Shown: positions 1 through 64,000 of the stretch, in pieces
Position numbering within the stretch: the first letter of the stretch is position 1
How the letters are laid out: every line of letters begins with the position of its first letter
Assembly (NCBI RefSeq): GCF_002224265.1
Contig: NZ_CP012882.1
Coordinates: forward strand, 682,001-746,000
Source: Vibrio vulnificus NBRC 15645 = ATCC 27562
GTDB lineage: Bacteria; Pseudomonadota; Gammaproteobacteria; Enterobacterales; Vibrionaceae
Direction of reading: 5' to 3'
Length of the DNA stretch: 64,000 bases
Notes under the pieces: generated by a model
Database searches by the model: none
Told to the model about the DNA's origin: nothing
Seen by the model: the letters and a program-made list of their open reading frames with translations, nothing else
Made by a program: the position numbers and the translations under genes

Positions 1-1308
1 GTGGAACTCGCCTTGCCCACTTAAAATGGTCTCATTGGTGCGTGCGCGATGCTCCAAGCGCAGCGAAGGGTCTTCACTGACAATACGGTTGAGCACTTCG
101 CCCAGTTTTTGCTCATCGCCACGTTTGGTGGGTTTGAGGCTTAAGCTGTACATCGGTTGGGGGAAATGAAGGGTTTTCAAACACACGTTATCTTCGTCAT
201 GTGAGTCGTGAACGATGGAATCGAACTCCAGCTCGTCCACTTTAGCCAATACGCAAAAATCCCCCGCTAACGCGCGTGAAATTTCCGTGCGTTGTTTACC
301 TTGTAATTGATACAGATGGCCGACTTTAAACGCCTTATTACTTTCGCCGACATAGAGTTGGCTACCTGCGTTGATCTCCCCTTGGAACACACGTAAATAC
401 GCCAGTTTACCCATGTAAGGGTCCACGCTGATCTTGTAAACGTGGGCGACAGCGTGTTCGAGGGTGTCGCAATTCACCTTGATCATCTTTCCGTTCTTTT
501 GCAGCAACGGAGGGTTGCCTTCGTTGGGCATTGGCATTAATTCGGCTAAGGTGCGCAGCAGCAATTCAATGCCAGCACCGGTCTGTGCGGAGGCAAAACA
601 GATTGGCACAACATGCCCGGTACGTAACGCTTCTTCAAATGGATCGTGTAACTGCGCAGGGGTAAGTTCTGAGCCTTGTTCAAGGTAGAGCTCCATCAGT
701 TCTTCATCGACTTCCACCACTTGGTCTATCAAGGTTTCATGGGCGGCTTCAACACTGCTTAGCAATGTCGATTGTTGGTGTTGAGGTTCAAAAAAGCAGT
801 CGACAACCTTGTTGCCATCGGCTGAAGGAAGGTTAATCGGTAGGCAATTGCTACCAAAATGGTCTTGAATTTCATCCAACAGTTTCTCAAGTTGGTTACC
901 GTGGTTGTCCAACTTATTGATGATGATCATCTGGCATTTTTTCTGCTGCTGAGCAAATTGGAACAGCTTGTCGGTAACTTGGGTCAGCGGCATTTGCGGA
1001 TCCAGCACCAACACCGACGTTTCAACGGCGGGAAAGACACTCAAACTGCGACCGAGTAACTCAGACAATCCCGGAGTATCGATGATGTTTAGACGATGTT
1101 TTTGCCAGCTTAACGCGACGGGAGTGGCTTCGATACTGTGCTGATATTGAATCGATTGGTCATCGAAATCGGTCACGGTATCGCCTTTTTCAATGGATCC
1201 AAGATGAGTGGTGGCGTCGCAAGCAAAAAGCAATTTTTCGATCAACGTGGTTTTACCGCTACCAGACTGACCCACAAACGCGATATTGCGAATTTTGTTG
1301 ATAGGCAT
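1..1308 (-). CDS. EF-G-like translation GTPase, 5' part (runs off the window)
   Basis: This gene starts at ATG 1306-1308 and continues past the left edge, so only about 436 codons are visible. The start is preceded by a strong GGAGG-type ribosome binding site at about 1313-1317. The N-terminus carries a P-loop (GQSGSGKTTL, residues ~13-22), the switch II motif DTPG (~77) and the NKLD guanine-specificity motif (~130), followed by an EF-Tu/EF-G domain 2 region. This order is that of translational GTPases. The sequence is divergent from housekeeping FusA and fits the 'elongation factor G-like protein' family, whose function is not settled. It is not next to rpsL/rpsG or tuf, which also argues against the main EF-G gene. 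The 3' part is not visible. Confidence 0.85.
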   Translation of the reverse strand, partial: MPINKIRNIAFVGQSGSGKTTLIEKLLFACDATTHLGSIEKGDTVTDFDDQSIQYQHSIEATPVALSWQKHRLNIIDTPGLSELLGRSLSVFPAVETSVLVLDPQMPLTQVTDKLFQFAQQQKKCQMIIINKLDNHGNQLEKLLDEIQDHFGSNCLPINLPSADGNKVVDCFFEPQHQQSTLLSSVEAAHETLIDQVVEVDEELMELYLEQGSELTPAQLHDPFEEALRTGHVVPICFASAQTGAGIELLLRTLAELMPMPNEGNPPLLQKNGKMIKVNCDTLEHAVAHVYKISVDPYMGKLAYLRVFQGEINAGSQLYVGESNKAFKVGHLYQLQGKQRTEISRALAGDFCVLAKVDELEFDSIVHDSHDEDNVCLKTLHFPQPMYSLSLKPTKRGDEQKLGEVLNRIVSEDPSLRLEHRARTNETILSGQGEFH

Positions 1309-1349
1309 AGCGCCTCCTTGCAATAGAGAGGAAGAAGAGAAGGACGATA

Positions 1350-1445
1350 AATCTCATGATCAGGCGGGGTTACCGCCTGGTCGTCTTCCAGGTCATTTTG
1401 CGCGGGGCTCCTTGCATTGCGACCTCATTAGTCGATGAGTACGGA
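1350..1445 (-). promoter_or_regulatory. Possible structured mRNA leader of the EF-G-like gene
   Basis: Between the GNAT gene and the EF-G-like start lie several perfect complementary segments. CAGGCGG 1361-1367 pairs with 1373-1379; CCTGG 1376-1380 pairs with 1388-1392 and is mutually exclusive with the first stem; AGGTC 1390-1394 pairs with 1421-1425; CTCAT 1353-1357 or 1424-1428 can pair with ATGAG 1435-1439. Competing stems of this kind are typical of cis-regulatory leaders. I do not recognise a known riboswitch class, and no folding program was run. Confidence 0.3.
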
Positions 1446-1617
1446 TTTCAGTGTGCACCCATATCCATAAATTTTATGTGACTTAATTCATGCTGGTGTA
1501 AATCGAGCAAAGAGAAGCGGATTCGATGTCACAAATAAAGCAAAAGAGGCCATGAAGTGACCCCTTATCGGATAGGAAGCGTTAAAAGCGATGAGACAGA
1601 CTCACATTGGTGCGTGA

Positions 1618-2073
1618 TCAGAGTGTTAATGTCATGAAGCAGCTGTTTGGGTCTTCCTGATAGTCGCCAAAAGGTGCGCAATACTCAAAGCCGAATTTCT
1701 CGTAGAGGGCGCGAGCGGGGGCAAAAAAGGCCATGGTTCCGGTCTCTAAACTGATTTGTTGATAACCTTGCTGCCTGGCGTGTTCAATCAAATGCTGCAA
1801 AAGCGTGGAGGCCACCCCGTTGCCTCTGGCGGCGTGTGTGGTGCGCATGGATTTGAGTTCACCATGTTGGTGCGTAAGACGCTTCAATGCGGTGCAACCG
1901 AGTAAGGTTTCTGCTTGCCAGCCTGTCCAAAAGGTTACATCCGGATGTTGCAATGCACTTAAGTCCAAGGCGTGTACACTCTCCGCAGGCGAGGTGGCGT
2001 ACATGTCTTGCAGATGTTCTTCGAGCAGCGTAATGACTTGTTTATGCTGTAAATCGTCAGTGGTAATAATCAC
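1618..2073 (-). CDS. GNAT-family N-acetyltransferase
   Basis: This is a 151-residue cytoplasmic protein of usual GNAT size. It has the acetyl-CoA binding motif A (ARGNGVASTLLQHL, residues ~84-97) and a C-terminal region with the conserved Y-E-K-F-G-F pattern (LYEKFGFEYCAPF). Such enzymes move acetyl from acetyl-CoA to an amine; the substrate cannot be read from the sequence. The start overlaps the end of the diguanylate cyclase gene by 17 bp, so it is the last gene of an overlapping three-gene operon. It is probably translationally coupled but need not be functionally related. Confidence 0.85.
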   Translation of the reverse strand: MIITTDDLQHKQVITLLEEHLQDMYATSPAESVHALDLSALQHPDVTFWTGWQAETLLGCTALKRLTHQHGELKSMRTTHAARGNGVASTLLQHLIEHARQQGYQQISLETGTMAFFAPARALYEKFGFEYCAPFGDYQEDPNSCFMTLTL

Positions 2074-3880
2074 CGTTATCGTCCTCAGTCAGTGCATGTT
2101 GTACTTGGTTTCTGCCTTCATGTTTGGCTCGATAAAGCGCTTTGTCTGCGATGAAGAGTGCGCGTTCAAAGTTGCAGCATTGCCATAACGTGGCACCAAT
2201 ACTCACGGTAACTTTCATATCATCCCCGAGCTCGAGTACGGAACCCAGTACCATCTCCGCACTTAGGCGGATACGCTCAGCAATAAGCAGGGTTTGTGCC
2301 AAATTTGCATCTGGCAACACTAAACAAAACTCTTCGCCCCCGACGCGGCCAAACAGATCTTGTTGGCGAATTTCTTGAGAAACTAACTGACAAAATGCTT
2401 TCAGAACCTTGTCGCCCGCAGCGTGGCCATATTCGTCATTGATGGTTTTGAAGTGATCCAAATCCATCATGCAGACCCCAATCTTATCGTTGACTCTTCT
2501 TTGAATGTTGGCCGCTTCAATCAGAGCTCGGCGGTTCAATACGCCAGTTAATGAGTCTTGCTGTGCCAATACTGTGAGCTGCTGTTCTTTGCCTTTGATT
2601 GCCTCGGCCATATGGTAAAACGCGGCAAACAACTCACCAATTTCATCTTTGCGTTCAAGCAACTCACCCTGGATGGATTTGCCTTTTTCCAGTGCTTTGG
2701 CTTGGCGACGCAGACGTTCAATCGGCACGCCGACATAACGGGCAAGGTAGAGTGTCAGCAGTAAAAAGACAATCAGCGCGGCGCCGACATAAGCGAGCAC
2801 TTCGCGCAGAATATGCCGGTTTTCACTGTTCAACTCTTCAATATCAATGAACGCAAGCAAGCATAAGCCCAGCTCATGCTGTGCAACATTGAGCCCGCTG
2901 GCTCGGGTAAATCTGTGTCCCCACGAGGAGCTAATATAGATGTCTTGATTGATGAGGACGCCACCGAGATCGGGCCTGAGCCACGGAGAGGATGTGGCGT
3001 TGGGGCCATACTCTTTGAGAGCCTCAGCATTAAGATATTTCGTCGGCATCAGCAAACGACGATTCAACTTAGTCATGATCGACACATCCACTTGGTTGAT
3101 GTTGTCATTGACTAAGGTGCTTTTAATTTCAAAGATCTGATCTTCAATCAAGGTGCGATCGAGCACCGCCGTGTAGTAGCCCTTCAGTTCACCTGCGCAA
3201 TCGACCAAAGGGCGTGAAAGAAAATAGGTCTCGTTGTCGAAAATGAGCCCTAACTGTGCGATGTACTCCGCGGGCATTAAGCTGACCACGGGTTTTGGTA
3301 AACTTTTTATCGCTCTTAAGTTATTGAGTTGGTTACGTAACTCTCGACTCTCGATGGAGTTTTCTTCGCCGCGAGATTTGAGCTTTTGCAGTTTTTCATA
3401 CACCAACTGCTCTTTGGCTTGATTGATGGGTTGGTCGATAAGCCATTGTTGATAAGAGAGCGATAGCTGCTTTTTAGTGAACTCGTCGTAAGCGATCAAC
3501 CCCGAAATGTCTTGGCGAAGAATATAGCGGTTGCTTTTGTTGGCGGAAAACACCGAATCGATGATGCTGCCTTTGGTGTCGGTTAACAGCAACATAGAAA
3601 AACCAGAAGCAAAACTGATTGCATCCTCCATTCTCTCTGTCACTACATGCTCATCTTGGCACTGAGCAAGATGCGCACTGACCAAATCGAACTCCGAAAA
3701 CCGACGATCAATATAGTGGCTGATCTCTTTTGCACCCTGTGCAATCGCCAGTTGGCTACTTTGGCGGATATGCTCCACTATCAGGTTGATGCGCGCCTGA
3801 TAATAGACATAGCCAAATATCGCCACAAATAAGGCGAGAGGAGACAGGATGAGGAACATCTTGAAACTGAGTCGATTCAT
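2057..3880 (-). CDS. Membrane diguanylate cyclase with periplasmic sensor and HAMP
   Basis: This 607-residue protein should make cyclic di-GMP from two GTP at the inner membrane. A first membrane helix lies at ~8-27, then a periplasmic sensor of about 330 residues (probably a Cache-type fold), a second helix (~360-382), a HAMP-like linker and a C-terminal GGDEF domain (~430-595). The active-site motif GGEEF is intact, and an RxxD inhibitory site (RQQD) sits exactly five residues before it, so product inhibition is expected. The ATG overlaps the stop of the upstream solute-binding lipoprotein gene (ATGA at 3877-3880). That tight coupling suggests the lipoprotein presents a ligand to this sensor. 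The ligand is unknown. Confidence 0.9.
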   Translation of the reverse strand: MNRLSFKMFLILSPLALFVAIFGYVYYQARINLIVEHIRQSSQLAIAQGAKEISHYIDRRFSEFDLVSAHLAQCQDEHVVTERMEDAISFASGFSMLLLTDTKGSIIDSVFSANKSNRYILRQDISGLIAYDEFTKKQLSLSYQQWLIDQPINQAKEQLVYEKLQKLKSRGEENSIESRELRNQLNNLRAIKSLPKPVVSLMPAEYIAQLGLIFDNETYFLSRPLVDCAGELKGYYTAVLDRTLIEDQIFEIKSTLVNDNINQVDVSIMTKLNRRLLMPTKYLNAEALKEYGPNATSSPWLRPDLGGVLINQDIYISSSWGHRFTRASGLNVAQHELGLCLLAFIDIEELNSENRHILREVLAYVGAALIVFLLLTLYLARYVGVPIERLRRQAKALEKGKSIQGELLERKDEIGELFAAFYHMAEAIKGKEQQLTVLAQQDSLTGVLNRRALIEAANIQRRVNDKIGVCMMDLDHFKTINDEYGHAAGDKVLKAFCQLVSQEIRQQDLFGRVGGEEFCLVLPDANLAQTLLIAERIRLSAEMVLGSVLELGDDMKVTVSIGATLWQCCNFERALFIADKALYRAKHEGRNQVQHALTEDDNGDYYH

Positions 3881-5040
3881 TCGGTCGCGCTTCTTTGATC
3901 CTCAGGTTTTATGATGCCTAAGTTGCGAATCACATTGAGCTCGCCTTGTTGGAACTGAGCAAGGTACATCGGGAGATCAAAATGATGATCATTGCGCAAG
4001 TGAACGGCGTCTTCTCCGCTGTAAAGCGTCAATTCAGGTAAGTTGATCAATAACTGCTCTCCATCAACGCGGCCACTTTTTTCGATGGCGGCTTTGATTA
4101 AATAAATCAGATCGTAATGCGCTTTACTTGAGTAGGTGACCACTGCATCTGCGCCGTGAAAGCGATGATAATTCTGCACAAACTCGCGAGCGACCGCGTT
4201 ATCCAACCCGCTGAAAAAGTGCAGGGCGGTCATCACGCCTTGTAACGATTGTGAATCCACATTGCTTAGATAGGTTTCATCGGCCGCAAAAGCGACAACT
4301 TGAATCTCTCTTTCAAATTCAAACGCTTTCATCTGTTTGAGGAAGTTGAAACCATCACTGCCGGGCAAGATCAGCATCAGCACATTTGCCCCCGAGCTTT
4401 TAATGTGTTCCAGCACTGGGGCGTAATCTTTAACACCAAAGGCGGTAAATTCGATGCCGCTGATTTCGCCTTCCACTTTCTCGACTTCTTCGACAATGCG
4501 TTGAGACATGCGGTGTGGCCAAATGTAGTCGTAACCGAAAATGTAGAAGGAACTGCCGACGTTTTCCGCTAAATAAGGGACAATCGGTGCAATATAGTGC
4601 TCAGGAATGGTGCTGTAACAGATGAGATAAGGGCTGTAGTGACGGCCTTCGTAGTCGATGCCATAAAACATAGGTGTGCGCAGCTCGGTGGCGATTTCAC
4701 TCATTGCATAACGCGATGAACTGCTGACCGGGCCTAATAGCGCGAACACATCCTCATTGAGAATCAGCTCTCGACTGTATTTGACCGTCTTGGCAGGGTC
4801 CGTGGCATTGTCTCTGATCACCAACTCAAGTGGACGCCCCAAGACACCCCCTTTGGCATTAATCTGTTCAACCGCAAGCTCGGCGCCTCTGACGGCTTGC
4901 TCACCATATACCGCAAAGGTGCCAGTCAAAGGCAGCACCGCACCGATTTTTATCGGGGTTTGTGGTTGGGAGCAGCTTACAAGGCTAACGGCCAGCAGTG
5001 GCAGAATGAGCGGCAGCAAATAAGAGCGAAGTTTGCCCAT
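3877..5040 (-). CDS. Branched-chain amino acid/urea-type solute-binding lipoprotein
   Basis: The 387-residue product belongs to the type I periplasmic binding proteins (Peripla_BP_6; LivJ, AmiC and urea-binding relatives), recognisable from KIGAVLPLTG near the mature N-terminus and the following EQAVRGAELAVEQIN segment. A signal peptide ends in the lipobox LVSC, so it should be membrane anchored. I chose ATG 5038-5040 because AAGGA lies 8 bp upstream; the longer frame would need a TTG at 5061 without such a site. No ABC permease or ATPase gene is nearby. It overlaps a diguanylate cyclase gene by 4 bp, which points to sensing rather than uptake, by analogy to the NspS-MbaA pair of V. cholerae (a different binding-protein family). 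Confidence 0.85.
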   Translation of the reverse strand: MGKLRSYLLPLILPLLAVSLVSCSQPQTPIKIGAVLPLTGTFAVYGEQAVRGAELAVEQINAKGGVLGRPLELVIRDNATDPAKTVKYSRELILNEDVFALLGPVSSSSRYAMSEIATELRTPMFYGIDYEGRHYSPYLICYSTIPEHYIAPIVPYLAENVGSSFYIFGYDYIWPHRMSQRIVEEVEKVEGEISGIEFTAFGVKDYAPVLEHIKSSGANVLMLILPGSDGFNFLKQMKAFEFEREIQVVAFAADETYLSNVDSQSLQGVMTALHFFSGLDNAVAREFVQNYHRFHGADAVVTYSSKAHYDLIYLIKAAIEKSGRVDGEQLLINLPELTLYSGEDAVHLRNDHHFDLPMYLAQFQQGELNVIRNLGIIKPEDQRSATE

Positions 5041-5288
5041 ATTGTGTGTCCTTTTCGTCAATGAGCGATATCCCTGTCCACGTTTAGCAGCCGATGTGAG
5101 TCGCGTGCTATGCGCAGCTGAGCATGAACGTTTACTTATTGCCTTCTGTACGTCGTTCCTCGTGGTTTGGGAATTTTATTGTTGTTTTTATCACTAATTA
5201 TAAGGGGATGTGCTCCGTAAAGGCGAGCCCGTTTTTTGTACAGAGCTTGGTATAAAGTTCTAAACCAAACACTTACTATGAGAATAGC

Positions 5289-5888
5289 GTGTTTTATGCC
5301 TGTTGGCGGATTTTGACGGTGAAATGGAACGAAGTTGTTATTGGATTCTCTTTTCTTACCTTCCTGTTTGTTGCTCCTGTGTTGTATATCATCCACATTT
5401 TCCTGACCGGCATCGCTTTTGCGCTAACCGCTTTTCTGGAGATTAAACACAGTACCGACTTTGCACATGGGGCGATTCAGTTCTTCTTGTACTACCCAAT
5501 GTCTACCAACGCCTGGATGTTCTTTATCATCGGTCCGATTTGGGCTGCGTTGTATTACGGTTTATTCCGCTTCTTGATCGTCAAGTTGGATCTTAAAACC
5601 CCGGGTCGTGAAACGGAGTTGGTGCAAGTAAACATTGCTGGCGCACCTGAAGCGATTGCGGTGGACATTGTTGCAGCGCTAGGAGGCAAGGCCAACATTA
5701 AATCGGTAGATGCGTGTATTACACGTTTGAGAGTGTCGGTGAAGGATATTTCACATGTGGATGCCAACAAGCTCAAAGCGCTTGGGGCGCGAGATGTCTT
5801 AATTATTGGGGACAGTTTGCAAGCAATTTTCGGTACGCAGTCCGACAATTTAAAAAGTGAGATTCACACGGTATTAGCAACCGCATAG
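5289..5888 (+). pseudogene. 5'-truncated glucose-type PTS EIICB (end of IIC plus whole IIB)
   Basis: Recognisable homology to PtsG-type EIICB begins near 5344 ([13 protein letters not shown]) and runs to the stop. It covers the last part of the IIC membrane domain, the linker (LDLKTPGRE) and the complete IIB domain with the phosphorylated cysteine motif [12 protein letters not shown] full PtsG is about 475 residues, so roughly the first 310, including most of the sugar channel, are missing. The first ~18 codons and the sequence upstream do not look like PTS DNA, and no good ribosome binding site is seen. Sugar transport is therefore lost. An expressed IIB fragment could still accept phosphate but this is speculation. 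Confidence 0.8.
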
Positions 5889-5948
5889 TGATGTGTTCTA
5901 ACTTGCCAGCTCCTGACATTCCCCCTGTTTGTTTTTCGTCTGGCAAGC

Positions 5949-5983
5949 TAGCCAACCTCTTAGTTAGGAGGTTGGCTATTTTT
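5949..5983. terminator. Bidirectional intrinsic terminator
   Basis: A perfect 11-bp stem (5949-5959 with 5968-5978) and an 8-nt loop are followed by TTTTT. It lies between the convergent PTS remnant and the MFS gene. Confidence 0.85.
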
Positions 5984-5984
5984 G

Positions 5985-7196
5985 CTATTCGTGCACCAGT
6001 TCTCGTGTTAAAGGCCGACTGGTCAAAACAAACAAGCAGGCAGAAGCAACCAGCATGACCAGTGCCGCAATTAGGAAGCCTAACTGCGTTTGGTCTTGCT
6101 GAGCCAAAAACGCGATTAATAGGTAACTTAAACTCTGTACCAGTGTTGAAAACATGGCCAGCCCTCCGTCAACACGCCCTCTTTGTTCAATGGCCACGGT
6201 GTGATGCATCCAGTTAGTGCGGGTAATTCGGTTGAGTGCATTGAAAAAACCAAAAAGAAACGTCAGTACAATCAACGCCAAAGGCGTGGTGGCGAGTGCC
6301 ATGCCCGCGAGTGCAAACGTCAGTGCCCCCATCGCCCACAATAACGTTTTTGGGTAATTACCGTTGGCCAATAATCGATGAATTGACAATCCCGTGAGCA
6401 GTGAGCCCAACCCGAAAGCAATGCTGTAGCTAGCGAACCAATGCCCTGCGACTTGGTTTTCCGCGAACCAGATCGGCACTAGTTTACCCAAATAGGTGAC
6501 GATGGGATAGGAAAGGCAGGAGAGAAAAATGATGGCGAAGAAACGTGGTTGCGCCGAGAAAATTACACGACTCTCCACCACTTGGTGCCAAAATTTACCG
6601 GATTTTGCGGCGCGAAGTTGTCGGTGATAAGGCGTTAATGTGTAGCTGATGGCGGCGATAAACGATGCACTGGCAGCAAACAACGCAAATTCCAACAATC
6701 CCCAATGTTCTAGCAACACTACCCCTAAGCCGCCTGCGCCCAGCGTGGTGGCTTGCAACACAATTTCTTGTTTGCCTGCGATGCTGGCGTATTCGTGCTG
6801 CTGATAATTTTCCTGAGTAAAGGCGTTATTGGTGCTCCATGCCAAATTACTTGAGAGCCAGAAGATCAGTTGTGCACCTGCCAGTAGCCAAGGGGAGTGC
6901 CATCCCCATAGGCTAGCCAAGGCAACACCAAGTGCAGTCAACGCCTGTAACCATTGATTGAAGAGTAGAATGGCTTTGCGAGAGTGGCGATCAATCAACG
7001 TAGCGAAAAAGGGGGTGATCACAAAAGAGAGCGCTGTGCACACAAGGGCAGTGAGAGCAACAAACGTGCCCATATCGGGTGTTTGTAACATCATCCATGG
7101 TAACGCCATCATAAACAGTCCCGATGAGATCCCATCAAAAAAGAGGCCGGTGAGGTAAGGCAAGGTACGATTGCGTGTTGCAGGTGGCATATTCAT
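5985..7196 (-). CDS. MFS exporter, predicted SoxR target
   Basis: This hydrophobic 403-residue protein has about 12 membrane segments, as expected for the major facilitator superfamily, which exports or imports small molecules with ion gradients. I place the start at ATG 7194-7196 because GGAGA lies 6 bp before it; an ATG four codons upstream has no such site. The gene is divergent from soxR, and a near-perfect SoxR box lies in its promoter with the 19-bp -35/-10 spacer typical of SoxR-activated promoters (TTTACC and TAGAGT on the minus strand). It is thus probably induced by redox-cycling compounds and exports them. The substrate is not known. Confidence 0.8.
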   Translation of the reverse strand: MNMPPATRNRTLPYLTGLFFDGISSGLFMMALPWMMLQTPDMGTFVALTALVCTALSFVITPFFATLIDRHSRKAILLFNQWLQALTALGVALASLWGWHSPWLLAGAQLIFWLSSNLAWSTNNAFTQENYQQHEYASIAGKQEIVLQATTLGAGGLGVVLLEHWGLLEFALFAASASFIAAISYTLTPYHRQLRAAKSGKFWHQVVESRVIFSAQPRFFAIIFLSCLSYPIVTYLGKLVPIWFAENQVAGHWFASYSIAFGLGSLLTGLSIHRLLANGNYPKTLLWAMGALTFALAGMALATTPLALIVLTFLFGFFNALNRITRTNWMHHTVAIEQRGRVDGGLAMFSTLVQSLSYLLIAFLAQQDQTQLGFLIAALVMLVASACLFVLTSRPLTRELVHE

Positions 7197-7239
7197 TATT
7201 TTCTCCATGTCGACTGACGTATTTGTTGCTACTCTAAAA

Positions 7240-7257
7240 GCTCAACTTAACTTGAGG
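7240..7257. promoter_or_regulatory. SoxR operator
   Basis: The 18-bp sequence GCTCAACTTAACTTGAGG matches the known SoxR box (CCTCAAGTTAACTTGAGG) at 16 of 18 positions. It sits between the divergent MFS and soxR genes. On the minus strand it falls in an over-long 19-bp spacer between TTTACC and TAGAGT, the arrangement that needs SoxR-induced DNA distortion. Confidence 0.85.
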
Positions 7258-7318
7258 TAAAGCACTTTTTTGCTCGAATTCGACAAAGAGACAGCCTCAA
7301 AACTCGCAAGGAAGCAAA

Positions 7319-7786
7319 ATGGACATCAGCGTAGGTGAAGTGGCGAAACGATCGGGAGTGAAAGTGTCGACGTTGCACTTTTATGAACAGAAAGGGCTGA
7401 TCACCAGTTGGCGAAATCAAGGCAATCAAAGACGCTACCATCGCAGTGTGTTACGTCGTATTGCGGTGATCAAAGCGGCTCAGCAGGTCGGACTGTCACT
7501 AGAAGAGATTACCCAAGCGTTAGAAGGGCTCCCTAAGCATCAAGCACCGACAAAAGCGCAGTGGGAAACCATGGCCACCGGCTGGCATGCGATGCTAGAG
7601 CATCGGATTTTGCAACTGAAAGCGTTGCAGAGCGATTTGGGGGGCTGCATTGGCTGTGGTTGTTTGTCTCTTGAAAGTTGCAATTTACGCAATCCTCAAG
7701 ATGAAAAAGCGGCTAACCATCAAGGGGAATCGTTACTAACAAACCCGGAGGATGAGGATTTTACCGCGATTGTGAGCCAGCTATAA
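7319..7786 (+). CDS. soxR: Redox-sensitive transcriptional activator SoxR
   Basis: The 155-residue product is a MerR-family regulator with an N-terminal winged helix-turn-helix (VGEVAKRSGVKVSTLHFYEQ, residues 5-24), a dimerisation helix, and the [2Fe-2S] cluster motif CIGCGCLSLESC near residues 119-130. Oxidation of the cluster by redox-cycling drugs or nitric oxide switches target promoters on. There is no soxS next to it; a SoxR box lies between it and an MFS exporter. The arrangement resembles non-enteric SoxR, which acts directly on efflux genes. Its stop overlaps the end of the convergent photolyase-like gene by 6 bp. Confidence 0.95.
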   Translation: MDISVGEVAKRSGVKVSTLHFYEQKGLITSWRNQGNQRRYHRSVLRRIAVIKAAQQVGLSLEEITQALEGLPKHQAPTKAQWETMATGWHAMLEHRILQLKALQSDLGGCIGCGCLSLESCNLRNPQDEKAANHQGESLLTNPEDEDFTAIVSQL

Positions 7787-9331
7787 GCTATCAAGACGCT
7801 CTAAATACGCGTTTGCGGTGGCAAGAATACGCGCTTTCTCGTCGTCGGCTTGGTTTTGCCAATTTTTCACCATCAGAGCCATGCGAGGATTACGCAAGAA
7901 GCGGTTTTGATGTCGGTCGATGAAATGCCAATAAAGGCTATTCATGGGGCAAGCATCTTGTCCACTGCGCTGTTTGACGTGGTAATGGCACTGTTTGCAG
8001 TAATCACTCATTTTGTTGATGTAAGCGCCGCTGGCAGCATAGGGTTTGGTGCCCACGATGCCACCATCGGCGTGCAGAGCCATTCCCCTTGTATTGGGCA
8101 TTTCTACCCACTCGATCGCATCGATATAAATGCCAAGATACCATTGCTCCACTTCGTCAGGGTCACAGCCCGCAAGCAGTGCAAAATTCCCCGTCACCAT
8201 CAGACGCTGAATGTGATGTGCGTAGGCAAAGGTGAGTGATTGTGAGATGGCTGCGCGCATGCAAGCCATGTTTGTCTCGCCGGTCCAAAAATAGGAGGGT
8301 AATGTGCGTTTGGCTTGCAGTGCATTGAGTGCGGCATAGTGCGGCATCTGGCTCCAGTAAATCCCGCGAACATATTCACGCCAACCTAATATCTGCCGCA
8401 CAAACCCCTCTATTTGCGCCAGAGAAATGCCATCTTGATTGTGTCGATAAGCCGAGATCGCGGTGTTGATTACTTCTGTAGGAGAGATCAATTTGCTGTT
8501 TAAGGCAAAGGAGAGGCGGCTGTGATAGAGGCTCCAAGAAGCCGTATGTTGGTGGATCATGGCATCTTGAAATCGGCCAAAATAGGGTAGGCAGATTTGG
8601 CAAAAGTGTGCCAGTAACGTCAATGCTTGTGAGCGATTGATTGGCCAGAGTAGCGGTGTTTGTGCTTCTCCAATACAATGCACCTGGTGTCGCTCTAGCC
8701 GCTGAAGAATGGTGTCAACAGGATTGGCAAACATCAGCGGTGTTGGAAGTGCATCTCGATCCTTGTCCGAGAGTTTGTTTCGATTGTCCGCGTCGTAGTT
8801 CCATTTTCCTCCCAACGGTTTTTGCTGATCATCCAACAAGACGTTATGTTGCTTACGCATTTGGCGATAAAAATGCTCCATCAAAGGGGGTTTCGCTTGG
8901 GAAAATCGCGCTTCGATTTCATCAAAAGGGAGAATGAAGTGTTCGCTATCGACACAAGTAATGGTTGTACCTGGTATGGATAGATTTTGGAGTTGCTGTA
9001 AAAGACGATATTCGTCAGGACGTTGATAGTCAAAATGAGTGATTTGGTGTTGCTGGCAGAGAGCCGTAATCCAGTCTGTCAGTGTGGCTCGTTGACACGA
9101 CTCATCAAGATCGATGTAGCGGACAAGATGACCTTGTTGTTGCAGAGTCACCGAAAAATGCGCCATCGCCGCAAAAAAAGCGCACACTTTTTGTACGTGA
9201 TGGCGAACATAATCGGTTTCTTGTTTAAGTTCGATGATCAGATATAAGGTGTCATCGCTCACCTGATCGAACCAAGTGTGCTGCGCATTGAGTTGGTCGC
9301 CTAAAATGAGTCGTAGCCGAGTGAATGTCAT
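7781..9331 (-). CDS. Iron-sulfur bacterial cryptochrome/photolyase (FeS-BCP, PhrB-like)
   Basis: This 516-residue protein begins RLRLILGDQLNAQHTWF, typical of the deoxyribodipyrimidine photolyase-related (DPRP) family. The C-terminal half has the FAD-binding region and cysteines matching those that hold a [4Fe-4S] cluster: CMRAA, then CKQC, then a C about 13 residues later. Characterised members repair (6-4) photoproducts with blue light (Agrobacterium PhrB) or act as cryptochromes. I use ATG 9329-9331, which gives the family length and has a GAGAAG sequence just upstream; a longer frame adds 16 unlikely residues. It is convergent with soxR. Whether it repairs DNA or signals cannot be decided here. 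Confidence 0.85.
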   Translation of the reverse strand: MTFTRLRLILGDQLNAQHTWFDQVSDDTLYLIIELKQETDYVRHHVQKVCAFFAAMAHFSVTLQQQGHLVRYIDLDESCQRATLTDWITALCQQHQITHFDYQRPDEYRLLQQLQNLSIPGTTITCVDSEHFILPFDEIEARFSQAKPPLMEHFYRQMRKQHNVLLDDQQKPLGGKWNYDADNRNKLSDKDRDALPTPLMFANPVDTILQRLERHQVHCIGEAQTPLLWPINRSQALTLLAHFCQICLPYFGRFQDAMIHQHTASWSLYHSRLSFALNSKLISPTEVINTAISAYRHNQDGISLAQIEGFVRQILGWREYVRGIYWSQMPHYAALNALQAKRTLPSYFWTGETNMACMRAAISQSLTFAYAHHIQRLMVTGNFALLAGCDPDEVEQWYLGIYIDAIEWVEMPNTRGMALHADGGIVGTKPYAASGAYINKMSDYCKQCHYHVKQRSGQDACPMNSLYWHFIDRHQNRFLRNPRMALMVKNWQNQADDEKARILATANAYLERLDSL

Positions 9332-9417
9332 CTTCTTCTCGCGAGTGTTTTTGCTGTTGTATACGATTTGCTGTTGCATACGAAGCGTGGCGAAAAACGA
9401 TCAAACTGGCGCTATGC

Positions 9418-10212
9418 TTAATTCGGCAATGTTTTGCAATACTCTCTCGGAGAGAGTCCAAAGCGCTGACGAAAGCGTTGACTGAATTTATCTGGCGATT
9501 GGTATCCGCACATCAATGACAACTCTGCGGTTTTACGGTGGCCTTGCTGCATCAGGCTTAGCGCATGGCTAAGCCGTACTTTTGACAATACTTCACGATA
9601 TTGAGTGCCTTCCTCTTTTAAACGGCGGATCAAGGTCGCTTTGCTGATGGCAAAGTGCTGACAAGCGTCTTCAATTTGATGATCTTTACTCGGCTGTTGG
9701 GCGATAAACTCACTAAGCTTTTGCTCAAAGCTTTGGCCCTGTGGCGCAAACATCAAGTGCAGTACCCCTCGTTCTGCTAATTGCTGATAGAGCCCATACA
9801 GCCAGAACGTGAGTGTCTCTGCACTCAAATCGCCAAGCGGCAGTCCGGCCAGCAAATTCAACGTATGGTTGAGGGCTTTATCACAGCGAACCACAGGGTG
9901 ATGAAGGGTGAGATGTGGTGTGGTCGTGCCATTACGTTCACTCAACGACATCATTTCTGACGTGGGTGATAGAGAGAAGCAAAATTGACGAGATGAAAAC
10001 TGCCCGGCGTGAGGAAGATTCTCGAAATGGAGTGCATGATTGGCACGGCACAGCAACAGGCTGTGAGCATCAATATCCAAGGTGGTTTCTTGCCAATAAA
10101 GGCGCTTACTGCCAGTGGTAATTTGGATAATGCTGGGAGTGAGAATCGCCACATTGCGCAATGCTTGCGTGTGAACACCACGATAGTAGGCAAGTTGCAT
10201 CAATGATTTCAT
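9418..10212 (-). CDS. AraC-family transcriptional regulator
   Basis: The 264-residue product has an N-terminal cupin-like ligand domain and a C-terminal double helix-turn-helix. The first helix-turn-helix includes FAISKATLIRRLKEEGTQY and the second ends with the family signature SPDKFSQRFRQRFGLSPREY. GGGAG lies 5 bp before ATG 10210-10212, so I prefer this to an ATG four codons upstream. It follows the PEBP gene by 17 bp and is probably co-transcribed with it. The inducer is unknown. Confidence 0.85.
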   Translation of the reverse strand: MKSLMQLAYYRGVHTQALRNVAILTPSIIQITTGSKRLYWQETTLDIDAHSLLLCRANHALHFENLPHAGQFSSRQFCFSLSPTSEMMSLSERNGTTTPHLTLHHPVVRCDKALNHTLNLLAGLPLGDLSAETLTFWLYGLYQQLAERGVLHLMFAPQGQSFEQKLSEFIAQQPSKDHQIEDACQHFAISKATLIRRLKEEGTQYREVLSKVRLSHALSLMQQGHRKTAELSLMCGYQSPDKFSQRFRQRFGLSPREYCKTLPN

Positions 10213-10229
10213 TGTCACTCCCATACGAA

Positions 10230-10769
10230 TTATCGAACGTAAGTTGCGGTTAACGTTGCTTTATCTAACGCCATTGCGTTGAGCATAAAACCCACTAGAG
10301 CGGGTGAGCTGTTGCTATCTAAGTCTAACTTGGCTTCAGGTAATGCCCAAACGGTAAATTGATAGCGGTGCATGCCATCACCCTCTGGCGGACAAACGCC
10401 GCCGAATCCTTTTGCGCCATAGTCGTTACGGATCTCCGTTGCGCCTACTTTCTTGAGGTCAACGCCACGCGGTAATTCCGATACATTGGCTGGGATATCA
10501 ATGGTAGACCAATGCCACCAACCACTGCCTGTTGGGGCATCTGGGTCGTACGCTGTGATGGCAAAACTTTTGGTGCCTTTAGGCGCGTTTTGCCAGCTTA
10601 GTTGAGGGGAAAGATTATCGCCGCTACAACCAAATCCTGTAAATTCAAAGGTTTTCGCCATGCGTTGCCCTTCCATAATGTCATGGCTAGTGAGGCTAAA
10701 ATCGCCAGCATAGCTGGTGGATGCGGCAACAGAGCTAAGCAGTAGTAGTGCGATAGATGAGTATTTCAT
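10230..10769 (-). CDS. YbhB/YbcL-type PEBP family protein, exported
   Basis: The 179-residue protein has a signal peptide (cleavage expected after ...STSYA, residue ~21) and the phosphatidylethanolamine-binding protein fold. Family motifs are DPDAPTGSGWWHW (residues ~72-84) and GGVCPPEGDGMHRYQFTVWAL (~123-143). Bacterial members (YbhB, YbcL) bind small ligands in a conserved pocket; no enzymatic role is established for most. It should be periplasmic. An AraC-type regulator gene follows by 17 bp. Confidence 0.85.
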   Translation of the reverse strand: MKYSSIALLLLSSVAASTSYAGDFSLTSHDIMEGQRMAKTFEFTGFGCSGDNLSPQLSWQNAPKGTKSFAITAYDPDAPTGSGWWHWSTIDIPANVSELPRGVDLKKVGATEIRNDYGAKGFGGVCPPEGDGMHRYQFTVWALPEAKLDLDSNSSPALVGFMLNAMALDKATLTATYVR

Positions 10770-10957
10770 GCTGATGTTCTCCTAATGGTGTATGAGAACC
10801 ATTGTAAGAACCTCAGGATAGTTTTCTCGCTTGAAAGTGTCACCGTTTTTAATATTTACTTGTAAATGATTCTTTTGGTCTGTTTTTCTGGTTTTTATGT
10901 AACGGTGTGATGCTGCGTCGTTTGATGCTCACACGGTGCGCGGAGCACCAATGCGAG

Positions 10958-11371
10958 CTAGAACAACCCCTCTGCTTGTAAGCGAAGCAGCTCTTTAAGT
11001 GCGATCTTATCCACCTCGGTCGCTGGGGCGAAGTCAGTGACTTTGCTCCAAAAGACAGTGTCCGCTTCGTGGCTTTGGATCTCGCCTTGCCATTGGGTCA
11101 CCACATAATAGTGCAGCAGCTGCAGCTCAGAGGTCGGATGGTAGAGCGAGCAGAGATAGTGATACGCCAACGCATCAACGCCAAGCTCTTCGCTGATCTC
11201 TCTTAATAGCGTTTGTGTTTGGCTTTCTCCGGTTTCCATATGCCCGCCGGGAATGGCTACCATATCAGGGTCGCAGCGCTTTTCCTTGCTGCGCTGTTCA
11301 AGCAATACCTTGTCTTCATCAATCAATAAAAAGGAGACGCATGGATGTACAGGGGGCATGTTTTTACTCAC
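10958..11371 (-). CDS. Nudix hydrolase
   Basis: The 137-residue protein has a complete Nudix box (GX5EX7REUXEEXGU) starting at GGHMETGE (~residue 42) and ending REISEELGV. Nudix enzymes cleave nucleoside diphosphate derivatives, often to remove damaged or excess nucleotides. The frame opens with GTG at 11369-11371; an internal ATG at 11357-11359 is an alternative, and neither has a clear Shine-Dalgarno site, so the start is uncertain. It stands alone between the PEBP gene and the histidine kinase gene. Confidence 0.85.
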   Translation of the reverse strand: MSKNMPPVHPCVSFLLIDEDKVLLEQRSKEKRCDPDMVAIPGGHMETGESQTQTLLREISEELGVDALAYHYLCSLYHPTSELQLLHYYVVTQWQGEIQSHEADTVFWSKVTDFAPATEVDKIALKELLRLQAEGLF

Positions 11372-11456
11372 TGCTTCGGTTGTTACAAGCTCTGTATGAC
11401 AGAGAGTCGAAGGCTTATAAAAACAGAGAAATGGCGAAACGACGAAAAGTTTGTTG

Positions 11457-13607
11457 TTAAACTGTGCGGCTTTTCACTGTGTTTGTGAGGCAATGTGTTT
11501 CGATCAAGCTCTCTAATGCGTCAACATTAAAAGGTTTTGCGAGAATATCGTCAAAACCCGCCTGTCGATACTTTTTCTCATCTTCTTCAAACACGTTGGC
11601 CGTTACCGCAATGATCATCGCCCCTTTGGCGAGTTGCTCTGCTTGAATTACTTTCATTGCTTGCAAGCCATCCATCACTGGCATTTGAATGTCCATCAAC
11701 ACCAAGTCGTAGGCTTGTTTTCTCATCCGTGCTAAGGCTTCTTCACCGTTATTGGCCATATCGGGAACAATGCCTAAGCGAGCCAGAAAGTGCGTCGCGA
11801 CCAACTGATTAATATGAACATCTTCTACCAGCAAGACCTGCAAATCCAAGTAGGTTTTGTGAGGCATGGTGATGGTGGCTAACGATGGGGTAGGTTTGCC
11901 AAGGAGCAGTTCATACATTCGATAAGAAACATACGGCTTGCTCAGGTACTCCACTTTTGCACTGCTTTCGAGATTCTGCTGTTGTTCGATATCGGTGATC
12001 ACCAGCAGTTTTCGCCCCCCAGCTTCCTCGTATAAGGTAGGAAGAATGTTCGCGATAAGGCGTTGATTGTGATGGTAATACACAAAATAAGGCTGGGTAT
12101 GATCCGCCAATAAAGCCAATCGGTTCACATCGTGTTGGATAGTGCTGTAATACTCACTGCCATCATTATGGACCAAAATATCACTCGGACATGGTGGTTT
12201 AGGCTCAAAGTGCGGTGCATGCAAAAGGGGCAGTGTTAATGATAAGGTCACCTGGGTGCCCCGATTAAGTTCGCTTTCTATGCGTAATGTGCCTTGCATG
12301 AGATTGGTCAGTTTTTGGCAAATCGCCAACCCGAGTCCTGTGCCGCCGTATTTTCGTGTGGTTGAATCGTCGGCTTGAACAAACTCGTCAAACACCTTTT
12401 GCAACTGCGCTTCTGAAATGCCAATACCAGTGTCAGACACGCAGATTTGCAGCACCGAGTTAGGGCCACGATTTTGCACGGTGAACGCCACTTTGATCTG
12501 CCCTTCATGAGTGAACTTGATCGCGTTTGAACAGAGATTGCTGATGATTTGGAACAGGCGCAGTGGATCCCCGTAGAAAATCATGTCGCAATCTTGAGGT
12601 GTGATGATAAAACTCTCTACCCTCGGGGTCTGGGTTCGCTCGTGAAACAATACGCGAGTGTCATCAACAATGTCTTTCAGTGAGAATTCCACTTGTTCCA
12701 ATGTCAGCTTGCCAGAGTCGATTTTGCTGATGTCCAAAATGTCGTTCATCAAAGCAAGCAGATGTTTACCGGAGCGATGGATCAGATCGATGTACTCGCG
12801 AATTTGCTCGCTGGCATTGAGATAATGGTCGGTGTCGCTTAAACCGATGATGGCATTCAGTGGCGTGCGTACTTCGTGAGAAATGTTGGCGAGAAATTTT
12901 GACTTGGTTTCGGCACTCGCTTCAGCGGCGCGCTTCGCTTCTTGCATATCGAGGGATTGCTGTTGCGTAAAACGGGTGAGTCGCACTTGATCGATATAGA
13001 GTTTGAAGACGAGCGCGATGATCAAAATAGAGACAAAGAGGATAGCCAAATAGTACCAATGTTGTTGACGATAAAACTGCTCTCGGCTCAGTAGGAAGTC
13101 ACTCTGATTGTGTTCAACCCGCAAAATGACTTCTGCGGTGTAGGTATTCCAGCGGTTATAGAGCGTATCGGTTTCGCTAATTAAACTCGGCATCACGGCT
13201 TCAGCTGAAGTCACCTCTTTTAACGCGGCGACTCGGGAGGTCAATTGATGCAGCCCTTGGGTCATGGCATCCAGTTGCGCAAAATCACCGTAATCAGAAT
13301 GAAGCTCAATGGTGGCGTGGCTTTTCAGATCATTTTCAATGCTCGCACGCATGATGCGTGTACGGATTTGAGTTTTCTGCAAGTTGGCAGCAGACGGTTC
13401 GACTAAGAAATCTTGCAGCGAACTTTTGATGTGCAGCAGCTTGGTTTTTGCGCCTAAATTGTTGTTCACGATCGACACATACGGCGCCATTGCTTGGCTG
13501 GTCATGTTTTGATAAGAAAAAAAGGCGGCGGCGATAAGGAAAAACAGTGCGCAACCTAGCGTCACTAGGAGAATAGCAAGGATGGGTAACTTACTGCTCT
13601 GCTTCAT
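11457..13607 (-). CDS. Hybrid sensor histidine kinase with receiver domain
   Basis: This 716-residue inner-membrane kinase has two membrane helices (~7-29 and ~186-206) around a periplasmic helical sensor of about 155 residues, a phosphoacceptor domain (NISHEVRTPLNAIIGLSD), an ATPase domain with N box (NLCSNAIKF), DTGIGI and GGTGLGLAI, and a C-terminal receiver with phospho-aspartate in LMDIQMPVMDG and lysine in LAKPFN. No HPt domain is present. ATG 13605-13607 is preferred since GAGGA lies 5 bp upstream; an ATG at 13619 overlaps the upstream stop. The preceding gene, 8 bp away, encodes a small sulfite-oxidase-fold periplasmic protein that may be its sensory partner. Confidence 0.9.
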   Translation of the reverse strand: MKQSSKLPILAILLVTLGCALFFLIAAAFFSYQNMTSQAMAPYVSIVNNNLGAKTKLLHIKSSLQDFLVEPSAANLQKTQIRTRIMRASIENDLKSHATIELHSDYGDFAQLDAMTQGLHQLTSRVAALKEVTSAEAVMPSLISETDTLYNRWNTYTAEVILRVEHNQSDFLLSREQFYRQQHWYYLAILFVSILIIALVFKLYIDQVRLTRFTQQQSLDMQEAKRAAEASAETKSKFLANISHEVRTPLNAIIGLSDTDHYLNASEQIREYIDLIHRSGKHLLALMNDILDISKIDSGKLTLEQVEFSLKDIVDDTRVLFHERTQTPRVESFIITPQDCDMIFYGDPLRLFQIISNLCSNAIKFTHEGQIKVAFTVQNRGPNSVLQICVSDTGIGISEAQLQKVFDEFVQADDSTTRKYGGTGLGLAICQKLTNLMQGTLRIESELNRGTQVTLSLTLPLLHAPHFEPKPPCPSDILVHNDGSEYYSTIQHDVNRLALLADHTQPYFVYYHHNQRLIANILPTLYEEAGGRKLLVITDIEQQQNLESSAKVEYLSKPYVSYRMYELLLGKPTPSLATITMPHKTYLDLQVLLVEDVHINQLVATHFLARLGIVPDMANNGEEALARMRKQAYDLVLMDIQMPVMDGLQAMKVIQAEQLAKGAMIIAVTANVFEEDEKKYRQAGFDDILAKPFNVDALESLIETHCLTNTVKSRTV

Positions 13608-13615
13608 CAATTTCC

Positions 13616-14113
13616 TCATTCCACTTTGATTTCACGGACTTGCCAAACGGAGCGATTGTAGTAAAGGTCAAAGCGTAACTCAGGGTTGTCACTAAAGGGA
13701 TACACCACAAATAGCGGGCCTTTGTCGTCAATCGTCATGATTTTGCCATTTTCGTGCGTGGCGAGGATCACGGGGTAATTGGTCACATCCTCGATTGGAA
13801 TAGTGGCGACGTAATCATCCCACGCTATCACAATCAACTCGCTGCCCTTTGCTCCGACATAACTCAGTAGATCTGACAGCCGTGGGCCTTGGTATTGATA
13901 AACGGAAGCGGCAACATGATTGTCGGTTTGAATGGTCACTTGCTCAAAAGAAGCGAGCGTTTCTCTATCAAGTACAAAGCCATCCGGAGAGTTTCGGTTG
14001 TCAATGTTGCCACTGATGGTCAGTAAAATGTCACCCTGAGGGGGCGGGTAAATTTGTGCCAAACACAATGTTGGGAGCAACGCGAGTATCCCTATTTGCC
14101 AAGCAAATTTCAT
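13616..14113 (-). CDS. Periplasmic sulfite-oxidase-fold protein without Mo-binding cysteine
   Basis: The 165-residue protein has a signal peptide (MKFAWQIGILALLPTLCLA) and a mature part resembling a truncated oxidoreductase molybdopterin-binding (SUOX-type) domain, with segments such as YQGPRLSDLLSYVGAKG and VIAWDDYVATIPIED and a closing WQVREIKVE. The mature protein has no cysteine, so the residue that ligates molybdenum in active enzymes is absent and an enzymatic role is unlikely. ATG 14111-14113 has GGAG 8 bp before it. It directly precedes the hybrid kinase gene and may bind a ligand or redox signal for it. Family assignment is by eye. Confidence 0.65.
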   Translation of the reverse strand: MKFAWQIGILALLPTLCLAQIYPPPQGDILLTISGNIDNRNSPDGFVLDRETLASFEQVTIQTDNHVAASVYQYQGPRLSDLLSYVGAKGSELIVIAWDDYVATIPIEDVTNYPVILATHENGKIMTIDDKGPLFVVYPFSDNPELRFDLYYNRSVWQVREIKVE

Positions 14114-14544
14114 TGTCATCTCCAGCGATGCATAAACCATTCATACCTTTGAAAATAGGTTATAAAAAGCCGCCTTTCAAACCGACTCTGGCGCTTATTG
14201 AACGAGAAACGTCCAAAGCCATGGTGGCATCAGCGTCAAGATGTGTTTGGTCAATATCACCAAAAGTGAGCGATATTCGCGCATGTTATTTTTATCTTGA
14301 ATGCTTTGTTTTGTAAGTGATTGAAAAGTGTGGAAATAACATTTGGCACAAAAATTGTTACAAAAAAGGAATTTCATGGTATTTACGCTGTCTATCTTTT
14401 GAGTTTTTGATATGAATCTTGCCTATTGTAGTGTGTTCGGCAAGTGGATTTGAGATCGAATCAAAGAAAGAAACGTAAAACATAACAATACCTCGCTGGC
14501 GTGACTTTTTCGCGAGGTCAATAAAACACAGAATAAGGATGCTC
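14114..14544. other. Divergent intergenic region with a possible sigma-54-like site
   Basis: This region separates the kinase operon from the RND operon. TTGGCACAAAAATTGTT at 14343-14359 resembles a -24/-12 promoter facing the RND genes, but the -12 element is GT rather than GC and it lies about 190 bp from the start. A palindromic CGC/GCG-flanked segment at 14492-14518 (CCTCGCTGG...GCGAGG) may form a hairpin in the leader. Confidence 0.3.
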
Positions 14545-15699
14545 ATGTTACACAATGTCGCTCGTTGGATTTTACCTGTCGCTCTGTTGGGGGGCGGATA
14601 CGTTGCTTATCAAGCCATCGCTGCATCGGGGCCGGAAACAGACGATAAAAAAGAGGCTGTGGTCGAAACCATTGTCGAAACGGCCCCACTGCTCCCGACG
14701 GAACACAAAGTGATGATCACCAGCCATGGCGAGTTGGTGCCTTTTGAAACGACCCGCTTGTCTGCACAAGTCTCTGGTGAGGTCGTGTCTTGGCACCCAA
14801 ACTTTGTCACGGGGGGAATTGTAAAGCGTGGAGAGGTGCTGTTTTCCATTGAATCGGACAACTACCAAGCGGCTGTGTTACAAGCCGAAGCGGAGTTAGC
14901 GTCGGCAAAAGCGGTGTTGATCGAGGAAAAAGCGAAAGCGAAAGTTGCTGAGCGCCAAGCCAAAAACCTTAGCGACAAACAAGTGTCTGATCTCTATTTG
15001 CGTAAGCCACAATTGCTCAGTGCGGAAGCGCAGGTGAAATCAGCACTGGCGTCGCTCAAACGAGCAGAGCGCGATCTGGAAAACTGTAAGGTGGTCGCCC
15101 CGTACGATGCGTTAGTCGTCTCACGACAAATAGGGGTTGGCCAATTTATTTCCGCGGGCAGTGAAGTTGCGTTACTCAACAATATTGAAGCGGCTGAAAT
15201 TCACATTCCTATTGCTGGCTTTGACAGTGCTTTCTTGCCTGAAAAACTGTCGAATATTCGTGCCACCATCCGTTTGCAAGGGCTTCGCCAAGTCGAAAGA
15301 GAGGGCAACATTGACCGTGACTTAGCGATGATTGATTCCGCCACACGTATGATCAACGTTGTGGTTCGTATTGATGACCCGTATGGCATTAATTCGCAAA
15401 AGCCTGCGATCAAGTTCGGCTCCTACGTGGAGGTGCAATTTGCAGGCAAAGAGCTCAAACACATCTATCGCTTGCCGCAAGAATTGGTTAGCAACCGCAC
15501 GGTTTGGGTCGTGAACGAAGAAAACCAGCTCTATCCAAGAAGCGTCAATGTATTGCGTTCAGAAGGTGAATTCGTCCTGATTTCAGAGGGTATTGAGCAG
15601 AGCGATAAACTGGTGCTCACAGTGCCGGAATATCCACAAAAAGGCATGTCGGTAAAGCTCTCTCAGACAAAAAACGCTGACGCAGAAAATCAAGGCTAA
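14545..15699 (+). CDS. RND efflux periplasmic adaptor (membrane fusion protein)
   Basis: The 384-residue adaptor has an N-terminal membrane/signal segment (WILPVALLGGGYVAYQAIA), a lipoyl-like half motif (VSGEVVSWHPNFVTGGIVKRGEVLF), a helical hairpin rich in A/E/K (~110-165), the second lipoyl half (VVAPYDALV) and a beta-barrel region. Such proteins link an inner-membrane RND pump to an outer-membrane channel. AAGGA lies 6 bp before ATG 14545, whereas an ATG two codons earlier abuts that site. The RND gene follows after 11 bp. No outer-membrane factor is encoded here, so a TolC-type channel elsewhere is presumed. Confidence 0.9.
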   Translation: MLHNVARWILPVALLGGGYVAYQAIAASGPETDDKKEAVVETIVETAPLLPTEHKVMITSHGELVPFETTRLSAQVSGEVVSWHPNFVTGGIVKRGEVLFSIESDNYQAAVLQAEAELASAKAVLIEEKAKAKVAERQAKNLSDKQVSDLYLRKPQLLSAEAQVKSALASLKRAERDLENCKVVAPYDALVVSRQIGVGQFISAGSEVALLNNIEAAEIHIPIAGFDSAFLPEKLSNIRATIRLQGLRQVEREGNIDRDLAMIDSATRMINVVVRIDDPYGINSQKPAIKFGSYVEVQFAGKELKHIYRLPQELVSNRTVWVVNEENQLYPRSVNVLRSEGEFVLISEGIEQSDKLVLTVPEYPQKGMSVKLSQTKNADAENQG

Positions 15700-15710
15700 A
15701 GGAGCGCAGG

Positions 15711-18700
15711 ATGGAATCTAACCAACAGCGCGGCCTGATCAGCTATTTCGCGCACAATTCAGTGGCGGCCAACTTACTGATGGTGTTCATCATCATCATG
15801 GGGATCGTCAGTTTCTTTTTCATTCAACGTCAGATGTTTCCGAACATTGAAGTGAATTACATCAACGTTAGTGCTAGCTATCCGGGTGCTTCTCCTCAAG
15901 AGATTGAAGAGAGTATCTTGCTAAAAATGGAAGAGTCACTCAAAGACGTGACGGGTATCAAGCAAGCCGTTTCTACCGCCTCGCGCGGCAACGCGCATAT
16001 TTCATTGGAGATCAACGTTAAAGCCGACATCAAAGAGGTGTTGGATGATGTGAAGCAGCGAATCAGCACCATTGCGAGCTTTCCGAAAGGGATGGAGCCA
16101 GTCAACATCTACCAATATGAGTTCCGCCAAGATGTGATTGAGTTGTCTTTAGTCGGAGATCGGCCATTGGAAGAGCTCAAGCCGATCGCGAAGAAGATCG
16201 AAGATGAGCTGCTGCAATTGCAAAACGTCATGCTGGTGGAGTTGAGTGCGCCAGAAGAGGAAATTGCGATTGAAGTGGATCCGCTCGTGCTGCGCAAATA
16301 TGACCTGACCTTAAACGACGTGACCAATGCGATTCGCCGCTATTCCGCAAACTACTCCGCGGGTGAAGTGAGCACGAGCGCCGGCATGATTGCCGTCAGG
16401 ATTGAAAACCAGTACTACAAAGGGGAAGAGTTCCGCAATATTCCCGTCAAGTTAGGGGCCAATGGCGCGAAAGTCCTACTGCAAGACATTGCGACGATAA
16501 AAGATGGCTTTACCGAAGCTGAGCGTTACTTCCAGTTTTCGGGGCAAAATGCGATTTATCTGTCGGTGAAGGCGACCAAAGATCAGGACATGATCCCAGT
16601 CGCTGAATCGGTCAAAGCTTACATTGCGCATAAAAATGAGCAGCTACCCGATGATTTGCAAATCAAAACTCTGGTTGACATGACGTACTACTTGCAAGGG
16701 CGTTTGGACATGATGCTGAAAAACCTCCTGCAAGGGGCCGTTTTAGTTGCCATCATGTTGAGTATTTTCTTGCGTGTGCGTTTAGCGCTGTGGGTAATGA
16801 TTGGCTTGCCCGTTTGTTTCCTTGGCGCGGTGATGGTGATGCCTTTTATTGGCGTGACGATCAACATCGTTTCACTGTTTGCCTTCATCATGGTGTTGGG
16901 CATTGTGGTGGATGATGCGATTGTGATAGGCGAAAGTGCCTACAGTGAAATCGAGAAAAAGGGCGGTGGCGTTGACAATGTCATCACTGGGGTGAAAAAG
17001 GTGGCAACCCCCGCGACTTTTGGCGTACTCACCACCATTGCGGTGTTCGCCCCATTTTTGATGTCATCAGGCCCTGAGCGTGCGTTTTTTGTCGGCATCG
17101 CGGCGGTTGTGATGCTCTGCCTTATTTTCAGCTTGATTGAGTCTAAATTGATTCTTCCGGCTCACTTAGCGCACACCAAATTTAGCCCCATCAAACCAGA
17201 TGGCTGGCGTGCTCGCTTCAATACACGTTTCTTTGGTTTCGTGAATGGGCCTTACCAGCGCTTTGTGCGCAAATGCACTCATTGGCGTTGGAGTGTGATG
17301 GCGTTTTTTGTGGTTTTATTGGTGATCAGTGTTGGTTTGGTCACTTCCAATCATGTTCGGATCATCATGAACCCGAAAGTGCCGACGGATTTTCCTGCGG
17401 TGACGGTGAAAATGAACGACAACGTTTCCAGTGAGCAGACCATTGACGCGTTGAAACAGATTGAGCAAGTGATCAACGAGGTTGAAGAGGAGACCATCGC
17501 GCAACATGGACGTGGCATGATACGCGACATGCTTTCATACAACCGAGGACGCACCGAAGGGCGCATTGTCGTGCCCTTGGTGGATGAAGAGCTTCGTCCG
17601 TTTAATACCTTTGAACTTTCAAGAATGTGGCGTGAAAAACTGCCTACGCTCGCAGGGGTAAAAAGCCTCACTATTCGTGATGCCACCAACAGTGGCGATG
17701 ATGGCGATGAGTTTGGCTATCGCCTCTTTGGCACGGATATTGAGCAGCTCAATGCCGCGGGGCGTTACCTGATCACACGTTTGCAAGAGCAAAATGGCCT
17801 GTTTGATATCTCCTCAAGCATTGATTCAGGAAGTAAAGAAGTATTGCTCTCTCTGGCTCCAGTGGCTTATGACTTGGGTTTAGATCTCACCATGATTGCT
17901 GAACAAGTTGGCGGCAGTTTTTATGGCGGTGAAGCACAACGTTTTATCCGCGATGGAGAAGAGCTGAAAGTGATGGTGCGTTATCCGAAATTGACGCGTG
18001 AGGCGTTTGCCTCACTTCGTTACGCGGTGATCACCACGCCCACTGGCAAGAAAGTGATGCTTGGTGATGTCGTGACCATTGATGAGCAGCCGGGCGTGAG
18101 CAGCATTCGTCGTGAGCAAGGTTACAAAACAGTTTATGTATACGGCTCCATCGATGAGGAAATCGTTGAACCAAATGAAGTGGTGAAAACCGTACGAGAG
18201 TCGTTATTGCCTGAATTGAAAGAGAAATTCCCTGGCGTCCGAACGGAGCTTGGCGGCAGCATTGAGGAGCAGCAAGCTCAGCGTAATGAACAGATTATTT
18301 TCTTTGTCGCGGGGATGATCATTGTTTATATCTTGCTGGCAGTGCCACTGAAGAGTTATACCCAGCCGTTGATTGTGATGTCGGTTATTCCGTTTAGTCT
18401 CACTGGTGCTATTTGGGGTCATTACTGGTTAGGTCTCGATATCAGTATGATGTCCACCTTCGGCCTTATTGCGGCTGCGGGGGTCGTGATCAATGACTCT
18501 TTGGTCATGACGGATTACGTTAACCAAGTGCGCCGTGAAGGAATGTCGATCAAAGATGCGGTGGTGCAGGCGGGTTGCGCACGTTTTCGCGCGATCACAC
18601 TGACCTCGATCACCACCTTTGTTGGGGTGTTACCAATCATGTTTGAAACCAGCTTGCAGGCGAGATTTGTCATTCCAATGGCCGTCGCTCTGGGGTTTGC

Positions 18701-18848
18701 TGTGCTCTTTGCTACCTTGCTGACGCTGGTGTTAGTGCCATGTCTTTACTTGATCTTGGAAGACATTAAACATCTGCTTGGAAAAGTATGGCGTGGTATC
18801 TGCTACCCATGGCGACGCTTCTCCTCACTGCGTAAAGCGAACGCTTAA
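15711..18848 (+). CDS. RND-type efflux pump permease
   Basis: The 1045-residue protein has the RND pattern of 12 membrane helices with two large periplasmic loops after TM1 and TM7. The proton-relay helix contains LGIVVDDAIVIGE (two adjacent aspartates), as in AcrB-type pumps. The N-terminus (HNSVAANLLMVFIIIMGIVSFFFI) and loop motif PNIEVNYINVSASYPGASPQEIEE are typical of the HAE-1-like group. It works with the adaptor encoded 11 bp upstream. Substrates cannot be predicted. A strong terminator follows. Confidence 0.93.
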   Translation: MESNQQRGLISYFAHNSVAANLLMVFIIIMGIVSFFFIQRQMFPNIEVNYINVSASYPGASPQEIEESILLKMEESLKDVTGIKQAVSTASRGNAHISLEINVKADIKEVLDDVKQRISTIASFPKGMEPVNIYQYEFRQDVIELSLVGDRPLEELKPIAKKIEDELLQLQNVMLVELSAPEEEIAIEVDPLVLRKYDLTLNDVTNAIRRYSANYSAGEVSTSAGMIAVRIENQYYKGEEFRNIPVKLGANGAKVLLQDIATIKDGFTEAERYFQFSGQNAIYLSVKATKDQDMIPVAESVKAYIAHKNEQLPDDLQIKTLVDMTYYLQGRLDMMLKNLLQGAVLVAIMLSIFLRVRLALWVMIGLPVCFLGAVMVMPFIGVTINIVSLFAFIMVLGIVVDDAIVIGESAYSEIEKKGGGVDNVITGVKKVATPATFGVLTTIAVFAPFLMSSGPERAFFVGIAAVVMLCLIFSLIESKLILPAHLAHTKFSPIKPDGWRARFNTRFFGFVNGPYQRFVRKCTHWRWSVMAFFVVLLVISVGLVTSNHVRIIMNPKVPTDFPAVTVKMNDNVSSEQTIDALKQIEQVINEVEEETIAQHGRGMIRDMLSYNRGRTEGRIVVPLVDEELRPFNTFELSRMWREKLPTLAGVKSLTIRDATNSGDDGDEFGYRLFGTDIEQLNAAGRYLITRLQEQNGLFDISSSIDSGSKEVLLSLAPVAYDLGLDLTMIAEQVGGSFYGGEAQRFIRDGEELKVMVRYPKLTREAFASLRYAVITTPTGKKVMLGDVVTIDEQPGVSSIRREQGYKTVYVYGSIDEEIVEPNEVVKTVRESLLPELKEKFPGVRTELGGSIEEQQAQRNEQIIFFVAGMIIVYILLAVPLKSYTQPLIVMSVIPFSLTGAIWGHYWLGLDISMMSTFGLIAAAGVVINDSLVMTDYVNQVRREGMSIKDAVVQAGCARFRAITLTSITTFVGVLPIMFETSLQARFVIPMAVALGFAVLFATLLTLVLVPCLYLILEDIKHLLGKVWRGICYPWRRFSSLRKANA

Positions 18849-18868
18849 TGCTGATTTATCGTTATCCC

Positions 18869-18893
18869 ATGCCGCTTACGAGCGGCATTTTTT
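18869..18893 (+). terminator. Intrinsic terminator of the RND operon
   Basis: The 8-bp stem ATGCCGCT/AGCGGCAT has a TACG loop and is followed by TTTTT. Confidence 0.85.
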
Positions 18894-19129
18894 ATCCCTT
18901 GCGTTTTACGTGAGCGCAAAGTGAGAATTGCCTCTACGCTTTAAATAAACATAAAAAAAGATCATCAAGCATGTGAATCAGCCGGTTGAGCTCGTTGTGA
19001 GAATCACCGATGCAAAAGTGATTTGGAAACAATTGGTAAAATTTGCACACAGTTTGTAAATTTCGCCAATACCCCGATCGATATGGATTTTGCATGGATG
19101 TAAGTGATTGATATTTAATATTTATAAAA

Positions 19130-19146
19130 TTGGCACGCATAGTGCA
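19130..19146 (+). promoter_or_regulatory. Sigma-54 (-24/-12) promoter
   Basis: TTGGCACGCATAGTGCA matches the RpoN consensus YTGGCACGRNNNTTGCW at 15 of 17 positions. GG and GC are separated by exactly 10 bp. The expected start site is about 40 bp before the ATG of the 89-residue secreted protein. Confidence 0.7.
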
Positions 19147-19194
19147 ATCTAGAATGCAGTTGGTAATAAAAATCCAAAGCGTGAGGAAATAAAT

Positions 19195-19464
19195 ATGAAA
19201 CCTTCAATTCTCTTCGTTCCTAGTCTGATTGCAATCCTTGCAGCATCGTCCGTAGTACAGGCTAATTCCCTTGAAACAACTCAATGGAGTGAAGAACTGA
19301 AATACGATATGAGTGCCATGAAAAAAGAAGCGATCGTCAGCATTAACCAAGAGAATGCAAAAGCGATTGAAGAGCGTGACGCTAAACTCGTGAAGCACAT
19401 TAAAGAAGAGCAAGAGCAGTTAGTGCACATTAAGTGTCAGAAAGTGGATCAAACTAAGTCGTAA
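19195..19464 (+). CDS. Small exported helical protein, function unknown
   Basis: The 89-residue product has a signal peptide (MKPSILFVPSLIAILAASSVVQA, cleavage near residue 23) and a charged mature part of about 65 residues predicted to be one long helix rich in K, E and Q, with a single cysteine near the C-terminus. I do not recognise a family. GAGGAA lies just before the ATG. It is monocistronic, preceded by a sigma-54 promoter sequence, so expression may depend on nitrogen status, motility or quorum-linked enhancer proteins; no enhancer site was identified. Confidence 0.75.
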   Translation: MKPSILFVPSLIAILAASSVVQANSLETTQWSEELKYDMSAMKKEAIVSINQENAKAIEERDAKLVKHIKEEQEQLVHIKCQKVDQTKS

Positions 19465-19530
19465 TGGATTTGGTTGCTTTTCGCCTCTAATGTAATGCGT
19501 TTTTGTAAAACGTGAATATTGAGGTACAAA

Positions 19531-19566
19531 CAAAAAGAAAGCCCACGTATAGGCTGTTACGTGGGC
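19531..19566 (-). terminator. Terminator-like hairpin reading on the minus strand
   Basis: The perfect 9-bp stem GCCCACGTA/TACGTGGGC (19541-19549, 19558-19566) has its T-rich tail (TTTCTTTTTG) only on the minus strand. No minus-strand gene lies upstream of it; it may end an unannotated small RNA starting somewhere in 19600-19950, or serve as a poor terminator of the 89-residue gene. Confidence 0.45.
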
Positions 19567-19983
19567 AAAAAGGGCACCATATTTGGTGTGTCTATTCATT
19601 TTGGAGATGGTCGCCAAAAAATCCATTTTGTTCCTGTCAAGAAGCTTTCAAGGGATTGGACGCTTCGAATCAGTCTGACCAGCGCTGTGTAAAGTAACAC
19701 CTTTGTTACCTTTGTTAAAATGTAAATTCAGTAATCATAGATTCCAGAATTGTTGAAATTATGCTTACTTTATATGTGGATTTTACGTTTAATCATACGA
19801 ATATCGCGTTCATATTTTTCAATTTATTTTCATTTTTAATGAAAAGTGCACATTAACTTGCGCGCATTTTGTCTCTTGCGATGCGTGAAGATGGCAATTC
19901 ATTAACATTGTTAACTATTTCTGGTCAGTGCGAGATTGCAACTATAAAATTCGCCTGTGAATGCTAACCCAAATGGATGTGAC
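19567..19983. other. Intergenic region, no gene seen
   Basis: This AT-rich stretch contains a short hairpin (CACCA/TGGTG at 19575-19588) and a GTAAC/GTTAC repeat near 19695-19712. No convincing open frame with a ribosome binding site was found on either strand. It presumably holds the promoter of the MscS-type gene. Confidence 0.4.
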
Positions 19984-21597
19984 ATGGTTTTAAACGCGCT
20001 TAGAGTGCTACTCCTCGTTATTGGCTTTTTTTCTCCTATTGTTCAAGCGATCCCGAGCAGTTTATTGCTCAATATGACGGAAGAGGCGAGCAGCGCTCCG
20101 GCCGCAACAGACGCAAATCTGACGTTGCCTTATCAGTATAAAGATCCTTTACAGCGTGATACGCCCCGTGGTGCTCTAAATGGTTTTTTGGTGGCCGCTT
20201 ATGCGCAAGATTACGCGAAAGCCGCAAAATACCTTGATATGCGTTACTTACCTTCTCATTTAAATCCTCAGCAAGGGGCAGAGTATGCCCGGCAGTTGCA
20301 TGCGATAATTGAGCGCAATGTCTGGATCAACTTACAAGACATCAGCGATTCTCCTGCGGGTGCCGATGATGATTTTTTGCCTGAGTATCGTGATTCTTTT
20401 GGCGTGATCACCATTAAAGACGCCGAAATCACCTTGTTGTTGCAGCAAGTACCGAGCAAAAGCCTAGGGAAAATTTGGAAAGTGTCGAACGCGACCGTCA
20501 CCATGGTCCCCAAGTTATATGAAGAGTTGGGTTATGGGCCACTGAGTGAATGGTTCATCGACAACATGCCACGTGGGTACCTTTTCAAACTGAATCTGTG
20601 GGAGATTGCGCTGCTTTCGGCTTATCTTGGTGCCTCCTTTTTAGTCATCACGCCATTTGCTCTGCTCGCGAGCTGGCTTGTTCGTCGCAGCAAAATGAAG
20701 ATGAAAGATGATCTGGCTAATTTGTTGTCCGGGCCTTTGCTGTTTTTCCTTGCGCTAGGGTTGGATCACTCTCTGCTCTCAAATACCACCTTAACCGTGA
20801 CAGCGCGGGAGTTAATCGATAATGGTTATCTCTTTTTCCTCGCCAGTTTGTGGCTAGGGTGGGCGTTGATTGGTCTGCTGCAATACGCGATGCGTGAGCG
20901 GCTAATCGGCAAAGGTAACAAGCAAAGCGCAGCGATGGTCAGGCCATTTCTCACGTTCTTCCGCATTATCTTGTTGGTGTTTGCTGTACTGTCCTGGATG
21001 GAATACCACGGCTTCAATGCAACGGCTCTGTTGGCTGGTATGGGGGTTGGTGGCGTAGCACTGGCGCTGGCATCGAAGCAGTCGTTAGAGAACTTCATTG
21101 GCACTATGACGCTTTACTCTGCGGCGCCAGTGAAAGTGGGGAACCTGTGCAGTTTTGGTGGCATCCGAGGCACGGTTGAAGAGATTGGTTTGCGCTGTAC
21201 CCGAGTGCGTACTATTGACCGCACGGTGATTCATGTACCCAACGCGAAATTAGTGGAAATGGAGATCGAAAACATCTCCGAGCGAGAGAAAATTCGCTTT
21301 AAAACCGATATTCGTTTGGATTACTGCACCACCACCGCACAGTTGAAAACCATCATCGAAGAGATCAAAGTGCTGCTGGAAAATCACGAAAAAGTGGATA
21401 AGAAACCGTTGCGTGTCACCTTTAGAGGCTTTGGTGCACACGGGTTGGAAATTAACGTATTTGCCTACATTGGCAGCAAAAGTTTGCCCGTCTACCAAGT
21501 GGCGGCGCAGGAGCTTCATTTAGGCATCATGGAAATTGTTGAAAATAACGGCTCTCGCATCGTGCCTGCCACGTTTGAGGCACAAGCGCTGCCTTAG
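19984..21597 (+). CDS. MscS-family mechanosensitive channel with large exported N-terminal domain
   Basis: The 537-residue protein has a signal sequence (MVLNALRVLLLVIGFFSPIVQA), a periplasmic N-terminal domain of about 185 residues, four or five membrane helices, and the MscS pore/beta core with GMGVGGVALALASKQSLENF and the following ...GNLCSFGGIRGTVEEIGLR.TRVRT. Such channels gate ions when membrane tension rises or in response to ligands. ATG 19984 begins a good signal peptide; the longer frame uses GTG 19957. It is monocistronic. The extra N-terminal domain distinguishes it from plain MscS (about 290 residues). Confidence 0.88.
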   Translation: MVLNALRVLLLVIGFFSPIVQAIPSSLLLNMTEEASSAPAATDANLTLPYQYKDPLQRDTPRGALNGFLVAAYAQDYAKAAKYLDMRYLPSHLNPQQGAEYARQLHAIIERNVWINLQDISDSPAGADDDFLPEYRDSFGVITIKDAEITLLLQQVPSKSLGKIWKVSNATVTMVPKLYEELGYGPLSEWFIDNMPRGYLFKLNLWEIALLSAYLGASFLVITPFALLASWLVRRSKMKMKDDLANLLSGPLLFFLALGLDHSLLSNTTLTVTARELIDNGYLFFLASLWLGWALIGLLQYAMRERLIGKGNKQSAAMVRPFLTFFRIILLVFAVLSWMEYHGFNATALLAGMGVGGVALALASKQSLENFIGTMTLYSAAPVKVGNLCSFGGIRGTVEEIGLRCTRVRTIDRTVIHVPNAKLVEMEIENISEREKIRFKTDIRLDYCTTTAQLKTIIEEIKVLLENHEKVDKKPLRVTFRGFGAHGLEINVFAYIGSKSLPVYQVAAQELHLGIMEIVENNGSRIVPATFEAQALP

Positions 21598-21996
21598 TTT
21601 TTGTTCGCAATAGGGCTTATTGAGGGGGCTCAGTAAGCTCGTTGGACAGGGCATCGGTGTCGATTCACTATCAACTTCATCCCAGTTCTGCTCAGTTGCT
21701 TGAGGCACAAGCTCATCTGAACATTTTGGGCGCTTCTCTAATCTGCGCAATCGCGGGTTTTGCATTGATTGGTATTATTTAGCGCTCAGCCATGAGCTTG
21801 ACACGCTTGCCGTCATGTCGTCATTAACCTACCCTCGTCAACGTATCTCACACTGAACCATCACCGTTTTCATCACAGAGTGTGCCACGCCCTTAAGATT
21901 GCAGCGGTTCATCATAAAAATGCCATCAGATGCTCACGCATTTGTCATAAATTCCCGCTACGGTAGCGTCATTTTCTCATTGATAAGGATATTTAT
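21598..21996. other. Intergenic region with weak Pho-box-like repeats
   Basis: No gene is seen. Near the phytase-like gene are TCATCATAAAAATGCCAT (21909-21926) and TTTGTCATAAATT (21941-21953), which loosely resemble PhoB half-sites (CTGTCAT spaced by 11 bp). The match is partial and is offered only because phytase-like genes are often phosphate regulated. Confidence 0.25.
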
Positions 21997-24216
21997 ATGG
22001 CTCATCTATTTTCACGCTCGCTGCTGCGACAAAGTGTCACGGCGGCGATGTTTTTTGGGGCTTCATTGACCGCGTTTTCGAGTGCAGCAGAAGGGGCTAG
22101 CACCACTGAAAGCTTTAAGCGTATTGCCAGTTTTGCCGTCGCAGATAACCTACCTGCGGGGTTTGACAAGCAAAAAACAACGTCTGCGGAAATTATTACG
22201 GTGACACCGGATGGCAACACGCTGATCTATTCTGACAGCCCACTGGGTGGCATTGGTTTTGTCGATATTAAACAAGCGGATCAGCCCAAAGCGGCGGGTT
22301 TTCTTTCACTCAACGGTGAGCCCACCTCGGTGGCTGCGTTTGATCATTGGGTCATCGCTGGCGTGAATACCTCAAAAAGTTATACGCAACCTTCTGGCTA
22401 CTTAGCGGTGGTATCTGTAAACAGCCGTAAAATCACCGACCAGTGTGATTTAGGTGGTCAGCCAGATTCGGTCGCCGTGTCGAAAGATGGCCAGTTTATT
22501 GCGGTGGCGATCGAAAACGAACGCGACGAGGAGCTGAACGATGGCGCTCTGCCACAACTGCCGGCAGGTTATTTGGTCATCTTGCAGACCAAACAAGGCA
22601 AACCAGATTGCAAAAGCGCAAAACGCGTTGAGTTGACGGGCTTAGCGACCATTGGCGCTGATGATCCGGAACCAGAGTTTGTTGCATTTAACGACGCCAA
22701 CCAAATCGCCGTCACTTTGCAAGAGAACAACCATATGGTGATCGTTGATGCGGCAAGCGCAAAAGTGCTGAAACATTTCTCCGCAGGCAGCGTGGATCTC
22801 ACACAGATTGATGTGAAGAAAGAGGGGGCGCTGACCTTCACGGGTGAGCAAAAAGGGGTACGCCGTGAGCCAGATGCGGTGAAATGGTTAGACAACGAGC
22901 GCTTATTGATTGCCAACGAAGGTGATTATCAAGGCGGAGCGCGTGGTTTTACCATCTTTAACCAGCGTGGCGATGTGTTGTTCGAAAGTGGCGCATCGTT
23001 TGAGCATCAAGTGATACGTGCGGGCCATTATCCTGAAAAACGTTCCGGTAAAAAAGGCATTGAACCAGAAGGATTGGAGGTCGCGACCTTTAACGGCCAG
23101 CGTTATATCTTTGTGCTCTCCGAACGGGGTTCGGTAGTAGGCGTGTATAAAGACACTGGGCGTGAACCGCAGTGGTTACAGTTGTTACCTTCAGGTATTG
23201 CGCCAGAATCGGCCATCGCCATTCCGCAGCGCAATCTATTGGTGACCGCCAATGAAGCCGATTTGGTGGAAGACGGCGGCGCTCGATCTCATGTGATGAT
23301 TTATCAATTATCGTCAGGGGTAGCCAATTATCCACAAATTATCTCAGCCAATGACAAAAATAACGCGCCAATTGGTTGGGGAGCATTATCTGGGCTGGTG
23401 GCGGATAGCCAAAAGGCCGCGACTTTCTACGCAGTCAATGACAGCTTTTACTCTGCTCAGCCAACCATCTTCACGATTGATGCCTTTGCTCAGCCTGCCG
23501 TGATTAAGAAGGCATTAAGAGTGACGGAGAATGGAAAAGCTGCCGAAAAACTCGACCTCGAAGGGATCACCACCGATGGGAAGGGCGGTTTCTGGTTAGC
23601 CTCAGAAGGCAATGAGAAAAAAGCGATTCCACACGCTCTTGTTCATGTTAACGCGCAGGGGGAGGTGATGGAGCGAGTATTGTTCCCTCAAGAGCTACTC
23701 AAGCACCAAACGCGCTATGGCGCCGAAGGCATTACACGCGTTGACGATGTGTTGTGGATTGCGTTGCAGCGACCATGGAAAGAGGATGCGAAAAACACCA
23801 CTAAATTGCTGAGCTATAACACTAAAACTCGCCAGTGGGGCGCGGTGAGTTATCCGCTAGAGCAGAGTGATAAAGGCTGGGTCGGCTTGTCTGAAATTAC
23901 CGCGTATCAAGGCCAGCTCTATCTCATTGAGCGTGATAATCAGCTTGGCAAGCAAGCGAAGATCAAACGTTTGTACCGTGTCTCACTCACTGATCTTAAG
24001 CCAGTAGAACTTGGTTCTCCTTTGCCTGTCGTACAAAAAGAAATGGTGTACGATTTTCTGCCGCATCTCAAAGCCAGCAAGGGGTATGTCACAGATAAAA
24101 TTGAAGGCTTCGCGATTGATGTGAATGGTCACGGCTATGCCGTAACCGACAACGATGGTGTGGATGACAGCAGTGGCGAGACGCTATTTTTCAAGCTGAC
24201 CAAGACGTTCAACTAA
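21997..24216 (+). CDS. Exported phytase-like/esterase-like beta-propeller protein
   Basis: The 739-residue protein has a signal peptide (cleavage near residue 32) and two regions: an N-terminal beta-propeller (~50-440) with repeated GxxxPxSVAVSKDGQFIAVA-like blades, and a C-terminal domain (~450-735) of the 'esterase-like activity of phytase' family, with LDLEGITTDGKGGFWLASEGN and DKIEGFAIDVNGHGYAVTDNDG. Acidic residues in these motifs probably bind calcium. Members are thought to hydrolyse phosphate or ester substrates outside the cytoplasm, but assays are few. AAGGA lies 7 bp before the ATG. The gene is monocistronic and ends at a strong terminator. Confidence 0.8.
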   Translation: MAHLFSRSLLRQSVTAAMFFGASLTAFSSAAEGASTTESFKRIASFAVADNLPAGFDKQKTTSAEIITVTPDGNTLIYSDSPLGGIGFVDIKQADQPKAAGFLSLNGEPTSVAAFDHWVIAGVNTSKSYTQPSGYLAVVSVNSRKITDQCDLGGQPDSVAVSKDGQFIAVAIENERDEELNDGALPQLPAGYLVILQTKQGKPDCKSAKRVELTGLATIGADDPEPEFVAFNDANQIAVTLQENNHMVIVDAASAKVLKHFSAGSVDLTQIDVKKEGALTFTGEQKGVRREPDAVKWLDNERLLIANEGDYQGGARGFTIFNQRGDVLFESGASFEHQVIRAGHYPEKRSGKKGIEPEGLEVATFNGQRYIFVLSERGSVVGVYKDTGREPQWLQLLPSGIAPESAIAIPQRNLLVTANEADLVEDGGARSHVMIYQLSSGVANYPQIISANDKNNAPIGWGALSGLVADSQKAATFYAVNDSFYSAQPTIFTIDAFAQPAVIKKALRVTENGKAAEKLDLEGITTDGKGGFWLASEGNEKKAIPHALVHVNAQGEVMERVLFPQELLKHQTRYGAEGITRVDDVLWIALQRPWKEDAKNTTKLLSYNTKTRQWGAVSYPLEQSDKGWVGLSEITAYQGQLYLIERDNQLGKQAKIKRLYRVSLTDLKPVELGSPLPVVQKEMVYDFLPHLKASKGYVTDKIEGFAIDVNGHGYAVTDNDGVDDSSGETLFFKLTKTFN

Positions 24217-24233
24217 CCCAATCGCACAATGAA

Positions 24234-24288
24234 AAAGCCCCACTCTAGGCACGATAAATCGGCGACACGAGAATGGGGCTTTATTTTT
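24234..24288. terminator. Bidirectional intrinsic terminator
   Basis: AAAGCCCCA (24234-24242) pairs with TGGGGCTTT (24274-24282) around an imperfect inner stem, with A-rich and T-rich flanks. It lies between two convergent genes. Confidence 0.75.
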
Positions 24289-24310
24289 GGCGTATCGGCA
24301 AGGTTGCGCG

Positions 24311-24907
24311 TTACTTCTTTTTGATTCGTGTGTACAAACGAGCGGTTGATTTGGCGTTTTGTGGCGGTTTTTGCCCTAACTTAAGCACCGCTTTTTGCAG
24401 CATCAAGTTATTGGGATAGGTGATCACATGGCCATTATCGTGCTTGATAAGCACATGGAACATACTGATATCGAGAATTTCCCCGCTGATGTCTTCGTCT
24501 TTGTCCACCACTTTGATTCGATCGCCCACTTTGTATGGGAAAACGAAAAAAATCAAAAAACTGGCGGTAACATTGCTAAGGATTGACCACTGAGCAATGA
24601 AGGCGACCCCTAAGACCGCAAAGATAGAAGAGAGGAACAGCGACACATCGCCGTATCCGATTCCTGCGATCACCGAAAAAATAGAGGCGAACAGGAAGAG
24701 CAGTGCGGTATTAAATGCCCGTTGAATAAAGCTTTGCCTTGCCTTATTCACACCCTTTGAGAGGGCTAAATTGGCCACCGCACGGTTGCTGATTTTTTTT
24801 ACAACCTGATACGCGGCGAGCAGCACCAGCGCCATAAGGAGTTTAAAGAGAAAGGAGTCAGAAGGAATGTACTGACTCCACTGTTCAAAATTAATCCACT
24901 GATTCAT
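24311..24907 (-). CDS. Short MscS-family mechanosensitive channel
   Basis: The 198-residue protein begins MNQWINFEQW and has three membrane helices followed by an MscS-like pore and beta domain (FVFPYKVGDRIKVVDKDEDISGEILDISMFHVLIK). It is shorter than E. coli MscS because the C-terminal alpha/beta vestibule is mostly lacking. The start at 24907 is chosen from the N-terminal pattern; a longer frame upstream overlaps the ACT gene and has no helix or signal features. Function in osmotic protection is inferred from the family. Confidence 0.8.
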   Translation of the reverse strand: MNQWINFEQWSQYIPSDSFLFKLLMALVLLAAYQVVKKISNRAVANLALSKGVNKARQSFIQRAFNTALLFLFASIFSVIAGIGYGDVSLFLSSIFAVLGVAFIAQWSILSNVTASFLIFFVFPYKVGDRIKVVDKDEDISGEILDISMFHVLIKHDNGHVITYPNNLMLQKAVLKLGQKPPQNAKSTARLYTRIKKK

Positions 24908-25005
24908 CGCAAGTTCTTGGCTGAGAAAAACGGTGATCGTTATAGCGTATTTCACTGATGCTGTAACTAGCCCTTTTTTAATTTCATCGGCGCATTGCGA
25001 CGAGC

Positions 25006-25404
25006 CTAGTGTGGGGCAAATTCTGCTAAGGCACACATCGCGGCTTGCGCTTTCTCTTTTTGCACAAAAATATGATCGTGATAATAACCTGCAATCACGT
25101 TGGCGCTAATACCATAACTGGCTAACTTGTTGGCAAAAGCGGCGGTTAGCCCGACGGCTTCTAAGCTTGAATGGACGGTGAGGGTAATCAAACAAAAGCG
25201 GCTGTTTGTATTCAATCCTGCCTTTTCGGCATGCTGTGCTTTGAGCACCAAAGTGAGCCCTTCTTGTTCACGAAACGTTGCGATGGGATCAAGGTGTAGA
25301 TAGTCCGTAAGTGGGCCATCGACGGTGCAAAAAACATATTCGCCCTCAATCAATTGCGGGGACATTGATTGAAGTAAGCGCTGTAAATCGGTTATGCCGG
25401 CCAT
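25006..25404 (-). CDS. ACT-domain protein
   Basis: The 132-residue cytoplasmic protein has an N-terminal segment with LIEGEYVFCTVDG and a C-terminal ACT-type domain (LITLTVHSSLEAVGLTAAFANKLASYGISANVIAGYYHDHIFV). This matches small stand-alone ACT proteins that probably bind amino acids. AAGGA lies 6 bp before ATG 25404, which gives the usual length. The gene precedes the short MscS gene by about 100 bp; co-transcription is possible. Confidence 0.75.
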   Translation of the reverse strand: MAGITDLQRLLQSMSPQLIEGEYVFCTVDGPLTDYLHLDPIATFREQEGLTLVLKAQHAEKAGLNTNSRFCLITLTVHSSLEAVGLTAAFANKLASYGISANVIAGYYHDHIFVQKEKAQAAMCALAEFAPH

Positions 25405-25530
25405 GAGCTTTCCTTGTATTGCGTGACGGGATATGTGTTCACGCAGCATAGGAAGCAAGAGAGAAGAAGTCCATTGAATCAAACTAATGGCGGATCAGTT
25501 TGGCTAATTTGAGTGGGCATTAAAAAAGAA

Positions 25531-25557
25531 AAAGATCCGCCCTTTGAGCGGATCTTT
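25531..25557 (-). terminator. Intrinsic terminator of the permease gene
   Basis: The 10-bp stem AAAGATCCGC/GCGGATCTTT has a 7-nt loop, followed on the minus strand by TTCTTTTTTA. Confidence 0.85.
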
Positions 25558-25571
25558 CGGCAAAGCCAGCA

Positions 25572-27026
25572 TTAAAGAAGTGCAGGGATGCCCGGTAATT
25601 GACCCACCGCCGCTAACGCGCCAACACACACCAATACGGTTGCGAGTGGGATGCCTAAACGGTCAGTGCGGTTTAAGGTTTCGCTACGCTCGCGGTTGCC
25701 AATCAGGCCCGTATTGTCGAGCAGCATGGTGATTGCCCAACCGAAGACGGGGTTAACCAGCGCACAAGCAAACATACAAATGCCAGCACTTTGCGAGTTA
25801 CGAGCGTTACGCACCATCTGCATGCCCGCTTCCAGTAGCGGAAGGAATACGCCTACCAACAATGCCACGCGAAGTACTGGTTCCCACATCGCCAGATCCA
25901 TCGGATACCCCAACACAGCAGCAACGATACAGAGAATACCCGTAAGCAGAGCGCCTCCTGGAATTGGGCGTTTGGCAATCGCCGCAGGGATCATGTACGT
26001 TCCCCAAGAAGAGGCGAGGTTACCGCCACCAAGGCCAGCCCCGATGATCTGACGAATAGAACAAACCGTCATGGTGTCATCGACGTCCATCAGTGCATCT
26101 TTGGCGGTTTTCGGGTAGTTCAGTTCTTGGAAGACGCGGTGGCCAAGAAAGTCGGGTGACCACATGGCAACCGCCAAAATCGCGAAAGGAATCACCGCAA
26201 TGTAGTGCTCAAACTCAGGCCAACCTAACTGCCAACCTGTCTCTTCGCCCCACCAGTAGAATGGGCTCATGTTCGGTAAGCCAGGCTCTGTGGTGAACTC
26301 AAACGGCACACCCATTAGGTAGGAAACCACGCCTGCAATCAGCGAGCACAATGGGATCGCCAACCAGCGTTTTTCAATTTTCGCCAAATAGGCGTAGATC
26401 ACAATGGTGGTGGAGATCACCACAAACGAGACCGACTCCATGCCAGAGGCCACCGACCAGCTTTCAAATTTGCTCAGTTGGCTAATCAGTCCCACTGCGC
26501 CTAAATAAATTAGCAGACCGCCGCGAACCCCTTCACCCGTTAAGCGAACCAGTTTTGATCCCCCTTTGGTGGCACTGAGGATCAAACCAAACACCCCAAC
26601 CATGATGCCTAAAGCGAGGGGGTGTCCGCCTGCTGCAGCAACGAGCGGAATTAATGGAATCATGGGCCCGTGTGTGCCAGCTAAGTTGGCTCTAGGGTTT
26701 AAAATCGCGGAAAAAAAGATAACAAACAAAAGACCTGCGATGATCAACTCATAGCGGACGTTTTCAGCAACAAATTCAGGGGAGAGGCCAAATTGCGCAG
26801 CGAAAGCGGCCACCATCGCGGTGACCATCACCACTTTACCAATAGTGGCTGCAATGGCAGGCACCCAGTCTTCAATTTCAATACCAAAGTCGCGGAAAGG
26901 CAGGTGAATACGCCATTTTTTGAACGAAAGAATGTTCAGTTCATGTTCTAAGTATTCCGATCGAGTAGAAAACTCGTTCGCCTTGCGACGACGAGACTGA
27001 TAGCTAGATGATTCGTGTTGGCTCAT
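25572..27026 (-). CDS. DUF3360-type multi-pass membrane permease
   Basis: The 484-residue protein has a soluble N-terminus of about 55 residues (ending LPFRDFGIEIEDWVPAI), then 11-14 hydrophobic helices with a NPRANLAGTHGPMIPLIP motif that recalls the TM3 region of SulP/NCS2-type carriers. It fits the DUF3360 family, common in marine gammaproteobacteria and without a proven substrate. GGAGA lies 6 bp before the ATG. The gene is monocistronic with its own terminator. Anion or nucleobase transport is only a guess from the fold. Confidence 0.65.
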   Translation of the reverse strand: MSQHESSSYQSRRRKANEFSTRSEYLEHELNILSFKKWRIHLPFRDFGIEIEDWVPAIAATIGKVVMVTAMVAAFAAQFGLSPEFVAENVRYELIIAGLLFVIFFSAILNPRANLAGTHGPMIPLIPLVAAAGGHPLALGIMVGVFGLILSATKGGSKLVRLTGEGVRGGLLIYLGAVGLISQLSKFESWSVASGMESVSFVVISTTIVIYAYLAKIEKRWLAIPLCSLIAGVVSYLMGVPFEFTTEPGLPNMSPFYWWGEETGWQLGWPEFEHYIAVIPFAILAVAMWSPDFLGHRVFQELNYPKTAKDALMDVDDTMTVCSIRQIIGAGLGGGNLASSWGTYMIPAAIAKRPIPGGALLTGILCIVAAVLGYPMDLAMWEPVLRVALLVGVFLPLLEAGMQMVRNARNSQSAGICMFACALVNPVFGWAITMLLDNTGLIGNRERSETLNRTDRLGIPLATVLVCVGALAAVGQLPGIPALL

Positions 27027-27721
27027 GGTTTCTCCATAATAAATCCTTTTTGACTGATTTATTATTAGAGGCCGATGGTAAAATCATTTTTGACATGAAT
27101 CATTATTTATTTCGCATTCATTTACTGAAGTTAATTAAGTCGAGCCAGTGCACATTTTCAATAAAACAGAGTATGAAACCTATTTTATGGGTGTGTTTTT
27201 ATATTTCAAATGCATGATATTTAAATTGTTTTTATTATCTCTGTTTCATATTTTTCTAATATTTCGTGCAAACCTAAGGGTTTGTTTTAATTTGACTTTT
27301 TTGTTATTTGTGTGATTGTGCATAAACAGTGCGACATTATTGTCAAATAAGAATATATCGCTAGTAATTAATTCATATACGGTATTTAAAACTGAAATTA
27401 GCAAATAAATATATTCTTACATATTGTGTGGTTATTTTCTATTTTAGGTAAAATACAATCTATCTAACATATATTCTACTTATTGCGTAATTGGGCAGGT
27501 TGCTTATAAAGCGGATCTGCAGCGGTTGAGCGACATTCGGATGTAGGATCGCTAGTTCTATGGTTCGACAATGTTTCTCAATGGTCAAAGGGGATCTCGC
27601 TCCTATCAGTAGCGATAATTCTCAGTAGCGATAGGTTGTTTGGCGTCAAAGTAAGGGGCCACTTGAGATTAAAATAAAACAATTTCTCTAATTTTTTACT
27701 TTAAAATCAATTGGTTTAAGT
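27027..27721. other. Long AT-rich intergenic region
   Basis: No credible gene is seen. Base composition drops sharply to about 30% GC. A 12-bp direct repeat TCAGTAGCGATA occurs at 27606-27617 and 27622-27633, within a larger CCTATC/GATAGG inverted repeat. The region marks the left border of an AT-rich segment that also contains the chemoreceptor. Confidence 0.4.
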
Positions 27722-29344
27722 TTACATATTACTAACTTTAAAGAGTTGCAGTTTTTGCTGCTGCTCTTCTGCGAGTTTCGCCAGCTCCTCGGTGGCGACT
27801 GTGATTTGAGCTATGCTTGTAACATTTTGATTAACAACTTGAGAGACATTATCAATATTGTTCGATATATCTAAGCTAACGGCAGATTGCTCCTCGGATG
27901 CGGTGGCAACTAAAGTATTGACGTCTGATATCGCTTTGACAGAATCGGATATTACACGAAAAGAATCAGTCACCATTTCAACCGCTTTTTGAGAGTTGTT
28001 GACCAGTTGCAAGTTGTTGTTCATTTCAATGTTTGTTTCTTCTGCTTTGCTCTGAAGCCTTTCAATGAGGCTTTTGATGTTTTCTGTTGATTGTTGGGTT
28101 TTTGCAGCAAGATTTCTAACTTCATCCGCAACGACTGCAAATCCCCTTCCTTGTTCTCCTGCTCTCGCGGCTTCAATTGCAGCATTGAGGGCAAGCAGGT
28201 TGGTTTGTTCTGAAACATTAGCGATGACTTCTATCACTGAATTAATATCAAGAGAAAAAGTCTTCAGTTGCTCAATAGACTCCGCAGTGGAACTAACCGA
28301 GTTTTGAATCTGTTGGGAAACATCCTCAAGAGCAGAAACGGCTTCATTTCCGGAATCAACCGCATTCATTGCGACACTGGCAGACTGTTCAGCATTGGTT
28401 GCATTATTGCTAACTTCTTTGGCGGTTGAAGACATTTCAGTAATGGCTGTCGCTATCTGAGTTACTTGCGAGTTTTCTTCCTTTATATTGGCTTCAGATT
28501 GAACCATCACGGCACTTAACTCAGTAGAGGCAGAGGAAACACTACTTGCGATAATGCCTAAGTCAGATATTATTTTTGTTAAACTTATCGCGGTTTCGTT
28601 GTAGTACTTGGATAGTATTACTGCTTCATTATTTCCATTTGGAACGTCTAGTCTTAGAGCAAGATCTTTCTCTGACATTCTTTTTAGTGCATTGCAAACG
28701 ATATTAATCTTTTCAGATATTTTAACTGAAATTAAATAACCTAAAGAAAGTACGACTAATAAAACAAAACCAATGGTTATCAGTTGCTGTTTTATTTCTT
28801 CTTGCATAGATGCCTCTGCTTCTTTTATTTCATTTACCGTTTTTGATGCAAAGATTTTTGCTCTTTCTTGAAGCTGTTTTCGTACATTGACTGAGAGTGA
28901 TCTTCCCTTTGAAAGAAATGCGTCCCGTTGCTCTAAATCAATTAGCCTGTCGTCATATTGATTAAATATGACTTCTGCATTTTTATGGTGAGCATAGTAT
29001 GCTGTCACGTCATCTATTAGGCTATCTGGTATGTCAGAAAGGCTAGAGTATAAACTTAATGTTTTGTTATACCACTCTTCCAGTTGAGAAGGGTATTTAC
29101 TCCGCCAATCTTTAGAATAGACGGAACGAGTAAAGTTAAGTCTTAACTGCCAAAATTCATCTATTTGATGTTCATAAATATCTACGGTGATGTCGGTGCT
29201 TTTTTCTATTTCATCTATTGCCGTTTCCAGCCTACTTTGCATGTCGTTTGCGGACAGTAGTACAGAAGAGAGAATAGAAAATACGACAACAATTAACAAT
29301 CCAAGTATTTGTTGTTTTATCGTTAATTTATTAAATAAGTTCAT
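27722..29344 (-). CDS. Methyl-accepting chemotaxis protein
   Basis: The 540-residue receptor has a membrane helix at ~10-30, a periplasmic four-helix-bundle-type ligand domain (~31-190), a second helix (~191-208), a HAMP domain and a long cytoplasmic coiled coil with the hairpin tip motif [20 protein letters not shown] followed by [15 protein letters not shown]. It should signal to CheA/CheW and steer flagellar motion. No C-terminal CheR-docking pentapeptide is seen. Codon use is much more AT-rich than in flanking genes, suggesting recent acquisition. It follows a small gene by 18 bp and is probably co-transcribed. Confidence 0.93.
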
Positions 29345-29362
29345 TGCGAATCTCTAATTTAT

Positions 29363-29635
29363 TTAGTTATATACTCTGATTAGCTGCGTGAGTTCATCTG
29401 TAAGTTCATTTAGTCTAATTTTAGATTGTGGCCTACAAAAATCTTCGTTTTTCAATCGAGTGACTTCATTTGCTAAAAGCTCTGAAAGAGACTGCAATTT
29501 CCCAATGTGAAAATTACGCTCCTTTTCGCTGATTTTAACCAGACTGCTTCTCAGTGTTATTAGATCGCTTTCTAACTGACCAATACATTTTTCTAATAGA
29601 TAAATATCCCTATGGTTACTAAAAAATTCAGCCAT
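29363..29635 (-). CDS. Small coiled-coil protein upstream of the chemoreceptor, unknown
   Basis: The 90-residue cytoplasmic protein (MAEFFSNHRDIYLLEKC...) is predicted to be almost entirely helical with heptad-like leucines. I do not recognise a family. AAGGA lies 7 bp before ATG 29635; the frame can be extended two codons to another start without a site. It shares the low GC of the chemoreceptor gene 18 bp downstream, so the two probably form one acquired operon and may act together, for instance as an adaptor or localisation factor. Confidence 0.6.
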   Translation of the reverse strand: MAEFFSNHRDIYLLEKCIGQLESDLITLRSSLVKISEKERNFHIGKLQSLSELLANEVTRLKNEDFCRPQSKIRLNELTDELTQLIRVYN

Positions 29636-30140
29636 AACCAATTCCTTTTTGTAAAAGTTTTTATAAAGGTTACGTTTTTTTATTTATTTCTTCATGTAGG
29701 AAGATGCCTACATTTTATTTTTGCAGCCTTTTGGACTGGGATTGAGTCGATGTTTAAATGAAAACGCTTAGCGAATACCATTAGGCAATTGATAGTTCTG
29801 CTATTAACCAAAAAAACAAATATTTTTGTTATTAGTGCATATGAATCACTGGCTATGTTGATAAGGCTGTAAAGGAGGGACTCGTCATCGCTACGGACAA
29901 CGCTGTGATTGAGCCAATGAGGCGTTTAAACACATAGTCTTATGGATCAATAGATCAATAGCGGTCACTTGAGTTATGTAGGAAAGGCATCCGGTGAATC
30001 AGTGTTTATCTGGAGAATAAAACGGTATTGAGTGGTCGTTGTTTGTTGAGATCAAGTTTTTTGCTTTGCACCATGAACAGTTCAGCGCAGGCGAGTGCAT
30101 CGCTCACCTCTAAATTAAAACGGCGTTTCATCATTTAATG
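29636..30140. other. Intergenic region with a 42-residue open frame, perhaps a gene remnant
   Basis: On the minus strand, 30134-30006 encodes 42 residues beginning MMKRRFNLEVSDALACAELF, ending abruptly at TAA. It lacks a clear ribosome binding site and may be the 5' remnant of a longer gene. The rest shows no gene. A GTAGG/CCTAC dyad at 29696-29711 lies upstream of the small coiled-coil gene. Confidence 0.3.
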
Positions 30141-30147
30141 TTGCGCC

Positions 30148-30172
30148 AAAAAAAAGCAGCCCGAGGGCTGCT
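30148..30172 (-). terminator. Intrinsic terminator of kdgR
   Basis: AGCAGCC/GGCTGCT (30155-30161, 30166-30172) with a 4-nt loop is followed on the minus strand by a run of eight T. Confidence 0.85.
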
Positions 30173-30181
30173 CGTCAATCA

Positions 30182-30964
30182 TTAAGCAGGGTAGCTGTGG
30201 TAGCCAAGCTGCTCAGAAACGTTTTTACCCGCTTGATGAAGCAGACCCACATAGTAATCTTTGCGCTCTTCATCAAAACGGATGGTTGGGAATGAAATCG
30301 ACACCGCCGCAATGATTTGACCAAAACGATCATAAATCGGAGCCGCAATACAACGTAAACCCGGTTCTTGCTCTTCGTTATCTTCAGCGAAATGTTGCTC
30401 ACGCACTTTCGTCAGTTCTTCAAGCACTTGTTCCGTGTTTTCTAGTGTTTTTTCTGTGTGTTTGATGAACTCAACATCGGCAAGAGATTCACGGATAAAG
30501 CTCTCTTCACGTTCGGAAAGTAACACTTTGCCAATGGCAGTACTGTAAAGAGGGTTGCGACGGCCAATGCGCGATTGTATGCGCAGGTTGTAACCGGAAT
30601 CTATCTTATGGATATAAATAATGGCATTGTCATCGAGTGCTCCCAAGTGAAGCGCTTCATTGGTCAGTTGAGAGATTTGGCGCATTTCTTTGTCGGCCAG
30701 TTCAATCAGATCAACGTATTCCAGTGAGCGAGCACCCAGCTCAAACACTTTTAACGTGAGTGAATACTTATCCGCTTCGCCTTCTTGAGACACATACCCA
30801 AGTGACTTCATGGTTTGTAAAAAGCGGTAAGTGGTTGCCTTAGACATCATAAGACGTTGCGACAATTCTGATACGCCAATCGCTTTCTGCTCACCCAGTG
30901 CTTGAAGGATGTGGAACACCTTCATCACTGACGAAACAGCTTCTGGCTGTGTCGACTTTTCCAT
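30182..30964 (-). CDS. kdgR: IclR-family regulator KdgR of uronate catabolism
   Basis: The 260-residue protein has an N-terminal winged helix-turn-helix (IGVSELSQRLMMSKATTYRFLQTMKSLGYV) and a C-terminal IclR effector domain. KdgR represses pectin and uronate catabolic genes and is released by 2-keto-3-deoxygluconate. I place the start at ATG 30962-30964 with AAGGGA 5-6 bp upstream, which gives the usual family length; longer frames add 20 residues. It is divergent from kduD, with a KdgR-like operator in the gap, so it probably controls itself and the kdu operon. Confidence 0.9.
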   Translation of the reverse strand: MEKSTQPEAVSSVMKVFHILQALGEQKAIGVSELSQRLMMSKATTYRFLQTMKSLGYVSQEGEADKYSLTLKVFELGARSLEYVDLIELADKEMRQISQLTNEALHLGALDDNAIIYIHKIDSGYNLRIQSRIGRRNPLYSTAIGKVLLSEREESFIRESLADVEFIKHTEKTLENTEQVLEELTKVREQHFAEDNEEQEPGLRCIAAPIYDRFGQIIAAVSISFPTIRFDEERKDYYVGLLHQAGKNVSEQLGYHSYPA

Positions 30965-31069
30965 TGTTTTCCCTTCTTTAGTTGTATTTTTTGCCATTAT
31001 ATCGTTGATTTTCTGTATCACCACTATTTTTAAAATGCCTTTTCATAATTTTGAAACCGCTCACTTAGT

Positions 31070-31126
31070 TTGTTTTAGTAAAACAAGATATTCATCAATA
31101 TTTTTGAAGCGTATTTTCAAAAATAT
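31070..31126. promoter_or_regulatory. KdgR-like operators between kdgR and kduD
   Basis: A perfect dyad, ATATTTTTGAA (31098-31108) and TTCAAAAATAT (31116-31126), encloses TGAAGCGTATTTTCA (31105-31119). This has the spacing of known KdgR boxes (TGAAA-N5-TTTCA) with one mismatch. A second dyad TTGTTTT-AGT-AAAACAA lies at 31070-31086. Both are well placed to control the divergent genes. Confidence 0.6.
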
Positions 31127-31225
31127 TTGCGAGCATTGCCATTTTGCTGTTGTGTTTGCCCTACCACAGTGAACAACAACCAGAACGTCGGTTCACTTCT
31201 TTCAGTATTCTAGAGGATGCATTAC

Positions 31226-31987
31226 ATGATTCTTGATTCATTTAGCTTGCAAGGCAAAGTAGCAGTCGTCACGGGGTGTGATACCGGTTTAGGTCAAGGC
31301 ATGGCGCTGGGTTTAGCAAAGGCAGGTTGCGATATCGTTGGTGTGAACATCAGTGAACCAACAGAAACCATGGAAAAAATCCAAGCGACGGGACGTAAGT
31401 TCGTCGATATCCGCGCTAACCTAATGAAACTAGATGATATTCCTTCAATTGTTGATCGCGCAGTGACTGAGCTTGGCCGCATCGACATTTTGGTGAACAA
31501 CGCAGGCATCATTCGCCGCAACGACGCGATCGAGTTCTCTGAGCAAGATTGGGATGACGTCATGAACATCAATATCAAATCGGTGTTCTTTATGTCTCAA
31601 GCGGTGGCGAAACAATTTATTGCGCAAGGTGAAGGGGGCAAGATCATCAACATCGCATCCATGCTTTCTTTCCAAGGCGGTATCCGTGTTCCTTCATACA
31701 CTGCGTCTAAGAGTGGTGTGATGGGTGTTACTCGCCTTATGGCAAACGAGTGGGCAAAACACGGCATCAACGTGAACGCGATTGCACCGGGCTACATGGC
31801 AACCAACAACACAGCGGCACTGCGCGCCGATGAGCAACGCAACCAAGAAATCCTAGAGCGTATTCCTGCAAACCGCTGGGGCACGCCAGAAGATTTGGCT
31901 GGCCCTTGTGTGTTCCTAGCATCAAAAGCGTCTGACTACATTAACGGTTACACCGTTGCGGTAGATGGCGGCTGGCTATCACGCTAA
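31226..31987 (+). CDS. kduD: 2-dehydro-3-deoxy-D-gluconate 5-dehydrogenase (KduD)
   Basis: The 253-residue protein is a classical short-chain dehydrogenase with the NAD(P) motif TGCDTGLGQGMA (residues ~15-26), NNAGI (~87), the catalytic Ser in ASMLSFQGG and Y-x-x-x-K (YTASKSG). KduD interconverts 2,5-diketo-3-deoxygluconate and 2-keto-3-deoxygluconate (KDG). AGAGG lies 9 bp before ATG 31226, which matches the family length exactly; another ATG three codons upstream touches that site. It heads an operon with a broken ygjV, kdgF and an RpiB-type isomerase gene. Confidence 0.93.
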   Translation: MILDSFSLQGKVAVVTGCDTGLGQGMALGLAKAGCDIVGVNISEPTETMEKIQATGRKFVDIRANLMKLDDIPSIVDRAVTELGRIDILVNNAGIIRRNDAIEFSEQDWDDVMNINIKSVFFMSQAVAKQFIAQGEGGKIINIASMLSFQGGIRVPSYTASKSGVMGVTRLMANEWAKHGINVNAIAPGYMATNNTAALRADEQRNQEILERIPANRWGTPEDLAGPCVFLASKASDYINGYTVAVDGGWLSR

Positions 31988-32002
31988 TCCAATTGTGAGA
32001 AG

Positions 32003-32442
32003 ATGATGGCTGAGATTGATTTGGCACAAGCGTTAGGGTTTCTCAGTTTTGGTTTGGGAATCTCCACCTTTTACCAGAAAAATGACAGGCATTTGAAAAT
32101 CCTAATGCTGGTGTTCAATCTCAATCATCTTCTCCATTTTTGCTGCTTGGATCGATGCTTTCGGCGCTCAGCGCACTGCTTTCTGCGTTACGAACCACCG
32201 CATCGATCTTCACCTCTTCCAAATGGGTGGCAGCCATTTTTATTCTTATCGGTATCGTTAGCGGCCTAGGAATGGCTGAGCACTGGTGGGAACTATGGCC
32301 AATTGTTGGGACGGTAATTGGTACATATTCACTGTTCGTATTGAGTGGCATCCGCATGCGGATTGGCTTTCTAGCAGGGGCAACCTGCTGGTTAATCAAC
32401 AACATACTGGTGGGCTCTATCGGCAACCATTATTGCCGGTAA
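32003..32442 (+). pseudogene. ygjV: Frameshifted YgjV-family membrane protein gene
   Basis: Two overlapping frames together resemble E. coli YgjV (183 residues). The first reads AEIDLAQALGFLSFGLGIST to ...HLLHF near 32138; the second continues LLGSMLSALSALLSALRT and ...GTYSLFVLSGIRMRIGF to LVGSIGN. The junction is a run of five T at about 32136-32140: one extra T would restore HFLLLGSML in a single frame. The C-terminus also stops early, about 25 residues short of E. coli YgjV. So the gene carries a frameshift and probably a 3' lesion, though a sequencing error in the homopolymer cannot be excluded. Confidence 0.7.
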
Positions 32443-32469
32443 CCCAAAAAACAGGCTAATAGGTGAACC

Positions 32470-32790
32470 ATGTTTGTATTGAATCACGACATCGCGCTGG
32501 AAGATCTTGGCCAAGGCATTTCGCGCAAAGTGCTGGCACACAGCGACAACATGATGTCAGTTGAAGTGCATTTTGAAACGGGTGCGATTGGTGCCATGCA
32601 CTCACATCCTCACGAGCAACTGATTTACGTGCTGTCAGGTGAATTTGAGTTCACCATTGGCGATGAGAAAAAAATCGTCAAAACAGGCGATACTATGTAC
32701 AAAGAGCCAAACATCGAACATGGCTGTGTTTGTCTGAAAGCGGGTGTACTGATTGATACCTTCACCCCTATGCGTAAAGATTTCGTTTAA
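32470..32790 (+). CDS. kdgF: KdgF-type cupin, unsaturated uronate linearisation
   Basis: The 106-residue protein is a single-domain cupin with metal ligands in MHSHPHEQLIYVLSG and a later histidine in PNIEHGCVCL. KdgF enzymes help convert 4,5-unsaturated monouronates, released by pectin or alginate lyases, to the linear ketone DKI. AGGTG precedes the ATG. It lies between the broken ygjV and the RpiB-type gene in the KdgR-linked operon, which strongly supports this role. Confidence 0.85.
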   Translation: MFVLNHDIALEDLGQGISRKVLAHSDNMMSVEVHFETGAIGAMHSHPHEQLIYVLSGEFEFTIGDEKKIVKTGDTMYKEPNIEHGCVCLKAGVLIDTFTPMRKDFV

Positions 32791-32830
32791 GATTTATTTT
32801 TGAATTGCGGCTTAACCGCAAGAGTAACCG

Positions 32831-33466
32831 ATGAAAATTGCACTAATGATGGAAAACAGCCAAGCACCGAAAAACGCGATGGTTGCAGCAGAGTTAAACA
32901 GCGTAGCGGGTGGCCTAGGCCACGACGTGTTCAACGTTGGTATGAAAGATGAAAATGACCACCATCTGACTTACATCCACCTAGGCATCATGGCAAGCAT
33001 TCTACTGAACTCAAAAGCGGTAGACTTTGTGGTCACGGGTTGTGGTACTGGCCAAGGCGCAATGATGTCGAGCAACCTACACCCTGGCGTAGTGTGTGGC
33101 TACTGCCTAGAGCCGTCAGATGCGTTTTTGTTCAACCAAATCAACAACGGCAATGCGATTGCTCTCGCGTTTGCCAAAGGTTTTGGCTGGGCAGGCGAGC
33201 TGAATGTCCGTTACATCTTCGAAAAAGCATTCACTGGTAACCGTGGTGAAGGCTACCCAATCGAACGTGCGGCACCACAGCAAGCGAATGCGGCGATCCT
33301 AAACAACGTAAAAGCAGCGGTTGCGAAAGATGTAGTTGAAGGCCTACGCGCAATTGACCAAAAGTTGGTGAAAACAGCGGTTGGCGGTGCACAGTTCCAA
33401 GAGTGCTTCTTCGCAAACTGCCAAGTGCCAGAAATCGCCGAGTACGTACGCTCGCTGATCGACTAA
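32831..33466 (+). CDS. RpiB/LacAB-family sugar isomerase, probable uronate ketol-isomerase
   Basis: The 211-residue protein resembles RpiB/LacA/LacB isomerases, with the catalytic-cysteine region VVTGCGTGQGAMMSSN and GVVCGYCLEPSDAFLFNQINNGNAIALAF. It is longer than RpiB (about 150 residues). In streptococci a member of this family (DhuI) converts DKI to DKII, the job done by KduI in enterics. No kduI is visible in this operon, so this protein probably fills that step between KdgF and KduD. It is the last gene of the operon; the terminator after it has been split by an insertion sequence. Confidence 0.75.
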   Translation: MKIALMMENSQAPKNAMVAAELNSVAGGLGHDVFNVGMKDENDHHLTYIHLGIMASILLNSKAVDFVVTGCGTGQGAMMSSNLHPGVVCGYCLEPSDAFLFNQINNGNAIALAFAKGFGWAGELNVRYIFEKAFTGNRGEGYPIERAAPQQANAAILNNVKAAVAKDVVEGLRAIDQKLVKTAVGGAQFQECFFANCQVPEIAEYVRSLID

Positions 33467-33505
33467 GCACTCAGTCATCACTACTTTTTCGGGAACTAAT
33501 ACAAA

Positions 33506-33523
33506 GCCAGCACTCGCTGGCTC
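33506..33523. repeat. Left copy of 18-bp direct repeat flanking the IS (terminator hairpin)
   Basis: AGCCAGCACTCGCTGGCT is repeated exactly at 35116-35133. It is itself a hairpin (AGCCAGC-ACTC-GCTGGCT). Joining the two flanks restores a terminator followed by TTTGTTTT, probably that of the uronate operon. Confidence 0.75.
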
Positions 33524-33535
33524 AGATTGATGACG

Positions 33536-33566
33536 AACCCCGCTTTTTAAGTGGGGTTCTTTTTTG
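33536..33566 (+). terminator. Terminator hairpin inside the left IS end
   Basis: GAACCCC/GGGGTTC with a T/A-rich extended stem is followed by TTTTTT, reading on the plus strand. Confidence 0.75.
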
Positions 33567-33602
33567 GAAGCGACCGTAGGTCGCGATCGTGATTTTTTTT
33601 TG

Positions 33603-35039
33603 TTATATCGTGCGCAGAAGTTCCCATTCATTACATGGGTATACAGAAGCAAGTATCTGCCTTATTTCTGCCATATTTAAGCCCATTTTTCGTAGATAGT
33701 TCACCACCAACGCTATCTTCTTGATGTTTTGGGCTGCCGCTGCCAACCAACATTGCATTTGCACGTTGGCTAGACCTCGGAAGCGAGCATAACGATGACC
33801 ATGATGTTGCTTGGCATCTGCAAAGCTCCGTTCTACTGTTTCACTTCGACGTCGATAGGTCTTCTTACCATAGGAAGAAAGCCGCATTTGATTTGCTCTC
33901 TCTACGGCATCGCTATAGATATGCCGAGTAATCACTTTCTTCATGTTTTTGCTTTGAGTACAGTCATCCCTCATTGGACAGAACGCACACTCTTTCGGGT
34001 CTGAGTGGTATTCTCGGTAGGCATCGCGTGACGTGGTTTTATAAAGCAACGCCTGACCATTCGGACACTGGTAGCAGTCTCTTTGCGCATCGTAAGTAAA
34101 GTGTTTCTTTTTGAACGCATTTTTCGTTCTCGATGGACGTCGATAACCGAACACGCCAAGAATACCTCGACGTTCAAGTGACTCCGCCACTGGAGCGGTA
34201 AAGTAGCCCGCATCCAGTCCAACGGCTATCGGGTTCAATTGGAATGTAGCAAGCGTGTAATCTAAGCGTTGAACGTAAGGCTGTGAGTCATTGATGTTGC
34301 CCGCGGTGGTATAGGTATCGAGGATAATTCCATGTTGACCATCAACGGTTCGATGGTCGAGGTAGAAGAAGCCTTGTGGCTTATTATCACGAGTCATGAA
34401 GCCACTCTCTGGGTCAGTGGTGCTGGTTTTGGTATTCTTTGTTTTTGACTCTGATTCACGAGCCTTAAGAGGCTTCTTACCCGCTTTTTCTCGGTCTAAC
34501 GCGACGTCGTCATCCAGCATATCAAGATAGGCACTCGCGCGAACCGCCGTGACTTTATTGGTGTGTTTATTCTTGTTGGCGTTCGCTTTGAGATGAGTAC
34601 TGTCCGTAAAGAGCTCTTGACCCGCGACCAAGCCTTTCGTCATGGCTTGCTCTACGATATTGATAAAAATACGTTCGAATACATCCGTGCCATTAAAGCG
34701 ACGAATGCGGTTTTGGCTTAGAGTCGAAGCGTGGATGACTTTCTCTGTTAATGACATCCGTAAGAACCAACGGTAAGCGACATTCACTTCAATTTCTTTA
34801 ACGAGCTGACGCTCACTTTTTATACCAAAGATATAACCAAGCAAGATGATTTTGAAGAGACGAACAGGGTCAACAGGTGGACGCCCATTATCTTTACAAT
34901 AAAGATGAGCGACTTCATCACGAATGAATTCAAAGTCGATAGCATTATCGATTTTGCGCACTAAATGGTTTTTAGGAACTAACTGTTCCATCGTCACCAT
35001 TTCCAGTTCGTATTGTTGCGGAGTCGGTTCTTGAAGCAT
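33603..35039 (-). CDS. IS1182-family transposase
   Basis: The 478-residue protein has the DUF772 N-terminal region (VPKNHLVRKIDNAIDFEFI... GRPPVDPVRLFKIILLGY) and a DDE catalytic domain, with FTDSTHLKANANK for the first aspartate, AVGLDAGYF for the second, and RRRSETVERSFADAK around the catalytic glutamate. A cysteine cluster (CYQCPNG...CAFCPMRDDC) is typical of the family. The frame is intact, so the element may be active. It occupies nearly the whole element. Confidence 0.92.
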   Translation of the reverse strand: MLQEPTPQQYELEMVTMEQLVPKNHLVRKIDNAIDFEFIRDEVAHLYCKDNGRPPVDPVRLFKIILLGYIFGIKSERQLVKEIEVNVAYRWFLRMSLTEKVIHASTLSQNRIRRFNGTDVFERIFINIVEQAMTKGLVAGQELFTDSTHLKANANKNKHTNKVTAVRASAYLDMLDDDVALDREKAGKKPLKARESESKTKNTKTSTTDPESGFMTRDNKPQGFFYLDHRTVDGQHGIILDTYTTAGNINDSQPYVQRLDYTLATFQLNPIAVGLDAGYFTAPVAESLERRGILGVFGYRRPSRTKNAFKKKHFTYDAQRDCYQCPNGQALLYKTTSRDAYREYHSDPKECAFCPMRDDCTQSKNMKKVITRHIYSDAVERANQMRLSSYGKKTYRRRSETVERSFADAKQHHGHRYARFRGLANVQMQCWLAAAAQNIKKIALVVNYLRKMGLNMAEIRQILASVYPCNEWELLRTI

Positions 35040-35074
35040 ATCGGAGTATCCATATTTCGATACCCCTATTAGAT

Positions 35075-35104
35075 CAAAGGTCTAGCTCGAAAGCTAGACC
35101 TTTG
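35075..35104. terminator. Hairpin inside the right IS end
   Basis: A perfect 13-bp stem (35075-35087 with 35092-35104) has a CGAA loop. It lies between the IS end and the transposase start and may block incoming transcription. Confidence 0.65.
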
Positions 35105-35115
35105 TCAGCAGTCTG

Positions 35116-35133
35116 AGCCAGCACTCGCTGGCT
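35116..35133. repeat. Right copy of the 18-bp direct repeat flanking the IS
   Basis: This copy is identical to 33506-33523. It keeps the T-tract (TTTGTTTT) of the split terminator. Confidence 0.75.
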
Positions 35134-35394
35134 TTTGTTTTATTTGGGAGATGGGAGTTGGTTTTTCTGAGGTATTTTTCCCCCCAACTTTGCTAGAGTC
35201 GGATCGAACTTGATATCAAATTGTGCGTTGTAGATTACTCTTCCTTACGCTTTAAAAGTCGAGCTAAATGGCCAAATGTGCTCATCCATTATAGACGGTG
35301 ACGAAGGGCGAAATGGTATTTAATCTAAACTGCATCGTCGTAGTGTCTTCTTGCGCCACTACTATCGGCACAAGACATTATTACTTCTACAGTT
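35134..35394. other. Intergenic region between the IS and the TamA-like gene
   Basis: No gene is seen. The shared composite motif begins at its right edge. This is the left border of the 35-55 kb gene set. Confidence 0.4.
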
Positions 35395-35422
35395 GTAGGA
35401 ACTCATCCTACATACACGATTA
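35395..35422 (+). promoter_or_regulatory. Shared composite motif, copy 1 (TamA-like gene)
   Basis: The dyad GTAGGA-ACTCA-TCCTAC (35395-35411) is followed after 6 bp by GATTA (35418-35422). It lies 69 bp before the GTG start at 35481. Confidence 0.7.
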
Positions 35423-35480
35423 ACGTGCTTTCTTGAGTGCGATTAGCCTAGTTGGGTGTCAAACCCACTAAGGCAGATTT

Positions 35481-37187
35481 GTGGCTTCTCTCGTTCAAAA
35501 ACTCGTTGGAATTTCTGTACTCGTCTTCATACCGTTTGGGGACGTATTGGCTGCCGAATTTACTATTCAAGGTTTATCCAAACCGCTTGAGCGGAATCTG
35601 GAATATCACCTCATGCCGTTAGCGAATACTTCAGCCAATGACATTCCCGTAAGTCAGCTCAGTAAGTTGGTTAGGTCAGCATTGAACCCTTATGGCTACT
35701 ACCATTCTAAGCTCAGTGTTCAGAGAGAGCCGAACGATCTCATTGTATTAGATGTGGAGCTTGGTGAGGTCGTGTTGGTAGCAAAATCTAATATCGTCGT
35801 GTCTGGTGAAGCCTCAAACGATGAAGATTTCCTCGGGTTAGTCAATCAAGCCCAGCTTAAACAAGGGCAGCCGCTACTGCATTCTGAGTATGATACGCTA
35901 AAACGAAACTTGACTTCATTAGCCCAGAAAAAAGGTTACTTGGATGGGCGCTTTATCGAATCGTCTTTGGAAGTCATCCCGAGCATGAATCAAGCAAATG
36001 TGAACCTACATTTCTCGAGTGGTTCTCGTTACCAGTTTGGTTCGTTATCGGTACCAACGTCGGGTATTGAGCCAGCTCGAATAGAAATAATGCGAACGTT
36101 TGAGCGGGGTGACGATTTCGACACCTTGAAACTGAACCAATATCAAGCAAATCTCTCTGAGACCAATTGGTTTCGTAGTGTAATTGTGAAAGCGGATTTT
36201 GATGGGATATCCAATAACCTTGAGGTGCCGATAGAAGTGATTGCAGAGCCAAACGCACGAAATATCGTGCAAGTCGGTGGTGGATATTCGACAGACTTGG
36301 GATTACGCGCTTCGTTGAATTGGACCAAACCATGGTACAACACGCGAGGACATAGCTTTGAGACACAGGCGTACGCGTCAAAAGCGGAACAGTCGCTATT
36401 GCTTGGCTACAAAATTCCGACCCAAAATGTCCTGACGGATTACTACGGTATTCAGTTTGAATCTAAACATGTCGACTATCGTGATACGTCGAGTTTTTCC
36501 AATGATTTGTCGTTTGAAAAGCATTGGCAGCTAGACAGTGATTGGCAAAGCACTATGCACGTTCGTTATTTGCAAGAGCGTTATCAACAAGCGTCGGAAA
36601 ATAACGACTCACAGATGCTATTGCCGGGAGTAACGTTTTCATTGCTTGATCGCAAGAATGATCAATTAGAAATAAAACACCGTCACGTTTACTCATTGGA
36701 ATACTCGGATCCGAACTTTTTCTCGGATTCTCGTTTGCTGCGTATTGAAGGCAACAGTGTGCTGTCTTGGGATATCAGCGAAAAACATAAGTTTCACTTT
36801 CGTTCGAATGTCGGTATCAATGTCGCTGACGCTCTGAGCGATATCCCCTCATCATTACGCTTCTTTGCGGGCGGTGATGGCAACCTTCGTGGTTATGGTT
36901 ATGAGTCAATCTCTCCGAGAGATGAAAATGGCGATTTAACGGGTGCCCGTTACATGTTTACTGCTGGTTTGGAATATCAATATCAGGTCTACCACCAACT
37001 ATGGCTTGGTGCATTTTACGATGTTGGTGATGCCTTCAACGATAGCGTAGATTGGAAAAGTGGAACAGGGTTGAGTTTGATATGGAACTCAAAATACGTG
37101 CCCGTTAAAGTGGATTTTGCTTACGGTTTAGATGCTCCTCAAGGAGACCAATTCCGCGTTCACTTCTCACTAGGCACGCAGTTTTAG
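35481..37187 (+). CDS. TamA-like outer-membrane protein (POTRA plus beta-barrel)
   Basis: The 568-residue Omp85-superfamily protein starts at GTG 35481 after AAGG. It has a signal peptide (cleaved near AEFT, residue ~25), about three POTRA-like periplasmic repeats (~25-245), and a C-terminal 16-strand barrel ending with the aromatic residue F. The loop-6 motif appears as RGYGYESISPRD. TamA normally pairs with TamB to move phospholipids or autotransporters to the outer membrane, but no tamB follows here. This copy is therefore probably a paralogue with a special role. It has its own copy of the shared promoter motif and a strong terminator. Confidence 0.85.
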   Translation: MASLVQKLVGISVLVFIPFGDVLAAEFTIQGLSKPLERNLEYHLMPLANTSANDIPVSQLSKLVRSALNPYGYYHSKLSVQREPNDLIVLDVELGEVVLVAKSNIVVSGEASNDEDFLGLVNQAQLKQGQPLLHSEYDTLKRNLTSLAQKKGYLDGRFIESSLEVIPSMNQANVNLHFSSGSRYQFGSLSVPTSGIEPARIEIMRTFERGDDFDTLKLNQYQANLSETNWFRSVIVKADFDGISNNLEVPIEVIAEPNARNIVQVGGGYSTDLGLRASLNWTKPWYNTRGHSFETQAYASKAEQSLLLGYKIPTQNVLTDYYGIQFESKHVDYRDTSSFSNDLSFEKHWQLDSDWQSTMHVRYLQERYQQASENNDSQMLLPGVTFSLLDRKNDQLEIKHRHVYSLEYSDPNFFSDSRLLRIEGNSVLSWDISEKHKFHFRSNVGINVADALSDIPSSLRFFAGGDGNLRGYGYESISPRDENGDLTGARYMFTAGLEYQYQVYHQLWLGAFYDVGDAFNDSVDWKSGTGLSLIWNSKYVPVKVDFAYGLDAPQGDQFRVHFSLGTQF

Positions 37188-37194
37188 CGGGCAT

Positions 37195-37234
37195 AAAAAA
37201 GGCTCTCATCCATGTAGATAGAGAGCCTTTTTTA
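37195..37234. terminator. Bidirectional terminator
   Basis: GGCTCTC (37201-37207) pairs with GAGAGCC (37221-37227), extended by A6/T6 flanks, between the convergent TamA-like and phospholipase D-type genes. Confidence 0.85.
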
Positions 37235-37245
37235 TGTTTGATGGC

Positions 37246-38697
37246 TCAGAGTTCGAACTCACCATTCAGTTGCTTGAATATCCAGTTAGGCGCTTTGTGC
37301 CATCCACCATAGTTTGGATTCTTAGTATGGGTTTCATTCATTGATTGCCACTGAGTTTGGCCTTGTTCATCTCGAGATACTCGCCAAAACAGTTCATCTT
37401 GTTGTCGAGTTAAGTAGTGCATGACATGTTCTGCAAAGGTTTCGCTTTGGATCAACACACCAAATTCCACATTGAGGAAATCCGATCTTGGGTCGAAGTT
37501 TGATGAGCCTATATAAGTCAGCCGATCATCGAGTATCACGGTCTTGTTGTGATAATAAGTATCCGCATGGAAGTAGTGGTCGTCATTTTTCGCTTGTTTT
37601 TTGTACTCCAGTATATTTACGCCTTTATCCAACAACGTTTGACGATGTTCCTCGTAATAAGCCGGAATAAACCCAGAATCATTAGAAGCAGAGGAGTTCG
37701 TCATTAACGTGATGTCCGCTTTTTGCTCCATCAAGGTATCAATAAAGGCAAATTCACCATCACTTGGTACCACGTAAGGGGTTGAAATCACCGCTTTGTT
37801 CGCTGTAGTTATTTGTTGCCAAACTTGGCGCTCTGCCCGCTTTCTAAAGTAAGGCTTGTTGTTCTCTAACTTTTTTAATGAATCGAAAACAGGGGTGACT
37901 TGCGCAGTGATGAAATTGGGGCTGGTCAGTTGTTTAACCTGTTTTTCAACTTCAGCCAGAATGATGTTTCTGTCTATCTCCTCTTTATTGACTGCTTTGG
38001 CAAACGCGGAATAGTTTGGGTTTACTTTAACGATATTTTCTATTGGTGTGACATGCTTGCTGTGCCAAAGCTGTTGGTAGTTTTGGTCGAACGCTTGAAT
38101 GATGCTGCCTTTAAACAACACATCCATATCAAAGAAGTTGGCTTTGCGGCTGTAACCAAAATAGTCGTTGCCAATGTTGCGTCCACCTATAATCATCCAT
38201 TGATGGTCGACGTTGAAATACTTCTCGTGTAGACGGTTGTCCAAACGTTGTTGATGAGTAGAGAAGTTGATGGCGCGCCCAATCCAGCCTGACTTACGTG
38301 AATCAAACGGATTGAATAAACGGATTTGAATGTTGTTGTGAGCGCTGAGATCAGCAAGCCATTTCTCATTAAACACCAATAAATCATCGAGAGTGAGTCG
38401 AACTTGCACGCCTCGATCCGCTGCATGTTTGAGCTCATTGAGTAGCATCAAGCCAAGCGTATCACTTTCCCAAGAAAAGTAGGTCATATCGATGCTTTGT
38501 TGAGCATTTCTAACCAGTTCAACTCGACGAGCAAAGGCTTCTGGAGCAGTAGGAATTAAGTAAACATCGGCTTGATGCTGAGTAGTTTGCCAATTGGCTT
38601 CAAAATCCGGTTCAACTTCAGGGTAAGGCTGGGCACAGCCGACCAATAGCGTGCTGAAGGTAAAGATCAGCAGAGCACGAAGGGCGTTAGGAAACAT
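37246..38697 (-). CDS. Phospholipase D/cardiolipin-synthase-like lipoprotein
   Basis: The 483-residue protein has a lipobox (LLVGC) and two HKD motifs, LHEKYFNVDHQWMIIGGRN (~160-178) and YYHNKTVILDDRLTYIGSSN (~385-404), each with HxKxxxxD and the following G-x-x-N. This is the signature of phosphatidyl transferases. Size and motifs resemble E. coli ClsC (YmdC), which makes cardiolipin from PE and PG, but ClsC is not a typical lipoprotein. AGGAAGG precedes the ATG. It lies 100 bp behind the esterase-fold gene, with a terminator hairpin between them, and has no copy of the shared motif of its own. Confidence 0.85.
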   Translation of the reverse strand: MFPNALRALLIFTFSTLLVGCAQPYPEVEPDFEANWQTTQHQADVYLIPTAPEAFARRVELVRNAQQSIDMTYFSWESDTLGLMLLNELKHAADRGVQVRLTLDDLLVFNEKWLADLSAHNNIQIRLFNPFDSRKSGWIGRAINFSTHQQRLDNRLHEKYFNVDHQWMIIGGRNIGNDYFGYSRKANFFDMDVLFKGSIIQAFDQNYQQLWHSKHVTPIENIVKVNPNYSAFAKAVNKEEIDRNIILAEVEKQVKQLTSPNFITAQVTPVFDSLKKLENNKPYFRKRAERQVWQQITTANKAVISTPYVVPSDGEFAFIDTLMEQKADITLMTNSSASNDSGFIPAYYEEHRQTLLDKGVNILEYKKQAKNDDHYFHADTYYHNKTVILDDRLTYIGSSNFDPRSDFLNVEFGVLIQSETFAEHVMHYLTRQQDELFWRVSRDEQGQTQWQSMNETHTKNPNYGGWHKAPNWIFKQLNGEFEL

Positions 38698-38737
38698 GAG
38701 TAAACCTTCCTAATTATGTTCAAGGAATAAGGATGAA

Positions 38738-38759
38738 AAAAGCCAGCGAACTGGCTTTT
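38738..38759 (-). terminator. Intrinsic terminator after the esterase-fold gene
   Basis: AAAAGCCAG/CTGGCTTTT has a CGAA loop and a T-rich tail on the minus strand. Confidence 0.7.
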
Positions 38760-38798
38760 AGACATTCGGTAATGAGTTTTTAGTGACTGAGGATGACG

Positions 38799-40838
38799 TT
38801 ACATGTGACTAAGAATCAGCCCAAGTTCCTCGAGACCGTTGAGGCGGCCTTTGCGCAGTTTCGGATCGACGCCTGAGTGATGAGCATTGTCCCAGTCTTG
38901 TGTGGATTGAATACCGCCATCGTTATCGATCAGCAATACTCGGTCAGTCGCGGTGTTGTATTGGAAGTCCTCAAATAGACGTTCGCTAAACCACACGCGA
39001 GAGAGTTTGTTCATCATCGCTTTGTCTTTGCTGCTTGGTCGAACACTTGAGCCATCAAGCTTAAATGCTTTGTTAAATACAAATGGTAGTTCCGATGCAT
39101 TGCAAGCGGCCACAATACAACTGATGCTCTTAAGTAAATCGCCAACATCGAGATCGCCATTTTCACCTTTGGTGTTGTAAGTCCATACGTTGAATCCAGG
39201 TGTGTAGTCAAAGTAGTAGAAGCTTGGTGTCGCTCCTGTTGCTTCTTCACGTGAGACCTTATGACGATTTGGACCCGTGAAGAGCAAATCATGCAACACA
39301 GTTTTGAATTGCTGCATGTTTTTGGCCGCACCATTCAGTTCGCGTTCATCGTTGGGGAAGAAGTCAGCCAGAGCAAGTAACTCAGTGGTCGAATCAGAGT
39401 TCCCCAAACCGAAGAACAACTTAGTCATCGCCTCATATGCTGTACTCGGCAGCAGTTCCAATAAGTCAGAAAGATCGAGTTCAACCGATGCCGAATCGCT
39501 GAGTAGTGAACGATATTCCGCGCGTAAGCGATTCAGATTTGTTTCCGATTCTAGCCACTCCACTATGGATTCGACAATTAAGGTCTCATCGCCACTTTCA
39601 ATGATTTCTGGCGCTTCTTGGCTCAAGATTTCAAGGATAGTAGGGATCAAAAAAGTCAGGCTCGGCAGCATGCCCAGAGTATTGCTTTCTGCACTGTTTG
39701 AGCCAATTACAGTCGGTACGATCCAATCACTCTCAATGGCTTGTTCAATAAAGTGATGGCCTGGTACTTCTTTCACTAGAAACGCCGGTGGGCGGTGCTC
39801 GATGTAAGGAGCAAATGGCATCAACGTGGCTAATGGGCTGTTGTCTCGTGTTGGACTTATAACCGGAATATTCGCAGCGGTCAGTACCCAGTTCTTAAGG
39901 CGTTGAATAGGGTCAAGCATGTCGCTCTGAACTTTCATGACCTCATCAAGTGGTACTAATGCAAGATCTTCAACGCTTTGCTCTGGTCGTTGGCTCTTGG
40001 CAACATCGTAACTTTTGTACTCAAAGCCGTAAGCGTTGCTTTGCATGATGGCACGTTGAAAGTGCTCACCAGCGATTGCAGCATCGCCTTTTGATTGCTG
40101 CAAAATACCTACCGACATTGCACCTGCCCCCTGACCCATAAGTGTCACGTTTTGCGGATTACCGCCAAATGCCGCTATGTTTTGCTGAACCCATTCAAGC
40201 GCGTGTTTTTGATCGCCTAGACCAAAGTTACCACCTTCTGGGTTGTCCAAACCATCGACCCAAACACTGCCCAACAAGCCCAAACGATAGTTAAAAGTAA
40301 CAGCAATAAACGGGTTACCATCGTCTGCACCTTGTGCAACAACCATATCACCGTGAATCAACGGTTCTGAGCCCGCGCCGTGTTCAAAGTCGCCACCGTG
40401 AATAAAGACATAAACGGGTAAATCTGCATACGCTTCTGTCCCGGCTGGTCGCCAAATGTTCAGGTTCAAGCAATCTTCTGATTGCGTTTGGGCCGTGGTT
40501 TTTAACTGCGGACACGCATCACCGAACTGAGTTGCATCAATGTTGCCTTCAAGCGGTGCGACAATACTGTGTTGAAAGCGGTCTGCTTGCGCAAACTGGA
40601 TACCTTTGAACGCTTCTACTGCTGCCAGTTTTTCACCTGAATCAAGAGGCGTGATGACAAGAGACTCTTTGGTGGCTTGAATGGTCGCATCGCCAATTTC
40701 CAAAGAGATTTGCTCTGGTGGTGACGGTTGCAACGGCTGTGGATTGTAAGGAACGCTTGGTTTACTTGAATCATCACCACAGGCAGCTAAGGCAAGAGTG
40801 ATAGTAATAGCTAAAGTTGAGCGATTGAGTAAAGTCAT
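38799..40838 (-). CDS. Type-B carboxylesterase-fold lipoprotein lacking the catalytic serine
   Basis: The 679-residue product has a lipobox (LALAAC at residues ~15-20) and a carboxylesterase type-B fold, with the oxyanion-hole motif VYVFIHGGDFEHGAGSEP and FAQADRF...FGDACPQL near the start. The nucleophile elbow, normally GESAG, reads GQGAGAMSVG, so glycine (codon GGG at about 40125-40127) replaces the serine. Hydrolysis by the usual mechanism is therefore not expected. The protein may be a binding or scaffold pseudoenzyme, as neuroligins are in animals. The start ATG 40836-40838 directly yields the lipoprotein signal. A shared promoter motif lies 160 bp upstream. Confidence 0.8.
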   Translation of the reverse strand: MTLLNRSTLAITITLALAACGDDSSKPSVPYNPQPLQPSPPEQISLEIGDATIQATKESLVITPLDSGEKLAAVEAFKGIQFAQADRFQHSIVAPLEGNIDATQFGDACPQLKTTAQTQSEDCLNLNIWRPAGTEAYADLPVYVFIHGGDFEHGAGSEPLIHGDMVVAQGADDGNPFIAVTFNYRLGLLGSVWVDGLDNPEGGNFGLGDQKHALEWVQQNIAAFGGNPQNVTLMGQGAGAMSVGILQQSKGDAAIAGEHFQRAIMQSNAYGFEYKSYDVAKSQRPEQSVEDLALVPLDEVMKVQSDMLDPIQRLKNWVLTAANIPVISPTRDNSPLATLMPFAPYIEHRPPAFLVKEVPGHHFIEQAIESDWIVPTVIGSNSAESNTLGMLPSLTFLIPTILEILSQEAPEIIESGDETLIVESIVEWLESETNLNRLRAEYRSLLSDSASVELDLSDLLELLPSTAYEAMTKLFFGLGNSDSTTELLALADFFPNDERELNGAAKNMQQFKTVLHDLLFTGPNRHKVSREEATGATPSFYYFDYTPGFNVWTYNTKGENGDLDVGDLLKSISCIVAACNASELPFVFNKAFKLDGSSVRPSSKDKAMMNKLSRVWFSERLFEDFQYNTATDRVLLIDNDGGIQSTQDWDNAHHSGVDPKLRKGRLNGLEELGLILSHM

Positions 40839-40990
40839 TGTTATGTCCAAAAAGTCATTTGGTGCGTGCACCGAAAATGTTAAACGGCATCGAACAAGCG
40901 ACGTCCTAACGCTTTGGTATTAATCCGTGAATGATTGGATGGCTTGCTGTATTGATGGCTCAAATGGTAGGGCATTGATGACAAATTCAA

Positions 40991-41018
40991 TAATCGCCTT
41001 TGTAGGATTCAGTCCTAC
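40991..41018 (-). promoter_or_regulatory. Shared composite motif, copy 2 (esterase-fold gene)
   Basis: Read on the minus strand: dyad GTAGGA-CTGAA-TCCTAC (41018-41002), 6 bp, then GATTA (40995-40991). It is oriented toward the esterase-fold gene. Confidence 0.7.
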
Positions 41019-41073
41019 CATCCAATGGCCTACCAATGTGTGTTGTTTCTTTGTGTGCTATTTCTTTGTGTGA

Positions 41074-42726
41074 TTAGAAGCGATAACCCAAGTTCAAGGT
41101 CAGTGAGTCACGTGTTTCGCCTTTGTTGTAAAGCATGGTCAAGTTGTAGTTCTTACCTATTTGCTTATTGAAACCTGCCAGGAATGCCCACTCGTCAAGC
41201 TCGACACCGATGTCGTAATCGAACTCGATATCACCGGTTTTTACTCGGCCATCCATACGAGAGTCCAAACCTTGGTATTCAGCACCCACAAAGAACTGAG
41301 TCCGGTAATCCACTAACTGATAGCCAAGCATTGGTTGAACGGTATAAATGCCGTCACCCCAGTCGTCTAAGCCCTTTAAACGTGTTTGAGAGTACGTGCC
41401 GGTAACGGAAGCAAAAAACTCTCTGTAACCAACTGATAACGTTGTACCCACACCGCGCAAGTCGTACTCAAGATGAATCGGCACATTGACTCGTCCGCGA
41501 TTACATAGAGCAGACAATCCATCGCAGAACTTATCCCCCAAGCCTGGTAGACGGTCATTGAGCTTGTCTTTGAGGTATTGGCCTCCTTCGCCTGTGTAAG
41601 CTGCATCCACATTGGCATCGACATTGATTTTGCCGACATAACCAAAAACATTCCAAAAGGGAAGAATGTTAACGTCACCACGAATACTGAAACTTTCTGC
41701 GTTTACAATACCAACAGTGTCTTCTGGATCGAATAGGTCGTTCAAACGTACGCCATCAATAACGAAATCGTTAAAAGGGATGTTCATATTCTGGTTACGG
41801 TAAGCCATCGACACGCCAAACGGCAGAGGCAAATCGATACCTTGACGGCGTACAATATCGCCCATTAACGGGAAAGTGCGGTCAAGCTTTACACCTGTTT
41901 CTTGCATGCGTGGGTCAGAAACTTCATTCAAGTGTTTCTCATCCAACACTTGCACACCAATGTCATCCTCATAGATGGCAACAGGCTTAAGAGTGCTGAC
42001 CACTTTGAGCGGTTTCTTTTTGCTTGAGCCAACGATTTCAGTGTGTTTGCTCGCAATCACAAGCTTGCCAGAATCCAGCTTTTGAAAGCGGATCTCTTGG
42101 TGGTACGTATCCACGTTGTATATGTGGTGTGTGAATGGCTTATCGTTGGTAATGACCATGCGCTTTGGTTCGCCGTTGACGATTTGGATATCAACGCTTA
42201 AGAAACGAAAATAGGCGATATCTTGCGGAAGGCCGTATTTCGAGTAGTTGAAGCTGACAATGACATTGCCGTTTTTATCTTCTTTTGCTCGTACCGATGA
42301 AGGATCAAAGCTCTCTGCGTAGTTGCGTAGACGATATTCTGTACGCGTGAAGGCTTCGATTTCATCGAGCACTTTTTCGTTCTTATCGAGCTCCTTAGGG
42401 TTGTATTTGATGCGTAGATCGATATTGCCCTTGCTGTCCGTGTTCTTTACAAGAAACACCGAAGAGTCACGTGCCTCGTTGCCGATTTGAACGGTTCGGT
42501 GAACATGCTCAACCAAGTGTTCACCTTGTGCTAGAGAACTGATGGCCAGTTTCGGTAGATCACGGCTGATACCGTATTTGTCGAATAGCTCGCGACCTTG
42601 TTCCATAACTTCACGATAAGTTGTCTCTTCTGCGGCGAAGCTAAAAGTGGGGGTAGTAAGCATTAGTGCGCTCGCTAGCACAGTAAGAGAAGATGTCTTG
42701 CTAGCGCGTATTTCAAAAAAACTCAT
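41074..42726 (-). CDS. Outer-membrane barrel protein with large N-terminal domain, unknown
   Basis: The 550-residue protein has a signal peptide ending ...PTFSFA (cleavage near residue 31), a region of about 300 residues rich in beta strands, and a C-terminal barrel-like half with alternating strands and terminal LTLNLGYRF, the usual last-strand signal for outer-membrane insertion. Two cysteines (KFCDGLSALCN) may form a disulfide. I do not recognise the family. ATG 42724-42726 is preferred since it begins the signal peptide and has GGAA upstream. A shared promoter motif lies about 190 bp upstream. Confidence 0.7.
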   Translation of the reverse strand: MSFFEIRASKTSSLTVLASALMLTTPTFSFAAEETTYREVMEQGRELFDKYGISRDLPKLAISSLAQGEHLVEHVHRTVQIGNEARDSSVFLVKNTDSKGNIDLRIKYNPKELDKNEKVLDEIEAFTRTEYRLRNYAESFDPSSVRAKEDKNGNVIVSFNYSKYGLPQDIAYFRFLSVDIQIVNGEPKRMVITNDKPFTHHIYNVDTYHQEIRFQKLDSGKLVIASKHTEIVGSSKKKPLKVVSTLKPVAIYEDDIGVQVLDEKHLNEVSDPRMQETGVKLDRTFPLMGDIVRRQGIDLPLPFGVSMAYRNQNMNIPFNDFVIDGVRLNDLFDPEDTVGIVNAESFSIRGDVNILPFWNVFGYVGKINVDANVDAAYTGEGGQYLKDKLNDRLPGLGDKFCDGLSALCNRGRVNVPIHLEYDLRGVGTTLSVGYREFFASVTGTYSQTRLKGLDDWGDGIYTVQPMLGYQLVDYRTQFFVGAEYQGLDSRMDGRVKTGDIEFDYDIGVELDEWAFLAGFNKQIGKNYNLTMLYNKGETRDSLTLNLGYRF

Positions 42727-42782
42727 GACGATTTCCACTCTGAATAGCCTCAAACCTTTGAGACTCAGACAGTTAATGTGTC

Positions 42783-42801
42783 ACTGAACATCTTGTTCAG
42801 T
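42783..42801. promoter_or_regulatory. 19-bp palindrome upstream of the barrel protein gene
   Basis: ACTGAACA-TCT-TGTTCAGT is a perfect 8-bp dyad with a 3-bp centre, the size of a TetR-type or similar operator. A second dyad CTCAAA-CC-TTTGAG lies at 42749-42762. The cognate regulators are unknown. Confidence 0.4.
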
Positions 42802-42902
42802 TAGATAGATGCGTTTGCTGTGATTGACATTGTGAATGCAGTGTTTTTAATTGCATTTCGTTAATCAATGAGAGGATTTTATGAGGAGCAGAGAAATCCC
42901 GT

Positions 42903-42930
42903 TAATCGCTTTTGATGGATAGTATCCTCG
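42903..42930 (-). promoter_or_regulatory. Shared composite motif, copy 3 (barrel protein gene)
   Basis: Read on the plus strand: TAATC (42903-42907), 6 bp, then GATGGA-TAGTA-TCCTCG (42914-42930). On the minus strand it points toward the barrel protein gene. Confidence 0.6.
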
Positions 42931-42962
42931 CTTTATGGGTGAGGTAGGAATCGAGCCCAGCG

Positions 42963-43003
42963 AAAAAACAAAACGCCCCGCAGAGCAGAAGCAATGCAGG
43001 GCT
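42963..43003 (-). terminator. Terminator of the AaeXAB-like operon
   Basis: An imperfect stem (GCCC.GCA with TGC.GGGC, 42975-43002) is followed on the minus strand by GTTTTGTTTTTT. Confidence 0.6.
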
Positions 43004-43028
43004 TTAGTGTTAAAAACAGAGACGATAG

Positions 43029-44384
43029 TTAGGCGATAACGCGAGCACGGAACAGATCAGTAAATACCTTGGCAATCATCAAAATGATCAGAATGTTTAC
43101 CAGCATCAGCAAAGGTGTTTCGATACGATATACAGGGGTTAAGTTGAGTGCACCCGATGTCAAAACAACCAGTAAATTAACGCCTAAAATTCTGTGCACC
43201 ATCAGCTTTGGTGTCGCAAAAATTTTCCAAATTACGATGATGTTGATGAAGTAGAACAGTCCAAGTTGCCATAGCTCGGTCATCATTGGCATTAAGAAAA
43301 TGTATTGCAGAAGAATCACTGTGCCAGTACCTATTACACCAAAAAAAGCATCCTTAATAATGCTTGGTGGCATGGTAGGGACGAGTGACGAGAATATGCC
43401 AGCCATCATCGGGAATATGAACCCGCCGGGAACCGGAAGATAAATCCAAATCAATAATGACGTGATGAACATGGAGATACCTTGCAGTACCTTTCTGCCA
43501 TCTTCATGCCAATGCTGTATGAAAGTACGGTGATCATGATGCCACATGGAGTCTTTATCTGTCTTTACCACAAAAGGTACTTGACCGATTAAGGACGTAC
43601 TAGGCTTGGCCATATCAAAGCATTGAAGTTGCTGAGCAAGAGTTGGCCAATCGATCTTACTTCGTTGCTGTTTTTCCACTTGTTCAAGCAGTCTCTCTTG
43701 GATCTGAGCCATTTCACTTAAGCGTAGGCGCCATAATTGACGATGCTCTTTCAAGTAGTAGGCACCAGTAAGTGGTAAGCTGAGCAGTTGGAACAATTTC
43801 TCTATGTTAGCGGTGTTGGTTTCCAGTGCTTTGATATCAATTTGGTTGGGCGTTTTCATGGCGTTAAGCAAAATCTCACGGCTTGCCTCAAAGCGGTGAA
43901 TGAAGTTCTGTTCGGTGTTAATTGGCCATACTAAACGGTACACCACAGAGAAGGAGATTACGCCAAGAATGGTTTCCTGCATGCGCAGTACAGCGAAGTG
44001 GAATGTTGCTTGGTTATCAAATCCCCCCATACAGGCGATGATCGAACACACTGAAAAACCGACGGTAAACACATCACCATATTTTTTGTCACTCGACATA
44101 TAAATGCACACACCTAGAAACAAAGTGAAAAAGGTGAGAAACAAAAAACGGTCTTGAGAGAACATTGCGATTAGGAAAAAGGCATAACCGGTGCCCAATA
44201 TGGTTCCACGCAACCTGTTATGGCCTTTGTTTATTGAGTGAGCGAAGCTTTCATTCAACGCCATTACCCCGACAGCGATGGCTGCCCAATAAGGTTTCTC
44301 CCATTGAAACCAGAAGGCAAGGGAGATTGCGACAACAATGGATAGCGCAGCTTTGATCGCTTCTTTGGTTGAGGTGTTGAACAT
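43029..44384 (-). CDS. FUSC-family efflux protein (AaeB-like)
   Basis: The 451-residue inner-membrane protein has two blocks of about five to six helices, separated by a cytoplasmic region of about 160 residues, the pattern of fusaric-acid-resistance/AaeB proteins. The N-terminus reads FNTSTKEAIKAALSIVVAISLAFWFQWEKPYWAAIAV. AaeB exports aromatic carboxylic acids. This copy is shorter than E. coli AaeB (655 residues). AGGTGA lies 5 bp before ATG 44384. It is the third gene of a DUF1656-adaptor-FUSC operon. Confidence 0.88.
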   Translation of the reverse strand: MFNTSTKEAIKAALSIVVAISLAFWFQWEKPYWAAIAVGVMALNESFAHSINKGHNRLRGTILGTGYAFFLIAMFSQDRFLFLTFFTLFLGVCIYMSSDKKYGDVFTVGFSVCSIIACMGGFDNQATFHFAVLRMQETILGVISFSVVYRLVWPINTEQNFIHRFEASREILLNAMKTPNQIDIKALETNTANIEKLFQLLSLPLTGAYYLKEHRQLWRLRLSEMAQIQERLLEQVEKQQRSKIDWPTLAQQLQCFDMAKPSTSLIGQVPFVVKTDKDSMWHHDHRTFIQHWHEDGRKVLQGISMFITSLLIWIYLPVPGGFIFPMMAGIFSSLVPTMPPSIIKDAFFGVIGTGTVILLQYIFLMPMMTELWQLGLFYFINIIVIWKIFATPKLMVHRILGVNLLVVLTSGALNLTPVYRIETPLLMLVNILIILMIAKVFTDLFRARVIA

Positions 44385-44397
44385 AACAATCACCTAA

Positions 44398-45258
44398 TTA
44401 CTTAATGATTTTAATAGAAGCGGTCATACCAACACGAAGCTGTAGATCGTCTGGCAGTTCATCCAGTTTTACTTTGATGGGAATACGTTGAGCTAAACGA
44501 ATCCACTGGAAGTTCGGATTGACATTAGGCAGGAGGTCGTTGCCTGTGCTGCCATCTTGCTTCGCAATACCGTAGCCAATACTTTTGATTTCACCTTTCA
44601 GTTGCACATCGCTGTGCATCATCAAAGTTACATAAGCGGTGTCTTCAGGATTGACGCCAACCAGATCTGTCTCTTTGAAGTAACCTTCTACCCAGAAACT
44701 GTCTTCATCTATTAAAGCAACAATCGGAGAGTTGGCCACAACTTGAGAGCCTACTCGTAAGTTCAAATTAGTGATGTAACCGTTGGTTGGCGCATAAATT
44801 TTGGTGTAATCGAGGTTCAACTTCGCTTCTTCAATATTGGCTTTCGCGAGTTCTACGTTGGCGACCGCCGTTTCTACCGCATTGTTTAGGTTATTCAATG
44901 TCAGTACCGGAACAGCGCCTGGCGTGCGTTTTTCTAACTCGAGTGCGCGCTTTTCTTCGTTATTTGCTTTTGCTAACAGAGCCACAGCTTGCTTTTGAGT
45001 CGCCAACGCTTTGTGGTATGCCGCTTTATAGATGCTAGGGTCGATCTCAAACAGTAAATCACCTTGCTTCACTTGCGAGTTGTCTTCGACATACACGTTA
45101 ATGACTTGTCCTGTTACACGGGGTGTTATCGAAACGATGTGCGCGCTGACCTGACCATCTCTCGTCCAAGGGTTGTTTGTGTATGATTGGTAGTAGCTGA
45201 AAATAACAGTGCCAGCGGAACACAGTAATAACAGAGTGATGAGATAACGTTTAATCAC
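44398..45258 (-). CDS. HlyD/AaeA-type efflux adaptor
   Basis: The 286-residue adaptor has one N-terminal membrane helix (IKRYLITLLLLCSAGTVIFSY), the lipoyl motif SITPRVTGQVINVYVEDNSQ..GDLLF, a short helical hairpin, and the second lipoyl half YTKIYAPTNGYITNL. GAGG lies 8 bp before GTG 45256-45258, so I choose this start; the longer frame opens only with TTG. It lies 10 bp after the DUF1656 gene and 13 bp before the FUSC gene, matching the order aaeX-aaeA-aaeB. Confidence 0.88.
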   Translation of the reverse strand: MIKRYLITLLLLCSAGTVIFSYYQSYTNNPWTRDGQVSAHIVSITPRVTGQVINVYVEDNSQVKQGDLLFEIDPSIYKAAYHKALATQKQAVALLAKANNEEKRALELEKRTPGAVPVLTLNNLNNAVETAVANVELAKANIEEAKLNLDYTKIYAPTNGYITNLNLRVGSQVVANSPIVALIDEDSFWVEGYFKETDLVGVNPEDTAYVTLMMHSDVQLKGEIKSIGYGIAKQDGSTGNDLLPNVNPNFQWIRLAQRIPIKVKLDELPDDLQLRVGMTASIKIIK

Positions 45259-45268
45259 GGGATTTGCC

Positions 45269-45481
45269 TCAAAAGATGGTAATGAATTGACCAATAACGC
45301 CAGTAAAAATCACAGTTAGGCTCAGCTCAGCGAGTGCAGGAAATGCAACGTATTTATGGAACCCCAGTTTTGTCGCAACGGTTCCAACCAAAATGGTGAG
45401 CATATAAGCCAATGTGATAACCAGCAACAAGGGTGGGAAGTAGACTTCGCCCCACACGAGTTCATGTGGCATTGAGTTCAT
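45269..45481 (-). CDS. DUF1656 small membrane protein (AaeX-like)
   Basis: The 70-residue protein begins MNSMPHELVWGEVYFPPLL and has two membrane helices, the DUF1656/AaeX pattern. It is found at the head of FUSC efflux operons; its role is unclear. A second ATG at codon 4 is possible. A shared promoter motif lies 60-87 bp upstream. Confidence 0.85.
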   Translation of the reverse strand: MNSMPHELVWGEVYFPPLLLVITLAYMLTILVGTVATKLGFHKYVAFPALAELSLTVIFTGVIGQFITIF

Positions 45482-45540
45482 GGTGTTTTTCTCTATTAAC
45501 TTGATGAATGGAAAGATAAGGCAAATGATGATGGCGGTGA

Positions 45541-45568
45541 TAATCGCATTTGTAGGGCCGAACCCATC
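45541..45568 (-). promoter_or_regulatory. Shared composite motif, copy 4 (AaeXAB-like operon)
   Basis: Plus-strand reading: TAATC (45541-45545), 6 bp, then GTAGGG-CCGAA-CCCATC (45552-45568). It points toward the DUF1656 gene on the minus strand. Confidence 0.65.
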
Positions 45569-45739
45569 AAACGAAAGGTGTTATGTGCTATATGGAGTGA
45601 ATAGTGCAACCAAACAGTTTTTTGGACAGAGAAAATAAAAATAAAATTATTTTTCGATTTACCTGATGTTCATTACAGACCACTAAGTCATTCAATTTTC
45701 GATAGTTATTTATCAATGCTTGCTTTTGAATATGCGAAG

Positions 45740-45767
45740 TGATGGTTTCATCCTTCAAATAGGATTA
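45740..45767 (+). promoter_or_regulatory. Shared composite motif, copy 5 (antiporter gene)
   Basis: TGATGG-TTTCA-TCCTTC (45740-45756), 6 bp, then GATTA (45763-45767). The left half is shifted by one base, but the spacing to GATTA is exact. It lies about 140 bp before the antiporter gene. Confidence 0.5.
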
Positions 45768-45905
45768 CGAGTTGTGAGTTTTTGTTCCTAATATTCGCTT
45801 CGAAGCAAACGAGATGCTTTTAAAATTAAATGATCCAACAAATATGAGTGACAGATTATTCGTTAGATTATTTTGTTTTTCTATTTTTAATAAGAGTAAA
45901 TTGTC

Positions 45906-47621
45906 ATGGAAATTATTTCTAACCTTTTTGACATGGCACCATTTGTTGCTCTCTTTATTACGCTCTCTCTCGGTTATATGGTAGGTAAAATTACCATTGG
46001 TCGATTTGTTCTTGGCGGTGTTGCCGGAACATTATTAATGGGTGTAATTATTGGGCAATTTGGTGTTCATATTGATCCCGGCGTAAAAAGCATTTTCTTT
46101 GCGCTCTTTATTTATGCAGTAGGGTATCAGGGTGGTGCGCAGTTCTTCAAAGCATTGAACTTTAGAACTATCAACATTCTACTTTCTGCTGTTGTGATGA
46201 CGGTTTCTGGCCTGCTTTGTGTATTAGCAGCAGCTTGGATGTTCGACCTAGATAGAGGCACGGCAGCAGGCCTAGCAGCGGGTGGTTTGACTCAATCGGC
46301 AATCATAGGTACAGCGGGTGATGCGATCGCACGTCTTGGCGGTGTGACAGAAGAAGCGAAGCACTTAATGCAGACCAATGTTGCAGTGGGCTACGCAGTC
46401 ACATATATCTTTGGTTCGCTTGGTCCAATTCTTATGGTGACGTGGGTGTTCCCAACATTGATGAAGTGGGATATCCGAGCAGAGGCGATTGCTCTAGAGG
46501 AGAAAAATTCGAATGGCAAGCACGAGCTAGCACCGGGTGAATTCAATGCAGTAACGGCATTGGTTACACGAGCATTTAAGGTGAGCAAAGATGGCGGACT
46601 AGCAGGTAAAACCTTAGCTCAGCTAAACAAAAAATCGTTGACTGCTTGTATTGAGTTAATTCAACGCGATGGCAAAGTGCTAGAGGCGGATAAATACACC
46701 GCACTGAAAGAAGGCGACGTCATTGTTGTCACTGGCCGTCGCCATGCGGTACATCAACTGCAAGCTGGTTTGGCAGACAACGAGGTTGTACTACCAGAAG
46801 GCTATGAAATTATTGAAGAAAACCGCCAGCTGATTGCTGACAACCGCAAACTGATTGGTAAGTCACTGCAAGAGATCAAAGAAGCATCAAATCAAGGCTC
46901 CATGCGTGGTATCTATGTGACGGATTACATTCGTGAAGGCCGTTCAATCGAAATGACACCGGACCTTGTGGTGAAGAAAAACGACGTCATTCAGCTTACG
47001 GGTACTGCAAAAGACATCAATCGCGTTGAGAAAAACATCGGTCAACGCATGGGATCTTCAACCATGACGGACTTCGTTGTCCTTGGTATGGGTATGGTGC
47101 TTGGTCTGCTTATTGGTCTTATCAGCTTTAAGATTGCCGGTATCCCCGTCACGATTGGTTCTGGTGCAGGTTGCTTGATCTCTGGATTGATTGTTGGTTG
47201 GTTGCGCAGCCGTAATCCACACGTTGCTCAGTTCCCTGTGGGCGCCGCGAACTTTGTTCGAGATTTCGGTTTGGCAGCATTTGTGGGCATTGTAGGCCTT
47301 GAGGCTGGCCCTCAAGCGGTCGATACCATTAAAGAACACGGTATGTCCCTGTTGTTCCTTGGCATGGCCGTGACGATTATCCCTCAGATTATTTCGTTCT
47401 TCTTCTCATATTTTGTATTGAAGATTAAGAACCCAGTTGAAGCGCTTGGCTGCGTTACAGGTGGACGAAGTGCGAACCCAGCATTTGCTGCTTTGATGGA
47501 AAAAACAGGCAACGCAACGCCAGTATTCTCATTCACCGTGACTTATGCAGTCGCCAATGTACTACTCACCCTGTGGGGACCAATTATTGTCGGCATTATT
47601 ACTTTAAATGCAGGCATGTAA
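45906..47621 (+). CDS. aspT: Aspartate:alanine antiporter (AspT, AAE family)
   Basis: The 571-residue protein has two membrane halves of about five helices each (residues 1-175 and 385-571) around two TrkA-C-like regulatory domains (~200-375). The repeated family motifs are AGGLTQSAIIGTAGDAI in the first half and CVTGGRSANPAFAALMEKTGN in the second. AspT swaps external aspartate for internal alanine. With the decarboxylase encoded next, uptake of aspartate, proton-consuming decarboxylation and alanine export generate proton motive force and raise internal pH. It carries its own copy of the shared motif. Confidence 0.9.
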   Translation: MEIISNLFDMAPFVALFITLSLGYMVGKITIGRFVLGGVAGTLLMGVIIGQFGVHIDPGVKSIFFALFIYAVGYQGGAQFFKALNFRTINILLSAVVMTVSGLLCVLAAAWMFDLDRGTAAGLAAGGLTQSAIIGTAGDAIARLGGVTEEAKHLMQTNVAVGYAVTYIFGSLGPILMVTWVFPTLMKWDIRAEAIALEEKNSNGKHELAPGEFNAVTALVTRAFKVSKDGGLAGKTLAQLNKKSLTACIELIQRDGKVLEADKYTALKEGDVIVVTGRRHAVHQLQAGLADNEVVLPEGYEIIEENRQLIADNRKLIGKSLQEIKEASNQGSMRGIYVTDYIREGRSIEMTPDLVVKKNDVIQLTGTAKDINRVEKNIGQRMGSSTMTDFVVLGMGMVLGLLIGLISFKIAGIPVTIGSGAGCLISGLIVGWLRSRNPHVAQFPVGAANFVRDFGLAAFVGIVGLEAGPQAVDTIKEHGMSLLFLGMAVTIIPQIISFFFSYFVLKIKNPVEALGCVTGGRSANPAFAALMEKTGNATPVFSFTVTYAVANVLLTLWGPIIVGIITLNAGM

Positions 47622-47640
47622 TTTAAATAAATTAGAAAAT

Positions 47641-47668
47641 CTTATCGCCTAATTAACTAGGCGATAAG
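47641..47668 (+). promoter_or_regulatory. Intercistronic hairpin between aspT and asdA
   Basis: An 11-bp perfect stem CTTATCGCCTA/TAGGCGATAAG has a 6-nt loop. No T-run follows, so it is more likely an mRNA-stability or processing element than a terminator. Confidence 0.5.
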
Positions 47669-47714
47669 GGAAACATTATCAAAATTTAGTAAATAATAGA
47701 CTAAGGTAAATATT

Positions 47715-49310
47715 ATGACCACGCAAAATACAACGATTGATTTTTCAAAGTTTGCAGATTTAAGCCCATTTGAATTAAAAGACAAACTCATTGAAGTGGC
47801 AAAAACGGTTCCTGACCGCATTTTATTAGATGCAGGTCGTGGTAACCCAAATTTTTTAGCGACACTGCCACGTAAGGCATTCATTCGTTTAGGTGAATTT
47901 GCGGTGATGGAAGCAGAGCGTACCTATTCATACCTTGATGGTGGTTTTGGTGGTATTCCAGATGGAATGGGTATCGTTGAACGTTTTGATACGTTTGCGA
48001 GCAATAACAAACAAGATCAAGGTGTGCAGTTTATCGAAAAGTCGTTGAGCTACGCAAAAGATCGTCTAGGTCTACAGAAGCAAGCATTCTTGAATGAACT
48101 GGTTAACGCATACCTAGCGTGTAACTACCCAGTGCCACCTCGAATGCTGACAAACATTGAAACTGTCGTGAAGCAGTACATCGCGGAAGAAATGTATGGC
48201 CCTATGCCAATCACAACAGATTTCGATCTGTTTGCAACGGAAGGTGGCACCGCATCAATGACTTACACGTTCCAAACGATGTTTAACAACGGGCTACTCC
48301 AAAAAGGCGATAAGGTTGCGTTGATCACGCCAATCTTTACTCCTTATTTAGAGATCCCGGAGCTTTCTGAATATGAGTTGGAGATTGTTGAGTTACGCCT
48401 TGATGAGACCACATGGCAACTACCAATGTCTGAAATCGAGAAACTGGCGGATACAGACATCAAACTGCTTTGTGTCGTTAACCCAGCGAACCCTGCATCA
48501 GTCAAATTTTCGGATGAGACGCTAGATAACTTAACGAACTTCGTCAATGAGCAACGCAGTGATTTATTCATCATTACTGATGACGTATACGGCACGTTTG
48601 CAGACGATTTTATATCACTGTTTGCGAAACTGCCATACAACACGCTGTGTGTTTACTCGTTCTCTAAATACTTCGGTGCAACAGGTTGGCGCTTGGGCTC
48701 GATTGCGATTCAGCACAACAACGTGTTTGACGACGCAATGCGCAGCCTTCCCGAAGCGCGTCAACTTGAGTTGGACGATCGTTACAAAACGCTAACTCCG
48801 GAACCACGTGAAATCAAGTTTATTGACCGTATCGTAGCAGATAGCCGCAGTGTTGCACTTAATCACACTGCAGGTTTGTCGCTTCCTCAACAAGTTCAAA
48901 TGGCACTATTCGCTCTGAATTGCTTAATGGACTCAGAGCAAAACTACAAAGCAGCGTGCAAACGCATCATCCGTGAGCGATACAAAACCCTGTACAAAAA
49001 CATGGGTGTAGAAATTGAAGAAAACAAAGATCGTGTGGACTACTACACACTGCTTGAGCTCGACACTTTAGGTGGGAAATTATACGGGCCAGCCTTCGTT
49101 GATTGGTTCAAAGCGAGCGAAAAGGGCAAAGATTTCCTTTTCCGCCTTGCACATGAAACCGGCGTTATCTTACTTCCGGGCAAAGGTTTCGATGTGGTAC
49201 ACGCTTCTGTTCGAGTATCCCTGGCTAACCTTACTCACCACGAATACGAGCTCATTGGTCGTGCAACGCGCAAAGTGTTGGATGAGTACTTTGCCGAGTT
49301 CCAAGGCTAA
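47715..49310 (+). CDS. asdA: Aspartate 4-decarboxylase (bifunctional with aspartate transaminase)
   Basis: The 531-residue PLP enzyme is of fold type I and aminotransferase class I/II. Its length matches aspartate beta-decarboxylase (about 530-545), not ordinary AspAT (about 400). The PLP lysine lies in VYSFSKYFGATGWRLGSI, and CVVNPANPASVKFSDETL and FIITDDVYGTF match cofactor-binding motifs. It converts L-aspartate to L-alanine and CO2, consuming a proton. It follows aspT by 90 bp and precedes pdxY, which supplies its cofactor, so a three-gene functional unit is likely. Confidence 0.92.
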   Translation: MTTQNTTIDFSKFADLSPFELKDKLIEVAKTVPDRILLDAGRGNPNFLATLPRKAFIRLGEFAVMEAERTYSYLDGGFGGIPDGMGIVERFDTFASNNKQDQGVQFIEKSLSYAKDRLGLQKQAFLNELVNAYLACNYPVPPRMLTNIETVVKQYIAEEMYGPMPITTDFDLFATEGGTASMTYTFQTMFNNGLLQKGDKVALITPIFTPYLEIPELSEYELEIVELRLDETTWQLPMSEIEKLADTDIKLLCVVNPANPASVKFSDETLDNLTNFVNEQRSDLFIITDDVYGTFADDFISLFAKLPYNTLCVYSFSKYFGATGWRLGSIAIQHNNVFDDAMRSLPEARQLELDDRYKTLTPEPREIKFIDRIVADSRSVALNHTAGLSLPQQVQMALFALNCLMDSEQNYKAACKRIIRERYKTLYKNMGVEIEENKDRVDYYTLLELDTLGGKLYGPAFVDWFKASEKGKDFLFRLAHETGVILLPGKGFDVVHASVRVSLANLTHHEYELIGRATRKVLDEYFAEFQG

Positions 49311-49332
49311 TTAATCTAGCTCAATAAGAATA

Positions 49333-49356
49333 AGCCTCGGCATTGTCGAGGCTATT
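49333..49356 (+). terminator. Weak terminator-like hairpin after asdA
   Basis: AGCCTCG/CGAGGCT has a 7-nt loop. The following ATTCC is a poor T-tract, so readthrough into pdxY is plausible. Confidence 0.4.
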
Positions 49357-49434
49357 CCGACCAAATAAGCACAGTGCGCGGCATTGTGTTTATTTAGTCG
49401 CCAAGCTAACTAACTTCCCAACTAAGAGTGACTT

Positions 49435-50292
49435 ATGAAAAGTATTATTTCTATTCAATCTCATGTGGTCTATGGCCACGCTGGTAATAGCTCCGCTGTC
49501 TTCCCAATGCAAAGAATGGGGCTTGAGGTATGGCCAATTCATACGGTTCAGTTCTCTAATCACACACAATATCAACAAGGTTGGACGGGGCAAAAATTTG
49601 GTTCTGACGATATTCGTTCATTAATGCGTGGTTTAGACAACATTGAAAAGCTCAGTGAATGTGGTGCGATATTGTCCGGTTATCAAGGCAGTGCCGACCA
49701 ATGCCGCGCTGTCGCCGAAGCGGTAAGTTTGGTAAAGGACCGTAACCACAGCGCACTCTATGTGTGCGATCCTGTTATGGGGGACCCAGATAAAGGCTGT
49801 ATTGTAGAAGATGGTGTCAAAGAGGCTATCAGACAACACTTGTTGCCCATCGCCGATGTAATAATTCCAAACCAGTTTGAATTGAGTGAGTTGACAGGCG
49901 TCAAAATAGACTCAATTTATGATGCGGTCACCGCTTGTAAAAAAGCTTTGGATCTGGGACCGAAAATGGTGCTGGTGAAACACCTTCATGCATTAAAGGA
50001 TGATGCTTTCAGTATGATTCTAGCGATGCCGAAAGCATGTTATTTGGCCCAGCGTCCAAGCATTGACTTTGATTTACAACCAGTTGGAGTCGGGGATTTG
50101 ATTTCCGCCATTTTTACTGCTTGTTTGGTGAAAAATATGTCTCCAGTTGCGTCATTTCGTCACGCTCACAATGCAGTTTATGGTGTATTAGAAATCACTA
50201 AAGAATATAACGCATGGGAACTGCAGACGATCAACGCTCAATATGAATTTGTCGAGCCGACTCATGAGTTCAATATCGTGAAAATTGCTTAG
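49435..50292 (+). CDS. pdxY: Pyridoxal kinase PdxY
   Basis: The 285-residue ribokinase-fold protein begins [27 protein letters not shown], a hallmark of PdxY. It also has [16 protein letters not shown] and the anion-hole motif [10 protein letters not shown] (normally GTGDL). It phosphorylates pyridoxal to pyridoxal 5'-phosphate with ATP. Its position behind the PLP-dependent aspartate decarboxylase gene suggests dedicated cofactor supply. No copy of the shared motif precedes it, consistent with co-transcription. Confidence 0.92.
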
Positions 50293-50346
50293 CGCAACAG
50301 CTTAGGAGTTTAGTTAAACACTATAGAAACTAGCCATCATTGCATT

Positions 50347-50374
50347 GATGGATAGCATCCTACATCCGCGATTA
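50347..50374 (+). promoter_or_regulatory. Shared composite motif, copy 6 (patatin gene)
   Basis: GATGGA-TAGCA-TCCTAC (50347-50363), 6 bp, then GATTA (50370-50374). It lies about 120 bp before the patatin-like lipoprotein gene. Confidence 0.7.
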
Positions 50375-50493
50375 CGGTTATTCAATGCGCTTGGCTATAG
50401 TACCCTCATACAACGAAACGGACTTCATTTTGACCCCATTAATTTCCAACTGAGTCTCTGGTCATGCACCAGAGACATTAAATGAGAATAATT

Positions 50494-51663
50494 ATGAATC
50501 GTTTAATTTCCTCTGGTGTGACTGTTGCGCTCTCGCTATTGGTAGCGGCGTGCAGTTCACCCCATACGCTGGATGTGCGCGTTTCTCAGACCAACTATAA
50601 AGATGTTGAAATCGCAAATTCAACACCGAAAGAACCACTTCGAATGTGGGCCAATGAGGCGCCCGATTTTCTCTATTCGGCGCATAACAAAACCACACCG
50701 ATAAAAGTGACGGGTGACCAACTCAATATTTTGGCGTTGTCAGGTGGCGGCGTAAATGGTGCATACGGTGCAGGTGTTTTGATGGGCTTACAAGAGAAAG
50801 GTGAACTGAAAGATTACGCCATCATCACGGGGATCAGTGCGGGAGCCTTGATTGCCCCGTTTGTTTTCACTGGTGGCGAAGCGATGCCAAAGATGAAAGA
50901 GGTGATGCTTAACATCAACGATAAAAACGTTCTGGGTAAAAAAAACTTCTTAAACACGCTGTTTAAGGACGCCTTTACAGATGGTAAAACCCTTTATGAT
51001 TTCATTGCAGACGCGTACCCAGAGCCATTCATTGAAGCGATGGCACAGCAACATCGTAATGGAAAGCGTCTTTTTATCGGCAGTACCCATTTTGATTCCG
51101 GTGAACTGGTGATTTGGAACATTGGCGCTATTGCAAACAGTGACTTGGCGAACAAATCTGAATTGATATACAAAGTGCTTGCAGCGAGTGCATCCATTCC
51201 TGGAGTCTTCCCACCGCAATTTATCGAGGTTGAGCATGAAGGAGAAACATTAGAAGAGTTACATGTAGATGGTGGTCTCGCGGCTCAAGTGTTCTTTAAT
51301 CCGTCTAACTTTAACTACCACCAAATATCGGATGCATTGGGGTTAGAAAAAGCGCCGCAGTTAGATGTGATTCGTAATGGTGTACTGAAGGCTCCTTATC
51401 GACCACTAAAAGACAAAGGTTTTGACCTTGTATCGAAAAGCGTCGAAAGCCTTACGTTAGCTCAAACTCGGGGTGATCTGTATCGCATGAAATACATTAG
51501 TGAAAACAATGATATTGAGATGCAGTTTACCTATATCGACCAAGATTTCGGATACGCAAAAGTGACGAAAGATATGTTCGACCCCCACTACTTGCTGACG
51601 ATCTACGAATATGGATTCAAAAAAGCCACTCAGGGACACCTTTGGGTGACTGAACTCCCTTAA
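50494..51663 (+). CDS. Patatin-like phospholipase lipoprotein
   Basis: The 389-residue protein has a lipobox (LLVAAC, residues ~14-19) and a patatin domain: oxyanion motif LSGGGVNGAYGAG (~81-93), nucleophile elbow GISAG (~115) and the aspartate in VDGGLAAQ (~255). Both catalytic residues are present, so it should cleave acyl chains of phospholipids or similar esters in the periplasm or at the outer membrane. The ATG at 50494 has GAGA upstream and starts a normal lipoprotein signal; an ATG four codons earlier is less likely. The next gene follows after 17 bp. Confidence 0.9.
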   Translation: MNRLISSGVTVALSLLVAACSSPHTLDVRVSQTNYKDVEIANSTPKEPLRMWANEAPDFLYSAHNKTTPIKVTGDQLNILALSGGGVNGAYGAGVLMGLQEKGELKDYAIITGISAGALIAPFVFTGGEAMPKMKEVMLNINDKNVLGKKNFLNTLFKDAFTDGKTLYDFIADAYPEPFIEAMAQQHRNGKRLFIGSTHFDSGELVIWNIGAIANSDLANKSELIYKVLAASASIPGVFPPQFIEVEHEGETLEELHVDGGLAAQVFFNPSNFNYHQISDALGLEKAPQLDVIRNGVLKAPYRPLKDKGFDLVSKSVESLTLAQTRGDLYRMKYISENNDIEMQFTYIDQDFGYAKVTKDMFDPHYLLTIYEYGFKKATQGHLWVTELP

Positions 51664-51680
51664 CACAGGAAAACAATACA

Positions 51681-52109
51681 ATGAAAAAAGCCGTTATAAC
51701 ACTAATGATGCTTACTGCTTCCGCTACTGCATTTGCACAAGGTGGCGTCCATGTTGATCAGCAAAAAGTGGATAGTGACATGCAGCAACTTTCTGCAATC
51801 AAAGAAGAAGGCGCTGCATTTATCATGATTGATGAGGATTCGAGTTACGTTGCGATCGAGTACGTCGGCAAATGGGAAGAGATCAACAATTATGTGTCAC
51901 ATAAAGAAGCCAAGCAACGCAAACTGGAAAAAGTGAATAAGCGGTTTGTGTATTCGCAAACGGGTGAAACGCTGGCGTCACTAGAGCAGAAGATCGTTGA
52001 CCACATTCAAGCAGATCAACCTAAATATTTCAGTGTGGATGTCTACCGAGATTACCATGGTGCCTCTGGTGAATTTAACTATTTGGCTCGTGTTGTTGAG
52101 TACAACTAA
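51681..52109 (+). CDS. Small exported protein of the patatin operon, unknown
   Basis: The 142-residue protein has a signal peptide (MKKAVITLMMLTASATAFA) and a mature part with no cysteine or clear motif. It contains a central basic/acidic helix (HKEAKQRKLEKVNKRF) and a C-terminal strand-rich region (KYFSVDVYRDYHGASGEFNYLARVVEY). I do not recognise the family. It lies 17 bp after the patatin-like gene, shares its motif-bearing promoter and ends at a strong terminator, so it may assist that lipoprotein. Confidence 0.7.
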   Translation: MKKAVITLMMLTASATAFAQGGVHVDQQKVDSDMQQLSAIKEEGAAFIMIDEDSSYVAIEYVGKWEEINNYVSHKEAKQRKLEKVNKRFVYSQTGETLASLEQKIVDHIQADQPKYFSVDVYRDYHGASGEFNYLARVVEYN

Positions 52110-52116
52110 AATGGAG

Positions 52117-52144
52117 AAAACCTACTAACTTTAGTAGGTTTTTT
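52117..52144 (+). terminator. Intrinsic terminator of the patatin operon
   Basis: AAAACCTACTA/TAGTAGGTTTT has a 4-nt loop and ends in TTTTTT. Confidence 0.88.
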
Positions 52145-52242
52145 ATGTCGATGAGAAGGAACTCAAACGCAGTTTGTTACCGTTACCAATTAGCAATGCT
52201 ATTATGTTTTAATTAAATAACTCTAAAATGTAAGCACAACCT

Positions 52243-53154
52243 ATGAACTTTAGTTTTGAACAACTTCTCGCGTTCGTGACCGTTTATGAACAGCTCTCGT
52301 TTAGTAAAGCAGCGATCAAACTCAATAAGCACCGAACTACGATAGGGCAGGTGATTACCAACCTTGAAGACCAACTGGCGGTCAACTTGTTTGAACGAGT
52401 GGGGCGTTCGGTAGAGCCAACAGAAGATGGTCACCTTCTTTATCACTATGCTAAATTAACCATCGAGCAAGCGCGTACTTTCGATAAATTGGCGCTAAGC
52501 CTCTCTTATGGTGGATTAGAAAGCGTCAACATCGCTTATTCTAGTGTGATTCCTCATCGCGCTTTGGTTGAAATCCGCCAGCAACTACTTCGCGACTTTC
52601 CGTTAATGCGCGTGAACTTTCTTGTTAGGAATAAACAGGACATCAAAAGAGGCATAGATAGTGGCGAGTTCCATTTTGGTATCGTCAATGTGCATGACCG
52701 TCAGGCGATGTATAGCTTTGATGCTACCTTCCTTGGGCATTTCGAATTTTTCCCTTTTGTTCAAAAAGGTGGAGAGCTATCTAGGTTGGAGAAAAGTGCA
52801 GTCCTGGTGGCTCTGAAAAACAGCAAGCAATTTGTATTGCGATCTTTTATTGAAGAAGGCATGGCAGAGAAAATCATTTACAGCTCAGATAACGAAGCCG
52901 TCGATCAACTTGCTCTAGTGATAAAGATGGTAGAAGCTGGTCTGGGGTGGGCGCTACTTCCTAAAACATTAGCACACACTGAGTTTGCCAATCACGCCAT
53001 TGAGCCAGTTGAAGCCGATGAGATGCTAGAGGGCTTCAAGTTTGGCTTCGCGCTTTGGTGTCCACATTCCAAACAAATTGTTGATATTAAAAAATCGTTA
53101 ATCACCGTGATAAACAATTATCGCGAGCGATTTGAAGATGTTCTCCGTCGTTAA
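52243..53154 (+). CDS. LysR-family transcriptional regulator
   Basis: The 303-residue protein has an N-terminal helix-turn-helix (FVTVYEQLSFSKAAIKLNKHRTTIGQVITNLEDQL) and a LysR substrate-binding domain. It is the only DNA-binding regulator within the 35-54.6 kb gene set that carries the shared dyad motif, and dyads of about 15-17 bp with AT-rich flanks suit LysR proteins, so it is the best local candidate to bind that motif. That link is inference. It has no copy of the motif itself. No clear Shine-Dalgarno site precedes the ATG. A terminator follows. Confidence 0.88.
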   Translation: MNFSFEQLLAFVTVYEQLSFSKAAIKLNKHRTTIGQVITNLEDQLAVNLFERVGRSVEPTEDGHLLYHYAKLTIEQARTFDKLALSLSYGGLESVNIAYSSVIPHRALVEIRQQLLRDFPLMRVNFLVRNKQDIKRGIDSGEFHFGIVNVHDRQAMYSFDATFLGHFEFFPFVQKGGELSRLEKSAVLVALKNSKQFVLRSFIEEGMAEKIIYSSDNEAVDQLALVIKMVEAGLGWALLPKTLAHTEFANHAIEPVEADEMLEGFKFGFALWCPHSKQIVDIKKSLITVINNYRERFEDVLRR

Positions 53155-53176
53155 CTCATAGACTCATCCAATTTCT

Positions 53177-53205
53177 AACAAGGTTCAATTAGAGCCTTGT
53201 TTTCG
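53177..53205 (+). terminator. Terminator of the LysR gene
   Basis: AACAAGG (53177-53183) pairs with CCTTGTT (53195-53201) and is followed by TTCGTTT. Confidence 0.6.
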
Positions 53206-53232
53206 TTTCAGTTAACCTTAAGTTCGAGTTTT

Positions 53233-53260
53233 GATGGATTACACCCTCTATACAGGAGTG
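53233..53260 (+). promoter_or_regulatory. Possible degenerate copy 7 of the shared motif
   Basis: GATGGA-TTACA-CCCTCT (53233-53249), 6 bp, then GAGTG where other copies have GATTA. The dyad is weak. It lies about 155 bp before the last barrel protein gene. Confidence 0.35.
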
Positions 53261-53362
53261 TGAGGTATTCCTTTTTTGGCTTATTCTAGTCTCGCTCTAT
53301 GGGGAAGCCCAGAGCAAAAAGTGTTTTTACCATATGACCGCTGCACGGAAGCAGATTTTTCA

Positions 53363-53388
53363 GCTGGGTTCAGTAACCCGGCTTTTTT
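53363..53388 (+). terminator. Intrinsic terminator inside the leader of the second barrel gene
   Basis: GCTGGGTT/AACCCGGC (53363-53370, 53375-53382) has a CAGT loop and TTTTTT at 53383-53388. It ends only 17 bp before the ATG at 53406, downstream of any promoter near the motif copy, which suggests conditional termination. Confidence 0.65.
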
Positions 53389-53405
53389 ATCTGAGGGTTA
53401 ACTTT

Positions 53406-54572
53406 ATGAATCGCCGATACAGCGGGGCGCTTATTTCTCTTTCTGCATTGTTATCATGCTCGTCACTTGCCTCTTTCTACGATCCGGTTGATGGACAATT
53501 CGATATGGGGCATCACATTGCAGAGAATGCTCATGGTTTTTTACCAGTACCTATCCTAATTACCGAGCCTGCTATTGGGTATGGCGGCGGTATCGCTGGT
53601 TTGTTTTTGCATGAAACGCAAGAAGAGAAACACAAAAGAAAACAAGCGGCGTTATCAGCAATAGATGGCGGAGCACAGCTCGTACCGAGTGCAATGACTG
53701 TCGCAGGCGCATTAGGTACTGAAAATGGTACTTGGTTTGCGTTTGGTGGACACCGACGCTCTTGGCTTAATGACTCCATTCGCTATGTAGGCGGTGGTGG
53801 TGTTGGGGTGGCTAACTTGGATTTGTATAAACACATCTCCTTTGGGCCGATTGATAAGGAAATCAAATTTGGAACCAAAACAACGGTCGCAGTGCTGGCT
53901 CAAAAAGTGCAATTTCGCCTTGCCGATACACCATTGATGCTTGGTGTAAAACAAATGTTGGCGAAGTCTAAAGTGGAATCGGATAACAAGCTGATAGATA
54001 AGGTCATGCAACTTACCCTTGGAAGTGAAGCTGTAACGTCTGGGTTAGGTGTGCTCGCTGAATACGATACTCGCGATAATCTCTTTTACCCTAGCAAAGG
54101 GTATAAAGTGACTGCTGACTATATGATTTATGATGATGCTTTAGGCAGTGATTATAATTATCGTACTTTTAACCTTGATGCAGAAGCCTACATCCCGATT
54201 GCGGAAAAATGGACGTTAGGTTTGGCTGGCAACTACCAAAATTTTGAGCAGAAAGATTCTATGGTGTCACCGACTGCAAAGCCGTATGTCGCACTGCGGG
54301 GTGTTTCTTCATACCGTTACCAAGGTGATGAAATCGAAACCTTGCAAGCTCAACTAACTTACAGCATTAACCATCGTTGGAAAGTGAGTGGTTTTTATGG
54401 TGCGGGTCAAGCGACCCAACGGAGTGGCGATGAACAAGACAGCCGAGTTAATGCTGGTGGCGTAGGTTTTCGTTATCAAATTGCTCGTCGATATGGCCTA
54501 CACATAGGTATGGACTATGCGATGAGTGATGAAGAAAATGCTATTTATTTCAATGTAGGCAGTGGCTTTTGA
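53406..54572 (+). CDS. Outer-membrane beta-barrel protein (bacterial surface antigen family)
   Basis: The 388-residue protein has a signal peptide (cleavage near residue 22, ...SCSSLAS) and a barrel similar to the C-terminal half of BamA/TamA proteins (Bac_surface_Ag), without POTRA repeats. It includes EYDTRDNLFYPSKGY, a typical barrel-start motif, and the final strand AIYFNVGSGF. GAGGG lies 10 bp before ATG 53406; a longer frame from 53334 would run through a terminator hairpin. The role is unknown. It may be a porin-like or lipid-handling barrel that works with the lipoprotein hydrolases nearby. Confidence 0.75.
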   Translation: MNRRYSGALISLSALLSCSSLASFYDPVDGQFDMGHHIAENAHGFLPVPILITEPAIGYGGGIAGLFLHETQEEKHKRKQAALSAIDGGAQLVPSAMTVAGALGTENGTWFAFGGHRRSWLNDSIRYVGGGGVGVANLDLYKHISFGPIDKEIKFGTKTTVAVLAQKVQFRLADTPLMLGVKQMLAKSKVESDNKLIDKVMQLTLGSEAVTSGLGVLAEYDTRDNLFYPSKGYKVTADYMIYDDALGSDYNYRTFNLDAEAYIPIAEKWTLGLAGNYQNFEQKDSMVSPTAKPYVALRGVSSYRYQGDEIETLQAQLTYSINHRWKVSGFYGAGQATQRSGDEQDSRVNAGGVGFRYQIARRYGLHIGMDYAMSDEENAIYFNVGSGF

Positions 54573-55111
54573 ATAGCCACCAAGCCAGTCAGTCTATATA
54601 AAAGGTGTCTATTCACTAACCATTCCGATACTAATGGTTTGCTGCTAAGCCCTGAGGGATCTCCTCATTAATTCCCCCAGAGCATAGCTGCCTTTTTCCA
54701 GTTTTATACAAGCTCATCAAACTGTTGCCATACATTATAGAAAAATCAACATCCTTAATGTCGAGCTATATGGGATTTTTATTAATTAACCTGAGATCGG
54801 CTTAAGCTATCAAACCCGATTTTCAGTGGTTGTGATGTTAAGTGATGGCTTTTCTGGTTTTAGGTAGTACGCGATTTTAGTTGCTCACAATCCTTCTTGC
54901 TCGAAAGCTCTGATCACGAAACCAGCTTTTGGTTCTATTCTATTGTTAACCCGAGTTCAGGTTAATTACGTTGAACAGGGATGTATTGCATAAGTTTTCG
55001 CAGTTTTATGCCTGCACCTGGTTACAAAAAAGTAACTAAAATCGTTACAACTAAGCTGTTAGAGCATGCTCCTTGAACTCACCCGTCACTCAACTCCACA
55101 TAATCATCTGC
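54573..55111. other. Intergenic region, no gene seen
   Basis: This 540-bp AT-rich stretch has no credible open frame. A short AACC/GGTT dyad lies near 54948-54964. It forms the right border of the 35-54.6 kb gene set and may hold degraded sequence. Confidence 0.4.
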
Positions 55112-55990
55112 TTAACCCTTACTCATCGCTGTGCGCCTTTTGCTCTTAAGCCAATGCTTCCAGCGAATGGGCATCATAGGCACAATAATCAGTAGAATGC
55201 CTAGAACGGTGTAACTGTCTGGCACTTCATCAAACCAAATCACTCCAAAGAAGGTGACAAACGCTAAGCCAGAATATTCCGCCAGAGCGATCTGGCTTGC
55301 CGGGGCTTGCTGAAATGCCTTCACCACCAAAGCATGGTAGGCGAGCACAAACAGATTGATCGCCACAATCCATAAAATATGTTCGAAGCGAATCGCGCTC
55401 CATTGCCAGTAGGCGAGGGCAAACGCAAAGGGCAGCGTCATCAAGGTCGTCCAAAAAAGTGTGGAAATCAGTGACTGTTCGGCAGGCACTTTGCGGATCA
55501 GAATATTGCCTACCCCCATGGATAACGCGCTGCCCAGCGCGACGATGGCAGCCCAGTGAAACTGCTCGGGGCGCAGCACAATCAGCACACCAACAAAGCC
55601 CAATAGCGTTGCAACCATTTTCCCTACGGCAGGGCGCTCCCCCAAAAAGACAAAGGCCAGTGGCAATACCAACAGAGGGCCAACGTAGAACATGGCATTG
55701 GCGGTCGCCAGTGGCAAATGGGTGATCGCTATCATGGCGCACGCGCTGCCGAGCAAGATCAGCTGCGCGCGCCAAAAGGTGATCCAGTCGCAGCCCTTTT
55801 TCCACTGCGATTTTTCCATGCGCAGCCAGAAAGGCAACAGCAGCACAAGGCTAATAGACTGGCGAATAAACACATATTGAAATGTGGGCACTTCGCCATT
55901 GAGTATTTTGAGTGATACATCAGAAAGTGAGGCAAGCAAATTGGCCGCCACCAGTAAAAAGATGGCGCGAGAAACGGTTGGGTTGTTCAT
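55112..55990 (-). CDS. EamA/DMT-family transporter
   Basis: The 292-residue inner-membrane protein has ten hydrophobic helices in two EamA repeats (residues ~8-140 and ~150-280). Family features include QYVFIRQSISLVLLLPFWLR and FLGERPAVGKMVATLLGFVGVLIVLRP. Members export metabolites such as amino acids or purines. The GC content is back to that of the flanking chromosome. It is divergent from kdgK-eda but no functional link is evident. Confidence 0.85.
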   Translation of the reverse strand: MNNPTVSRAIFLLVAANLLASLSDVSLKILNGEVPTFQYVFIRQSISLVLLLPFWLRMEKSQWKKGCDWITFWRAQLILLGSACAMIAITHLPLATANAMFYVGPLLVLPLAFVFLGERPAVGKMVATLLGFVGVLIVLRPEQFHWAAIVALGSALSMGVGNILIRKVPAEQSLISTLFWTTLMTLPFAFALAYWQWSAIRFEHILWIVAINLFVLAYHALVVKAFQQAPASQIALAEYSGLAFVTFFGVIWFDEVPDSYTVLGILLIIVPMMPIRWKHWLKSKRRTAMSKG

Positions 55991-56125
55991 GATACGAAGT
56001 GCTAATGGCTCGTCTACTGCCAGCGTTGGCGAGTGTGTGAATAAGGTTAGTGGCGTGATGCTATCAGAGAGCAGCAGAACTCGAACCTGCCAAAACCGCA
56101 GAGTTGGATCTTGCTCACGATTAAT

Positions 56126-56140
56126 TGAACCGTCGTTTTA
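56126..56140 (+). promoter_or_regulatory. KdgR-like operator before kdgK-eda
   Basis: TGAACCGTCGTTTTA resembles KdgR boxes (TGAAA-N5-TTTCA), with two mismatches. It lies about 65 bp before kdgK. Confidence 0.45.
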
Positions 56141-56203
56141 AAAATATTGTTTCTGAGTTTTGTTGCTGCAATAATAGCGGCAATTACGTTAAGGAGACAT
56201 CCT

Positions 56204-57133
56204 ATGAATCACATCAATCGCGTTGCCATCATTGGTGAATGCATGGTTGAACTGAAAAAGGTCAACGGCGCGCTACAACAAGGTTTTGGTGGGGATACGC
56301 TCAACACCGCAGTTTACCTTTCCCGTTTGACCCAGCAATCCGGTGTTTCAACCTCTTATGTTACGGGATTAGGACAGGATCCATTTAGCCGAGAAATGCT
56401 TGCCGCTTGGCAAGACGAAGGCATCAACACGGATATGGTGTACCTTTCTCAAGACAAATTGCCAGGCATTTATGCCATCGAAACAGCAGACAATGGCGAG
56501 CGTAGCTTCTTCTATTGGCGCAACGATTCGGCGGCGAAATACTGGCTGCGTGATCGTGCCATCCTGACGCTGGCGAAAGAGCTGTGTCAGCATCAAATGA
56601 TTTACCTCAGTGGTATCAGCTTGGCGATATTGTCGCAAGATTGCCGAGAAGCGCTGATCAAACTGCTCGCGCTTTGCCGCAGTGATGGGGTGAAAATCGC
56701 GTTTGATAACAACTTCCGACCAGCGCTGTGGAACAACGTGGCGGAAGCACAAGCGTTCTACCAGCAAATTCTGCAAGTCACCGATATGGCGTTTCTCACC
56801 TTTGATGATGAGATGCTGTTGTGGGGCGATACCCATGAAGATCAAGCAATTGAGCGCACCAAGGGGTTTGGCGTGAGCGAAATCGTCATCAAACGTGGTG
56901 GGGATGCGTGTTTTGTCGTTACAGAAGCGGGCCGTCATGCGGTTGCTCCACTCAAAATTGACCATGTTATCGACACCACAGCCGCAGGAGATTCATTCAG
57001 TGCTGGCTATCTTGCAAAGCGTATTCTGGGTGGTGATTGTCAGCAAGCTGCTTTTGCTGGTCACACGGTTGCAGGTCATGTTATTCAACATCGTGGCGCG
57101 ATTATTCCTCGCGAAGCGATGCCAACTATTTAA
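56204..57133 (+). CDS. kdgK: 2-keto-3-deoxygluconate kinase (KdgK)
   Basis: The 309-residue PfkB-family kinase has the N-terminal NRVAIIGECMVEL, the substrate loop FGGDTLNTAVYLSRL, and the C-terminal signature DTTAAGDSFSAGYLAKR with the catalytic aspartate. It phosphorylates KDG to KDPG with ATP. AAGGAG lies 7 bp before ATG 56204, clearly favouring this start over one 19 codons upstream. It heads a two-gene operon with eda, 12 bp apart, and completes the uronate pathway begun at 30-33 kb. Confidence 0.92.
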   Translation: MNHINRVAIIGECMVELKKVNGALQQGFGGDTLNTAVYLSRLTQQSGVSTSYVTGLGQDPFSREMLAAWQDEGINTDMVYLSQDKLPGIYAIETADNGERSFFYWRNDSAAKYWLRDRAILTLAKELCQHQMIYLSGISLAILSQDCREALIKLLALCRSDGVKIAFDNNFRPALWNNVAEAQAFYQQILQVTDMAFLTFDDEMLLWGDTHEDQAIERTKGFGVSEIVIKRGGDACFVVTEAGRHAVAPLKIDHVIDTTAAGDSFSAGYLAKRILGGDCQQAAFAGHTVAGHVIQHRGAIIPREAMPTI

Positions 57134-57145
57134 GGATTCAAACAA

Positions 57146-57769
57146 ATGAAAGATTTAAATCAAAAGCTTGCTGAAATCAAAGTGGTTCCGGTTATCGCCA
57201 TCAAAGATGCCAACAAAGCGGCAAAATTGGCGCAAGTGCTGATTGAAAATGGCCTGCCTTGTGCTGAAGTGACGTTCCGCACTGCAGATGCGGCTTTGGC
57301 GATCAAAAACATGCGCGAAGCGTACCCAGAAATGCTGATCGGTGCGGGTACGGTACTGACGTCTGCACAAGTGGATGAAGCGATTGACGCAGGTGTGGAT
57401 TTTATCGTCAGCCCAGGTTTCAACCCAACCACAGTGAAATATTGCCAACAGCGCAACGTGACCATTGTTCCGGGAGTGAATAACCCAAGTTTGGTTGAGC
57501 AAGCGATGGAAATGGGCCTACGTACCTTGAAATTCTTCCCTGCCGAGCCATCGGGTGGCGTGAACATGCTGAAAGCGCTGACGGCGGTTTACCCAGTGAA
57601 ATTTATGCCGACGGGCGGCGTTAGCCCAAGCAACGTCAAAGATTATCTTGCTATCCCTGCTGTGTTGGCGTGTGGTGGCACATGGATGGTTCCGGGTGAT
57701 TTGATCGACAACGAGCAATGGGATGATCTAGCGAAGCTAGTACGCGAAGTTGCGGGCATTATCGCTTAA
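57146..57769 (+). CDS. eda: KDPG/KHG aldolase (Eda)
   Basis: The 207-residue class I aldolase has PVIAIKD near the start, EVTFRT with the catalytic glutamate, IGAGTVLT, the Schiff-base lysine in LKFFPAE and MPTGGVSP. It splits 2-keto-3-deoxy-6-phosphogluconate to pyruvate and glyceraldehyde 3-phosphate. It is the last step of the uronate route with KdgK and also serves the Entner-Doudoroff pathway. A terminator follows about 90 bp downstream. Confidence 0.95.
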   Translation: MKDLNQKLAEIKVVPVIAIKDANKAAKLAQVLIENGLPCAEVTFRTADAALAIKNMREAYPEMLIGAGTVLTSAQVDEAIDAGVDFIVSPGFNPTTVKYCQQRNVTIVPGVNNPSLVEQAMEMGLRTLKFFPAEPSGGVNMLKALTAVYPVKFMPTGGVSPSNVKDYLAIPAVLACGGTWMVPGDLIDNEQWDDLAKLVREVAGIIA

Positions 57770-57803
57770 TTCCCCCTGATTTGGCTCCCTTCACTATCTT
57801 CAT

Positions 57804-57841
57804 AAATCGAAGATATTTGCTTTAGAAATCGAAGATATTTG
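57804..57841. repeat. Two 16-bp direct repeats with 22-bp spacing
   Basis: AAATCGAAGATATTTG occurs at 57804-57819 and 57826-57841, exactly 22 bp apart (about two helical turns), between eda and its terminator. Confidence 0.75.
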
Positions 57842-57855
57842 GCTCTTCTTTGCCA

Positions 57856-57882
57856 CGCCTGCACTGGTTGCAGGCGTTTTTT
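57856..57882 (+). terminator. Intrinsic terminator after eda
   Basis: CGCCTGC/GCAGGCG has a 7-nt loop and is followed by TTTTTT. Confidence 0.85.
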
Positions 57883-58024
57883 CTACGCCCCTAGTGGCGA
57901 ATTTGTGACCTCGGCAAAGTTTTAGGGCGTAGGGAGTAAGAAGGATGTGTTTGTTATTCCGTCGTTTTATTCTGAGCGTGATAAAAACGATCAAACGTCT
58001 ATCTTTTTAAGCCTTCATGGTTCT

Positions 58025-58072
58025 GAGCATCTGTTGTTTTGAGCATCTATTGTTTTAAGTATCTATGGTGAC
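58025..58072. repeat. Three imperfect 16-bp tandem repeats before malS
   Basis: The unit GAGCATCTRTTGTTTT occurs at 58025, 58041 and, degenerate, 58057. It lies 35-80 bp before the malS start, in the promoter/leader region. Confidence 0.6.
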
Positions 58073-58106
58073 TTGAGAGGGTAAGGCGTGAACAACGGAC
58101 TGAACG

Positions 58107-60170
58107 ATGAAACTGAATGCCATAACCCTAACTCTGATCCTCAGCTCGACAGCGGCGATTGCCGAGCCGAATTTAACCATCTCAACCACCACCAACAGCC
58201 GAGATTTTCCACTCAGTACCGAGCAGCCATTAGTGGTGCCGCTGGTCAAAGACAGCTATCAACTCAAAGTCACCGGGCTGGAAGGCGATTGCCAAGCGCC
58301 CGATGCGCAGGTGATCAAGTTCAACCAACCCATTGCGCTGAATTGCGGTAAAGCGACCGAACTTCCGCTAAAAATTCGCTTTACGGGTGACTACAGCTTT
58401 GAACTGGACGCGAACGCCCACACGCTGACATTTAAACGAGAGCCGAAAAAGGTCGCCAAAACCGAGTTCAAACGGCCACTGCCGCAGGTGACTTGTGAAG
58501 TCTACCAAGGCGGAGAAGTGACGATTGAACTGGGCGACAGCTTCAAAGACGGCACCTCACTGCGTGACGCCTACAGCGGCCAAGTGGTGAGCGTTAAGCA
58601 GGGTAAAGTCAGCTTAACGCCGTCGGCGCAATCGGGTGGTTTGGTGCTGCTGGAACCGGTTAAACAAAACAAAAAAGCGCGCCCTTTCGATTACCGCAAC
58701 GCGAATATTTACTTCGTGATGGTGGATCGCTTTCACAATGGCGACCCCAGTAACGACCAAAGTTATGGTCGTCAGAAGGACGGCAAAGAGGAAATTGGTA
58801 CCTTCCACGGCGGAGATCTTAAAGGAGTGACGGAAAAGCTCGATTACATTCAAAGTCTCGGCACCGATGCGATATGGCTGTCACCGATTGTAGAGCAAGT
58901 GCACGGTTTCGTTGGTGGTGGCGACAGCGGCTCTTTCCCATTTTATGCCTACCACGGCTATTGGACGCGTGATTTTACCAAGATCGATGAAAACTTTGGC
59001 CGCGATGAAGATTTGAAAACATTGGTGGAAGAAGCGCATAAGCGCGGCATCAAAATCTTGCTGGATGCGGTCATCAACCATTCTGGGTACTCAACGCTGG
59101 CGGATCTGCAATTTGATGGGATGCAAGTGACGGCAAAAGAAGCGAACTTGCCAGAAAAGTGGGCCAATTGGCAGCCAAAAGAGGGTGAAAACTGGCATAG
59201 CTACCACTCTGCGATCGATTATCAAAGCCAAAACTGGTCACAGTGGTGGGGGGCAGATTGGGTGCGCACTGGGCTGCCGGGTTACCAAAAACCGGGCAGC
59301 AGCGACATCACTTTGTCTCTCGCTGGGTTACCTGATTTTCGTACCGAGTCGACCCAAGCGGTGACGCCGCCACAGTGGCTGTTAGATAACCCTGGCACGC
59401 GCGTGGTGGCGCGTGACAACTACACCGTCAGCGACTATTTGATAGAGTGGCAAACCGATTGGGTGAAACGCTTTGGTATTGATGGTTATCGGGTAGATAC
59501 GGTCAAACACGTAGAAGGCGAAGTGTGGAAGCGTCTGAAACAAGAAGCGACGAAAAGTCTCGATGCGTGGCGCAAAGCCAATGGTCAATCGGGTGCGCCG
59601 TTTTGGATGATGGGGGAAGTGTGGGGCCATTCTGCTTACCGCAGCCCTTATTTTGACGACGGCTTTGACGCGCTGATCAATTTTGATATGCAGAAGAAGC
59701 TCGATAAAGGCGCAGCCTGTTTTAGCCAAATGGCTGACACCTATCGCGATTACGCCAACACCATCGCGCAGCAAAGTGACTTCAACCCAGTGAGCTACAT
59801 GTCCTCACACGATACTGAGCTGTTCTTTAGCCGTTTTAAAGACTATACCGTGCAGCGCAACGCCGCGAACGCATTGCTCCTCAGCCCAGGTGCGGTGCAG
59901 ATTTATTATGGTGATGAAGTGGGGCGCAATATTGGCCCATATGCCGATGATTTCCATCAAGGCACCCGATCAGATATGGTTTGGACACTGTCTGACGAAC
60001 AACAACGCTTGCTTAACCACTGGCAGACGTTAGGGCAGTTTCGTCAAGCACACCCTGCCATTGGCGCGGGTGTGCATAAAGAAATCGAACAAACAGGCGC
60101 GTACGTTTTTTCTCGCACGCTGGGGGATGACAAAGTGGTGATCGCCTTTGTAGGCAGAACGGAAAAATAA
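58107..60170 (+). CDS. malS: Periplasmic alpha-amylase MalS
   Basis: The 687-residue GH13 enzyme has a signal peptide (cleavage after ...STAAIA, ~19), an N-terminal beta domain (~20-195), and a catalytic barrel. Conserved regions are DAVINHS (region I), GIDGYRVDTVKH with the nucleophile aspartate (II), MMGEVWG with the acid/base glutamate (III) and YMSSHD (IV). The block NGDPSNDQSYGR followed by GTFHGGDLKG is shared closely with E. coli MalS (676 residues). It cleaves maltodextrins in the periplasm. No other maltose genes are adjacent. Confidence 0.93.
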   Translation: MKLNAITLTLILSSTAAIAEPNLTISTTTNSRDFPLSTEQPLVVPLVKDSYQLKVTGLEGDCQAPDAQVIKFNQPIALNCGKATELPLKIRFTGDYSFELDANAHTLTFKREPKKVAKTEFKRPLPQVTCEVYQGGEVTIELGDSFKDGTSLRDAYSGQVVSVKQGKVSLTPSAQSGGLVLLEPVKQNKKARPFDYRNANIYFVMVDRFHNGDPSNDQSYGRQKDGKEEIGTFHGGDLKGVTEKLDYIQSLGTDAIWLSPIVEQVHGFVGGGDSGSFPFYAYHGYWTRDFTKIDENFGRDEDLKTLVEEAHKRGIKILLDAVINHSGYSTLADLQFDGMQVTAKEANLPEKWANWQPKEGENWHSYHSAIDYQSQNWSQWWGADWVRTGLPGYQKPGSSDITLSLAGLPDFRTESTQAVTPPQWLLDNPGTRVVARDNYTVSDYLIEWQTDWVKRFGIDGYRVDTVKHVEGEVWKRLKQEATKSLDAWRKANGQSGAPFWMMGEVWGHSAYRSPYFDDGFDALINFDMQKKLDKGAACFSQMADTYRDYANTIAQQSDFNPVSYMSSHDTELFFSRFKDYTVQRNAANALLLSPGAVQIYYGDEVGRNIGPYADDFHQGTRSDMVWTLSDEQQRLLNHWQTLGQFRQAHPAIGAGVHKEIEQTGAYVFSRTLGDDKVVIAFVGRTEK

Positions 60171-60176
60171 CCCAAT

Positions 60177-60200
60177 GCCGCCATCGTTATCGGTGGTGGC
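60177..60200. terminator. Hairpin between convergent malS and DUF302 genes
   Basis: A 10-bp stem with two G-T pairs (60177-60186 with 60191-60200) and a 4-nt loop lies next to the DUF302 stop. Only a weak TTATT follows. Confidence 0.45.
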
Positions 60201-60590
60201 TTATTGTGCCAAACCGGCGCAAACGCGTTGCAGTTTTTCTTTCACTTGCCCGGCTAGCCCTTCGATGCCGGGTTGATCCACCATGCTGAGCACCGCAGAG
60301 GGGTCCATAAACGCCACCGTCACGCTATCGTCTTCTTCCACCCGCACCACCACATTGCACGGCAGTAATAAGCCAATATCTGGCTCGGCGGTGATGGCTT
60401 GATTGGCCAAGTGAGGGTTGCAAGCGCCGAGAATCACATAAGGTTTTCTATCCACATCGATCTTTTTCTTTAAGGTCGCTTTGACATCGATTTCGGTCAA
60501 AATACCAAAGCCTTCTTTGGCGAGCTCTTCGGTCACTTTGCTAATCGCTTGTTCATAGCTGCCAGCAAACTGAGTGCTAAATCCGTACAT
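60201..60590 (-). CDS. DUF302 protein
   Basis: The 129-residue cytoplasmic protein shows the DUF302 pattern: FEQAISKVTEELAKEGFGILTEIDVKATL-like N-terminal helix-strand, then PYVILGACNPHLANQAITAEPDIGLLLPCNVVV. AAGGAG lies 5 bp before ATG 60590, which gives the usual length. The fold binds unknown ligands and is widespread; no function is established. It is monocistronic. Confidence 0.85.
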   Translation of the reverse strand: MYGFSTQFAGSYEQAISKVTEELAKEGFGILTEIDVKATLKKKIDVDRKPYVILGACNPHLANQAITAEPDIGLLLPCNVVVRVEEDDSVTVAFMDPSAVLSMVDQPGIEGLAGQVKEKLQRVCAGLAQ

Positions 60591-60998
60591 GTTTATCTCC
60601 TTGATGGATAAATTCCGTTTGAGTATAGGAGAGAATGTCGGCGTTTGAGCAATGGCACAAGGTGTGCTGACGGCGCGAAAGTTCGATGATCGCTGCAAAT
60701 CTCTTTTATCTCGCCGAAGAAAAGCGACGTTTGCCGCAAAAGATCCATAAAAATTGCTAGCGCACTGTTATGAAATGTGGGGAATTTGGTTTCCAATTCG
60801 CTTGGTTGTGAATGGATTAAAAAACCTAATTTGTGATATTAATTAATATAATATGTTAATTGTGATGGTTATCAAAAAATAATATTTCAATAGTGGCTTA
60901 TTTAATCGTTTGGCGTGGGGGTTGACCCTGATCAGTATGTAACCCGTCTTCTACGTTCAAGATCCTATGCGTTCAGTTCCACAACCATAGGTGAATTT
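60591..60998. other. Divergent intergenic region with CRP-like site
   Basis: No gene is seen. TGTGA-TGGTTA-TCAAA at 60861-60876 matches a CRP site except for one base in the second half (TCACA) and lies about 120 bp before yjiH. ATGGCACAAGGTGTGCT (60652-60668) has -24 GG and -12 GC at sigma-54 spacing but is over 300 bp from yjiH. Confidence 0.4.
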
Positions 60999-61748
60999 AT
61001 GACAACTCCTGTTCAAACAGAACGCAAGGTAACGATTGGGAGCTACATTGCTCTCGCGTTCGCTGTTGTGTTCTTCTCGGGCCTACTGCAATCCAATCAG
61101 TGGTATGGCGTTTTTGACTTTACAACGCTAAACGGTGCGTTCGGTAAAGTGGCGTACGGCGTGAACGAAACGGCCGATGGCGTACAAGCCATGACCACCT
61201 CTTTCCGTGGTACAGGCGGTAGCGGTGCGCGTGATGGTTTCATCTTCGCGTTAACCTTAATTCCAACGGTGATGTTCGCACTGGGTATGATCAACGTGCT
61301 TGAACATTACGGCGCATTGGACGCAGCACGCAAATTGCTGACGCCGCTACTACGCCCATTGATGAACATCCCAGGTAACACGGGTCTTGCATTGATCGCC
61401 TCTCTACAAAGTACCGATGCGGGTGCGGCGATGACACGTCAGTTGAAAGACGAAGGCCACCTGACCAAGCGCGAAACCGACATATTCACCATGTTCCAGT
61501 TCACTGCCGGTGCCACCATCGTTAACTTCTTCTCTTCTGGCGCGGTGCTCTTCACCCTCACCATGGCAGACGGTTCACCAGCAGTAACATCGTCTATCGG
61601 CCTAGCGGTTGCCGTGATGTTCGTCTTCAAAATCGTCGGCGCGAACTTGTTCCGCATCTACCTAAACCTAACGGAAGGTAAAGAAGACAAACAAGACAAC
61701 GCGGATCAAGACAAACCACAAACGCTAAAAGAAGAGGCAGCAAAATGA
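60999..61748 (+). CDS. yjiH: YjiH-type nucleoside-recognition (Gate) membrane protein
   Basis: The 249-residue inner-membrane protein has five or six helices and the Gate/nucleoside-recognition domain (RDGFIFALTLIPTVMFALGMINVLEHYGALDAARKLLTPLLRPL), as in E. coli YjiH and spore-maturation protein A. The charged C-terminal tail is cytoplasmic. AGGTG lies 6 bp before ATG 60999. Its end overlaps yjiG by 4 bp (ATGA), so the two are translationally coupled and probably form one complex. In E. coli the pair sits beside isoaspartyl dipeptidase; here an M20 peptidase follows. A transport role is inferred. Confidence 0.88.
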   Translation: MTTPVQTERKVTIGSYIALAFAVVFFSGLLQSNQWYGVFDFTTLNGAFGKVAYGVNETADGVQAMTTSFRGTGGSGARDGFIFALTLIPTVMFALGMINVLEHYGALDAARKLLTPLLRPLMNIPGNTGLALIASLQSTDAGAAMTRQLKDEGHLTKRETDIFTMFQFTAGATIVNFFSSGAVLFTLTMADGSPAVTSSIGLAVAVMFVFKIVGANLFRIYLNLTEGKEDKQDNADQDKPQTLKEEAAK

Positions 61749-62212
61749 GTGAAGTAAAAGCAAAGAAGCCAATTGTGACCGACATTTTTGTTGAAGGCGC
61801 GAAAAAAGGCTGGGTTATTGCCACCACCTCGACCGTTCCTAACGTTCTGATGGCGTTTGTGATCATCAAAGCGCTGCAAATCACGGGCACACTTGATTTG
61901 ATGGGCAGCGTATTCTCACCCGTCATGGCGGTGTTTGGTTTGCCGGGTGAAGCGGCGGCGGTATTGATCGGCGCATGGATGTCGATGGGCGGCGCAGTGG
62001 GTGTGGTGATCAGCTTGTTTGACCAAGGCATCCTTAACGGCACTCACATTGCGATTTTGGCGCCAGCGATCTACCTAATGGGCTCACAAGTTCAGTACGT
62101 TGGCCGTATCTTGGGTCCTATCGGCACTGAAGGCCGTTACATTCCAGTGATGATCGCAATTTCAGTATTGAACGCCTTTGGCGCCATGCTGGTCATGAAC
62201 CTGTTTGTCTAG
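61745..62212 (+). CDS. yjiG: YjiG-type nucleoside-recognition membrane protein
   Basis: The 155-residue protein closely follows E. coli YjiG, with DIFVEGAKKGWVIATTSTVPN, VMAVFGLPGEAAAVLIGAWMSMGGAVG and PAIYLMGSQVQYVGR. It has about four helices and complements YjiH in a split Gate-domain transporter-like pair. It is translationally coupled to yjiH and ends 9 bp before the M20 peptidase gene. Substrate unknown, but small peptides or amino acids are plausible from the neighbour. Confidence 0.9.
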   Translation: MSEVKAKKPIVTDIFVEGAKKGWVIATTSTVPNVLMAFVIIKALQITGTLDLMGSVFSPVMAVFGLPGEAAAVLIGAWMSMGGAVGVVISLFDQGILNGTHIAILAPAIYLMGSQVQYVGRILGPIGTEGRYIPVMIAISVLNAFGAMLVMNLFV

Positions 62213-62221
62213 GAGTAAGAT

Positions 62222-63346
62222 ATGCAATTTTCTCTCGAGCATTATCTGGAAGAGTTAAAACCGCTGATCAACGTTGATTGTGGTACCTACACCCTAGAAG
62301 GCATCGAATGTATTGCCAGCCAGTTTGAGCAAAAGTTTCAAGCGATGAACGGCTGGCAGCTCAAGCGTGTTGACTGCGGTAAAGCCGGTGTCGGCCTTGA
62401 AATTCGCAACCAACCGGATGCCGCGCAGATCGATGTGATGATGATTGGTCACATGGATACGGTGTTCCCAGTCGGGACGGCAGCCGCGCGCCCGATGTCG
62501 CAAGACGCTGAGAAAGCGTACGGCCCAGGCGTGTCGGACATGAAATCTGGCTTGCTCAACATCGTATACGCGATGCGCAATTTGGACCAAGCCGTGCTGG
62601 ATAAGCTTTCTATCTGCATTTGCATGAACCCAGACGAAGAAACAGGCTCTGGCGATTCGGTTGAATGGATTCAATCGGTCGCCAAACTGGCCAAAAACGT
62701 GCTGGTGGCAGAAGCCGCCCGCGCCGATGGCGGCTTAGTGAAAGCACGTAAAGGTATGGCGGGTTACAAGATCAACTTCAAAGGCATTGCGGCCCACGCG
62801 GGTAACGACCCTGAAAAAGGCCGCAGCGCGATCACCGAAATGGCGCAGTGGATCATGGCAATCAATGCGATGACCAACTTTGAATCGGGCACCACGTTAA
62901 ACGTGGGTGTGGTGTCTGGTGGTGCGGGCGCCAACATTGTGCCGGAACACGCGCAAGCGGTAGTCGACGTACGTTTCTGGAACAACGCAGAATACGATGA
63001 TGTAGACACCAAGCTCAATGCCATGGCGCAAACACCCTTTGTGGACGGCGTCAGTGTCACCATCGAGCGCGATGCGTACAAGCCGTCTATGGTGCCAAGC
63101 GAGCAGACGGAAGGTCTGATGCAGTTGGTGGAAAGCGCCGCGCAAGAGCTGTCGATTGATCTGAACTGGCACGCGGTGGGCGGTGGCTCTGATGCGAACA
63201 ACACGGCGATTTTGGGTGTTCCTACCCTTGATGGTTTGGGCCCAATTGGCGCGGGTTTCCACAGCGATCAAGAGTATCTAGTGCTGGCCTCGATTGAACC
63301 TCGTATCCGTATGCTGATGCGTGTGCTTGAAAAACTGGCAGCTTAA
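62222..63346 (+). CDS. M20-family metallopeptidase (glutamate carboxypeptidase-like)
   Basis: The 374-residue cytoplasmic enzyme has the di-zinc site: GHMDTVFP (His, ~76), GPGVSDMKSG (bridging Asp, ~107), the catalytic and metal glutamates in NPDEETGSGD (~138), AEAARADGGL and the C-terminal HSDQEY. A central dimerisation domain lies between (~175-285). This order matches carboxypeptidase G2-type M20 enzymes, which remove C-terminal glutamate or cut dipeptides. It is co-transcribed with yjiHG, suggesting that the membrane pair handles its substrate or product. Confidence 0.9.
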   Translation: MQFSLEHYLEELKPLINVDCGTYTLEGIECIASQFEQKFQAMNGWQLKRVDCGKAGVGLEIRNQPDAAQIDVMMIGHMDTVFPVGTAAARPMSQDAEKAYGPGVSDMKSGLLNIVYAMRNLDQAVLDKLSICICMNPDEETGSGDSVEWIQSVAKLAKNVLVAEAARADGGLVKARKGMAGYKINFKGIAAHAGNDPEKGRSAITEMAQWIMAINAMTNFESGTTLNVGVVSGGAGANIVPEHAQAVVDVRFWNNAEYDDVDTKLNAMAQTPFVDGVSVTIERDAYKPSMVPSEQTEGLMQLVESAAQELSIDLNWHAVGGGSDANNTAILGVPTLDGLGPIGAGFHSDQEYLVLASIEPRIRMLMRVLEKLAA

Positions 63347-63376
63347 ACGTTTAACTGTTTAATAACGCATTAAATT

Positions 63377-63415
63377 AAAACCCCGTGGTATCGCATGACC
63401 ACGGGGTTTTTGTTT
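63377..63415 (+). terminator. Intrinsic terminator of the yjiHG-M20 operon
   Basis: The 12-bp stem AAAACCCCGTGG/CCACGGGGTTTT has a 10-nt loop and is followed by TTGTTT. Confidence 0.9.
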
Positions 63416-63514
63416 GGCTGTGAGTTTGTGCCACAGGTTTCAATCTTGAACCTGTCATTTCTACTTGGTCTCTTCTACGCTTTCATCAATGTATCCACAA
63501 AGGAAGTACTCACT

Positions 63515-63904
63515 ATGACTATGAAAGCATTATTGATCACTCTGGTTATCGGGCTGGCAACGTCACCACTGGCGTTGGCTGAAAAACCGAACTGGGCAGG
63601 GGAAGGCAAACCCAGCAAGGAAGCGGTGGAACAACATGCCGAAGAAATGATGCAAAAACACTGTGACAAGAAAGACAAAGAGTGCCTGAAAAAACGAGAG
63701 AAAGAGCAGAAACAAGCCGCCAAAGAAAAAGGCAAGAAAGAAGAAAAAATGGCGATGAAAGAGCAAAAAATGCAGGACAAAGAAGCACGTAAACAGGCGC
63801 TGAAAGAGAAAAAGCAAGCGTTAAAAGATCAACGCGAAAAGCTTGAAATGGAAGAAGAAAAGATCGAAAAAGAGCTCAAAAAACTGGAGGAAGATGACGA
63901 GTAA
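63515..63904 (+). CDS. Small exported lysine/glutamate-rich helical protein
   Basis: The 129-residue protein has a signal peptide (MTMKALLITLVIGLATSPLALA) and a mature part made almost wholly of K, E, Q, A and M in one long helix with heptad-like repeats. Two cysteines (KHCDKKDKECLKK) may form a disulfide. I do not recognise a family; low complexity makes similarity searches unreliable. AAGGAAG lies 9 bp before ATG 63515. It lies alone after the yjiHG terminator. Confidence 0.7.
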   Translation: MTMKALLITLVIGLATSPLALAEKPNWAGEGKPSKEAVEQHAEEMMQKHCDKKDKECLKKREKEQKQAAKEKGKKEEKMAMKEQKMQDKEARKQALKEKKQALKDQREKLEMEEEKIEKELKKLEEDDE

Positions 63905-64000
63905 ATTGTCGCCAATTTCTCATCGCTTACCTCGAGGTGTCTCTCTTTGCCATTCGCGCAAGGAGAGACATTTACTCAGCACCGATTAAGTATTTCTTTA

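Follow-up and report, generated by a model that had tools for sequence, protein, structure and literature searches.

Why one composite element should stand ahead of six sets of genes within 15 kb of a Vibrio genome, and which protein would act on it, is the question raised by this locus. The analysed window was the whole stretch of 64,000 nucleotides (C2:682001-746000) of a genome of 5.007 Mb in two contigs. An earlier note had described six 28-bp copies of the element, each consisting of a 17-bp dyad, 6 bp and GATTA, and all six were found at the coordinates and on the strands claimed for them (Table 1). The observation was confirmed, and it proved to be understated. No description of the regulon proposed here was found in the open-access literature.

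Table 1. Composite sites and genes of the locus, in window coordinates
Feature	Position	Strand	Basis or detail	Putative role
Site 1	35395..35422	+	dyad + N6 + GATTA; -10-like TAGCCT 35444-35449	promoter of TamA-like gene
TamA-like Omp85 protein, 568 aa	35481..37187	+	Pfam Omp85, POTRA	
Phospholipase-D-family (PLD) lipoprotein, 483 aa	37246..38697	-	Pfam PLDc_2, PLDc	
Carboxylesterase-fold lipoprotein, 690 aa	38799..40871	-	Pfam COesterase	
Site 2	40991..41018	-	-10-like TACCAT 40964-40969	promoter of genes for the esterase-like and PLD lipoproteins
Barrel-like outer-membrane protein, 550 aa from ATG	41074..42726 (longest ORF to 42753)	-	C-terminal LGYRF	
Site 3	42903..42930	-	-10-like TAAAAT 42876-42881	promoter of barrel gene
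AaeB-like FUSC-family protein, 454 aa	43029..44393	-	Pfam FUSC, ArAE_1	
AaeA-like HlyD-family adaptor, 298 aa	44398..45294	-	Pfam HlyD_D23	
AaeX-like small membrane protein, ~70 aa	45269..45481	-	ORF; stop set by relatives' length	
Site 4	45541..45568	-	-10-like TTATCT 45514-45519	promoter of aaeX/aaeA/aaeB-like genes
Site 5	45740..45767	+	GGATTA; -10-like TAATAT 45789-45794	promoter of aspT-asdA-pdxY
AspT aspartate-alanine antiporter	45906..47621	+	TIGR03802 671.2 bits, over cut-off 547	
AsdA aspartate 4-decarboxylase	47715..49310	+	TIGR03801 730.1 bits, over cut-off 435	
PdxY pyridoxal kinase	49435..50292	+	NF004398 366.6 bits, over cut-off 292	
Site 6	50347..50374	+	-10-like TATAGT 50396-50401	promoter of patatin and 142-aa genes
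Patatin-family lipoprotein, 393 aa	50482..51663	+	Pfam Patatin	
142-aa exported protein	51681..52109	+	no Pfam match	
LysR-type regulator	52243..53154	+	Pfam HTH_1, LysR_substrate; co-occurrence; structure model	candidate binder of the six sites
Omp85-barrel protein 3' of lysR	53334..54572	+	Pfam Omp85 27.9 bits	

Spacing of the composite sites

The 6-bp gap between dyad and GATTA, claimed to be fixed, was exact in all six copies. The dyad consensus given with it, G(TA/AT)GGR-N5-YCC(TA/AT)C, fitted strictly in four copies but not at 42903 (CGAGGA...TCCATC) or 45740 (TGATGG...TCCTTC...GGATTA), both of which retained the spacing and GATTA. A perfect 6+6 dyad was present in just two of the six. 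The core spacing was A-N11-T in three window sites, T-N11-T in two and A-N11-A in one, with strict T-N11-A in none. Key bases at spaced positions were common to the six copies, and the flanking sequences differed.

A weight matrix was built from the six window sites and 20 sites of other genomes. The window sites scored 25.4-35.6 bits (site 5 being the weakest, at 25.4), high scores because the matrix was built partly from them. Five mononucleotide shuffles of the window reached at most 18.1, 12.9, 6.5, 14.8 and 6.9, respectively. Nothing else in the window scored above 9 bits, in agreement with the claim that it held no further copy. With the consensus at up to 3 mismatches, 3 matches were obtained in the window and none in 100 dinucleotide shuffles.

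The element was longer than first noted, with a -10-like hexamer starting 21 nt past GATTA at 6/6 window sites; TAnnnT was fitted by 5/6, the exception being the TTATCT of site 4. The offset was then measured in 169 distinct sites of at least 22 bits, taken from 82 loci chosen for the LysR gene or the motif and from the two regions that border the window in its own genome. TAnnnT stood at the fixed offset in 148 sites and at any other of 40 offsets in at most 9. In a set thinned to 95 sites of <65% identity the corresponding counts were 84 and at most 8. By single positions, the first T was present in 154, the A in 160 and the last T in 168 of the 169. The hexamer had been left out of matrix building, which makes this a fair test of the fixed offset. 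GATTA was less fixed than in the window (exact in 121/169 sites, CGATTA in 82/169), and the conservation of its letters is partly a product of the search itself. Dyad positions 3 and 15 were both A or T in 152 sites, giving a T-N11-A-like core of the LysR type.

Of the 169 sites, 165 faced a co-directional gene start within 500 nt, at a median distance of 100 nt. Ten sites lay inside ORFs of a simple gene call, mostly small unnamed ones; two of these ORFs corresponded to the beginnings of LysR and esterase-like genes.

Occurrence in the genome and across the family

When the own genome was scanned with the pattern including the -10, exactly the six window sites were returned at 0-2 mismatches; 3 mismatches gave five more places, against five for the reversed control. 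Without the -10, 22 places were found at up to 2 mismatches, five of them window copies; the sixth copy has 3 mismatches. Two of the 17 non-window places, C2:651736 and C2:175499, were examined and rejected as look-alikes, both lying inside long ORFs. Several other non-window matches share one sequence, which we take to resemble the end of 16S rRNA. Judged by the pattern with the -10, this genome has a predicted regulon of six promoters in 15 kb.

The exact motif GGRN5YCCWWCAN4CGATTA was searched in 296 genomes of the family and was found at 73 places in 49 genomes, the reversed control giving 2 places. In 68 of these 296 genomes the LysR protein had a match with an E value no higher than 1e-60. 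Motif and LysR occurred together in 47 genomes, the motif alone in 2, LysR alone in 21 and neither in 226. A LysR relative was thus present in 47/49 motif genomes and in 21/247 others (Fisher's p = 1.6e-35, a value that ignores the relatedness of the species and so overstates their independence). Co-occurrence was computed for this LysR as the sole regulator family.

Exact hits in G286, G203, G167 (C2:1330527) and G281 (C2:797331) were judged to be chance hits in one gene family; they had common flanking sequence and scored below zero with the -10 region added. Both motif-only genomes, and G167 among the 47, owe their exact motif to such hits. A hit on contig C44 of G088 was doubtful (9.7 with the -10 region), and that genome has another hit. 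After removal of the chance hits, a plausible exact motif was left in 46 genomes, 46/46 of which had the LysR. Among the 21 LysR genomes lacking the exact motif, 18 had a site of at least 20 bits in the stretch examined near lysR or aaeX, including G237 with only 20.2 bits at ~4 kb. The best site in G242 scored 18.2 bits; in G053 and G097, where the LysR match had 55% and 36% identity, the best scores in the stretch examined were 14.9 and 2.7 bits. Locus L074 was taken as that of G094, the contig positions agreeing. An aaeA homologue without such a LysR was present in 35 genomes. No site was found in the 1.5 kb upstream of aaeA in 20 of these (best 7.8 bits), an imperfect negative control because those homologues are more distant.

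Six similar copies near one another could suggest chance or a family of mobile or dispersed repeats. The probability of either is negligible: the copies have only spaced key bases in common and unlike flanks, their placement and -10 do not vary, and the controls were nearly empty. The site had been proposed to belong to a regulator and not to a mobile repeat, and its placement, its fixed -10 and its conservation despite shuffled gene order among the loci listed all support this.

The adjacent LysR-type protein

The protein encoded by the window lysR matched HTH_1 (58.8 bits) and LysR_substrate (52.8 bits) of Pfam, both over the cut-off, and the LysR fold was seen in the structure model and in structural matches. 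Over the best segment it was 100% identical to a protein of Vibrio sp. 05-20-BW147 and 97% to one of Vibrio hepatarius. The DNA-binding domain was strongly conserved among 20 proteins, of which the other 19 were 47-97% identical to that of the window. No NCBIfam match was over its cut-off among the matches listed (25 of 49); the best of these, AceR of Acinetobacter, scored 92.5 bits against a cut-off of 500. The AaeR equivalog NF007917 scored 49.4 bits against 425.

In the loci examined, a site was found within 330 bp upstream of 16/62 different lysR genes; all 16 pointed away from lysR and many faced an aaeX-like operon. Three of the 62 genes (L081, L163 and L170) had no site in their own locus. 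A tree of the 62 proteins separated those that have a site from the only 3 that lack one no better than shuffles did. The window lysR had no site of its own in the weight-matrix scan. It comes after the patatin and 142-aa genes, with a stem-loop (52117-52142) in between and a weak promoter match (52083-52112) ahead of it, and would perhaps be transcribed from site 6 by read-through.

Co-occurrence, the sites 5' of lysR and the conserved DNA-binding domain support the LysR protein as candidate regulator, as the earlier note had suggested. The whole is best explained, we hold with considerable confidence, by the motif being the binding and activation site of this protein, and the switch is very probably operated by it. 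Sequence, spacing, orientation, co-occurrence and conservation were computed in support, and binding by LysR is what we infer.

Alternatively, another regulator would own the site and the LysR gene would merely be linked to the cluster. Co-occurrence cannot separate regulator from passenger, and the barrel protein, found in 44/296 genomes, is also confined to those with the LysR (44/44); this points to a linked set and by itself cannot distinguish the two. Against this, the spacing of the dyad core is of the LysR type, and 16 of the 62 lysR genes have the site directly 5' of them, including those of L068 and L070-L073, which carry, out of the set, just lysR and an aaeXAB-like operon. Moreover, no regulator gene other than lysR was recognised between 32.8 and 54.6 kb (small ORFs scanned in part). 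Ownership by another regulator is considered very improbable.

With LysR as the binder, one dimer would occupy the 17-bp dyad with its T/A-N11-A/T core box, and the second dimer of the tetramer would touch GATTA at the position of the -35 element. From GATTA, LysR would assist RNA polymerase at the -10 hexamer on promoters with a poor -35, and the six operons would rise jointly once a ligand is sensed. GATTA would act as the activation half-site, its TTA perhaps doubling as a poor -35. On the assumption that the hexamer occupies -12 to -7, GATTA falls at about -38 to -34; the dyad then spans -61 to -45, centred near -53. The arrangement fits the plan of LysR proteins outlined in PMC11739112, in which a recognition site is bound strongly and an activation site more weakly, and the tetramer shifts upon ligand binding. 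BenM, CatM, CbnR, OxyR and DarR share the fold and domain order of the present protein and a T-N11-A-type core, and in the general scheme of that paper the second element lies beside the -35, as here. They differ in target sequence and target genes, and identity in the structural matches was at most ~20%.

In a variant of this arrangement LysR would bind the dyad alone, GATTA being mainly a degenerate -35, made up of its TTA and the three bases that follow and set 18 nt from the -10. Site 3 (TTAACG, 18 nt, TAAAAT) does pass a sigma-70 scan, and A is favoured over G right after GATTA (67 vs 9 of 169 sites). The other five window sites failed the scan, however, and the G and A ahead of TTA, which lie outside any -35, are also conserved, though the search selected for both. 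Binding to the dyad alone is held to be unlikely.

LysR could also repress these promoters, as LysR proteins are able to do, and the sites 5' of lysR may overlap the lysR promoter. The site nevertheless stops beside the -35 position and leaves the -10 uncovered, and the poor -35 letters are those of activated promoters. Repression is regarded as improbable, and we infer activation.

Relation to AaeR and other known systems

The AaeR/aaeXAB system of E. coli and Serratia shows the same pairing of a LysR-type protein with an aaeX-aaeA-aaeB-like operon, and in the relatives examined here the LysR gene is often divergent from an aaeX-like operon with the site in between. The two differ in that at least 10 further genes have the site here and that the equivalog cut-offs were missed, by AaeA (196 bits, cut-off 400) and AaeB (44.9 bits, cut-off 870) as well as AaeR; the present system may therefore be said to work like the AaeR system, not to be it. 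For Serratia, PMC11264596 describes resistance to aromatic and other carboxylic acids conferred by aaeXAB, and no ligand of AaeR found among the compounds tested. Here, the presence of an AaeXAB-like pump hints that the ligand may be a carboxylic compound, aromatic or otherwise. Our guess, a tentative one, is an amphiphile of this kind that stresses the envelope and is exported by the pump. VarR of Vibrio cholerae is also of the LysR type, and its gene is divergent from genes for resistance and efflux (PMC5595328); the target genes of its regulon are different.

Target genes and the proposed programme

Genes downstream of the 169 sites were aaeX-like (29), aaeA-like (3), barrel (28), esterase-like (24), patatin (20), AspT (15), TamA-like (8), 142-aa family (6), BamA-like (5) and PdxY (5). 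Other families followed 22 sites, and 4 had no gene within 500 nt. These other families included an unnamed 252-aa family (5 sites), an M20 peptidase (3) and a beta-lactamase-fold protein (3), with single sites ahead of an amidohydrolase, a PLP decarboxylase, a porin, a fatty-acid cis/trans isomerase and a glycine-transporter-family protein. Gene order and orientation varied among species, among the matches listed, and the sites were retained. The label of an envelope/aspartate regulon suits the window, but AspT followed only 15/169 sites, and the aaeX operon, barrel protein, esterase-like lipoprotein and patatin were commoner targets. No site was found in the window ahead of the Omp85-barrel gene 3' of lysR, whose family is linked in many relatives and is preceded by 5/169 sites elsewhere.

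These results support a new LysR-type regulon, predicted from sequence and conserved widely: dozens of related marine bacteria have the switch ahead of the same genes for outer-membrane and efflux proteins, the order of which is shuffled. It joins several uncharacterised envelope proteins in one proposed programme, and gives a precise candidate pair of regulator and site for a gene set for which no described regulator was found. More than 150 alignable promoters with fixed spacing of dyad, second element and -10 would also be useful for studies of LysR activation. It is conceivable, if somewhat doubtful, that marine vibrios widely share a dedicated programme of outer-membrane remodelling and export under one LysR sensor, in answer to one amphiphilic compound. 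If true, the core of this programme would be the efflux pump, the uncharacterised barrel, the TamA-like protein, two lipid-acting lipoproteins and an esterase-like lipoprotein with no catalytic serine, with hydrolases, the amino-acid module or, in one genome, the fatty-acid cis/trans isomerase as species-specific additions.

Several of the products could be characterised further. The TamA-like protein narrowly missed the TamA equivalog NF047950 (588.2 bits, cut-off 625), and an AaeX-like relative in L113 matched DUF1656. The barrel protein had no Pfam or NCBIfam match; its model, made with three sequences, contained many strands and was poor, and weak structural matches to FadL, CymD and AlgE were set aside because of its mean pLDDT of 53.6. 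In an alignment with p-nitrobenzyl esterase, the esterase-like lipoprotein had glycine in place of the catalytic serine and so lacks the GxSxG serine of an active type-B carboxylesterase. GQG[AS]GA was present in 29/29 distinct members examined and GxSAG in none, and the protein may bind rather than cleave. Judged by eye, many of the target products start like exported proteins.

Proteins of the main cluster

The carboxylesterase-fold lipoprotein has a glycine where the catalytic serine would be expected. GQG[AS]GA was kept in 29 of the 29 distinct family members examined; the protein is conserved and, judged by sequence, probably non-catalytic. The barrel-like protein gave no match in Pfam and NCBIfam searches; across 296 genomes it was restricted to those carrying the LysR-type regulator (44/44 genomes having the barrel protein). 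The cluster of several relatives contains a 392-393-aa protein without a match in a Pfam search, the start of which we take to resemble peptidase C45-type acyltransferases.

Coordinates of the features (L-numbers denote loci of related genomes)
Feature	Location	Strand
Transposase gene	window 33603-35039	-
Esterase-like lipoprotein	window 38799-40871	-
Barrel-like protein	window 41074-42726	-
Stem-loop	window 52117-52142	
392-393-aa protein	L137:8941-10119, L165:3995-5176	
CTI	L129:6529-8925	
~110-aa exported protein	L209:1333-1680	-
~110-aa exported protein	L150:8967-9305	-

Surroundings of site 1 and lysR

Upstream of site 1, at a distance of ~360 bp, is a transposase gene, presumably IS1182-like. 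In a near relative (L115) the RpiB-like gene directly follows the site, and no transposase ORF was seen at that place in the locus inspected. Between the 142-aa gene and lysR is a stem-loop of 11 pairs whose arms contain CCTAC and GTAGG; it may be a terminator or attenuator, or unrelated.

Further genes behind sites in relatives

A fatty-acid cis/trans isomerase gene (CTI, 916 bits) was located downstream of a site in one genome and would fit a membrane-stress role. Outside the main cluster, sites precede the genes of two small exported proteins, which start alike and are a possible extra regulon member.
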